From: a virus | Strand: one strand, 5' to 3' | Virus record (IMG/VR): IMGVR_UViG_3300020312_000002 | Span: 1-34,105 of that record | DNA length: 34,105 nucleotides | Shown here: piece by piece, positions 1-34,105 of the stretch | How the letters are laid out: every line of letters starts with the position of its first letter | Position numbering within the stretch: the first letter of the stretch is position 1 | The notes under the pieces: generated by a model | What the model was told of the DNA's origin: nothing | Database searches by the model: none | The model's input: the letters and a program-made list of their open reading frames with translations, nothing else | Program-made: the position numbers and the translations under genes

Positions 1-55
1 ATTAACACTACAAAAAAGAAGAGATGAATTATATAGCAATTTTAATGATGTTCTT
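1..55. repeat. Direct terminal repeat, left copy (circular overlap)
   Basis: These 55 bases are identical to 34051-34105. An exact short repeat at both ends of a contig is the usual signature of a circular molecule assembled from k-mers, so the unit genome would be 34,050 bp. Genes continue smoothly across the join: the stop of the gene ending at 34077 overlaps the ATG of the gene that starts at 24 (34074 in the second copy). A true short terminal repeat of the virion DNA cannot be excluded, but overlapping genes across the join favour an assembly overlap. Confidence 0.93.
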
Positions 56-413
56 ATTTAGTGTTCAGCAACCTGAAATAAAACTTTTAGAAATAAATGC
101 TGAATGGAATAAAAGAAACGATGTAAAGTTAAGCACTTTGCCAAAGGAGTATAATGGTATTCCAATAAAAAAAGACTATGCACTATTAGAAAATCAAGCT
201 CCAAAGTTAAAAGCTACTATAAATGCAGTTCCAGTTATTATACTAATTATAGATGGTAAGTTAAAATCACAATGGACTGCTGATTTATCCTTCCAATTAA
301 AATTAGACAAAGAAGAAGTAATAGAAGCTCTTGACTGGCATTTTAAAAGCTATACAGGAACTGCTGGGAGTACTATAGTTACTCCAAAAAGGAGAAAATC
401 AAGTAATCAATAA
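24..413 (+). CDS. Thioredoxin-fold-like protein without a CxxC active site
   Basis: 129 aa. A hydrophobic N-terminus (residues 4-13) is followed by a region that reads like a thioredoxin fold: a short strand (KLLEINAEW), a helix, then AVPVIILIIDGK (about 67-78), which matches the cis-proline turn and beta hairpin of thioredoxins, and a final helix (EEVIEAL). There is no CxxC motif, so disulfide chemistry is unlikely and a structural role is more probable. Similar thioredoxin-like genes are familiar in Bacteroidota phages between tail and head genes, which is where this one lies. The ATG overlaps the TGA of the preceding gene across the circular join. The C-terminus is basic (PKRRK). Fold assignment is by pattern only. 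Confidence 0.65.
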   Translation: MNYIAILMMFLFSVQQPEIKLLEINAEWNKRNDVKLSTLPKEYNGIPIKKDYALLENQAPKLKATINAVPVIILIIDGKLKSQWTADLSFQLKLDKEEVIEALDWHFKSYTGTAGSTIVTPKRRKSSNQ

Positions 414-423
414 AATAAAAATT

Positions 424-1029
424 ATGAAAATTATAGAATTAATATTAGATGAAGAAAATGAGGACAATGGCATATCTGCGATTAGCCTCGTTGAGAACCC
501 TGCCATCGAGGAGAACTGGGTGGCTTTAAAAAGTGATGAGGTTAAGCTAGCTGAAATAGATAAAGAAAAAAGACTGCTTCTTGGAGCGGCATTAACGCCC
601 AATAAACCTATCTTCAGAAAGTCTCAAGATGGTGCAGAAGACTATTACATTTTCTTTTCAAAAGATACAGTTAGAAAAGCCTCTGAGTTATTTTTCAAAA
701 AAGGTAATCAAAACAATGCAACCCTAGAACACAATGTAGACCTAGAAGGTTTAACAGTTGTAGAAAGCTGGATTGTAGAGGACTCTAAAACAGATAAGTC
801 TGCTCTTTATGGTATGGATTTACCAGAAGGGACTTGGGCTGTATCTATGAAGGTTAACTCAGATGAGGTTTGGAATGAATATGTTAAGAAGGGCAAAGTT
901 CGCGGATTTTCTATTGAAGCCTTTTTTACTGATAAAATGGAGCGACCAAAAGATAAGACTATAAAAGAAGAGGCTCAGGCTTCTGCTTTAGTTGAAAAAA
1001 TTAGCAAACTATTACAAAATGAAGCGTAA
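424..1029 (+). CDS. Prohead protease, XkdF-like (S78_2-type)
   Basis: 201 aa. The N-terminus GISAISLVENPAI (16-28), the block LLLGAALTPNKPIFR (51-65), LEHN with H103, VVESW with S115, and GFSIEAFF (161-168) are the conserved landmarks of XkdF-type putative serine proteases of phage heads. His103 and Ser115 are the probable catalytic pair, with a third residue in the GFSIE block. Its expected role is cleavage of scaffold and capsid precursors during prohead maturation. It lies just upstream of the scaffold-like and capsid genes. The family is known mainly from sequence, so proteolysis is inferred rather than shown. Confidence 0.85.
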   Translation: MKIIELILDEENEDNGISAISLVENPAIEENWVALKSDEVKLAEIDKEKRLLLGAALTPNKPIFRKSQDGAEDYYIFFSKDTVRKASELFFKKGNQNNATLEHNVDLEGLTVVESWIVEDSKTDKSALYGMDLPEGTWAVSMKVNSDEVWNEYVKKGKVRGFSIEAFFTDKMERPKDKTIKEEAQASALVEKISKLLQNEA

Positions 1030-1159
1030 AAAATTCAAAACAGTTAGTAGAATAAATCGTAAGGGTGGAAACAAGGCTTGTTTATGCCCAGATAAGACAA
1101 CTTATGATAAAAAGTGCTGTACTGGAGAGAACCATGCTCAAGGGATAGGTGCTATTTAA
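1019..1159 (+). CDS. Small Cys-rich basic protein in the head operon (46 aa)
   Basis: A 46-residue ORF whose ATG lies inside the last codons of the protease gene (11-bp overlap). It starts MKRKKFKTVSRINRKGG and carries four cysteines in a CLC...CC arrangement. Short proteins of this type often sit between protease and capsid genes in Bacteroidota phages. Overlap with the upstream gene, the lack of any other explanation for 1030-1159, and the ordered basic/Cys-rich composition support it. Function unknown; it could be a minor head component or bind metal or nucleic acid. Confidence 0.7.
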   Translation: MKRKKFKTVSRINRKGGNKACLCPDKTTYDKKCCTGENHAQGIGAI

Positions 1160-1177
1160 AAAAAGGTGTAAAAATAT

Positions 1178-1203
1178 GACCGATTTTGACTTTGTCATAC
1201 GTT
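1178..1203 (+). promoter_or_regulatory. Putative phage-sigma late promoter P3 (GACCGA-N16-CGTT)
   Basis: GACCGA (1178-1183), 16 bases, then CGTT (1200-1203), in the largest gap of the head operon, 24 bases before the scaffold ATG at 1228. The same two hexamer/tetramer elements at the same spacing occur at 24006-24031 and 19776-19801. The layout resembles ECF-type promoters (-35 box, about 16-nt spacer, CGTT-type -10). It would drive the scaffold, capsid and tail-tube genes at high level. The assignment to the sigma-like protein at 19578-20156 is an inference. Confidence 0.6.
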
Positions 1204-1227
1204 ATATATATATAATATTTTATACAA

Positions 1228-1848
1228 ATGAAAGCTACAGAAATACTTACCGAAATTAAAAAGGTTCTAGGAATAGAACTAACAGAAGAAAAGGTTGTAT
1301 TGGCTACTATGAAGCTCGATAATGGGACTGAAATTGAGGCTGAAAGCTTTGAGGCAAATCAAGAGATATTTATCGTTGGTGAAGGTGAGGAAAAGATAGC
1401 CCTCCCTATTGGTGAATATACTCTCGAGGACTCGAGGATTTTAAGTGTTAAAGAAGAAGGGATCATTGCTGAGATTAAAGAAGCTGGTTCTGAAGAAGAA
1501 GCGTCTCCTGAAGAAGAAGAAGATGTGGAAGCTAAAGAAGAAGAGCAATCTGAAGCTGCTGTTAAATCAGCAGAAACAACTCATAAAGTAGTTTATGCTA
1601 CTAAAGAAGAAGTTGATAAATTAAGCTCTAGCATTGCTGAGTTAAAAGCTATGATAGAAACTAAAAAAGAAGAACTAGCTGAAGAAGCTAAGACTGAAAA
1701 AGTAGAAGAAGTTGAGATGACTGCTGAAGTTGTCGAGCCTATTGCTCACAATCCAGAAGCTGCTACTGAAAGTAAAGTAGACATCCCTTATTTTCAAACT
1801 GCTCACTCAAGTTTAGTTCATCAAATGATTAACCAATACAATAACTAA
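1228..1848 (+). CDS. Putative capsid scaffold / capsid assembly protein
   Basis: 206 aa. Residues 1-80 form a small beta-rich domain (alternating acidic strands, EIFIVGEGEEKIALPIGEY). Residues 85-115 are almost entirely Glu, Ala, Ser and Pro, and 120-170 predict a coiled coil (KEEVDKLSSSIAELKAMIE). An acidic, helical, low-complexity protein encoded directly between protease and major capsid protein is the classical position and composition of a scaffold. I infer that it nucleates prohead assembly and is removed by the upstream protease. It is the first gene after the putative late promoter at 1178, consistent with high expression. Confidence 0.7.
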   Translation: MKATEILTEIKKVLGIELTEEKVVLATMKLDNGTEIEAESFEANQEIFIVGEGEEKIALPIGEYTLEDSRILSVKEEGIIAEIKEAGSEEEASPEEEEDVEAKEEEQSEAAVKSAETTHKVVYATKEEVDKLSSSIAELKAMIETKKEELAEEAKTEKVEEVEMTAEVVEPIAHNPEAATESKVDIPYFQTAHSSLVHQMINQYNN

Positions 1849-1873
1849 AAATTAAAACTAAAATTTAAAAACT

Positions 1874-2806
1874 ATGGCTACTACACATACTATCACTGAT
1901 AATACGTACAGCGGCAAGAAGGCGGCAGGCTATCTGTCAGCGGCGTTGCTCAGTGGAAAAACTTTAAGTGCTGGAGTTGTTGACATTAGAGATAATATTC
2001 AAGGAAAAGAAGTTATCCAAGTCATAAATTCTGACGCTAATTTAATCAAAAATGCAACGTGTGATTTTACTGACACTGGTACTTTAACGACTACCGAAAT
2101 TGTTCTTCAGCCTGAGGAATTTCAGGTAAATTTACAATTTTGCGCTAAGGAATATAGAACAACATGGGAATCGCTTCAAATGAAGGGTGTAAAAAGTGGA
2201 ATTGCTAAAGACTTAAGTGATTTTATCTTAGAGCATGTTGTACAAAAAGTTGCTGCTAACATGGAGACTAACTTTTGGCAAGGAGCTACAGCTACAGAAG
2301 GAATGACTAATGGAGTTTCTGTTTTAGCTGGTGCTGACTCAGATGTCGTTGATGTTACTGGAACTACACTGACTTCAGCGAATATCGTCGCTGAGATGGG
2401 CAAGTTAATTACAGACTGTCCTAGCACAATCTATGGAAAAGACGACTTATACTTATATGCAAGTACTGAGGCTTTTAAATCTTATGTTTCTGCACTTGGC
2501 GGCTTTGCGGCTAGTGGACTTGGAGCTGCTGGTATAAAAGATGAAGGTCCGACTTGGTTTAGAGGACAACAAGAGCTTTATTTTGAAGGTGTTAAAGTAT
2601 TCCATGCACCGGGTATGGCTGCAAATGAAATGATTTTAACTAGAAAGTCAAATTTAATATTTAGCACTAGCTTGTTCTCAGAGAATAATCAAGCGAGCAT
2701 CATAGATATGTCTAAATATGATGGTTCATTGAACACTAGAGTGATCCTTAGAGGTTCTCAGGGTGTAAATATAGCTAATGGAGCAGAGATAGTATACTAT
2801 ACATAA
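1874..2806 (+). CDS. Major capsid protein
   Basis: 310 aa, following the protease and scaffold genes. It resembles the major capsid proteins of Bacteroidota siphophages: an N-terminal arm (SGKKAAGYLSAALLSGKTL), a long helix around 115-135 (FILEHVVQKVAANMETNFW), a Gly/Ala-rich domain, and a C-terminal beta-rich region ending GVNIANGAEIVYYT. Length suits an HK97-fold coat protein, though I cannot verify the fold from sequence alone. Start chosen at ATGGCT after the A-rich leader AAATTTAAAAACT, a leader repeated before other structural genes here (for example 3451). Confidence 0.85.
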   Translation: MATTHTITDNTYSGKKAAGYLSAALLSGKTLSAGVVDIRDNIQGKEVIQVINSDANLIKNATCDFTDTGTLTTTEIVLQPEEFQVNLQFCAKEYRTTWESLQMKGVKSGIAKDLSDFILEHVVQKVAANMETNFWQGATATEGMTNGVSVLAGADSDVVDVTGTTLTSANIVAEMGKLITDCPSTIYGKDDLYLYASTEAFKSYVSALGGFAASGLGAAGIKDEGPTWFRGQQELYFEGVKVFHAPGMAANEMILTRKSNLIFSTSLFSENNQASIIDMSKYDGSLNTRVILRGSQGVNIANGAEIVYYT

Positions 2807-2836
2807 TATTTGTCTAACTAATTAAAAATCAATCGT

Positions 2837-3385
2837 ATGGCGTGTTTAACAACGAGAGGAAGAGCAATCAACTGTAAAGATGTCCGCGGTGGATTGAATA
2901 GGTTATGGATAACTTCAACAGACTTAGTCACTACATTAAATAGTGATGAAGAAATTGATGACTGTACTTCAACTGCTGTCTTTTTCCAGTATGATTTAAA
3001 GAACAGTGGTAATACTATGGAAACAACTGCCAATGTCTCTAGGGATAATGGCACTACATATTTTACAACTGTATTAAATATTGTACTACCAAAATTAACT
3101 AAAGAAGACCATAAGGAGCTTAAGCTGATAAGTTACGGAAAGCCGCATCTTATCGTAGAAGACCGAAACTCTAACTTTTGGTTATTAGGTAGAGAGCATG
3201 GCTGTGAATTAACAAGTGCAAGTATATCGAGTGGCGGCGCAATGGGAGATGCGTCCCAGTATACACTTGAATTTACAGCAGAAGAGGTTAGCCCACCAAG
3301 TTTTATTAATGGAGCTACTTCATCTAATCCAGCGGCTGGCTGGTCTAGTTGTACTGAAACAATTACTGTAGGTACAAACAGCTAG
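2837..3385 (+). CDS. Putative major tail tube protein
   Basis: 182 aa. The N-terminus MACLTTRGRAINCKDVRGGL and the region IVEDRNSNFWLLGREHG...GDASQYTLEFTAEE (about 106-150) match a Bacteroidota phage family that I interpret as tail tube proteins, which combine an all-beta core with a terminal strand ending before a flexible tail (Ser/Asn/Gly-rich here). It is encoded directly after the capsid gene and followed by a stable hairpin, as expected for an abundant virion protein. An alternative is a capsid decoration protein. Mass spectrometry of virions would settle it. Confidence 0.55.
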   Translation: MACLTTRGRAINCKDVRGGLNRLWITSTDLVTTLNSDEEIDDCTSTAVFFQYDLKNSGNTMETTANVSRDNGTTYFTTVLNIVLPKLTKEDHKELKLISYGKPHLIVEDRNSNFWLLGREHGCELTSASISSGGAMGDASQYTLEFTAEEVSPPSFINGATSSNPAAGWSSCTETITVGTNS

Positions 3386-3397
3386 AAATACTTTGTG

Positions 3398-3440
3398 TTT
3401 TTTGTTAAGGGGTGTGTCTTAATTGCCACCCCTCAAAAAA
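3398..3440 (+). repeat. Stable hairpin after capsid/tail-tube genes
   Basis: The arms AGGGGTG (3408-3414) and CACCCCT (3427-3433) pair perfectly around a 12-nt loop. They are flanked by a T6 run (3398-3403) and an A6 run (3435-3440) that could extend the stem. There is no T-run after the 3' arm, so it is not a canonical + strand intrinsic terminator. It may stabilise the 3' end of the abundant capsid/tail-tube mRNA or act as a partial terminator in either direction. Confidence 0.6.
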
Positions 3441-3458
3441 CATAATAAATTAAAAACT

Positions 3459-3638
3459 ATGGCAAAAAACAAAACATCAAAAGATAAAAGTATAAAGCGT
3501 AAAGCTTATAATGAAGATGAATGGAAAACAATCACTTCAGCACAATTTTTAAAAGAAGTAGAGCTAGAAGATGCTCTGGAAATTTTAAAAAAGACAAAAA
3601 GAGTTAAATCTAGTTTAGCAACTTATATAATAGAATAA
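3459..3638 (+). CDS. Small charged protein of unknown function (59 aa)
   Basis: MAKNKTSKDKSIKRKAYNE start: an N-terminal Lys-rich segment followed by a helical acidic/Leu-rich part (FLKEVELEDALEILKK). I start it at ATG 3459 because this follows the same leader (AATTAAAAACT) as the capsid gene. A longer in-frame start at 3423 would place the hairpin 3' arm inside the coding region. It sits between tail tube and portal. No family recognised; a small virion or assembly factor is likely from context. Confidence 0.65.
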   Translation: MAKNKTSKDKSIKRKAYNEDEWKTITSAQFLKEVELEDALEILKKTKRVKSSLATYIIE

Positions 3639-3641
3639 AGG

Positions 3642-4007
3642 ATGACTATTTTAGACAGAGGTCAATCAAGTCACACCTTAAACTTTATTCCAAAAGTATA
3701 CAGCCCTACTGGATCAGCTATTTTTAAAGTTTTAATAAAAAACGAACAGCAAAATACAGAAGTTTATAATCAAACAGTAAGCTCATTTACAGAATTGAAG
3801 TATTATCACACTCATACTGCTACATTTGGTTTTGATGCAAACAAAGACCAAACTTATACACTAGAGATCACAAATACTGCTACAAATGCTGTTTTATATA
3901 GAGATAAATTATTTGTTACTGACCAAAGTGCTTCAACTTACTCAATTAATACTGGTAAGTACACTTTTGAAACAAGTAGCACAAATGACTACCTAGTTTA
4001 TGAATAA
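3642..4007 (+). CDS. Unknown beta-rich structural protein (121 aa)
   Basis: The sequence is dominated by alternating hydrophobic and polar residues and aromatic strands (FKVLIKNEQQN, YTLEITNTATNAVLYRDKLFV), suggesting one immunoglobulin-like or jelly-roll beta domain. There is no signal peptide or membrane segment. It starts 3 nt after the previous stop, and its last 8 nt overlap the portal gene, so it is translated as part of the head operon. Related short proteins occur beside portal genes in Bacteroidota phages; function not known to me. Confidence 0.7.
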   Translation: MTILDRGQSSHTLNFIPKVYSPTGSAIFKVLIKNEQQNTEVYNQTVSSFTELKYYHTHTATFGFDANKDQTYTLEITNTATNAVLYRDKLFVTDQSASTYSINTGKYTFETSSTNDYLVYE

Positions 4008-5778
4008 TAGCGACTTTCATATAGTAAATTTAGCAGCTTATCAAACTCCAGAGATTATTGAGGATGTAAATGAGAGTTTTATCTCTTGGGGAGAGGATAA
4101 TTCATTTTATAACGAGTTAATAGAGGTTTATTTAAACAGCCCTACCTCCCACTCTATTATTAATGGAGTTGTTAATCAAATAGTAGGCAAAGGGTTCTCA
4201 GCATTAGACTCAAATAGAAAACCAGATGAATATGCTAAGTTTATACAGCTTTTTAAGAAAAAAGACCTTAAAAGAATAGCTTTAGACCTTAAATTACTAG
4301 GTGAGGCTGCTTTTCAAGTAACTTATAACAATAAAAAGGTTGTAGAGGTGTCTCATTTTAATAGAGAGACTCTAAGAGCTGAAAAATGTGATAAAAAAGG
4401 CAAAATTAGAGCTTATTATTACCATCCTAAGTGGTCTGACTATAAAAAAGGGGATAAACTAACTAGAATTCCAGTTTTTGGTTCTGGCGCTTCTAATGAA
4501 TTATATATAATTAGAAGGCATATACCTTCAATGCACTATTATAACGTACCAGACTGGGTTGGATCGTTGAATTACGGCAAATTAGAGTGTTCTATAAGCG
4601 AATACCTAGTAAATGAGGTTGATAATTCCTTTTCAGGAACGAAATTAGTGAGTTTCACGAATGGCGTGCCTACTCCTGAGAAACAAAACATGATAAAACA
4701 GCAAATTTTAGACAAACTAACAGGAGCAAATGGTGAAAAAGTCATAGTTAGTTTCTCAGATAGTGCTGAAAACAAGACTACAATAGAGGATATTTCAGTG
4801 AGTGATGCAGCAGATGTATACCAGTATATCAGTGAAGAGTGTACTAGAAAGCTATTACTGGGTCATAGGATCACTTCACCTTTATTAGTTGGTATAAGAG
4901 ACGGTAATCAAGGGCTAGGATCAAATGCAGAAGAGATAAAAAATGCACAAAATTTATTTGAAAATTTGATTATAAAGCCCTACCAGAGTGATATTATAGA
5001 TGCTATTGATGATATACTTGCTGTGAATGGTATCGCTCTGAAAGTATATGTACAAACACTAACTCCTATTGAGTTTACAGACCTAGAAAATGCTGTAACT
5101 AATGAACAAAGAGAAGAGGAGACTGGAGAAAAGCTTTCAAGTCAAAAAGAAAAGACTATAGAGGAGACAATGTTTGATACTGTCAATGCATTAGGAGGAG
5201 ACAATGAGGATACTCTTTTAGATTTTGGTTATGAGCTAGTAGATGAGAGAAAAGTAGATTATGAAAAAGAAGAAGAGCTAGATAATCAAATAAAATTAGC
5301 CTCAGCTCCTAAAGGTAGAGGTTCTGCTTCTAGTATATTAGATGGTAAAACTAAAAAAGGTCAAAGATATTTAGTAAGATACCAGTATGCACCTCTGTCT
5401 GTAAGTAATGACAGTAGAGAGTTTTGCAAAGCTATGGTAAGAGCTAAAAGAGTTTATAGAAAAGAGGACTTAGATAAGGATTTTAAAGGTAATAGTGATT
5501 TTGCTCCTAAAGGTGAGACAGACTATAATTTGTTTAAATACAAAGGAGGAGTTAATTGCCATCATTTTTGGCAAAGAAAAACATATTTGTTAAAAGATGA
5601 CTCTAATATAGACCCTAACAATCCTAATGCTTCTAAATTTTTAGTCTATAAAACAACTATAGATAAAGAAGGAATTAAACTACCTACAATAGGTAAAGGT
5701 AAAACTGAAGAAGAAGCTATCGTTAGTGAAAAAATGATAGACAGAGATGACAAAGGGCGTAAAACTAAAAAGAAATAA
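4000..5778 (+). CDS. Portal protein with conserved C-terminal extension
   Basis: 592 aa. Residues 1-400 carry portal features: SHSIINGVVNQIVGKGF (about 49-65), a beta-rich central part, ISEECTRKLLLGHRITSPLLVGI (about 277-300) and a helical stretch LFENLIIKPYQSDIIDAIDDIL. This forms the dodecameric DNA gate and connector at the capsid vertex. Residues about 430-592 form a distinct domain with RYQYAPLS, SREFCKAM, VYRKEDL and GGVNCHHFWQRKTYL motifs, reminiscent of the Cys/His ends of MuF-like head proteins; that comparison is inference. Its position after the capsid and tail tube genes, rather than next to the terminase, is unusual. Confidence 0.82.
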   Translation: MNNSDFHIVNLAAYQTPEIIEDVNESFISWGEDNSFYNELIEVYLNSPTSHSIINGVVNQIVGKGFSALDSNRKPDEYAKFIQLFKKKDLKRIALDLKLLGEAAFQVTYNNKKVVEVSHFNRETLRAEKCDKKGKIRAYYYHPKWSDYKKGDKLTRIPVFGSGASNELYIIRRHIPSMHYYNVPDWVGSLNYGKLECSISEYLVNEVDNSFSGTKLVSFTNGVPTPEKQNMIKQQILDKLTGANGEKVIVSFSDSAENKTTIEDISVSDAADVYQYISEECTRKLLLGHRITSPLLVGIRDGNQGLGSNAEEIKNAQNLFENLIIKPYQSDIIDAIDDILAVNGIALKVYVQTLTPIEFTDLENAVTNEQREEETGEKLSSQKEKTIEETMFDTVNALGGDNEDTLLDFGYELVDERKVDYEKEEELDNQIKLASAPKGRGSASSILDGKTKKGQRYLVRYQYAPLSVSNDSREFCKAMVRAKRVYRKEDLDKDFKGNSDFAPKGETDYNLFKYKGGVNCHHFWQRKTYLLKDDSNIDPNNPNASKFLVYKTTIDKEGIKLPTIGKGKTEEEAIVSEKMIDRDDKGRKTKKK

Positions 5779-5781
5779 GAT

Positions 5782-6285
5782 ATGGCAGATGTATTATTTT
5801 GTACAAAGAATGACATAGTTAGAAAAAGTCAAAACCTTGATGGTAATATTGACGCAGATCTAATAATTCCGAGCTTACATGTATGTCAAACTCAAAATTT
5901 GAGAGGTATTATAGGTACTGATCTATACAATAAACTAACAAGTGATATAACAGGAGACTCTTTGGCAAACCCTTATCTGTCTCTTCTTAATAATTATATA
6001 AAACCCATATTAATCCACTTAACACTTGCTGAATTTTTCAAAGGAGCTAGTATTAAGGTTACAAATAAAGGGGTTTATAAACATACTTCAGAAAATGCTA
6101 CAGAAGCCACCTCTGAAGAGATAAAAGATTTGATCCAAATGGAAAAAGACAGAGCTGAAAGCTACACACAAAGGTTATTAGACCACATGGCTTTTAATTC
6201 TAATACTTATCCAGAATGGACATCAAATAGTAATGAGGATGTAAGTCCTCAGTATCAATCATTTAACACTGACTGGGTATTATGA
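5782..6285 (+). CDS. Putative head-tail connector (DUF6712-like)
   Basis: 167 aa, mostly helical. It begins with a segment of the kind CTKNDIVRKSQNLDGNID, followed by LRGIIGTDLYNKL (about 41-53) and a helix IKPILIHLTLAEFF. This pattern matches head-completion/adaptor proteins of Bacteroidota phages (DUF6712 type) that dock beneath the portal. Position directly after the portal gene (3 nt apart) supports this. The last codons overlap the next start (ATGA). Confidence 0.65.
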   Translation: MADVLFCTKNDIVRKSQNLDGNIDADLIIPSLHVCQTQNLRGIIGTDLYNKLTSDITGDSLANPYLSLLNNYIKPILIHLTLAEFFKGASIKVTNKGVYKHTSENATEATSEEIKDLIQMEKDRAESYTQRLLDHMAFNSNTYPEWTSNSNEDVSPQYQSFNTDWVL

Positions 6286-6449
6286 GCTTTGGAGAAATAT
6301 ATAGCGAATCGTGGTTTGGTCAAGCAAATGATGCTGGTGGATGGGGGTCAATATACCCTTTTGATGCAGATGGGTCTTTACTATTAGTTGATACAACTAG
6401 TATTACTTCAGATAGTACAGCAATTACTGCAGATGCAACTCAATATTAA
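6282..6449 (+). CDS. Small acidic virion-associated protein (55 aa)
   Basis: The ATG overlaps the TGA of the connector gene (ATGA at 6282-6285), indicating translational coupling. It begins MSFGEIYSESWFGQAND and is rich in Gly, Ser, Thr and Asp (VDTTSITSDSTAITADATQ). Similar short proteins with an MSFG-IY start lie next to connector and fibre genes in other Bacteroidota phages, so it is probably a real minor structural gene. No function known. Confidence 0.7.
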   Translation: MSFGEIYSESWFGQANDAGGWGSIYPFDADGSLLLVDTTSITSDSTAITADATQY

Positions 6450-6478
6450 TTAATAAATAATAATAAAAATATAATAAA

Positions 6479-7435
6479 ATGGCACAACAAAATTTAAATA
6501 CTGGAAGCTCAGCGAACGATGGGACTGGCGACTCGCTTCGAGCAGCTATGCTAAAAATTCAGTCCAACTTTGATGAACTCTACGGAGATGAAACTACAGG
6601 TGAGGTTACGTCAATAACTGCGACAGCTCCTATTGAAAGGGATCAGGCAGTTGGCGTTGTTACTATATCTCTTGCAGATGATGGTGTTACTTATGCTAAA
6701 ATGCAAGACACTACAACTGACAATAGAGTTTTAGGAGCTACAACTGCTGGTGAAATTTCAGAGGTTCAAGTGGCTACAGATATGATAGCAGATGACGCTG
6801 TTACTGAAGCTAAAATAAATGTTTCAGGAACTGGAACTGCTGGGCAAAATTTGTCTTCAGATGGGTCAGGTGGTTTTACTTGGACTAATGAAGTTGATAC
6901 AACTTACACTGCTGGTGATGGTCTTACTTTAACTGGCACTGATATTGACTTAGATGCTGCTTTAACTACAGTTACTTCAATTTATAATACAGGGCTAAAA
7001 GTTGGAAGAGACTCTGGAGGTGACTGGATTGACTTTGGCACTGATAATCAGATTGACTTTTATGTAGATAATACAAATGACATGAGACTAGAATCTGACG
7101 GAGATTTGCATGTAGAAGGTGATGTAATTGCAGCTTCAACTACAATCTCTTCAGATGAAAAATTAAAAGAAAATATTGAAGAGTACTCAGATGCTTTAGA
7201 CAAAATAAAACAATTAAAAGGAGTTTCTTTTGATTGGAAAAAAGATGGTTCAAAATCTGGGGGTGTAATTGCTCAAGATGTTCAAAAGGTGCTTCCAGAG
7301 TTAGTTGAAAATGTAAAAGACCTAAATGGAGATGACTCTCATTTAGCTGTTAACTATAATGGTTTAATAGGGTTGCTTTTACAATCAATAAAAGAACTAT
7401 CTGACAAAGTAGATAATTGTAATAATTGTAAATAA
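6479..7435 (+). CDS. Tail fibre/spike with C-terminal S74 chaperone domain
   Basis: 318 aa. The start (NTGSSANDGTGDSLRAAM, then NFDELYG) is a common fibre N-terminal motif that probably attaches to the baseplate. Residues 40-215 are Thr/Asp/Gly-rich repeats typical of fibre shafts (LTGTDIDLDAALT, DNTNDMRLESDGDLHVEGD). Residues 222-318 form an intramolecular chaperone of the endosialidase/Peptidase_S74 type: SSDEKLKENI (224-233) with the Ser-Asp self-cleavage region, GVSFDWK, GVIAQDVQKVLPELV and a terminal coiled coil. The chaperone trimerises the shaft and then cuts itself off. It ends in a Cys pair motif CNNC. Confidence 0.88.
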   Translation: MAQQNLNTGSSANDGTGDSLRAAMLKIQSNFDELYGDETTGEVTSITATAPIERDQAVGVVTISLADDGVTYAKMQDTTTDNRVLGATTAGEISEVQVATDMIADDAVTEAKINVSGTGTAGQNLSSDGSGGFTWTNEVDTTYTAGDGLTLTGTDIDLDAALTTVTSIYNTGLKVGRDSGGDWIDFGTDNQIDFYVDNTNDMRLESDGDLHVEGDVIAASTTISSDEKLKENIEEYSDALDKIKQLKGVSFDWKKDGSKSGGVIAQDVQKVLPELVENVKDLNGDDSHLAVNYNGLIGLLLQSIKELSDKVDNCNNCK

Positions 7436-7444
7436 TAATAAATC

Positions 7445-8488
7445 ATGGCAGTAACTTCAAGTGGCGTAATAAAATTAATTGGTGATGTTAATAATGAGAT
7501 TAACGGAAATATAACTGATACAGATGTATCATTAACTACATTATCAACTGAGGCTGGGCTTTCTGCACCTCATGGATTACAGGAATTTTATGGCTATTCA
7601 GCTATTGACGCACCTACAGTTACATGCCAAGCGGCTTCAAGTGTTGCTGGAACTAGTATGACCTTAAATGGGAATGTAACAGCTACTGGAGGTGAGAATG
7701 TTAGTCATGGTTTTTATATTGGAACTAACGCAAGTTATGCAAGTAATACCAAAGTAACAGTTGCAACTGGTCAGGGAACTGGTGCTTATACTTATAATGC
7801 TACTTCATTAACTGCTGCTACAACTTATTACATTAATGCATGGGCTTCAAACTCTGGTGGTGAAACTGTTAGTAGTCAAGTTACTCAAATGACTTCATTT
7901 AGTGCTAGTTATGGAATTGCAGATAATAGAAGTAAAATAGAAAAACAAGACCATTTAGGCTATCCAATGTTAAAGACAGAATATTACGACCCTTCTACTA
8001 CAAGTTTCATTGAAATAGATTATTCTGAATCTACAGGACCGATATACTCAACTAGTTATGATAATTATTTTAACAATGTTTCAGGTTATTATGGCATAAA
8101 TGGCTGTAGAGGTAGAAGATATTCTGGTTATGCTTCAGGTGAAAATTGGTATAACATTTGGGACGATACTGCTTCAACTTGTTACCCTAAAATGCATGAA
8201 GCTACTAATACAATTACCAGATATACTGCTGGCTCTACGTTTAACTGGTGGTATGGTGTGCAATTTAACGGTACAAGTGATGACCACAAATTGCATGTAT
8301 ATACTAACACAGCTCCGGGATATGACATGAGTGGCTTCCCAAGTTCATTAAATGCTACTGCTAATGGTGGAGGAACTGCGGCTGTTACTTATTCTTCGCA
8401 AGCCTATCATGTTCACATAACACATACAGCAGCGGCTACTATGACAAGTGGGGGCGCTTATAATTGTTCATTGACAGTTGAATATTAA
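7445..8488 (+). CDS. Probable receptor-binding / tail tip protein with FN3-like domain
   Basis: 347 aa. Residues 1-52 (SGVIKLIGDVNNEIN..., LSAPHGLQEFYGYS) resemble a short phage tail-protein N-terminal module. Residues 53-150 look like a fibronectin type III or similar beta sandwich (TYYINAWASNSGGETVSSQV). The remaining 200 residues are rich in Tyr, Trp, Gly and Thr (WWYGVQFNGTSDDHKLHVY), as in carbohydrate-binding tips. Immediately downstream of the S74 fibre, it is a good candidate host-receptor adhesin. Start follows the leader AATAATAAATC. Confidence 0.6.
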   Translation: MAVTSSGVIKLIGDVNNEINGNITDTDVSLTTLSTEAGLSAPHGLQEFYGYSAIDAPTVTCQAASSVAGTSMTLNGNVTATGGENVSHGFYIGTNASYASNTKVTVATGQGTGAYTYNATSLTAATTYYINAWASNSGGETVSSQVTQMTSFSASYGIADNRSKIEKQDHLGYPMLKTEYYDPSTTSFIEIDYSESTGPIYSTSYDNYFNNVSGYYGINGCRGRRYSGYASGENWYNIWDDTASTCYPKMHEATNTITRYTAGSTFNWWYGVQFNGTSDDHKLHVYTNTAPGYDMSGFPSSLNATANGGGTAAVTYSSQAYHVHITHTAAATMTSGGAYNCSLTVEY

Positions 8489-8508
8489 TAAAATTAAATA
8501 AAAATAAA

Positions 8509-8970
8509 ATGGCTTTAAAAGGAAAATTCACAGATTACAAACATAATTCAGGAAAAACAGAAGATAAAACTGTTACAGTTTCTTATCCTTCTAACCTACC
8601 TGAAAATGACCCTAATTATGATAAAAGAGGAACTTCAGAAGAAGTTACGCAAACCTTTCCTATTTATGAATCTAAAGTTTACAATGATGTATATGTTAAT
8701 ATAAGTCAAGTAACAGTTCATAGGCGTTTTTCTTATGCTTCAGAAGAAGATGCTGAAGCTGATAAAAAGACAAAATACTATGATATTCAATTTACTTATT
8801 GGATTTATGAAAGTGAAGAAAAATCAAAAACAGCAGATGGTAACGATTATATGTTTAGAGAGGTTATAGACCATTATGGTTATGATGGAGACCATAGCAA
8901 GTTATTTGAGTTTGCTTATAACTCCTTAAATAACCTTAAAGGGTTTGAAGAATTAGTAAGTGACGAATAA
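8509..8970 (+). CDS. Unknown protein in the fibre cluster (153 aa)
   Basis: Soluble, acidic and Tyr-rich (FPIYESKVYNDVYVNIS, YYDIQFTYWIYESEEKS), with an acidic C-terminus. No signal peptide or transmembrane segment. It follows the putative adhesin by 20 nt and precedes the lysis-associated membrane genes, so it could be a fibre accessory or assembly factor. No family recognised. Confidence 0.65.
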   Translation: MALKGKFTDYKHNSGKTEDKTVTVSYPSNLPENDPNYDKRGTSEEVTQTFPIYESKVYNDVYVNISQVTVHRRFSYASEEDAEADKKTKYYDIQFTYWIYESEEKSKTADGNDYMFREVIDHYGYDGDHSKLFEFAYNSLNNLKGFEELVSDE

Positions 8971-8976
8971 TAAATA

Positions 8977-9120
8977 ATGGATTTAAGGATTTACATGGCT
9001 TCAGGTTTTGCTTTGCTATTTAGCTTGATGGAAGAGGCTAATGTAATCCTTCAGTTTATTGTTCTGGTTTTAACTATAGTTTATTTATTAATGAATATTA
9101 AAAAAAGAAAAAATGAATAA
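8977..9120 (+). CDS. Small membrane protein (47 aa)
   Basis: MDLRIYMASGFALLFSLMEE followed by a clear hydrophobic segment (VILQFIVLVLTIVYLLM, about 23-39) and a positively charged end IKKRKNE. Either one or two membrane passes are possible (the first at 7-18 is weak). It overlaps the next gene by 8 nt. Its place in a run of three membrane peptides ahead of the endolysin makes a role in lysis plausible but unproved. Confidence 0.7.
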   Translation: MDLRIYMASGFALLFSLMEEANVILQFIVLVLTIVYLLMNIKKRKNE

Positions 9121-9496
9121 TAATCAAGAAGAGAGAAGAGAGTTAAGAGGTTATGTAGGCTCAGGAATTGTGTTTTTATTTGTAATCCTTCTTTTAATAT
9201 TCCTTTCATATATAGAAATTCCTCAAACCAATAATGACACTTTTAAGTTAATCGTAGGAGCTTTAGTTGCAACTATTGGAGCTTCTGTTTTTGTGTTTAT
9301 TGGAAAAGATGACACTCAACTTATAGAATTAAAAAGAAAAAATGATGCTTTAGAAAGTAAAGTAGAGCAGCTAGTTGACCAAAAAGACCAACTAGAAAGA
9401 CTTATAATAAAAATTCAAGACGACCTTATTGACCGAATGTTTTTAAAAAAAGCTCTTGAGTTTGACGATAAAAAAAACAAACAAACAAAATTATGA
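9113..9496 (+). CDS. Two-TM protein with coiled coil, possible holin/spanin partner
   Basis: 127 aa. Two hydrophobic segments (GSGIVFLFVILLLIFLSYI about 17-35; FKLIVGALVATIGASVFVFIG about 44-64) are followed by a cytoplasm-type coiled coil (IELKRKNDALESKVEQLVDQ). The next gene overlaps by 4 nt (ATGA). The layout suggests a membrane protein working with the endolysin and with the 3-TM-type protein at 10116. Bacteroidota phages commonly carry such an uncharacterised protein in the lysis region. Confidence 0.65.
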   Translation: MNNNQEERRELRGYVGSGIVFLFVILLLIFLSYIEIPQTNNDTFKLIVGALVATIGASVFVFIGKDDTQLIELKRKNDALESKVEQLVDQKDQLERLIIKIQDDLIDRMFLKKALEFDDKKNKQTKL

Positions 9497-9621
9497 AAAA
9501 GCAAATAGATAATATTAAACAAAAGTATTTAGGACTCTGGGAAACTAACAAGCCAGCTATGATTATGATACATGGTTTTATAGGGCTAGTAATAATTTTC
9601 AATATCCTGACTGCTTTCTAA
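9493..9621 (+). CDS. Small single-TM protein (42 aa)
   Basis: The ATG overlaps the previous TGA (ATGA). The N-terminal half is charged (MKKQIDNIKQKY) and the C-terminal half is hydrophobic (MIMIHGFIGLVIIFNILTAF), giving one predicted transmembrane segment that ends the protein. Very short; supported by coupling, composition and the otherwise unexplained gap before the endolysin. Function unknown; lysis-associated by position. Confidence 0.6.
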   Translation: MKKQIDNIKQKYLGLWETNKPAMIMIHGFIGLVIIFNILTAF

Positions 9622-9630
9622 TTTTTTATA

Positions 9631-10119
9631 ATGGAAAAAATAAGTGAGCATATAACACTTAGAGAGGCAACTAAATCAAATACTGCATTAAGACTTAACA
9701 TAAATAACATTCCAAATGATTATCAAACTGGTAATATGGTGGCTATTGCTGTCAACCTTTTCGAGCCTCTTAGAAAATGGGTCGGCGGTCCTATAAGGAT
9801 TAACTCATTTTTTAGGTCAGAAAAATTAAATGAAGCTATTGGGGGTTCTTATAAGATAGTAAATGGCAAGAAAATTCAGTCAAGCCAGCACTGTCAAGGT
9901 AGAGCTATGGATATAGACGACAATTTTGGTCATAAGACTAATGCTGAGATGTTTAATTATATAAGACAAAACCTTAACTACGACCAAATGATTTGGGAGT
10001 TTGGAGATGATGCAAACCCTGACTGGGTGCATATTAGTTATGTATCAAAAGACCAGAATAGAGGGCGTTGTCTTAGAGCTGAAAGAATAGATGGTAAAAC
10101 TCAATACAGGGAAATATGA
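9631..10119 (+). CDS. Endolysin, M15-family peptidase
   Basis: 162 aa, a single catalytic domain. SSQHCQGRAMDID (84-96) supplies His87 and Asp94, and DWVHIS (131-136) supplies His134. These are the three zinc ligands of M15 D-Ala-D-Ala carboxypeptidase-type enzymes, and NSFFRSEKLN precedes them as in M15_3 members. It is expected to cut peptidoglycan stem peptides at lysis. No signal peptide is seen, so release depends on a holin. The final ATGA overlap couples it to the holin-like gene at 10116. Confidence 0.9.
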   Translation: MEKISEHITLREATKSNTALRLNINNIPNDYQTGNMVAIAVNLFEPLRKWVGGPIRINSFFRSEKLNEAIGGSYKIVNGKKIQSSQHCQGRAMDIDDNFGHKTNAEMFNYIRQNLNYDQMIWEFGDDANPDWVHISYVSKDQNRGRCLRAERIDGKTQYREI

Positions 10120-10523
10120 AAAAGAAATTTAACCAAACTGCAGTAGGAAAATTCTTATTAAACAAAATCCCCTCAGTTGTTTCATCCATAGCCAAAGATA
10201 CTCCAGTAGGTTCTGTTATAGAAGCTATAATAGGAGGCTCAGATATGTCTGAAGAGGACAAACAAATAGCATTAGAAAAATTAAGGATTGAGAGAGCTGA
10301 GATTGATGGTGTAACTAAAAGGTGGGTGGCAGACTCCAAATCAGGTTTTTTAGCGCAGAATGTGAGACCTCTAGTGTTAATATTTTTCTCAGTAAGCTAT
10401 GTAGTAGGCTGGTATTTAAACTATCCCTTAGACTCAATTACAGGGCTTCTGACAATAGTAATTGGAGGGTACTTTGGGAGTCGTGGAGTTGAGAAAGTGT
10501 TTGGGAATAAGATGCATCAATAA
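10116..10523 (+). CDS. Holin-like membrane protein (3TM_holin-type)
   Basis: 135 aa. The N-terminal half is amphipathic and charged (LRIERAEIDGVTKRW). The C-terminal half has RPLVLIFFSVSYVVGWYL, a short second hydrophobic stretch LDSITGLLTIVIGGYF, and GSRGVEKVFG. The RPLVL... and GYFGSRG(V/L)EK pattern is typical of the GTA/phage 3TM holin family, whose members form membrane lesions that release the endolysin. Direct coupling to the endolysin gene supports this. Confidence 0.75.
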   Translation: MKKKFNQTAVGKFLLNKIPSVVSSIAKDTPVGSVIEAIIGGSDMSEEDKQIALEKLRIERAEIDGVTKRWVADSKSGFLAQNVRPLVLIFFSVSYVVGWYLNYPLDSITGLLTIVIGGYFGSRGVEKVFGNKMHQ

Positions 10524-10651
10524 TGGCTAGAAAAATTATAACAAATTATGTTAAACCAAAACCAAAAAAACGCAAAGGTATCCACTCTAAAAATGCTAGT
10601 AAAGGACAGACTGGATATAAAAAGCCCTACAGAGGGCAAGGTAGAATTTAA
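10523..10651 (+). CDS. Small highly basic protein (42 aa)
   Basis: The ATG shares its A with the TAA of the holin gene. The protein MARKIITNYVKPKPKKRKG... contains many Lys/Arg and ends in YKKPYRGQGRI. Short proteins with a KPKKRKG-HSK core followed by an RGQGR tail recur in Bacteroidota phages. Strong charge suggests nucleic-acid binding or packaging with DNA, but no function is established. Confidence 0.7.
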   Translation: MARKIITNYVKPKPKKRKGIHSKNASKGQTGYKKPYRGQGRI

Positions 10652-10659
10652 TACATTTT

Positions 10660-11376
10660 ATGGCATATCAAGAAAGACCTAGACTTTCAGGAAATAAATT
10701 AGCAGCTTATAATCGTCTTACTAGAGATGAATTAAGAATATTAATAATAGGTGATTTACATGAGCCTTTTACGCATCCAGATTATTTAGATTTTTGCAAA
10801 CAAACTTATGCTAATCATAATTGCAATAAGGTCATATATATCGGCGATATAATCGACTCACATGGGTGGAGCTACCATGAGCATGATCCAGATGGAATGG
10901 GTGCAGGAGACGAGCTTAATTTAGCAATTAGAAAAGTAGCTAAATGGTATGAGGCTTTTCCAGAAGCTGATGTAACAATAGGCAACCATGATAGGCTTGC
11001 TTCACGCAAGATGTATAGTGCTGGAGTTCCTCAAAAATTCTTAAGAAGTTATAATGAGATATTAAACACTCCTAAATGGAACTGGGTTGAGTCTATAGAG
11101 TATGATAATGTACTATATGAGCATGGAGAGGGTTCTAAGCCTTTTATGAAAGCTAGAAATAATATGCTATCCTCTGTCTGTGGACACCATCATACTGACT
11201 GTGGAGTTATGTGGTATGTAGGTAAAAAGTTTAAGGTGTTTGGAATGGCTGTAGGTTGTGGGATTGACATTAAAAGCTATGCTGCTGCTTATGCTAAGAA
11301 TTTTAAAAGACAAGCTTTAGGGTGTGGAGTTGTTATAGGTGGACATACTGCTATTAATTGCCTCATGGACTTGTAA
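10660..11376 (+). CDS. Calcineurin-like metallophosphoesterase
   Basis: 238 aa. All blocks of the calcineurin-like phosphoesterase fold are visible: GDLHEPF (31-37), YIGDIIDSHGW (60-70), IGNHD (107-111), YEHG (153-156) and GHHH (175-178), giving the Asp/His/Asn ligands of a two-metal centre. The substrate could be nucleic acid or a small phosphodiester; sequence does not decide. Phage copies are common near the late or lysogeny boundary. It is the last gene before the integrase and attP region, so it may be either a late gene or a lysogenic-conversion (moron-like) gene. Confidence 0.85.
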   Translation: MAYQERPRLSGNKLAAYNRLTRDELRILIIGDLHEPFTHPDYLDFCKQTYANHNCNKVIYIGDIIDSHGWSYHEHDPDGMGAGDELNLAIRKVAKWYEAFPEADVTIGNHDRLASRKMYSAGVPQKFLRSYNEILNTPKWNWVESIEYDNVLYEHGEGSKPFMKARNNMLSSVCGHHHTDCGVMWYVGKKFKVFGMAVGCGIDIKSYAAAYAKNFKRQALGCGVVIGGHTAINCLMDL

Positions 11377-11391
11377 AGTTTTTAATAAAAT

Positions 11392-11413
11392 GGACACTAA
11401 AACAGACACCAAA
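11392..11413 (+). repeat. attP arm-site pair, left copy
   Basis: Two GACACYAAA units (11393-11401 with T, 11405-11413 with C) spaced 12 bp apart. The 22-bp block matches 11589-11610 at 21 of 22 positions. Tandem pairs of this kind on both sides of a core are the usual form of tyrosine-integrase arm-binding sites. Confidence 0.65.
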
Positions 11414-11454
11414 AAAACAAATCCCTACTATTTATAGGGTTTAACAAGTATAGT

Positions 11455-11476
11455 TGCAGAGAGGAAGGGACTTTAA
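11455..11476 (-). other. Candidate att core (tRNA 3'-end-like)
   Basis: The reverse complement contains AAGTCCCTTCCTCTCTGCA, which fits the end of a T-loop, a T-stem 3' strand CCCTT and an acceptor 3' strand CCTCTCT with discriminator G. tRNA-Ser genes of flavobacteria often end this way, so the host target may be a tRNA-Ser gene. There is no full tRNA here (no matching 5' half), as expected for attP. Confidence 0.45.
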
Positions 11477-11555
11477 CACCTTATTTGTATATAAACACAA
11501 ACAATCACAAACCCCTTATTTCACTTTACTTTACACTTCTTTTTATCTCTTTGTG

Positions 11556-11563
11556 TATATTTG
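11556..11563 (+). promoter_or_regulatory. Possible -7 element of the integrase promoter
   Basis: TATATTTG is an exact match to the Bacteroidota -7 consensus TAnnTTTG and lies 47 nt before the integrase ATG. No TTG element is found at 17-23 nt upstream, so it would be a weak promoter or need an activator. Confidence 0.3.
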
Positions 11564-11588
11564 TGATTATTATTATTTACTTTTATAC

Positions 11589-11610
11589 GGACACCAAAAC
11601 AGACACCAAA
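11589..11610 (+). repeat. attP arm-site pair, right copy
   Basis: Two GACACCAAA units at 11590-11598 and 11602-11610, again 12 bp apart, with one mismatch to the left copy. The second unit ends on the A of the integrase start codon, so integrase bound here could repress its own translation start region or promoter. Confidence 0.65.
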
Positions 11611-12773
11611 TGAGTTTTTTGCTACATGGTAAGTATAATTACATCTTTTTTGTTTATCATATAAATAGTAAAAAATATAGATACAGCACAAATATAAAAA
11701 TAAATAGAATAGACTGGGACACAAAAACTCAAAGACCTAAAAAAAAGAAAGCCTTTAATAAAATAACAGATACTTTAAATGAATATCAAAGGGCTTATAA
11801 TATGTTAAAAGAAGAGTATGGTCAAATATTAACAAATAAAATAGTAAGAAGAGAGTTTGACAAGTATTTTAAAAATATAAAACCTACTTCAGTAGAAACT
11901 GTCTCAGATTGTTTTGAGAGGTTTATGCAAGAAAAAAAAATAACTGATATTTTAAACAGACAAAGTTTAGTTAAGTATAAAAATATATTAGACAAAGTAT
12001 TATTATATAAAAAAGACCTAACTTCTTTTGAAGAATTTAACTCAGATTTTTTTATAGGGTTTATTGCTTATTTAAGAAACACTCATAAGCTCTCAGATAA
12101 CACTTTACATAGACAATTAGGAATTCTTAAGACTTTTTTAAATTGGGCTGTTAAAAGAGGTTATACTGATAATTTAGAATATAAAGAGCATAACATAAAA
12201 GAGAGAGAAACGTCTCATGTAGCTTTAACAGAGGATGAGTTAAAAATTATAGAAGAGTTAGAACTTCCAGAAAAGCTGTCTTATTATAGAGATATATTTT
12301 TAATTGGTATTTATTCTGGTCAAAGGTTTTCAGATTACAGTCAATTTTCAAAAGCTCATTTAAAAGGGGATCATTTAGAAATAAGACAAAAAAAGACTAC
12401 TCATATATGTTATGTCCCTTTACATCCTAAACTTAAAACCCTTTTAGAAAAATATGACTATAAATATGGTAAAATAAGCTCTCAAAAATTTAATAAGAAT
12501 ATTCAAAAGATTTGTAAAATAGCTGGTATTGATGATCTTATAATTAAAGATAAGTTTTATGGAAGCAATAAAGTCTCTGAAACTACTCCTAAATGGAAAA
12601 GAGTTGGTAGTCATACTTGTAGAAGAACATTTATAACTCTATCTCACCAAAGAGGGATGACTCATAATGATATAATGAGAGTTACTGGAATAAAAGAACC
12701 AAAGACTCTACAGAATTATATTAAAAATGATGATGAGAATTTAAAAAACTCAGTTAATAAAATCTGGGGTTAA
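11610..12773 (+). CDS. int: Tyrosine integrase
   Basis: 387 aa from ATG 11610. Residues 8-30 form the small N-terminal beta arm-binding domain, 90-190 the SAM-like core-binding domain (FIAYLRNTHKLSDNTLHRQLGILKTFLNWA), and 205-387 the catalytic domain. Catalytic residues are Arg239 (GIYSGQRFSDYS), Lys near 261 (RQKKTTH), His335 and Arg338 (SHTCRRTF) and the nucleophile Tyr370 (QNYI). The second His/Trp position is Ile361. An upstream in-frame start at 11454 would run through the arm-site repeat and the tRNA-like core, so I reject it. It integrates and, with an excisionase, excises the phage. It is convergent with the repressor gene, the two stops sharing TTAA. Confidence 0.9.
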   Translation: MSFLLHGKYNYIFFVYHINSKKYRYSTNIKINRIDWDTKTQRPKKKKAFNKITDTLNEYQRAYNMLKEEYGQILTNKIVRREFDKYFKNIKPTSVETVSDCFERFMQEKKITDILNRQSLVKYKNILDKVLLYKKDLTSFEEFNSDFFIGFIAYLRNTHKLSDNTLHRQLGILKTFLNWAVKRGYTDNLEYKEHNIKERETSHVALTEDELKIIEELELPEKLSYYRDIFLIGIYSGQRFSDYSQFSKAHLKGDHLEIRQKKTTHICYVPLHPKLKTLLEKYDYKYGKISSQKFNKNIQKICKIAGIDDLIIKDKFYGSNKVSETTPKWKRVGSHTCRRTFITLSHQRGMTHNDIMRVTGIKEPKTLQNYIKNDDENLKNSVNKIWG

Positions 12774-13639
12774 TTCTTTTTAACCTTAGTATAAGTGCCT
12801 AGCCCTTTTTGTTCTAGTAATTGTTTAAATAATTTCTCTACATTAACAAGAGTTATCTCTTTAGCTTTCTTATCTCTCTCTTTAGCATAACCTTCAAGAC
12901 CTCTGCCAAATGCTTTTAAAGCCCTTTTATTTTCATCTAAAGCCCTTTGACCAAGATTTAAAGCTTTGTTAGATTGCTCATGTACAGCTTTTATCATTGC
13001 TACACCTTCTATTTTAGTCTGTTCTATTGACTCAACTAAAGCCATACCAGCCTTAAGGCTTTCATCTGCTCTAGCATCTGCTGCTTTTTGAGATTTAACT
13101 ATAGTGTCCATCATTTTTTGAAAATCTTTTATTGCCTGTAGGTTTTGCTCTTCTTGATTGGCGATAAAATTATTGACTCTAGTATTCATGTTATTAATAG
13201 CTGTATCTATTTTTAAATTAACAGAAGCAATTATATCTACATTTAAATCCATTTTTTTATCTAGGTTATTCATAGACTCTTTAATGACATTGTTTAATTC
13301 ATTTAAAGAATAATCATGCATCTCTAGTTTAGCATTGATTTGACTATTCCTAGCATTATTTGAAAGATCAGCAGATTTTTGACTTTGCATACTCTTACTC
13401 CCTGTTACATACATCTCTCCTGATCCCAAAATTACCCAGTCATAACTAAGCTGAGGGAATCTATTTATAATAGCTTTTAATAATTTGTCTGTAGGTTGCT
13501 GACCTTTATTTAACACATTATGTATAGCATTAAATGAGGCTAAACCACACTGTCTGGCGAACTCTCTGAGAGGCATTCCTGTTTCATCTATAAATTCTTT
13601 TAGTCGCTTACCCTGTGGTTTTATTGTGTTTTCATCCAT
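12770..13639 (-). CDS. HTH repressor with long coiled-coil C-terminus (CI-like)
   Basis: 289 aa on the - strand. Residues 10-75 are an XRE-type HTH (MPLREFARQCGLASFNAIHNVLNKGQ), continuing into TDKLLKAIINRFPQLSYDWVILGSGEMY, the usual N-terminal domain of Bacteroidota phage repressors. Instead of an S24/LexA peptidase domain, residues 100-270 are helical, Ala/Lys/Glu-rich and predicted coiled coil, so SOS self-cleavage is not expected. Divergent from the early operon, with operator-like dyads between them, it is the probable lysogeny repressor. How it is inactivated is unknown; a partner or oligomerisation switch is possible. Confidence 0.8.
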   Translation of the reverse strand: MDENTIKPQGKRLKEFIDETGMPLREFARQCGLASFNAIHNVLNKGQQPTDKLLKAIINRFPQLSYDWVILGSGEMYVTGSKSMQSQKSADLSNNARNSQINAKLEMHDYSLNELNNVIKESMNNLDKKMDLNVDIIASVNLKIDTAINNMNTRVNNFIANQEEQNLQAIKDFQKMMDTIVKSQKAADARADESLKAGMALVESIEQTKIEGVAMIKAVHEQSNKALNLGQRALDENKRALKAFGRGLEGYAKERDKKAKEITLVNVEKLFKQLLEQKGLGTYTKVKKN

Positions 13640-13664
13640 TGTGTCGATTTTTATGTGTTTTTAT

Positions 13665-13695
13665 TTGGTTATATGTCAATTTAGTGTTATATTTG
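13665..13695 (+). promoter_or_regulatory. Early promoter PR (TTG-N20-TATATTTG)
   Basis: TTG at 13665-13667, a 20-nt spacer, and TATATTTG at 13688-13695 fit the Bacteroidota sigma-A consensus TTG-N17-23-TAnnTTTG exactly. It reads right, into the early genes that start at 13784, with a leader of about 80 nt. The -7 element overlaps the dyad ATTTG-TAT-CAAAT at 13691-13703, so repressor binding would block it. Confidence 0.75.
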
Positions 13696-13744
13696 TATCA
13701 AATACATAAATATGATATGTATTATGTGTCAAAAAAGTACACAT
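13691..13744. promoter_or_regulatory. Operator cluster between repressor and early genes
   Basis: Three dyads lie in 54 bp: ATTTG-TAT-CAAAT (13691-13703), AATACAT-N9-ATGTATT (13701-13723) and ATGTGT-N9-ACACAT (13724-13744). The last two share half-sites of the form ATGTRT and the same 9-bp gap, so they are likely bound by the same protein. They cover the -7 of PR and the body of the opposing repressor promoter. I infer repressor or Cro-like binding; which gene encodes a Cro is not clear. Confidence 0.6.
13699..13732 (-). promoter_or_regulatory. Possible repressor promoter PRM
   Basis: On the - strand TTG (complement of 13730-13732), a 23-nt spacer and TGTATTTG (complement of 13699-13706) match the TTG/TAnnTTTG consensus with one mismatch. 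It faces PR, and the two -7 elements nearly touch, giving overlapping face-to-face promoters. The leader to the repressor ATG would be about 50 nt. Confidence 0.45.
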
Positions 13745-13783
13745 TGAAAGGAGTACTAAATTGGTATAATTAAGATAGCAAAT

Positions 13784-14110
13784 ATGTTACAACCAGAAAC
13801 AAAACAAATACTAAAAGAACTAAAAGATATTAACATAGAATTAAGTGTGAAAAGGTCGATTATTCATGGAAAAGTTCAGACCATGTTAATAAAAGAGCAA
13901 GTTTGCAACCTAAAAAACTACACTGTTATATTATCTGGTCATATAAAAATATACAGAGATTATGATAATACAGCTTGTTTTGAATGTGAAAATCAAGTGA
14001 CAAAATTGTTCTTTGGAGTTTATAAGAATAAAAAATGTATTAAACATGTATCATTAAAAGATCATTTAGAGATACAGAGGGCTATTGAAGACAAAATTAA
14101 AATTATATAA
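13784..14110 (+). CDS. First early gene, unknown (108 aa)
   Basis: The N-terminal 25 residues are helical and charged (TKQILKELKDINIELSVKRS), followed by beta-rich segments with three cysteines (VCNLKNYTVILSGHIKIY, ACFECENQ). No family recognised. As the first gene after PR it may be a Cro-like or anti-repressor protein by position, but I see no HTH. Start ATG 13784 has no close SD; a GAAAGGAG sequence at 13746 is too far upstream. Confidence 0.6.
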   Translation: MLQPETKQILKELKDINIELSVKRSIIHGKVQTMLIKEQVCNLKNYTVILSGHIKIYRDYDNTACFECENQVTKLFFGVYKNKKCIKHVSLKDHLEIQRAIEDKIKII

Positions 14111-14112
14111 AA

Positions 14113-14421
14113 ATGAAAGAAAACTTTACAATAGATAGAAACACAAAGTTTAAGGACTTTGAAAAGGCTTTAAAAGACATGAGTGACCAGCTTAAAAAAT
14201 TTAAACAAGCTAGTGATATTAAAGTAAAAGACCCAGTTTATTTAAAGCCACTTCCAGAATTAATTACTAGGACTGAAGCTGGTAGGCATTGTGGAAAGCA
14301 CATACAAACCATTAATAAGGATATTAAATATGGTAGAATAAAAGAACATATAAGAGGTGATAGAAGCTATGTAGATAAAAATGAGCTTGAAGCCTTTTAT
14401 GGAATTAAACAATCTAAATAA
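14113..14421 (+). CDS. Excisionase-like HTH DNA-binding protein
   Basis: 102 aa. The N-terminal 40 residues form a charged helix (FKDFEKALKDMSDQLKKF). Residues 50-98 (LPELITRTEAGRHCGKHIQTINKDIKYGRIKEHIRG, YVDKNELEAFY) match the MerR/excisionase-type winged HTH seen in Bacteroidota phages and mobile elements. Its position in the early operon next to the integrase module fits a recombination directionality factor (Xis). It could equally be a Cro-type regulator. Confidence 0.65.
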   Translation: MKENFTIDRNTKFKDFEKALKDMSDQLKKFKQASDIKVKDPVYLKPLPELITRTEAGRHCGKHIQTINKDIKYGRIKEHIRGDRSYVDKNELEAFYGIKQSK

Positions 14422-14427
14422 ATAATT

Positions 14428-14622
14428 ATGATACTAGAAATAATAAACTCAGACAATAAAAGATCAGTTTCAAATTACACTGATATTAAAGTAAAAAAAA
14501 TGTTCATTGAATTCAATGGATATACTATTTACATAGATGACTCCACTGGAAAGATGATAGTGGAAAAATATCCTTCTACAGTAGGAAACTATGGTAAAAC
14601 AAACAAAGGACCGACTTGGTAA
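14428..14622 (+). CDS. Unknown small protein (64 aa)
   Basis: Beta-rich (MFIEFNGYTIYIDDSTGKMIVEKY) with a flexible C-terminus ending KTNKGPTW. It starts 6 nt after the excisionase-like gene, and its TAA shares an A with the next ATG (TAATG). No family recognised; kept because of tight coupling and normal composition. Confidence 0.6.
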   Translation: MILEIINSDNKRSVSNYTDIKVKKMFIEFNGYTIYIDDSTGKMIVEKYPSTVGNYGKTNKGPTW

Positions 14623-14750
14623 TGGATATAGATGACCACTTTGACAGACCAATCCACTGCTATAGCTGTAATTTTTTAAGAGCTACAGAATTATATAGAA
14701 ACAGTATGGTCTGTAAACAGTGTGAAAAACAGTTAACAAAAACACAATAA
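14622..14750 (+). CDS. Zinc-ribbon peptide (42 aa)
   Basis: The ATG overlaps the previous TAA by one base. The sequence contains CYSC (residues 13-16) and CKQC (31-34), two CxxC knuckles 14 residues apart, which is a classic four-Cys zinc ribbon. The next gene begins 2 nt later. Probably a small nucleic-acid or protein-binding factor. No specific function can be assigned. Confidence 0.75.
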   Translation: MDIDDHFDRPIHCYSCNFLRATELYRNSMVCKQCEKQLTKTQ

Positions 14751-14752
14751 CA

Positions 14753-15124
14753 ATGAAAAAAATAGATTTAAGAGAAACTTTAAATAGAAAAAAATACTCA
14801 ACAAAAGCTACAGAGTATATATGGCTTAATCCTAAAATCTCATTCATAGGTTTTGGTTCTGCTACTAGAAACAAATATAATACTGGTATAGGTTTTCTTA
14901 GAATTACCAAAAAAGGAGACATAAGGAAAACTAGGAATGGTCAGAACAGATGGTATTTTGGCTGTAATAACAGCTTTACAAAAGCTATAAGTTTTATTAA
15001 TCAGTATTATGGATTTAAGCTCCCTAGAAAAGACTGGACTAAATACAAAGTGACTTCTTTTAATAGGACTGAGTCAGATGAGCTTATAAAAACTTTATTA
15101 AACAATTTACAATTAACACAATGA
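14753..15124 (+). CDS. Unknown early protein (123 aa)
   Basis: Basic and aromatic-rich (YIWLNPKISFIGFGSATRNKY, GQNRWYFGCNNSFTKAI), with a C-terminal helix (ESDELIKTLLNNLQ). It overlaps the ERF gene by 4 nt (ATGA), so the two are probably translated together. The composition suggests a nucleic-acid-binding protein, but no family is recognised. Confidence 0.6.
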   Translation: MKKIDLRETLNRKKYSTKATEYIWLNPKISFIGFGSATRNKYNTGIGFLRITKKGDIRKTRNGQNRWYFGCNNSFTKAISFINQYYGFKLPRKDWTKYKVTSFNRTESDELIKTLLNNLQLTQ

Positions 15125-15675
15125 AAAATTTATACAAAGCACTTGCAGACTTTAGAAAAGACTGCCCAGATTTATACAAAAAAACAAAAGGGTATAATTA
15201 TGAATATTTGGATTTACCAGATATTATTAAACAAATAACACCTATACTAGATAAGCACAGCATTAGCTTTTCTCAGCCTTTAGCTACAAATCCAGATACA
15301 CAAAGACTAGCTATTAAAACAACTATACTCCATTATGAAACTGGAGAGATGGAAACTGAGTGGGCTGATATACCAGAAGGTAAATTAAATACCATGAATA
15401 TTTATCAGTCTCTTGGTAGTGGGATCACCTATTTTAGAAGGTATACCCTTTGTGCAGCTTTGGGAATAGTAGGCTCAGAGGATAATGATGCTTCAGACAA
15501 ACCTAAACAACAAAATAAAGCACCCCAGCCTAAAAAAATTAACTGGACTGAAAAAGCATTTAAAGATGCTGTTAACAAGCTAATAATAGGAGAAATTCAA
15601 GACATAGATGAGCTTAAAACTAAAGTAGAAGTCCCTAGCACAATAGAACAGAGAATATTACAAAGTTTAGAATAA
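15121..15675 (+). CDS. erf: ERF-family single-strand annealing protein
   Basis: 184 aa. The ERF signature is clear: YNYEYLDLPDIIKQITPIL (about 25-43), a beta stretch IKTTILHYETGEMETEW, and QSLGSGITYFRRYTLCAALGI (about 97-117) followed by SEDNDAS. ERF proteins anneal complementary single strands and promote phage genome circularisation and recombination. The C-terminal region (Lys/Gln/Pro linker, then a helical domain) is family-typical. It works with the SSB-like protein at 18177 and possibly with NinG at 19154. Confidence 0.88.
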   Translation: MKNLYKALADFRKDCPDLYKKTKGYNYEYLDLPDIIKQITPILDKHSISFSQPLATNPDTQRLAIKTTILHYETGEMETEWADIPEGKLNTMNIYQSLGSGITYFRRYTLCAALGIVGSEDNDASDKPKQQNKAPQPKKINWTEKAFKDAVNKLIIGEIQDIDELKTKVEVPSTIEQRILQSLE

Positions 15676-15903
15676 ATGTTAGAAAAATTATTAGAAAAAA
15701 TAAAACTGTATTTAAGTCAGTTCTGTAAAAGAAAAAGACAGCATAAAGAGCAACTGTTTAGTAATATTATGCAGTTAAGGAATGAAATAATAGATATGGT
15801 TTTAATGGCTACAGCTAATAAGAAACATTTACCTATAAGAAAAATAAAATTTAAAGCTCAATTAATAAAAAAATATAGTAGAAAATTAAGAGAGTTTATT
15901 TAA
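15676..15903 (+). CDS. Small basic helical protein (75 aa)
   Basis: It starts at the base after the ERF stop. Nearly all helical and Lys/Arg-rich (EKIKLYLSQFCKRKRQHKEQ, IKFKAQLIKKYSRKLREF), a composition suited to DNA or RNA binding. Immediate adjacency to erf suggests a recombination partner, but no family is recognised. Confidence 0.6.
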   Translation: MLEKLLEKIKLYLSQFCKRKRQHKEQLFSNIMQLRNEIIDMVLMATANKKHLPIRKIKFKAQLIKKYSRKLREFI

Positions 15904-15914
15904 TGACAGTATAA

Positions 15915-15947
15915 AGGGAGCTGGCAAAGAGGTTTAAAAAGCTCCCT
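15915..15947 (+). repeat. Hairpin between early sub-operons
   Basis: The arms AGGGAGCT (15915-15922) and AGCTCCCT (15940-15947) are perfectly complementary with a 17-nt loop. It lies in the 65-bp gap between 15903 and 15969. No T-run follows, so it is probably an RNA processing, stability or pausing element rather than a complete terminator. Confidence 0.55.
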
Positions 15948-15968
15948 AAATACTAAAACTTAAAAATT

Positions 15969-16460
15969 ATGAATAGAAAAATTGAATATTATTTAAACCC
16001 TAAAAGACTAGCAATTTTAGAAGAAGAAGGTGTGGATGTGTTTGATGGTAGAACTCAAGAAGTACTAGACTGTAAGACAGTTTTTATGAATTCTGTTTTA
16101 CATTGTAGCAAATTAAATAATGAAGAGTTAAGCTTAAATCAAAAAGACTTAGCAGAGTATTTAGGGATAGTAGAAAGTGAAGTATACAGGCTTTTAGAGA
16201 GACATAGTAAAAGACACAAAGAGTCTGAAGATTACAGACTTTTGTCAGATAAATGGAAGGAAAAGTTTTGTGGTTTTGATGGGTGTGATGTAGAAGATGT
16301 TTACACAAAATTATTAATTCATACTGCAAAAAAGAATTCTGAGAGAATAAACAAAAAGATTTTTAATCTGGGTGTAGAAGTTGGATATATAACAGATGAT
16401 GCCCATAAAGAAAACTTAAGTAAAGAAGAACACTATATAGCAAATAAACAATATGAATAA
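15969..16460 (+). CDS. Possible HTH protein in the replication module (163 aa)
   Basis: Residues 53-80 (LSLNQKDLAEYLGIVESEVYRLLERH) look like a helix-turn-helix preceded by a helix; the rest is charged and helical. It starts after the leader CTTAAAAATT and overlaps the DUF1376-type replication gene by 8 nt. A regulatory or replication-origin-binding role is plausible. No family recognised. Confidence 0.6.
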   Translation: MNRKIEYYLNPKRLAILEEEGVDVFDGRTQEVLDCKTVFMNSVLHCSKLNNEELSLNQKDLAEYLGIVESEVYRLLERHSKRHKESEDYRLLSDKWKEKFCGFDGCDVEDVYTKLLIHTAKKNSERINKKIFNLGVEVGYITDDAHKENLSKEEHYIANKQYE

Positions 16461-17178
16461 AGCACCAGCCTTTCAGTTTTATGCTCAAGATTTTTTAACA
16501 GGAGTTACTGAATTAAATATGTTTGAGAGAGGAATTTACATAACATTACTAGCCTATCAGTACACTAAAAAAATAAGTATTGAAGGATTACAATTATGTA
16601 AACCCTTAGAAAAAGATAGGTTAAATCAAATAGTATTTATGAGCTGGGAGGATGTTCCATTAAAAGTAAAAGAAAAATTTGAGGACTATGGGGATACTTT
16701 TGAGAATTTAAGGCTCTCAGATGTAGTCAGAAAGCAAGAGGAATTAAGGGTTTTAAGGTCAGAACAAGGTAGAAAAGGAGGACTAGTTAAGCAAAAAGAA
16801 AGCAAAACAGTAAGCAAAAGCAAAGCAAAACCTAAGCCTTCATCTTCATCTTCATCTTCTACTTCTATTACTACTACTAATTCTAATTCAAATAAAAGTG
16901 TACCCACCCTTCAAGAATTTATGTTATATGCTAAAAATATTTACATAAAAAAAGAAAAAGACCCAGAGCCTTTTTTGCATGCTATAGAAGCCAGATATGA
17001 TACATGGAAGGATGATGGCTGGAAAAATGGTTATGGAAAGCCAATTAATAATTGGAAAAATACATTAAGAAACACATTACCTTATTTAAAACCAATATAT
17101 AATGACAAAACCAAAAGAAGAAAAAGGAGTTTATCAGATGATGACCTTGCCAGTATTGCAGCAAAATTATCAAATTGA
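16453..17178 (+). CDS. DUF1376-type replication initiation protein
   Basis: 241 aa. The N-terminus APAFQFYAQDFLTGVTELNMFERGIYITLLAYQY (split by the conserved FY..DFL..V and ERG.Y..LL landmarks, about 4-38) is typical of DUF1376 winged-helix proteins in phage replication modules. A Ser/Thr-rich linker (about 118-150), encoded partly by three TCATCT hexamers at 16841-16858, precedes a C-terminal domain with WKNGYGKPINNWKNTLRN, as in lambda O/DnaD-like initiators. It probably binds the origin, perhaps within its own gene, and recruits helicase. The linker makes it longer than the core domain. Confidence 0.75.
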   Translation: MNKAPAFQFYAQDFLTGVTELNMFERGIYITLLAYQYTKKISIEGLQLCKPLEKDRLNQIVFMSWEDVPLKVKEKFEDYGDTFENLRLSDVVRKQEELRVLRSEQGRKGGLVKQKESKTVSKSKAKPKPSSSSSSSTSITTTNSNSNKSVPTLQEFMLYAKNIYIKKEKDPEPFLHAIEARYDTWKDDGWKNGYGKPINNWKNTLRNTLPYLKPIYNDKTKRRKRSLSDDDLASIAAKLSN

Positions 17179-17746
17179 AGCTTTAAAAGAACAGTATCTG
17201 GATGTAAAAATTGGAGATATTAATGACCCAAAATTAACTCCAGAACAAAAGGCAGAAATAAAAAAACAGATTGATAATCTTTTAGAAATTGCTACAAGTA
17301 TTATAAAGACCTTTAATAGCACACCTATAACTATAGATGAAGCTATACAAGATAAAACACTTCCAACAATAGGCAGAATTAAAAAGGAAAACCATTTAAG
17401 AGCTGAAGGGCTAATAGAAGCATGGATATTGACTTTAGAAAACTATATGCCAGCAAATTTTGAGTTTATGTCTTATGAGCAAATCAGTTTTTGTGCAAGA
17501 GATATTGTTTTAAATTATCAGCATTTAAGGCTTTCAGATTTAACTGTAATCTATAGAGACATAGTTAAGATGAAAAAGTATGGCAGCTTAACCATAGACA
17601 ATATCCTAGATGCTTTTAGGGATTACTCAGAACAAAGGACTAGTAGATACCAGCAGGGAAAATATAGACACAAATCAACTGCTGAAAATTACAACAAAGT
17701 ACTTATAGAAACAGATAAAATATTAACAAATAAAACAACTAAATAA
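17138..17746 (+). CDS. Replication accessory protein (DUF6633-like, possible helicase loader)
   Basis: 202 aa from ATG 17138, chosen because AAAAAGGAG at 17121-17129 gives a proper SD spacing of 8 nt and reduces the overlap with the upstream gene to 41 nt (the ORF is open from ATG 17102). Residues near 105-175 (YMPANFEFMSYEQISFCARDIV, LRLSDLTVIYRDIVKMKKYG) resemble DUF6633 proteins that follow DUF1376/DnaD-type genes in Bacteroidota. There is no Walker motif. A helicase-loader or primosome role is an inference from context. Confidence 0.62.
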   Translation: MMTLPVLQQNYQIEALKEQYLDVKIGDINDPKLTPEQKAEIKKQIDNLLEIATSIIKTFNSTPITIDEAIQDKTLPTIGRIKKENHLRAEGLIEAWILTLENYMPANFEFMSYEQISFCARDIVLNYQHLRLSDLTVIYRDIVKMKKYGSLTIDNILDAFRDYSEQRTSRYQQGKYRHKSTAENYNKVLIETDKILTNKTTK

Positions 17747-17752
17747 ATTATT

Positions 17753-18187
17753 ATGATAGACACTATAGATTTAAAAAACAAAGTTTACTATGCAATCATG
17801 GATAAACTTCCAAAGAAAAGAAAAACTGTATATCAGTTAATAGAACACAATCAACCTTGTACAGCTAAAGAAATATCTGACAAGTACTACATTCCTATTA
17901 ATGAAGTGCATCCAAGAATAACAGAATTAAGAAAGTCAGGATATATAACAACTGCTGGAACTAAAAAAAGTAACAGAACAAAACACCAAAATACCTTATA
18001 TAGATTAGCTTCAGAAGAAGAGAGAGATCAATACATAAAGTCTACACTTACAGACATGAAGTCTGAAATAGACAAACTAACTGAAGATTATATATTAAAT
18101 GAATTATCCTCTTATGGAAAAAAAGAGTTAAGAAAAAGAATAAATAAACTAGAATGGCAATATAAAAAATTACAAAATGAAGAATAA
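17753..18187 (+). CDS. Winged-helix DNA-binding protein (144 aa)
   Basis: Residues 22-80 (KTVYQLIEHNQPCTAKEISDKYYIPINEVHPRITELRKSGYI in landmarks TAKEIS, HPRITEL, RKSGYI) form a typical winged helix of MarR/ArsR-like topology. The C-terminal 60 residues are helical and charged. It overlaps the SSB-like gene by 11 nt. It may regulate the early operon or assist replication; the family is not specific enough to say. Confidence 0.7.
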   Translation: MIDTIDLKNKVYYAIMDKLPKKRKTVYQLIEHNQPCTAKEISDKYYIPINEVHPRITELRKSGYITTAGTKKSNRTKHQNTLYRLASEEERDQYIKSTLTDMKSEIDKLTEDYILNELSSYGKKELRKRINKLEWQYKKLQNEE

Positions 18188-18581
18188 TATTTTAGAATTA
18201 AGCAGTCAAGAATTAACAGGACAGATAATACACATAGGAAAAGTTGAGCATTATGGGAATCAAGACAGACCTTTTACAAAACAGAAGTTTGTAGTAAGAA
18301 CTTATCCTAATCAAAATAATTATACAGAAAGTATAACCTTTGAATTGCACAAAGACAGTATAGCAGAATTAACAAGTTATGCTGTTGGAGCTGTTGTTAC
18401 TGTAACTTATTTTTTAAAAGGAAAAGAATGGATAAGCCCAGAAGGTGAGACTAAATATTTTAATTCTTTAAAAGCAATGGGTATATCTACTTATGTAGGT
18501 AATACAGAATGGGCTGAAATTGAAGATACTAATTTAAGTGGTCTGAATAAAGAAGAAAAGAGTGAAGATGTCCCATTTTAA
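18177..18581 (+). CDS. SSB-like OB-fold protein (DUF3127-type)
   Basis: 134 aa. Strands LTGQIIHIGKVEHYG, KFVVRTYPNQ and VTVTYFLKGKEW fit the OB fold of DUF3127 proteins. The C-terminus ends in acidic residues and DVPF, the hallmark of SSB tails that recruit repair and replication proteins (DDIPF type). It probably protects single-stranded DNA and partners the ERF annealing protein. Last gene before the terminator at 18643. Confidence 0.8.
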   Translation: MKNNILELSSQELTGQIIHIGKVEHYGNQDRPFTKQKFVVRTYPNQNNYTESITFELHKDSIAELTSYAVGAVVTVTYFLKGKEWISPEGETKYFNSLKAMGISTYVGNTEWAEIEDTNLSGLNKEEKSEDVPF

Positions 18582-18586
18582 TAACA

Positions 18587-18610
18587 TAGGTGTGACCTAC
18601 CTTAAAAGGT
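18587..18610 (+). repeat. Two abutting small dyads after the SSB-like gene
   Basis: TAGGT-GTG-ACCTA (18587-18599) and ACCTT-AA-AAGGT (18599-18610) lie end to end, starting 6 nt after the SSB-like stop codon. The first forms a 5-bp hairpin with a 3-nt loop. They may be a regulatory protein site or mRNA 3' structure upstream of the main terminator. Confidence 0.4.
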
Positions 18611-18642
18611 TAATTAATGTTTTTTCATATTGTTTGTTTAAG

Positions 18643-18700
18643 ACCCCCTCGCAACTCATCATAGTTATTATAGATTTACTTAACCAGAGGGGGTTTTTTT
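18643..18700 (+). terminator. Rho-independent terminator of the early operon
   Basis: ACCCCCTC (18643-18650) pairs with GAGGGGGT (18687-18694), and the stem runs into seven T residues (18694-18700). It is the only clear intrinsic terminator I found on the + strand. The loop is unusually long at 36 nt. It ends the transcript from PR; the next gene starts only 14 nt later, so expression of 18715 onward needs read-through, antitermination or a promoter I did not find. Confidence 0.85.
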
Positions 18701-18714
18701 ATTATCTTTAAATT

Positions 18715-18933
18715 ATGAAAGACAAATACATAGACAAAGACACAATAGTAACTGGGATATATTGCAAGAAATGTAAAAAATCATTTAGTGTAAAAGCCTT
18801 TGACCATTTAGGTATGAATAAAGAGAAAGTAGCTTATGGATGCCCAACTTGTCAAGATCATATTAGACCACATAAAAGCTGGCTAGCTAATCCAGTTCCT
18901 TATGAAACAGATGATTATAAAATTATAGGATGA
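18715..18933 (+). CDS. Zinc-ribbon protein (72 aa)
   Basis: Two Cys pairs, CKKC (17-20) and CPTC (43-46), are separated by 22 residues, forming a zinc-ribbon-like fold. It starts with MKDKYIDKD and continues in a His/Lys-rich stretch (QDHIRPHKSW). It follows the early terminator and overlaps the next gene by 4 nt. Possibly a transcription or recombination accessory protein; function unknown. Confidence 0.65.
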   Translation: MKDKYIDKDTIVTGIYCKKCKKSFSVKAFDHLGMNKEKVAYGCPTCQDHIRPHKSWLANPVPYETDDYKIIG

Positions 18934-19046
18934 GTATATTTGACCATTCACATTTAAGCCCTGAAGTAAGAAAGTTACTAGAGGATAAGCTTAAAAAAGA
19001 ATTTAACAAAGAAAAGTATAAGAAGCCCAAAAAGAAGAAAAAATAG
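18930..19046 (+). CDS. Very small Lys-rich protein (38 aa)
   Basis: The ATG overlaps the preceding TGA (ATGA). MSIFDHSHLSPEVRKLLEDK is followed by a strongly basic end (KYKKPKKKKK). Coupling and a normal acidic/hydrophobic N-terminal half support it, but short Lys-rich ORFs arise easily in AT-rich DNA, so confidence is moderate. Confidence 0.5.
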   Translation: MSIFDHSHLSPEVRKLLEDKLKKEFNKEKYKKPKKKKK

Positions 19047-19096
19047 ACTTCATTCTTTTTTGTTAATAAAACACCCTTATTGTTAAAAGTATAACC

Positions 19097-19132
19097 TTGA
19101 CTGGAACGTAAATTTCTTTATAGTTTTACGTT
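19097..19132 (+). promoter_or_regulatory. Dyad-covered promoter for ninG/sigma genes
   Basis: TTG (19097-19099), 21 nt, TAGTTTTA (19121-19128) matches TTG/TAnnTTTG with one mismatch. A perfect dyad AACGTAAA-N12-TTTACGTT (19105-19112 and 19125-19132) spans the spacer and covers the -7 element, the classic position for an operator. It would control ninG and the sigma-like gene, and hence the late programme. The binding protein is unknown. The dyad could instead act as an RNA hairpin if transcription starts upstream. Confidence 0.5.
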
Positions 19133-19139
19133 ACCTCTT

Positions 19140-19159
19140 TGCCATATATCAGTATGGCA
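19140..19159 (+). promoter_or_regulatory. Hairpin burying the ninG start codon
   Basis: TGCCATA (19140-19146) and TATGGCA (19153-19159) are perfectly complementary with a 6-nt loop, and the 3' arm contains the ATG at 19154. In the mRNA the start codon would be base-paired, so translation may need unfolding by ribosomes, RNA remodelling or a protein. Confidence 0.5.
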
Positions 19160-19576
19160 ATAAATAAGACATTAAAAAAGAAAACACTATTGCAACTTAA
19201 AGCAATAGCAACTAAGCATTTCAATAAGTTTATAAGAGATAGGGATAAGGATAAGCCTTGTATCTCATGTGGAAAACATACAACCCTTCAGGCTGGTCAT
19301 TTTTATTCTGCTGGCAAACATTCTTCAGTAAGGTTTAATGAGGATAATGTGCATGGGCAGTGCGTATCCTGCAATTATTTCAAAAGCGGAGACCTTTTAA
19401 ATTATAGAACTAACCTAATAGAAAAAATAGGAGTAGATAGATTTGAGAAACTAACACTTAATGTTATGCAAACTAAACAAACAGGCTACAAATTTGATAG
19501 GTTCTTTTTAATTGAGGTTATAGAAAAGTACAAAGCACTTAATAAACTTCAAATACTATTACCATTAATTTTTTAA
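19154..19576 (+). CDS. ninG: NinG-like recombination nuclease (Rap family)
   Basis: 140 aa from ATG 19154 (an in-frame TTG at 19139 is less likely). The family pattern is clear: an N-terminal basic helix (TLLQLKAIATKHFNKFIRDRD), PCISCG (35-40) and QCVSCN (69-74) zinc-binding pairs, AGHFYSAGKHSSVRFNEDN (47-65) and a C-terminal YR..L..KIG block. NinG/Rap proteins of lambdoid phages recognise branched recombination intermediates and belong to the HNH-like zinc fold. Likely partner of ERF. It is followed after 1 nt by the sigma-like gene. Confidence 0.85.
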   Translation: MAINKTLKKKTLLQLKAIATKHFNKFIRDRDKDKPCISCGKHTTLQAGHFYSAGKHSSVRFNEDNVHGQCVSCNYFKSGDLLNYRTNLIEKIGVDRFEKLTLNVMQTKQTGYKFDRFFLIEVIEKYKALNKLQILLPLIF

Positions 19577-19577
19577 A

Positions 19578-20156
19578 ATGACAAGAAAAGAGGCAATGTA
19601 TTATATAGCTAGTAAATACAATAAAATAAAAGAGATTGTTAAAGGTATTGAAACTAAATACTTTTCAAATGAAAAAGGGATGTATCATGAGGATATAACT
19701 CAGGATATGTTTCTTAAAATCCATGAAGAGCTGCAAAAAAAACAAGAGGACTCTGGAGAGATCAACAAATTCATAGACCGATACTTTAATCCTAAATCGT
19801 TTAATATATATACAATGGTCAAAAACTTGTTTATAGATAACCTCAGAAGAGAGAACAAATATACAAGATTTGACTATAGTAAATTAAGTAAAAGAGAAAA
19901 GAAAACACTTATAGAACAGGCTAAAGATGCAGAGCTAGAAAGTGCTAAAAGTATTGAAGAAAAGATAGATGAGTATGTAGATACCTTTTACTGGTTTGAT
20001 AAAAAGCTCTTCAATCTTTATAGATATGAATTTAAAGCCCATCCTACAGAGATGAGCAAAAACACAAAGCTTTCAGTTTCTACAATATATAGAACTGTTA
20101 AAAGATGTAAGGTGAGAATAAATGAAAAACTAAGAAAACAATATTATGAAAAGTAA
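19578..20156 (+). CDS. ECF-like RNA polymerase sigma factor (late regulator candidate)
   Basis: 192 aa. Residues 35-52 (YHEDITQDMFLKIHEELQ) and 76-93 (NIYTMVKNLFIDNLRREN) match sigma region 2 (core binding and -10 recognition). Residues 140-186 (FDKKLFNLYRYEF, EMSKNTKLSVSTIYRTVKRC) match region 4 with its HTH for the -35 box. There is no region 1.1 or 3, as in ECF sigma factors. Encoded just before the late genes, it is the obvious candidate to read the GACCGA-N16-CGTT sites at 1178, 19776 and 24006. One of these lies inside its own gene. Overlaps the next gene by 11 nt. Confidence 0.75.
   Translation: MTRKEAMYYIASKYNKIKEIVKGIETKYFSNEKGMYHEDITQDMFLKIHEELQKKQEDSGEINKFIDRYFNPKSFNIYTMVKNLFIDNLRRENKYTRFDYSKLSKREKKTLIEQAKDAELESAKSIEEKIDEYVDTFYWFDKKLFNLYRYEFKAHPTEMSKNTKLSVSTIYRTVKRCKVRINEKLRKQYYEK
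19776..19801 (+). promoter_or_regulatory. Putative phage-sigma late promoter P1 (inside the sigma gene)
   Basis: GACCGA (19776-19781), 16 nt, CGTT (19798-19801): exact match in sequence and spacing to 1178 and 24006. It lies within sigma codons 67-75. It would start the late transcript into 20146 onward. The next in-frame ATG (19815, Met80) is 13 nt downstream of CGTT, so a shortened sigma starting inside region 2 could also be made. Confidence 0.55.
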
Positions 20157-20502
20157 AGGACTTGGAGACACGATAGAGAAAATAACAAAAGCCACTGGCA
20201 TTAAAAAAGTAGTTGATACAATCTCTGAAGTTACTGGAAAAGATTGTGGCTGTGATAGTAGAAAAAAAGCTCTTAATAAGCTCTGGACATATAAAGGGAG
20301 GCTTGGACAAGATGACTTTGAATACTTAGAGCATTTTTTTGAGAATTATAATGGCAATAGGTTAAAGGATAATGAACAGAGAGATAGGCTATATGTAATA
20401 AGTAATACTGTTTTTAATAGAACAGACAAGCCTACAAGCTGCTCATCATGTTTAAGAGAATTGGTTGAGAATCTTAGAAAAGAATACCAGAGATATCTAT
20501 GA
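20146..20502 (+). CDS. Conserved Cys-containing phage protein (118 aa)
   Basis: It begins KGLGDTIEKITKATGIKKVVDTI, then DCGCD (33-37), a central charged part, and CSSC (98-101). The GLGDTIEKIT...GIKK start and CGCD motif are familiar from Bacteroidota phage proteins near terminase genes, but I know no function. It overlaps both neighbours (11 and 4 nt). Four or more cysteines suggest zinc binding. Confidence 0.72.
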   Translation: MKSKGLGDTIEKITKATGIKKVVDTISEVTGKDCGCDSRKKALNKLWTYKGRLGQDDFEYLEHFFENYNGNRLKDNEQRDRLYVISNTVFNRTDKPTSCSSCLRELVENLRKEYQRYL

Positions 20503-21224
20503 AAAAACTAGAGAAAATATATAAGCTTAGAAAACATCCTAAGAATCCTAGAATTATAAAAGATGCTAAGTATAAAAAGCTATTAACCTCATTAAAAGAG
20601 TTTCCAGAGATGATGGAGCAAAGACCATTAATAGTAAATAATGACTTAGAAGTTCTAGGAGGCAATATGAGACTAATTGCAGCTAGAGAATCTGGACTCA
20701 AAGAAGTGTGGATTGATAAGGTGGACTGGTCAGAGGATAAACAAAAAGAGTTTATGATAAAAGATAACTCTTCTTATGGTGAATGGGACTGGGATGTATT
20801 AGCTAATGAATGGGAAGTAGATGATCTTGAGCAGTGGGGTGTTAATGTCCCTACTATTAAAAATACTGAATTACTATCTAAGCTAGAATACAATCCAGTA
20901 TACTATGAGCCAGAAAATAATCCAGAAATAAAACTAGAGGACTGTATTGACCTAGATAAATATAATGCAAAACTCCAGGCGTTAGAGGACTTTGATTTGA
21001 CAAAGAAACAAAAGCAGCTCTTAAAAATGTTTGCCTATAGGTTTATAAAAATAGATTTTGAAAATGTAGCTAACTACTATCATTATAATGCTACTGAAAA
21101 AGAACAAAAAGCAATAGAGAGATTAAGACTGGTTTTAACAGATAATGGAATAGGCGGATTTATAGAAGATGATTTGCTACAAATAATGGGTATAACTGAA
21201 GATAATATTAAAGACAATGATTGA
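20499..21224 (+). CDS. ParB/Srx-fold protein (ParB-like nuclease domain)
   Basis: 241 aa. Residues 1-115 match the ParB N-terminal fold: LRKHPKNPRIIKDAKYKKLL (10-29), RPLIVNNDLEVLGGNMRLIAA (42-62, with the GGNMR box), and EFMIKDNSSYGEWDWDVLANEW (84-105). In phages this fold often accompanies DNA methyltransferases or base-modification enzymes and may have nuclease or CTP-dependent activity. Residues 130-241 are helical with no recognised domain. It overlaps the glycosyltransferase-like gene by 8 nt, so the two are likely functional partners. No methyltransferase is encoded here. Confidence 0.8.
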   Translation: MKKLEKIYKLRKHPKNPRIIKDAKYKKLLTSLKEFPEMMEQRPLIVNNDLEVLGGNMRLIAARESGLKEVWIDKVDWSEDKQKEFMIKDNSSYGEWDWDVLANEWEVDDLEQWGVNVPTIKNTELLSKLEYNPVYYEPENNPEIKLEDCIDLDKYNAKLQALEDFDLTKKQKQLLKMFAYRFIKIDFENVANYYHYNATEKEQKAIERLRLVLTDNGIGGFIEDDLLQIMGITEDNIKDND

Positions 21225-22116
21225 TATATTTATTCCTAGCTACCATAGACCAAAAAACATAAAGACTGCAAAGTACTTTAAAAAGCTAGGCTATGATATT
21301 GAGAAAGTCCATGTAGTTATAGATGACCAGACAGATGATACTCAAGAGTACATAAAAGAAACAGAAAAGCTAGGATGTAATCTACATATTGTAAACATGG
21401 ATGAGGCAATTAAAAAATATGATTATGTACACATCCCAAATAAAGCTAGAAGGACAGCAGGACAGTTTAGGAATCAATTTTATGACTTAGCTAAAAAAAA
21501 TGGAATAGACTTTTTTATAGTTATTGATGATGATACAAACCACTATGAGGTTAAACCCTTTGGAGTATATAAAAGGACAGCAGAATTAAAAGAAGTCAAA
21601 GAAGTTTACAAAGGTGTAAAAGAGTTTATGATTAAACACAAAATAGGATGCTTTGGATTAAGTCAAACTGGAGACATGTTTGAAGTTCCAAATCTTAAAG
21701 TACTAAGAAGTAAAGTTATGAATACAACTTTTTATAACACCAAATATATTTACAGAGGTGAAAAAGGTTTGCAGGATGAAGATACTAGTCAATTTGTAGG
21801 GATCATGAATGAAGGACTCTTTACAGGCAGTTTAGCTTCAGGACTTGTGTTAAGTCAGATGCCTTCTGCAAAACAAAAAGGAGGTTTGACAGATAGTTAT
21901 AATGAAAATGGATTACTAAGTAAGTCTCTTATAACTCCTATTCAGTTTCCAAGTGCTATTATAGCACAGAAACAAAAGAAAAATGGAGCAAGGTTACATC
22001 ATAGAATATATTATAGGTACTTAAATCCAAAATTAATAAAAGGAAAAAGAAACAATATTGGATGGGATACATACCCAGAAGATGTGCCTTTTACAAATCA
22101 ACCTAAAAGAGTATGA
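21217..22116 (+). CDS. GT-A fold glycosyltransferase-like protein (TAGT-like)
   Basis: 299 aa. It opens with a Rossmann-type start, IDIFIPSYHRPKNIKTAKYF (2-21), then VHVVIDDQTDD (31-41), RRTAGQFRN (78-86) and FFIVIDDDTN (99-108), whose Asp cluster is the metal/nucleotide-sugar DxD site of GT-A enzymes. The middle part (GLSQTGDMFEV, NEGLFTGSLASG, GGLTDSYNE) is strongly conserved-looking. The organisation recalls the TET-associated glycosyltransferases found in phage DNA-hypermodification clusters, often with ParB-fold proteins. Substrate could be a modified base, DNA or a virion protein; no hydroxylase or hydroxymethylase gene is present in this genome. Confidence 0.7.
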   Translation: MIDIFIPSYHRPKNIKTAKYFKKLGYDIEKVHVVIDDQTDDTQEYIKETEKLGCNLHIVNMDEAIKKYDYVHIPNKARRTAGQFRNQFYDLAKKNGIDFFIVIDDDTNHYEVKPFGVYKRTAELKEVKEVYKGVKEFMIKHKIGCFGLSQTGDMFEVPNLKVLRSKVMNTTFYNTKYIYRGEKGLQDEDTSQFVGIMNEGLFTGSLASGLVLSQMPSAKQKGGLTDSYNENGLLSKSLITPIQFPSAIIAQKQKKNGARLHHRIYYRYLNPKLIKGKRNNIGWDTYPEDVPFTNQPKRV

Positions 22117-22247
22117 GATGGGAATTAAATATAGGACTGTATCTAGGATTGCTCTTAGGTTTTAGAGTTTATGAGCAAGAGAATTGTACTGACTATGTAG
22201 CTTACTTCTTACTCTTTGATATTTGTTTAACAGTTTACAATAAATAA
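22113..22247 (+). CDS. Small membrane protein (44 aa)
   Basis: The ATG overlaps the previous TGA (ATGA). Two hydrophobic stretches (IGLYLGLLLGFRVY, YVAYFLLFDICLTVY) are separated by an acidic loop EQENCTD. Short proteins with a W-E-L-N-I-G-L-like start and LGFR-Y core are frequent in Bacteroidota phages. Function unknown; possibly superinfection exclusion or membrane anchoring. Confidence 0.7.
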   Translation: MRWELNIGLYLGLLLGFRVYEQENCTDYVAYFLLFDICLTVYNK

Positions 22248-22248
22248 A

Positions 22249-22425
22249 ATGGATAAAACAGACTCAAGATTAATGATTGAATATTATATGGATGTAATAG
22301 AAAACTCTAAAAATCCTAGACATGTATTATATGCTCAAAACATGCTGACTTTTCATTTAAATAAAATAGAACTAGATACAGATATGGTGAAACGAATTAA
22401 AGAGAATGCTACAAATATGGCTTAG
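22249..22425 (+). CDS. Unknown small helical protein (58 aa)
   Basis: It starts 1 nt after the previous stop. MDKTDSRLMIEYYMDVIENS is followed by KNPRHVLYAQNMLTFHLNKI and a charged helical end. All helical, moderately charged, no motif. The last gene before the terminase module; it could be an accessory packaging protein by position only. Confidence 0.6.
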   Translation: MDKTDSRLMIEYYMDVIENSKNPRHVLYAQNMLTFHLNKIELDTDMVKRIKENATNMA

Positions 22426-22428
22426 AAA

Positions 22429-22450
22429 AAAATACAGTGAAAATACAGTG
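22429..22450 (+). repeat. 11-bp tandem repeat before the terminase small subunit
   Basis: AAAATACAGTG occurs twice back to back (22429-22439 and 22440-22450), directly before the ATG at 22456. Eleven bp is close to one helical turn, so both copies face the same side of the DNA. A TerS binding (pac/cos-associated) site or an operator is possible. Confidence 0.5.
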
Positions 22451-22455
22451 AAAAA

Positions 22456-22791
22456 ATGGCAAAAGAAGATAATTTAAAATCATGGAAAAAAGGGCAATCT
22501 GGCAACCCTAAAGGTAGACCAAAAGGGGCGAGAAATTGGAGTAAGGTTTATATGGAATTACTAGAGCTAGAGAGTGAGATTATGAACCCAATTACAGGAA
22601 AAGCACAAAAAGTAAACCAATTTGAGAAAACAGTAATAGCTCAATTTAAAGAAGCTTTTAAAGGGAATGTAACAGCTCAAAATCAAATAATTGAAAGGGT
22701 GTTAGGTAAGAACAAAGAGACTATTGATATTAATGCAGACATTCCTAAAATAGATATTACAAAGCTTTTCCCACCTCCAGATGAGTATTGA
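22456..22791 (+). CDS. terS: Putative terminase small subunit (DUF5681-like)
   Basis: 111 aa. The N-terminus KSWKKGQSGNPKGRPKGARN (8-27) is the DUF5681 signature, a basic DNA-binding patch found in small terminase-like phage proteins. The middle is helical (FEKTVIAQFKEAF, AQNQIIERVLG), and the C-terminus is Pro/acidic. It overlaps the large subunit gene by 11 nt. It is expected to recognise the packaging site and hand DNA to TerL. Confidence 0.78.
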   Translation: MAKEDNLKSWKKGQSGNPKGRPKGARNWSKVYMELLELESEIMNPITGKAQKVNQFEKTVIAQFKEAFKGNVTAQNQIIERVLGKNKETIDINADIPKIDITKLFPPPDEY

Positions 22792-23998
22792 TGTAAGATT
22801 AAACCCAATTTACAAACCTCTATTTGCAAATGAGAATAGGTATTTTGTAATAACTGGAGGGAGGGGTTCTGGTAAGTCATATATGACAGGGGTCTTTTTA
22901 TTAACCTTAATGTACTGGGAAGCTGGTCATGTAATCCTCTATACTAGATATACTTTAAGAGCAGCTAGTGTTTCAATCATCCCAGAGTTTAAAGAGAAAA
23001 TAGAGCTACTAGGTTTAGAGAGTTTGTTTTATGTAACCAGAGATGAGATAGTAAATAAGGTTAATGGAAGTAAGATAATATTTAGAGGGATCAAAACCTC
23101 TTCAGGAGACCAAACAGCAAACCTTAAATCTTTACAAGGTGTAACTACTTGGTGTATGGAAGAAGCTGAAGAAATAGATGAGGAATCTTTTGATAAAATA
23201 GACTTATCAGTAAGAGAAAAGAATAAGCAAAACAGAGTGATCCTTTTACTTAATCCAAGTACTAAAGAGCATTTTATATATGGTAGGTTTTATGAAGACA
23301 AAGGAGTACAAGCTGGAAGTAACTTAACCAAAGGTGATACTACATACATCCATACTACTTATTTAGATAACATAGAAAACCTCTCTGAAAGTTATGTTAA
23401 ACAGATTGAGGATATGAAAGCTAGAAGACCTTTAAGATATAAGTCTGTAATAGAAGGTAACTGGCTTGAAAAAGCAGAGGGTGTTATATTCACTAACTGG
23501 AAACTAGGTAAGTTTAAAGAAGTATCTAAGGCAGTGTTTGGCGCAGATTTTGGTTTTGCCTCAGATAGTAATACTTTAGTGAAAACCTCAATAGACAAAG
23601 ACAGGAAAATAATCTATGTTAAACTCTGTTTCTATTTACCATCTTTAACTACTTCTGACCTTAGAGGACTGTATAAAAAACATGCTGGAGACTCTCTAAT
23701 TGTAGCAGACTCAGCAGAGCCTAGATTAATACATGAACTTAAATCTACATGTAATATAATTCCATCAATAAAAGGTCAAGGGAGTATTACTTATGGAATC
23801 TCTTTACTACAAGATTATGACCTAATCATAGATGAAGAGGATAGCACTCACCTAGTTAAAGAATTAAACAATTACAGTTGGCTTGAAAAGAAGTCAAAAA
23901 CACCAATAGACAAATATAATCATGCAATAGATGCTTTAAGATATGCTATAAGCTATCAATTAAAGAACCCTAATGCTGGTGAATATCATTTAATGTAA
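22781..23998 (+). CDS. terL: Terminase large subunit
   Basis: 405 aa, a normal length for a compact Terminase_3-type protein. The ATPase domain has Walker A GGRGSGKS (26-33), an adenine-binding region before it (YFVITG), and Walker B VTTWCMEEAEE (121-131). The RNase-H-like nuclease has Asp256 (FGADFGFA), Asp310 (LIVADSAEPRL) and Asp384 (NHAIDALRY). It drives DNA into the prohead through the portal and cuts concatemers. Downstream, 56 bp later, is a chaperone gene rather than the portal, an unusual order. Confidence 0.95.
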   Translation: MSIDVRLNPIYKPLFANENRYFVITGGRGSGKSYMTGVFLLTLMYWEAGHVILYTRYTLRAASVSIIPEFKEKIELLGLESLFYVTRDEIVNKVNGSKIIFRGIKTSSGDQTANLKSLQGVTTWCMEEAEEIDEESFDKIDLSVREKNKQNRVILLLNPSTKEHFIYGRFYEDKGVQAGSNLTKGDTTYIHTTYLDNIENLSESYVKQIEDMKARRPLRYKSVIEGNWLEKAEGVIFTNWKLGKFKEVSKAVFGADFGFASDSNTLVKTSIDKDRKIIYVKLCFYLPSLTTSDLRGLYKKHAGDSLIVADSAEPRLIHELKSTCNIIPSIKGQGSITYGISLLQDYDLIIDEEDSTHLVKELNNYSWLEKKSKTPIDKYNHAIDALRYAISYQLKNPNAGEYHLM

Positions 23999-24005
23999 AA
24001 TAGTA

Positions 24006-24031
24006 GACCGAATATATAAAGATGAATCGTT
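24006..24031 (+). promoter_or_regulatory. Putative phage-sigma late promoter P2
   Basis: GACCGA (24006-24011), 16 nt, CGTT (24028-24031), located in the 56-bp gap after terL and 23 nt before the ATG at 24055. Same sequence and spacing as the sites at 1178 and 19776. It would start the tail-gene transcript. Beyond CGTT it also resembles the 1178 site (both continue into ATAA.ATTTTA). Confidence 0.6.
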
Positions 24032-24054
24032 TTAATAATATAACATTTTAAGTT

Positions 24055-24702
24055 ATGGCAATAAAGAAGTTAGTAGTACCTAATGATATGTCTGAAATAA
24101 CACTAGGGCAATATCAAAAGTTTGCAAAAACAGTTGAGAAAAAGAATGAAGAGGAATTCTTGCAAAAGAAAATGATTGAAATATTTTGTGACATAGACCT
24201 TAAAGAAGTTAGTCAATACAAATATTCAGCAATAAAAAAGATCACCAAAATACTCTCTGAGATGTTAGAGCAAAAACCTAAACTCAAAATGAGATTTAAT
24301 TATAAAGGAAAAGAGCTAGGGTTTATTCCTAAAATAGAAGACCTAAGTTTTGGAGAGTTTGTTGATTTAGATATGCTAATGAAAGACTGGGATACAATGG
24401 ATAAGGCTCTAGGGATATTATACAGAGAGATTGAAAACAAGTTTAGTGAAAAGTATACCATAGTAAGATATAATGCAGATAAGATTGAAGACATGAGAGG
24501 GATGCCACTAGATGTTGCACTAGGTGCTATTTTTTTTTTGCAGAATTTAAAAAAAGAACTAATGAATCATACCCTAAGTTATTCAGTAAAAGCTCTGAAG
24601 AGTATGACACCACAGCAGAAGGAACTTTTGCAGAACAGTATGGATGGTTCGGGAGCTTCTTTGCCATTAGTAATGGAGACATTACAAAGTTTGAAGCTAT
24701 AG
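24055..24702 (+). CDS. Tail assembly chaperone, zero-frame product (G-like)
   Basis: 215 aa. SEITLGQYQKFAK (13-25), RFNYKGKELGFIPKIEDLSFGEFVDLD (in landmarks GFIP and SFGE, about 80-105) and MPLDVALGAIFFLQNL (about 150-165) match a Bacteroidota phage family in the place of tail assembly chaperones. The gene contains a T10 run (24530-24539) and a zero-frame slippery stretch T TTA AAA AAA G (24546-24556). Past this point both the zero frame and the -1 frame look like real protein, as in the lambda G/GT pair. The zero-frame protein ends at 24702. Confidence 0.75.
   Translation: MAIKKLVVPNDMSEITLGQYQKFAKTVEKKNEEEFLQKKMIEIFCDIDLKEVSQYKYSAIKKITKILSEMLEQKPKLKMRFNYKGKELGFIPKIEDLSFGEFVDLDMLMKDWDTMDKALGILYREIENKFSEKYTIVRYNADKIEDMRGMPLDVALGAIFFLQNLKKELMNHTLSYSVKALKSMTPQQKELLQNSMDGSGASLPLVMETLQSLKL
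24546..24556 (+). promoter_or_regulatory. Putative -1 ribosomal frameshift site
   Basis: TTTAAAAAAAG: in the zero frame it reads T TTA AAA AAA G, offering two overlapping X XXY YYZ heptamers (T-TTA-AAA and A-AAA-AAA). Shifting one base back enters an open frame that continues to 24800. A second possible slippery run, ten Ts at 24530-24539, lies just upstream. Confidence 0.6.
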
Positions 24703-24800
24703 AGAAAATGTCTATGAGCCAATGCTTAACCTATTTAAGTTTTGTTAAAGAGAAAACAGAGCTTGAAGCTAAAAAGATAAGAGATGCAAGACGGAGATAA
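24552..24800 (+). CDS. -1 frameshift extension of the chaperone (T-like part of GT)
   Basis: The -1 frame has no start codon near its beginning but is open from about 24483 to the TAA at 24798-24800. It reads natural protein, for example ESYPKLFSKSSEEYD, EQYGWFGSFFAISNGDITKF and MSQCLTYLSFVKEKTELEAK, with W-x-x-G and CLTYLSF-K-KTELE patterns known from the C-terminal half of the same chaperone family. A -1 shift at 24546-24556 would give a fusion of about 248 aa. The fusion presumably recruits tail tube subunits to the tape measure. A sequencing indel in the T10 run is the main alternative. Confidence 0.6.
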   Translation, partial: KRTNESYPKLFSKSSEEYDTTAEGTFAEQYGWFGSFFAISNGDITKFEAIEKMSMSQCLTYLSFVKEKTELEAKKIRDARRR

Positions 24801-25071
24801 ACAGGATTTAATAGACTCATTATATGAGAGAATGCTCTTAGATGATGATGAAGAAATTGTATTAAGTGATGGGTTTGAAGAGGCATTAATAGGAGTATCT
24901 GCTTCTGAGCCTAAGATTGCTATATATGATTTTTGGAAAGCTATTGATTGTATAATGAAGTCTAATGAGAACCTAGATTTTGACCAAGCTTTAGAGTGGC
25001 TAGATGATTTTGCTAATGCTAAAATAGAAACACTAGAACAGTTAACACCAATATTTGTTAAAACATTATGA
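24784..25071 (+). CDS. Unknown acidic protein in the tail module (95 aa)
   Basis: Very acidic (LLDDDEEIVLSDGFEEAL). The central part GFEEALIGVSASEPKIAIYDFWKAIDCI and the C-terminal ALEWLDDFANA look like a conserved small phage family that follows the tail assembly chaperone. It overlaps the -1 frame chaperone extension and the next gene (4 nt). Function unknown; tail assembly by context. Confidence 0.7.
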   Translation: MQDGDKQDLIDSLYERMLLDDDEEIVLSDGFEEALIGVSASEPKIAIYDFWKAIDCIMKSNENLDFDQALEWLDDFANAKIETLEQLTPIFVKTL

Positions 25072-25526
25072 ATACATATTTTAAAATAATTGAAGACCTA
25101 AAGACTATAGCTATTGCTGAGCCTTTTGTGAATACAGTAACTCAAGGTGACATAACAGAAATAGACCTTAACAAAACCACAATATTCCCTCTTTGTCATT
25201 TAACTGTCTCTGGAGCAGATGTGCAAACCAATGTAACCACTCTAAATATATCTGTAATTCTAATGGATATTGTAGACCATTCAAAAGAATCCTCATCAAG
25301 TGATATAAGAGGCAATAATAATGAGATGGATGTATTGAACACTCATCTAGGAGTAGCAGCTAGAATACAGGCAGCTATAGCTAGACAGTCAGCATATAGA
25401 GACCAGTATGAATTATCCAGTAGCTTTTCATGTGAGCCTTTTACAGAGAGGTTTGAGAATAACATGGCAGGATGGGCTATAACATTTACAATTATAATAC
25501 AGAACCCTATGACTAGTGCAGTATAA
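25068..25526 (+). CDS. Putative tail terminator / completion protein
   Basis: 152 aa. The layout helix - DITEIDLNKTTIFPLCHLTV - strands NVTTLNISVILMDIVDHSK - NEMDVLNTHLGVAARIQAAI - CEPFTERFENNMAGWAITFTIIIQN is typical of the compact alpha/beta tail terminator family in Bacteroidota phages. It would cap the tail and join it to the head. It shares an A with the next ATG (TAATG). The assignment rests on pattern and gene order. Confidence 0.65.
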   Translation: MNTYFKIIEDLKTIAIAEPFVNTVTQGDITEIDLNKTTIFPLCHLTVSGADVQTNVTTLNISVILMDIVDHSKESSSSDIRGNNNEMDVLNTHLGVAARIQAAIARQSAYRDQYELSSSFSCEPFTERFENNMAGWAITFTIIIQNPMTSAV

Positions 25527-26074
25527 TGAATAATGAAAAGTTAAAATATTTTAAAGAAGGTTTAAACAGATTTGGCAAAGCAGTAATATCTGGAAGTTTA
25601 AAAGAATTAAAGAACCAGAAAAAAGGTAGTGGCAATTTAGCTAAGAGTTTAATGTATAAACCTAGAGTATATCAAAACAGCCTCTCTTTAGAGTTTATAA
25701 TGAATGACTATGGATTATTCCAAGACAAAGGTATAAAAGGAGTTGGAGGTGTTAGAAAAACTACTAGCACTTTTAATAGAAGAAATAACAAAGGTAAAAT
25801 GTGGAAACAAAAAGGAAAAAACAGCCCTTTTAGTTTTAAAAAAGATAAAAAGCCCTCTTCTAAACACTTTAAAGACTGGGCTAGTAAAAGAGGATTGAAT
25901 GCTTTTGCTATTAGGGAGTCTATTTTTAGACAAGGGATAGCTCCAAGTTTATTCTTTACAAAACCTTTTGAAGCTGCTTTTAAAAACCTACCAGATAATC
26001 TAGCTGAAGACTTTGCTTTAGACCTAGAGAATTTTATAGAATTTACAACTAAAGATTTTAATAAGAAATTTTAA
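25526..26074 (+). CDS. Putative neck / tail-completion protein (182 aa)
   Basis: A basic, Phe-rich protein. LSLEFIMNDYGLFQDKGIKG (about 52-71) and KHFKDWASKRGLNAFAIRESI...GIAPSLFFTKPFEAAF (about 113-150) recall HK97 gp10-like neck proteins, in which a DKG/KG motif sits in a surface loop. It starts on the stop of the previous gene. The role in joining head and tail is inferred from family resemblance and order. Confidence 0.6.
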   Translation: MNNEKLKYFKEGLNRFGKAVISGSLKELKNQKKGSGNLAKSLMYKPRVYQNSLSLEFIMNDYGLFQDKGIKGVGGVRKTTSTFNRRNNKGKMWKQKGKNSPFSFKKDKKPSSKHFKDWASKRGLNAFAIRESIFRQGIAPSLFFTKPFEAAFKNLPDNLAEDFALDLENFIEFTTKDFNKKF

Positions 26075-26080
26075 TAAGAG

Positions 26081-27577
26081 ATGAGTACAAAAATAAATGT
26101 AAGAAGCCCTTTTTATTTAAGCTATGCAGAGCCTACAGTTCCAGAACCAACTTTCAGTTGTTTAATAGCAAATCCTACAAGTAAAAATGATGGTACTGCT
26201 AACCAGTTTGATGTAAACCAACAAGGTGTAATAACACTCCCAGACTTAGAGTTTGGAAACATATTAAGTATAAGCTCTTCAGACAGTGGCTTTTCAAACA
26301 ACAAATATGCTACTGTAACTACAGATACAACTAGAACCATAACACTAGAGATAGCAATACCTACTGGATTTTCTAATACTTCAGATGCTACTTTTAATTG
26401 TGATGTTACAGCTACTCAACCCCCCTATCAACCAGCAGCAGTACCTCCTACAGGGCAACCAGCTCAAACTTGTTCTGGAGGGCCGACAGTTAGTAGCAGT
26501 ATACCAGCACAAACATTAGCTGCTGGAAGTGGGTCAGTTACAATAGACCTTGCTGGGTATTTTAGTGGAGAGACAGGATTTAATATTAATAACTATTATA
26601 CTAATACAGTAACTCACTCTTTATCTGGAAGTAATTTAACACTATCAGCTCAATCAGTTTGTGGCACTGTATCTGTCCATGTAGAGGCTTACGATAATGC
26701 TAGTAATTCATGTACTGCAGTTAGTTCAATTTCTGTGACAGTAAACAACTGCTCAGCTTTTGGGTGTTCTCAAGCTGCTTTCTCTCAAGGGTCAATTACA
26801 GCAAGTGGGACGATAACAAACCCAAATAGTGCTGCAGTAATTGCTGGAATAAGTGAAACAAATGGAGGGTCTTTAATTACAAGCTATAATGCAAATAGTG
26901 GTTCTACTAGTAGGTCAGTTACTCTCTGGTGGAAACTTACAGCACCTTCAAATTATTCAAATGCTGGAAGCTCTGTATGGTGTTCTTTTGCTTTAACACA
27001 AGATGGAACTTCAGCCTCAACTTTCTCATGTACTGAAGCTGGTTTATATGGTCAGCAAATCTCTTCAGATGGTATTGTAAACTCTGGAAGTGCTAGAGAA
27101 GGAACTATTGTCAACTTCACTCCAGCTAAATATCAAACAGTAAGTACTGATACAGCTAGAACAAATTTAGATATAGTAGTTACAGCTCCTTCAGGATATT
27201 CTAACGCTGGAAGCCCTATTACTTGTACAATACCTTCAGTAACTCAACCAGCTTTTATTGCTAGTTGTGGCTCAAATACTTTCTATATAAGCAGAGGTAA
27301 AGTACAACCAGATGACTTTTGTGATGGGTCTTATGCAGCAACTAGAGCAGTAAAACTTGACTGGGCTTATATAGATACAGCTCAAGGTCAAAGAGTATGT
27401 CTTAACAATAGTGCTTACAATGGGAACAACCTATATTATGCAGTTAGTGCAAATAGTGTAGATGTAGGGCAAGGCTCAGGATGGTTTGCTACATGGCAAA
27501 TAGACTCAGAAGGAATAATACAAGAAGTACATCCAGTACAGTGTTTAGGATCAGTTAAAATAGGAGGACCGTTATAA
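26081..27577 (+). CDS. Tail protein with three repeated beta domains
   Basis: 498 aa. INVRSPFYLSY (5-15) resembles the start of a Bacteroidota tail-protein family. Three repeats share an opening (T/A)F(S/G)C and a closing (F/Y)SN(T/A)(G/S)...C block: about 24-114, 228-312 and 313-392. A cadherin/Ig-like domain (IPAQTLAAGSGSVTIDLAGY) lies at about 134-225. About 20 cysteines in total is unusual for a cytoplasmic phage protein. It is likely surface-exposed on the tail tube or tip and perhaps binds glycans. Confidence 0.6.
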   Translation: MSTKINVRSPFYLSYAEPTVPEPTFSCLIANPTSKNDGTANQFDVNQQGVITLPDLEFGNILSISSSDSGFSNNKYATVTTDTTRTITLEIAIPTGFSNTSDATFNCDVTATQPPYQPAAVPPTGQPAQTCSGGPTVSSSIPAQTLAAGSGSVTIDLAGYFSGETGFNINNYYTNTVTHSLSGSNLTLSAQSVCGTVSVHVEAYDNASNSCTAVSSISVTVNNCSAFGCSQAAFSQGSITASGTITNPNSAAVIAGISETNGGSLITSYNANSGSTSRSVTLWWKLTAPSNYSNAGSSVWCSFALTQDGTSASTFSCTEAGLYGQQISSDGIVNSGSAREGTIVNFTPAKYQTVSTDTARTNLDIVVTAPSGYSNAGSPITCTIPSVTQPAFIASCGSNTFYISRGKVQPDDFCDGSYAATRAVKLDWAYIDTAQGQRVCLNNSAYNGNNLYYAVSANSVDVGQGSGWFATWQIDSEGIIQEVHPVQCLGSVKIGGPL

Positions 27578-27589
27578 AATTAAAATAAG

Positions 27590-28573
27590 ATGGCATTAAA
27601 AACAGCAGAATTACAATTATGGGTATATACAGGAACAAGTGGATCATATACTGGAGACCCTACTTATAAAATAGAAAAAGACATAATATCAACTCAAAGC
27701 AAAATAGTCTTTGAAATTGGAGAACTAATAAGAGACTATATAGATATAAGTTTTAACAATGATTATCTATGTAATGCAGTCTGGGCTACAGCAGTTACAA
27801 CTCTCTTTGATGAGGATGGTGTAGCTTATACTTACAGTAATCCAGTTTCAAATACCTATATAGCTTTAGATGGTTATGGGCTTTTTGAGGATGGTGTAAA
27901 TCCAGAACTAGATAGACATGCTTTAATAAGTGCTAATAAGATATATCTACCAGAAGACACTGCAGGCAAGCTCCCTATTTTTGCTGAAGGTGTAGGTAAG
28001 GTTGTAATTGACTCAGCTACAACTCAGATTACTGATAGTGGAAACTCAAATCAAAAGGTGCAATACATTACAATACCAGCTAACACCTCTACTATTTTAG
28101 TTTATGATACAGATGATACTACCCTCCTTAAAACAATAACTGTAGAGAATCAATGTGAGCCAAAGTTTACTCCAATAAAAGCTACTTTCCAAAATCGTTA
28201 TGGAGCATTCCAAGATGTCTACTTTTTTAAGAAGACTATTGAGAGAATGGATGTAACAGATGAGACTTATAAAAGAAATACTATGAGTAATAGCTCTGTA
28301 TCTTATAACACCTATGAAGCTCAAACCAAAAGATATAATGTAAATGGTAAAACAAGCCTTACAATGAATACAGGCTTTGTAAGTGAGGATATTAATACAA
28401 CTATTGAAGAGATGTTTTTAGCTGAAAATATTTGGCTAAGGTGGGAATCTAAAACCCTTCCAGTTAATATAAAATCAAAACAATATCAAACTAAAACCTC
28501 TTTAAATGATAATATGATAAATCACACTATAGAGTTTGAGTTTGCCTTTAACAAAATTAACAATGTTAGATGA
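27590..28573 (+). CDS. Tail tip component (distal-tail-like), 327 aa
   Basis: The N-terminal half is beta-rich and the C-terminal half contains FQNRYGAFQDVYFFKKTIERMDV (in landmarks RYGAFQ and FFKK, about 198-215), followed by NTGFVSEDINTTIEEMFLAENIWLRW and INHTIEFEFAFNKINN. This pattern is common in Bacteroidota siphophages immediately before the large tail protein. I interpret it as a baseplate hub or distal tail subunit. It overlaps the next gene by 4 nt (ATGA). Confidence 0.65.
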   Translation: MALKTAELQLWVYTGTSGSYTGDPTYKIEKDIISTQSKIVFEIGELIRDYIDISFNNDYLCNAVWATAVTTLFDEDGVAYTYSNPVSNTYIALDGYGLFEDGVNPELDRHALISANKIYLPEDTAGKLPIFAEGVGKVVIDSATTQITDSGNSNQKVQYITIPANTSTILVYDTDDTTLLKTITVENQCEPKFTPIKATFQNRYGAFQDVYFFKKTIERMDVTDETYKRNTMSNSSVSYNTYEAQTKRYNVNGKTSLTMNTGFVSEDINTTIEEMFLAENIWLRWESKTLPVNIKSKQYQTKTSLNDNMINHTIEFEFAFNKINNVR

Positions 28574-31500
28574 TAGCACTTCAATTATATATAGAAGGTC
28601 AAGAGGTTGAGCTTTTTGCAGATGAGAGTATTACACTTACTCAAAGTATTCAAAATGTTAAAGATATAAGTAAGGTTTTTGTGCCTTTTACTCAGAGCTT
28701 TAATGTCCCAGCTTCAAGAGTTAATAATAAGATATTTAAACACTTTTATGATTACTATATAGATGGCTTTGATGCTAGAACTAAAAAAGAAGCTCAACTG
28801 TTTTTAAACTATAAGCCTTTTCAAAATGGTAAAATAAAATTAGAGGGTGTAAGTCTAAAAGATAACAAAGCAGAAAGCTATAAAGTTACTTTCTTTGGTA
28901 AGACAGTAAATCTTAGTGACTTACTAGGTGATGCCACTCTTAACAATTTAGACTTATTAAATAAGGATTTTAAGTTTGAGTATTCAGATACTAATATACT
29001 TAGCATGATGAGTGATGCTGTAGATATTACTTCTGGTTATGAAACTTTTGAGGATGCTTTACTTGTTCCACTTATCACTCATACTGATAGGCTGTTTTAT
29101 GATACCTCAGCTAATGATGCTAACACTGGTAATATAGCCTACTCTGCAACTTCAGACATTCATGGTGTTAATTATTTACAGCTCAAACCAGCTATAAGAG
29201 TTTATGCTATAATTAAAGCTATAGAGCTTCAGTATTTTAAATCTCAAGGCATTATTATAAGTGAGGATTTTATTAATAAAACAAACCTCCCTTTTTATAA
29301 TTTGTATATGTGGTTACATGCTAAAACAGGAGGTCTTATAGAAACTAATGAGGCTATAGCTGTTATGTTAAAAGGGTATACAATTACAAACCCTAAAAGT
29401 CAAGGTCATAGAAAAATGGGAAAAGCTAAAAGCTCTTCTTTTGAAACATATACCTCTGGATCATCTAAAAAAGTAAGTATTACTATAACACCTTCAGACC
29501 TTACAGTTGAATATGACTTTATAATTAAGAAAAATGGTGAAGAATTCTATAGAAGCAAAGGTTTAACTGGAGTTAATAGTGATATTAAAGATTTATCAAT
29601 AGGTAAAGGTGCTGCTGAGTGGACATTCTTTATAGAAGCTAATACTGCTTTAAGTTTTAATGTTTCATTTAATGCTTTTAAGCCTTATGGGTGGAATCAA
29701 ACAAGAAGAATAGAATGGACTGCTACAGCTTCAGTATTAAGTAATCAGCAAGTTACTGCTGGAGAGGTTATGCCTAAAATGAAAATCCTAGACTTCTTAA
29801 CCGGGATATTTAAGATGTTCAATTTGACGGCTTATATAGACCTAGATAATGTACTACATATAAAAACTTTAGACCAGTTTTATAATGATAGTGACAACTA
29901 TTATGATATAACTAAGTTCTTAGATAAAACCTCATCTCAAGTTGACTCAGTAATTCCATTTAAACAAGTCAATTTTACTTATGAAGGTAAAACTAACTTC
30001 TTTGCTGCAGACCATGAAGAGAGGTTTAAAAAAGGATGGGGTGATTTAAAGTATAGCTCTTCAGATACAGATGGTGGAGTTTATGAAATTAAGCTGCCTT
30101 TTGAACACATGAAATATGAGAGACTTATAGATGCTAATACTAGTGTGAGTAGCCCAACTAATAGAACCCAGATACAGTGGGGATGGTCTGCTGATATTAA
30201 AAAAGAAGCTACAATAGGTAAACCCCTACTCTTTTATCCTCAGTTAAGAACTGGAGGTGTTTGTGTTATAAATGCTAGTAATGCAAAAGTTCAAAAAACT
30301 AGTGCTTATTGTCCTAGTAATTCATTATACACTTTATTAAGTTATACTACTTCAGGAACTTTAAAAGATGCTAACTCAGAAAATATAAACTTCAACGCTG
30401 AATTTAATGAGTATCTATTTGAGTATGGTTTTCAAAAAACCTTATTTAATGAATATTACAAAAGTTACATAGAGGATATTTTCAGACAAGACAGAAGGCT
30501 AACAAAAGTCAAGGCATATATTCCTATGAAGTTTTTACACAAACTCACTTTAGCAGATAAGCTAATTATTAGAGATAGGGTTTATAAAATAAACAGTTTA
30601 AAAACAAATTTTGAAAATGGATTGTCTGACTTAGAGCTTATCAATGTAGTAGATGAAAGACCAATTATAGAAAGCTTTACTGAGCTTTTAGGGAGTGTAG
30701 ATAATACTTTTACAACCTTAACTTCAGACTCTACTTTAGTTACTATAGATGCTACTGCTGATTTTAAAGGTTTTATTTTACCACCTATAACAACTAAAGT
30801 GCCTACAGCTATTCCTAGTAATAAGCCTATCCCAGTAGCCAATGTCCCATGTACAGTAACTGCTCCTACTATCACTTTACCAACTCAGGAAACTAACACC
30901 TCAACAATAGTCAAATTTAAGTATACAGTTTCCAGTTTAGGTAAAATTTGTGATGCTTCAAAAATGGAATCAGTAGGCTTTTTATTTGCTGATACTGAAG
31001 CTGCTCTAAAAACAAGTGATGATGTAGATACTTTGATAGGTACTACTGGAGTTACAAATAGAAACTTTTTACAAACAGATACAGGAACTTACAGCACTGA
31101 AATATCTGGACTTACAGACCCAGATACTAAATACTGGAGGTTTTATGCTAGAACAAATACAGATGGTGCTTATGACAAAGCAGATGCTATCTCAGATGTT
31201 TATGCATCCTCAACTTTTGTCTCTGTTAGCTATAGTACTACAGCTACAGCTACAAGGTATCAACTTTATGATGTTAATGCTAGTGCTACAAAAGGAAATA
31301 TTAGAACTATTAGAATTATGGATTTATCAGGAACTTTAATTGACTACAAAGGTATGGGTGGCTTTCTAAATATAAATAGTAAGATAGTGCCTTATGTAGT
31401 CGAAGGTTTACCCTACACCTTTACAGCAAATGGAATCTCTACTTGGACTGGAATATGGGGTTTTGCCACTCAAACTGGAATACACTACCACGCCACCTCA

Positions 31501-31836
31501 AGAACAGAAGCTGAAAAGTTGGCAAAAGTTGGCAATACTTTAATATCCTCTAGTAAAAAAGTAGCCTTTAATAATAGAGTCACTGGTACTGAAGGTACAA
31601 GTAATACAGGTGGTCTGCACCCTTTAAGATATGAAGGTTATGCTTTATATGATATTGACTCCGATTTATACAACCCCCCATTACATGCAGATGGATTTTA
31701 TGCAGTCTGGGAGCATGACGAGAATGGAGTATATGCTTGGTATGTAACGAAAAACAGAAACGCTGTACAATGGAATCAAGGTATAAGTGTAGAGTTAGTA
31801 AATGGGATAGTAACAAATAAACAAAGATTTACATAA
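28570..31836 (+). CDS. Large tail protein, baseplate hub with C-terminal adhesin domains
   Basis: 1088 aa, the largest gene. The N-terminus (LQLYIEGQEVELFADESITLTQSIQNVKDI in landmarks) and VFVPFTQSFNVPAS (36-49) start a conserved domain of about 730 residues that probably forms the tail hub. Residues about 757-880 look like a fibronectin-type or similar beta sandwich (GTYSTEISGLTDPDTKYWRFYARTN). Residues 880-1088 (GLHPLRYEGYALYDIDSD, YAVWEHDENGVYAWYVTKN) form a separate C-terminal module that may contact the host surface. The next gene starts on its last stop base. Confidence 0.72.
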   Translation: MIALQLYIEGQEVELFADESITLTQSIQNVKDISKVFVPFTQSFNVPASRVNNKIFKHFYDYYIDGFDARTKKEAQLFLNYKPFQNGKIKLEGVSLKDNKAESYKVTFFGKTVNLSDLLGDATLNNLDLLNKDFKFEYSDTNILSMMSDAVDITSGYETFEDALLVPLITHTDRLFYDTSANDANTGNIAYSATSDIHGVNYLQLKPAIRVYAIIKAIELQYFKSQGIIISEDFINKTNLPFYNLYMWLHAKTGGLIETNEAIAVMLKGYTITNPKSQGHRKMGKAKSSSFETYTSGSSKKVSITITPSDLTVEYDFIIKKNGEEFYRSKGLTGVNSDIKDLSIGKGAAEWTFFIEANTALSFNVSFNAFKPYGWNQTRRIEWTATASVLSNQQVTAGEVMPKMKILDFLTGIFKMFNLTAYIDLDNVLHIKTLDQFYNDSDNYYDITKFLDKTSSQVDSVIPFKQVNFTYEGKTNFFAADHEERFKKGWGDLKYSSSDTDGGVYEIKLPFEHMKYERLIDANTSVSSPTNRTQIQWGWSADIKKEATIGKPLLFYPQLRTGGVCVINASNAKVQKTSAYCPSNSLYTLLSYTTSGTLKDANSENINFNAEFNEYLFEYGFQKTLFNEYYKSYIEDIFRQDRRLTKVKAYIPMKFLHKLTLADKLIIRDRVYKINSLKTNFENGLSDLELINVVDERPIIESFTELLGSVDNTFTTLTSDSTLVTIDATADFKGFILPPITTKVPTAIPSNKPIPVANVPCTVTAPTITLPTQETNTSTIVKFKYTVSSLGKICDASKMESVGFLFADTEAALKTSDDVDTLIGTTGVTNRNFLQTDTGTYSTEISGLTDPDTKYWRFYARTNTDGAYDKADAISDVYASSTFVSVSYSTTATATRYQLYDVNASATKGNIRTIRIMDLSGTLIDYKGMGGFLNINSKIVPYVVEGLPYTFTANGISTWTGIWGFATQTGIHYHATSRTEAEKLAKVGNTLISSSKKVAFNNRVTGTEGTSNTGGLHPLRYEGYALYDIDSDLYNPPLHADGFYAVWEHDENGVYAWYVTKNRNAVQWNQGISVELVNGIVTNKQRFT

Positions 31837-31973
31837 TGAATGAGATAATACAATTACTAGAAGTGGTTAAAGAAGACCCAAAGAACTTAGGAGAGCTAAG
31901 CAAAATAGCTTTAGGTAAATACAAGCTCCCTACAAGTTTTAAAGAGGGAATAGAACAATTAAAATATATATAA
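31836..31973 (+). CDS. Small helical protein before the tape measure gene (45 aa)
   Basis: The ATG overlaps the TAA of the large tail gene by one base. MNEIIQLLEVVKEDPKNLGE... continues helical to the end. It is encoded 1 nt before the tape measure start. It might be a short tail-assembly helper, but no family is recognised. Confidence 0.65.
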   Translation: MNEIIQLLEVVKEDPKNLGELSKIALGKYKLPTSFKEGIEQLKYI

Positions 31974-31974
31974 A

Positions 31975-33768
31975 ATGAGTACAATAGTCAATGTTAGAGT
32001 TGATGCTAACACTAAAGATGCTACTAAGAATGTAGGCAAGTTTAATGATAAGTTAAAAGACACCTCAAAAGCAACTAAGGATGTTCAAGCTGATTTATCT
32101 GAAGTTAAAAACCAAGCTGATGCTGCTACAGGAGGTGCTATAAGTAAATTTAGAGGACTTATAGGGACTATTAAAAATGTAAGTAAAAGCTTTGTCACTT
32201 TAAAGGGAGCTATTGTTGCTACTGGTCTAGGAGCTTTAGTTTTAGTTATTGGCTCAATAGTTCAAGCCTTTAGGTCTTCAGAAGAAGGACAGAATAAGTT
32301 TGCTAAAATAATGGGTATTATAGGCTCAGTTGTAGGCAACCTTACTGATAAACTTTCTGACTTAGGAGAAAAAATAATAGAGAATCCTTTAGAGCTGATC
32401 TTTATGCCTCTTAGAGGGATATTAAAAAGACTAAAAGCTCTATTAATGTTAGTGCCTAATTTAGGGAAAGCATTAAACCTTGTTTTTAAAGGTAAGTTTG
32501 AGGAGGCTGGTACTATTGCAGCAGATGCCTTTTTAGCTATTGGTACTGGGGTTGAAAATACTACTGAAAAAATAAAAGAGTTTGGAAAAGAAGTTATAGA
32601 AGATGGTAAAAATGCTGCTAAAGTTGCAGATGCTAGAGCTAAAGCAGACAAAGCCTCCAGACAATTAACTATTGAAAGGGCTGAGGCTGATAGAAAAAGA
32701 GCAGAATTATTAGAGAAAGCTGTAGACAAAGAAAACTTTAATACTCAGCAAAGAATAGAATTTCTAAAACAAGCTGGAGCTTTAGAAGAGCAAATAACAA
32801 ATAAAGAAATAGAAGCTGCTAAATTAAGAGCAGATGCTAAAGTATTAGAAAACTCCTTATCAAAATCCACAAAAGAAGACCTAGAAGAAGAAGCAAACTT
32901 AAAAGCAGAGGTCATTAGACTTGAAACTGCTAGGCTTACAAAACAAAAAGAGGTCACCTCTCAAACTATTGCCTTATTAGCTGAAGACAAAGCTGCTAGA
33001 GATGCTATTGATGCTCAAAAGAAAGCTGACCAAGATGCTAAAGATGCTGCTGACTTAGAGGCTGCAAAAACTTTAGCTGATTTAAAAAATCAAATAAGAG
33101 ATGCTGAGGCTGTAAGTGAAGATGAAAGAAGGGCTTTAGAAATTCAAAAAGTACAAGAGCATTACGACAATCTTATTGCACTAGCAGAGCAAAATGGCTT
33201 AGATACAACAAACTTAAAAGCTGCTAGAGACAAAAAAATAGATGAGCTTAATAAAGATGCTACTGAAAAAGAACTAGAGTGGGCTGATATAACTACAGAG
33301 CAAAAGCTAGATATGGCTAGTGGAGCTTTGAATGATATGGCTACAATAATGGGCAAAGAGAGTGCTGCTGGAAAAGCTGCTGCTGCTGCTGCTGCAACTA
33401 TCTCTACATTTTCTTCTGCTACTAAAGCTTATGACTCTATGGCTGCTATTCCAGTGGTCGGTCCAGCATTAGGAGCTGTAGCTGCAGGTGCTGCAGTTGT
33501 TGCTGGTATGGCAAATGTTAAAAAGATACTATCTACTAAAACTCCAGCAGGAGGTGGAGGTTCTCCTAGTTTAGGAGTTACTGCAAGTGCTGCTCCAGCC
33601 TCTCAACCCCCAGACTTTAATATAGTAGGCTCAAACTCACAAAATCAGTTAGCAGAAACTATAGCTGGTAGCCAAAACAAACCAGTTAAGGCTTATGTGG
33701 TCTCTAATGAAGTGTCAAGTGCGCAGGCATTAGATAGGAATATAGTTGAAAGTGCATCATTAGGTTAA
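31975..33768 (+). CDS. Tail tape measure protein
   Basis: 597 aa. It opens with TIVNVRVDANTKDATKNVGKFNDKLKDTSKA, a typical tape-measure start. It has hydrophobic segments at about 75-100 (GAIVATGLGALVLVIGSIV) and near 490-515 (IPVVGPALGAVAAGAAVVAG), and long coiled coils rich in Ala, Glu and Lys between them. Using about 1.5 angstrom per residue, the tail would be near 90 nm, a modest siphovirus tail. The C-terminal Gly/Ser/Pro-rich region is flexible. A DNA GCT repeat encodes an Ala run near 465-471. Confidence 0.88.
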   Translation: MSTIVNVRVDANTKDATKNVGKFNDKLKDTSKATKDVQADLSEVKNQADAATGGAISKFRGLIGTIKNVSKSFVTLKGAIVATGLGALVLVIGSIVQAFRSSEEGQNKFAKIMGIIGSVVGNLTDKLSDLGEKIIENPLELIFMPLRGILKRLKALLMLVPNLGKALNLVFKGKFEEAGTIAADAFLAIGTGVENTTEKIKEFGKEVIEDGKNAAKVADARAKADKASRQLTIERAEADRKRAELLEKAVDKENFNTQQRIEFLKQAGALEEQITNKEIEAAKLRADAKVLENSLSKSTKEDLEEEANLKAEVIRLETARLTKQKEVTSQTIALLAEDKAARDAIDAQKKADQDAKDAADLEAAKTLADLKNQIRDAEAVSEDERRALEIQKVQEHYDNLIALAEQNGLDTTNLKAARDKKIDELNKDATEKELEWADITTEQKLDMASGALNDMATIMGKESAAGKAAAAAAATISTFSSATKAYDSMAAIPVVGPALGAVAAGAAVVAGMANVKKILSTKTPAGGGGSPSLGVTASAAPASQPPDFNIVGSNSQNQLAETIAGSQNKPVKAYVVSNEVSSAQALDRNIVESASLG

Positions 33769-33786
33769 AATTTAAAAATTAAAATT

Positions 33787-34077
33787 ATGAAAGAATTAAA
33801 TGAAGACTCAAAATTTCAAATAAGTATTAAATCCTTAATAGCAATAGCTGTAGGGATATTCACCTTAGTAGGTTTTTACTATACTTTGCAGGCAGACATT
33901 GAAGAAGCCAAAGAACTGCCTAAACCAGAAGTAAGTAGAACTGAATATGATTTAAAAGACCAGCTTATACGAGAGACTATTTTAAATACAGAAAAAAAGG
34001 TGGATGAAAATGGTAAAACCTTAGATAAAATAGAAGAGAGATTATATGAGATTAACACTACAAAAAAGAAGAGATGA
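33787..34077 (+). CDS. Single-TM protein with coiled coil (96 aa)
   Basis: One transmembrane helix (LIAIAVGIFTLVGFYYTLQ, about 17-35) near the N-terminus is followed by a charged coiled-coil domain (KKVDENGKTLDKIEERLYEI). The leader TTAAAAATTAAAATT is like that of other structural genes. The TGA overlaps the ATG of the thioredoxin-like gene across the circular join. Such short TM proteins between tape measure and thioredoxin-like genes recur in Bacteroidota phages; function unknown, possibly infection-channel or lysis related. Confidence 0.72.
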   Translation: MKELNEDSKFQISIKSLIAIAVGIFTLVGFYYTLQADIEEAKELPKPEVSRTEYDLKDQLIRETILNTEKKVDENGKTLDKIEERLYEINTTKKKR

Positions 34078-34105
34078 ATTATATAGCAATTTTAATGATG
34101 TTCTT
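34051..34105. repeat. Direct terminal repeat, right copy (circular overlap)
   Basis: Identical to 1-55. Treat as the assembly overlap of a circular 34,050-bp molecule, not as a second copy of the gene start it contains. Confidence 0.93.

Follow-up and report, generated by a model that had tools for sequence, protein, structure and literature searches.

What turns on the late genes of the phage described here? The stretch of DNA analyzed, 34,105 nucleotides in all (the window), encodes a sigma-like protein and contains, in three places, the two-part motif GACCGA-N16-CGTT. A preliminary description had read these sites as the late promoters of an autonomous switch in which a phage sigma factor redirects host RNA polymerase. 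We consider it very likely, with a probability of about 0.88, that a phage ECF-type sigma factor does redirect the host polymerase to three late promoters; the activity of the sigma factor, the transcription starts, their timing and the operon extents are all inferred. Support for the proposed switch comes from related genomes and from co-variation of the -10 element with the sigma factor, in the absence of transcription data.

The window carries a 55-bp terminal repeat and is therefore circular and probably a complete phage genome (Table 1). Its gene order starts with an integrase, a divergent repressor-like gene, early genes that include ERF and SSB, NinG and the sigma factor; p20146, a ParB-like gene, TerS (DUF5681), TerL and tail genes follow, and across the circular junction come protease, scaffold, MCP, portal and lysis genes. 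The names scaffold (gene at 1228) and tail chaperone (gene at 24055), given in the preliminary description, rest on gene position only, and no family model confirmed either. The closest cultured terminase relatives are those of the Nonlabens phages P12024L and P12024S (53% identical). From this kinship and from a promoter candidate of the Bacteroidetes sigma-A type we infer that the host is a marine flavobacterium; the host-type pattern has five matches in the window, and the one listed in Table 1 is the one placed before the early genes.

Table 1. Coordinates of the features discussed, with the basis for each assignment
Feature	Position	Strand	Basis
Candidate host-type (Bacteroidetes sigma-A) early promoter, TTG-N20-TATATTTG	13665..13695	+	Pattern scan; before early operon
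Early operon ending in NinG and sigma	13784..20156	+	ORF order and families
ECF-type sigma factor gene (likely), 192 aa, last gene of early operon	19578..20156	+	TIGR02937, Foldseek, Pfam in relatives
P1, intragenic late promoter (inferred)	19776..19801	+	Codons 67-75 of sigma gene; present in sigma genes of relatives; DNA-level conservation
Late operon 1 (inferred): p20146 (small, Cys-rich), ParB-like, unnamed genes, TerS (DUF5681), TerL	20146..23998	+	Gene order, families
P2, late promoter (inferred) before the gene after TerL (24055)	24006..24031	+	Present in relatives containing the gap
Late operon 2 (inferred): tail genes to tape measure	24055..34077	+	Gene order; extent inferred
Late operon 2 (inferred), continued over the circular junction to the protease	to 1029		Extent inferred
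P3, late promoter (inferred) before the putative scaffold gene (1228)	1178..1203	+	Present in genomes containing the gap
Late operon 3 (inferred): scaffold, MCP, portal, adaptors, tail fibre, lysis genes	1228..11376	+	Gene order; extent inferred

Is the protein a sigma factor? Its residues 18-185 match TIGR02937 (sigma70-ECF) with an E-value of 3.6e-9 (36.5 bits, below the cut-off of 42.9) and the Bacteroidetes model TIGR02985 with an E-value of 1.5e-8, again below the curated cut-off, while Pfam Sigma70_r2 was detected in 7 of 16 members of the family with scores below curated cut-offs. No PDB match was found by sequence, and we therefore compared the fold. The AlphaFold model, of middling confidence (mean pLDDT 72.7), has helical domains at about residues 1-94 and 126-184 with a low-confidence linker, and the top PDB folds found by Foldseek are AlgU, Mycobacterium tuberculosis (Mtb) SigH and E. 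coli sigma-E (probability up to 0.99, E-value only about 0.01). Three marks of ECF (group IV) factors are present: regions 2 and 4 that resemble sigma70-ECF models; a fold with only sigma2 and sigma4 and a linker, within about 170-200 aa; and a two-part promoter with a spacer in the 16-17 nt class and a short -10. By sequence and fold together the protein is thus probably an ECF-type sigma factor, as had been proposed from regions 2 and 4 and the promoter layout, with the reservation that the scores stay below curated cut-offs and that core polymerase binding and transcription initiation are inferred. Relatives of the sigma factor were also sought in bacterial genomes, none with A1 being found. 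A region-4-only protein starting at an internal ATG after P1 was considered as well and rejected, this ATG not being conserved in relatives.

Are the three sites more than chance? The motif has exactly the three exact matches reported in the preliminary description, at the same positions and all on the + strand. Well under one match had been expected by chance, and 100 dinucleotide shuffles of the window gave none. A weight matrix trained on the sites of other clades, with the window and its closest relatives left out, recovered exactly the same three sites at 30.5-35.6 bits; the fourth-best score in the window was 9.6 and the maximum in random genomes 6.8. A chance origin is rejected by the shuffles and by this comparison. 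Each promoter has one bipartite site without repeats, and the CGTT of each of the three sites is followed by AT-rich sequence. The claimed distance of 23-24 nt to the next ATG also held: from the end of CGTT there are 24 nt to the ATG at 1228 (P3) and 23 nt to that at 24055 (P2). Only half correct was the claim that these two sites occupy the largest gaps of the late region, since the gap 1029-1228 (198 nt) is indeed the largest and the gap 23998-24055 (56 nt) is eighth by size. That the third site, P1, lies inside the sigma gene had not been remarked upon.

The sites recur at the same places in related phages. Two scans for the sigma gene turned up 40 viral loci, hence 41 sigma genes with that of the window, and 40 of the 41 contain the internal site; a separate MCP scan gave 80 viral loci. 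The motif is present in the gap after TerL in all 27 loci that contain this gap, and between protease and scaffold in 8/8 genomes containing that gap. These intergenic sites are kept while the surrounding spacers diverge. The spacer within the motif is 16 nt at every site in the window and its relatives, with a single exception of 15 nt (the scaffold site of genome G020). Relatives carrying the sigma gene without the motif before capsid and tail genes had been named as an observation that would refute the switch: every relative long enough to be informative has the motif. MCP relatives outside the window's clade are without it. We also searched 2.9 million viral contigs for the motif only (TAGACCGA-N16-CGTT-N2-6-ATATA), making no use of the sigma gene. 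This yielded 31 stretches. In 29 of them, all from this phage group, the motif lies either within the sigma gene or ahead of the gene that follows TerL; the remaining two represent a single unrelated sequence.

The internal site raises a further question: is it kept as DNA, or does it merely reflect a conserved peptide? Here, GAC CGA encodes Asp67-Arg68, which are nearly invariant or invariant in the protein, and the -10 element spans residues 74-75 (xCG TTx or xCG TAy). In 14 of 16 representatives one of Ser, Thr, Ala and Pro stands at residue 74, which requires seven changes on the maximum-likelihood tree; all 14 use an xCG codon, as against 19 of 390 Ser/Thr/Ala/Pro codons elsewhere in the same genes. 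The product of synonymous frequencies for these codons is 9e-17, which is a guide only, the lineages not being fully independent. Asp67 is encoded by GAC in 14/15 (background 36%) and Arg68 by the rare CGN codons in 15/15 (background 17%). Because residue 74 varies while xCG is kept, a cause in the peptide alone is rejected: the internal site is under selection at the DNA level and is not a by-product of the peptide.

The -10 element changes in concert at different promoters of the same genome. All three sites of G020 read CGTA, as do both sites of L136, L140 and L142; both sites of L133 read TGTT, and in L147 one site reads TGTC and the second TGTT. The sigma factors associated with CGTA form a single branch of the tree (support 91/91) and share a one-residue deletion at position 76 and the substitution N83Q. 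The specificity loop of Mtb SigH, residues 72-79, recognizes position -9, and -10 is read by N88 (PMC6411747). Comparing profiles with E. coli sigma-E gave too weak a match for residues to be mapped, so the mapping was made by a shared motif of the NLxIDxLRR type, which places D67-S74 of the window protein on SigH 72-79 and N83 on N88; it rests on this short motif. By this alignment the P1 codons probably encode the sigma factor's own -10-reading loop, and the last base of the -10 (T to A) therefore changes in the clade whose -9-reading loop is altered. The co-variation of the -10 sequence with the sigma factor loop is seen in the sequences of these genomes. In the sole discordant locus, L146, the site within the sigma gene reads CGTT and the one ahead of the tail gene CGTA. 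Around sigma this locus shares 97% identity with L154, and from the tail promoter on it shares 83% with L140, of the CGTA clade; L146 is either a mosaic built from two clades or a chimera of the assembly.

Neighboring genes do not show this pattern. The p20146 protein of G020 is 79% identical to that of the window, though the -10 differs, and the one sigma gene without an internal site (L018/G015) has diverged to 39% identity in a locus that keeps NinG (68%) and p20146 (66%). In these two cases the motif follows sigma and not the genes around it.

The cultured phages P12024L and P12024S (NC_018272, NC_018271; gp35 and gp33) offer a second view. They are flavobacterial phages with a similar gene order, a gene with Sigma-70 region 2 that precedes the terminase (gp35 in P12024L) and repeated CGTT-ending sites before late genes; they differ from the window in their -35 element, AAAACA, in the distance of CGTT to the ATG and in having no annotated integrase. 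In P12024L the pattern AAAACA-N15/16-CGTT occurs seven times, always on the + strand (against a random mean of 0.12 and a maximum of 1), and at all seven sites CGTT lies 7-8 nt before an ATG. Given the usual spacing from -10 to start, its late transcripts might be leaderless, a possibility for which there are no transcription data. One site lies directly before gp37, which tblastn in relatives identifies as a homologue of p20146. In both phage groups, then, p20146 has the first late promoter in front of it; this promoter lies after the sigma gene in P12024L and within it in the window's group. No internal site conserved in both phages was found in the P12024 sigma gene. In a scan of viral contigs for the AAAACA motif, every match whose downstream gene could be recognized stood before a late gene of the P12024 type. 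P12024L appears to be an independent case of a sigma factor with its own set of sites, on sequence evidence only.

How might the switch work? In the mechanism we propose, the host sigma-A promoter at about 13665 would transcribe the early operon, making the sigma factor as its last product, and sigma would then take core RNA polymerase to GACCGA (-35), N16 and CGTT (-10). P1 would start the packaging operon, P2 the tail operon and P3 the capsid-lysis operon, with P1 sharing its nucleotides with the codons of the predicted -10-reading specificity loop of sigma. The role of P1 as promoter of the packaging operon behind the sigma gene is the most likely one, and is inferred without transcription data. 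A transcript from P1 cannot make full-length sigma, and any feedback through P1 would therefore be negative, by occlusion or collision.

That feedback is the core of the alternative that survives best, which we regard as unlikely: P1 would be mainly an autoregulatory brake, with sigma holoenzyme blocking polymerases from the early promoter, and only P2 and P3 would be true late promoters. It is favored by the location of P1 within the sigma gene and past the start of that gene, so that no full-length sigma can be made from P1, and by the strong conservation of P1. Against it stands P12024L, whose first late site comes after sigma and directly before the p20146 homologue, which points to a role in driving the packaging operon. 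The two roles of P1 are compatible. A second alternative, that the sites bind another phage regulator (p20146, the repressor or a winged-helix protein) beside host sigma-A promoters, in the manner of RinA/Ltr activators, is very improbable. Three separate sites near late genes, the AT-rich sequence after each CGTT and the precedent of phage Phi13, where the repeats bound by Ltr lie at the 3' end of the gene that encodes it (PMC13123087), speak for it; a single asymmetric 6-N16-4 site without repeats, always in gene direction and with ECF spacing, the co-variation of the -10 with the sigma loop, and the similarity of p20146 between genomes with different -10 elements speak against it. The third, that the internal match merely follows from a conserved Asp-Arg ... 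Ser-Phe peptide and that chance or inherited boundary sequence accounts for the other two sites, draws on the near invariance of Asp67 and Arg68 and is as good as ruled out by the codons of residue 74 and its seven changes, the constant use of rare CGN for Arg, the persistence of intergenic sites in diverging spacers and the absence of matches in shuffles.

A phage sigma factor acting on three late promoters has parallels in known systems. Late switches by a phage sigma factor are proven by experiment in phages 7-11 and phiEco32 (PMC8948821). SaPh711_gp47 of Salmonella phage 7-11 likewise has regions 2 and 4 and bipartite promoters with a 16-nt spacer before late genes, GTAAtg-(16)-aCTA, with transcription starting 6-9 nt away (PMC8948821); 7-11 is, however, a large lytic podophage of Enterobacteria, with eight promoters, other elements and no promoter reported inside its sigma gene. 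The phiEco32 sigma factor, gp36, also guides the core polymerase of the host, in this case to genes of the middle and late classes (PMC8948821, PMC4331800), but through a single-element promoter, tAATGTAtA, without a -35; it has no region 4 homology and works with the inhibitor gp79. The window meets what defines this type, a motif of its own before late gene blocks and in gene direction only; homology to gp36 or gp47 is not met, tblastn of the window sigma against 50,697 phage records at 1e-5 giving no match. It thus probably shares the type of mechanism with 7-11 and phiEco32, late kinetics being inferred, without being a close family member. RinA/Ltr activators are similarly encoded by the last early gene before the terminase and switch on packaging and structural genes, and in Phi13 the target lies inside the regulator gene (PMC13123087), but these proteins, about 130 aa long, are activators and not sigma factors, and they recognize direct repeats that lie upstream of a sigma-A promoter of the host (PMC13123087), an arrangement not seen at the window sites. 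Lambda Q has the same place in the genome, after NinG as the last early gene, and makes the late switch, but as an antiterminator at one promoter with no promoter-recognition code of its own; from sequence alone, three separate conserved sites argue against antitermination of this single-promoter type.

Phage late-sigma switches are therefore already known, and as far as we found the self-embedded promoter and the co-variation series are new: our literature search, which was incomplete, turned up neither a description of such a switch for Bacteroidetes phages nor one of a promoter within the specificity-loop codons of a sigma factor. Late-gene control in Bacteroidetes phages is little known, and the switch proposed here, which spans a broad group of phages, is open to test, one relative, P12024L, being in culture. 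The naturally varying sigma loops and the -10 elements that go with them make up a data set, ready for use, on -10 reading by ECF factors. A bolder reading, against which we would narrowly bet, is that one mutation can change both P1 and the specificity of sigma at once; if true, the overlap of promoter and reader may let a lineage move to new codes (CGTT, CGTA, TGTT), with the other promoters following.

Beyond this group, pairwise alignment and a CGTW scan showed the motif to be absent from five distant genomes with sigma-like genes (G022, G023, G030, G037 and G039). Separately, without a clear -35, CGTT lies 8 nt before four late genes in G031.

Two of the related viral genomes, G011 and G012, carry identical 26-mers at P2 and P3, the spacer (GACCCAAATCGATTTCCTGATTCGTT) included, when the sites in their chaperone and scaffold gaps are compared (loci L122-L125). 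This identity suggests that the two promoters may have undergone gene conversion.

In the cultured Nonlabens phage P12024L, the proposed late motif AAAACA-N15/16-CGTT occurs at seven sites, with an ATG 7-8 nt beyond the CGTT. From this short distance we infer that the late mRNAs of P12024L could be leaderless. The distant relative G031 has CGTTATAT exactly 8 nt upstream of four late-gene ATGs, and no clear -35 was found at these four sites. G031 is also one of six relatives by major capsid protein (G039, G030, G037, G031, G023 and G022; loci L102-L107) that encode sigma-like genes, at 22-31% identity, and from which GACCGA-CGTT sites are absent.

The gene that overlaps the end of the sigma gene encodes p20146, a small Cys-containing protein. 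In nearly every genome examined, its homologues (41-79%) lie immediately behind the gene for the sigma or sigma-like protein, a position kept even where the sigma is just 22-31% identical. In P12024L, too, the homologue is the first gene behind one late site. The protein might partner the sigma, act as an anti-sigma or be a first late protein.

Coordinates of repeats, sites and genes in the window and in two related phages
Feature	Sequence	Position	Location
Terminal direct repeat, 55 bp	window	1-55 and 34051-34105	
ATGATATGTATTATG-like repeats	window	13680-13735	overlap early promoter candidate and extend past its end
Inverted repeat AACGTAAA...TTTTACGTT	window	19105-19132	just upstream of NinG-sigma
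p20146 gene	window	20146-20502	
AAAACA-N15/16-CGTT sites	P12024L (L156, NC_018272.1)	146, 2998, 5379, 22058, 24739, 25978, 27579	
Late-gene ATGs with CGTTATAT	G031 (L116/L117)	3615, 7606, 10315, 27211	

In the window, the inverted repeat overlaps a sigma-70-like match and may be a control site for the last part of the early operon, NinG and sigma; the ATGATATGTATTATG-like repeats are possible repressor operators. Finally, because the same direct repeat stands at both ends, the window represents a circular, probably complete genome of ~34,050 bp.
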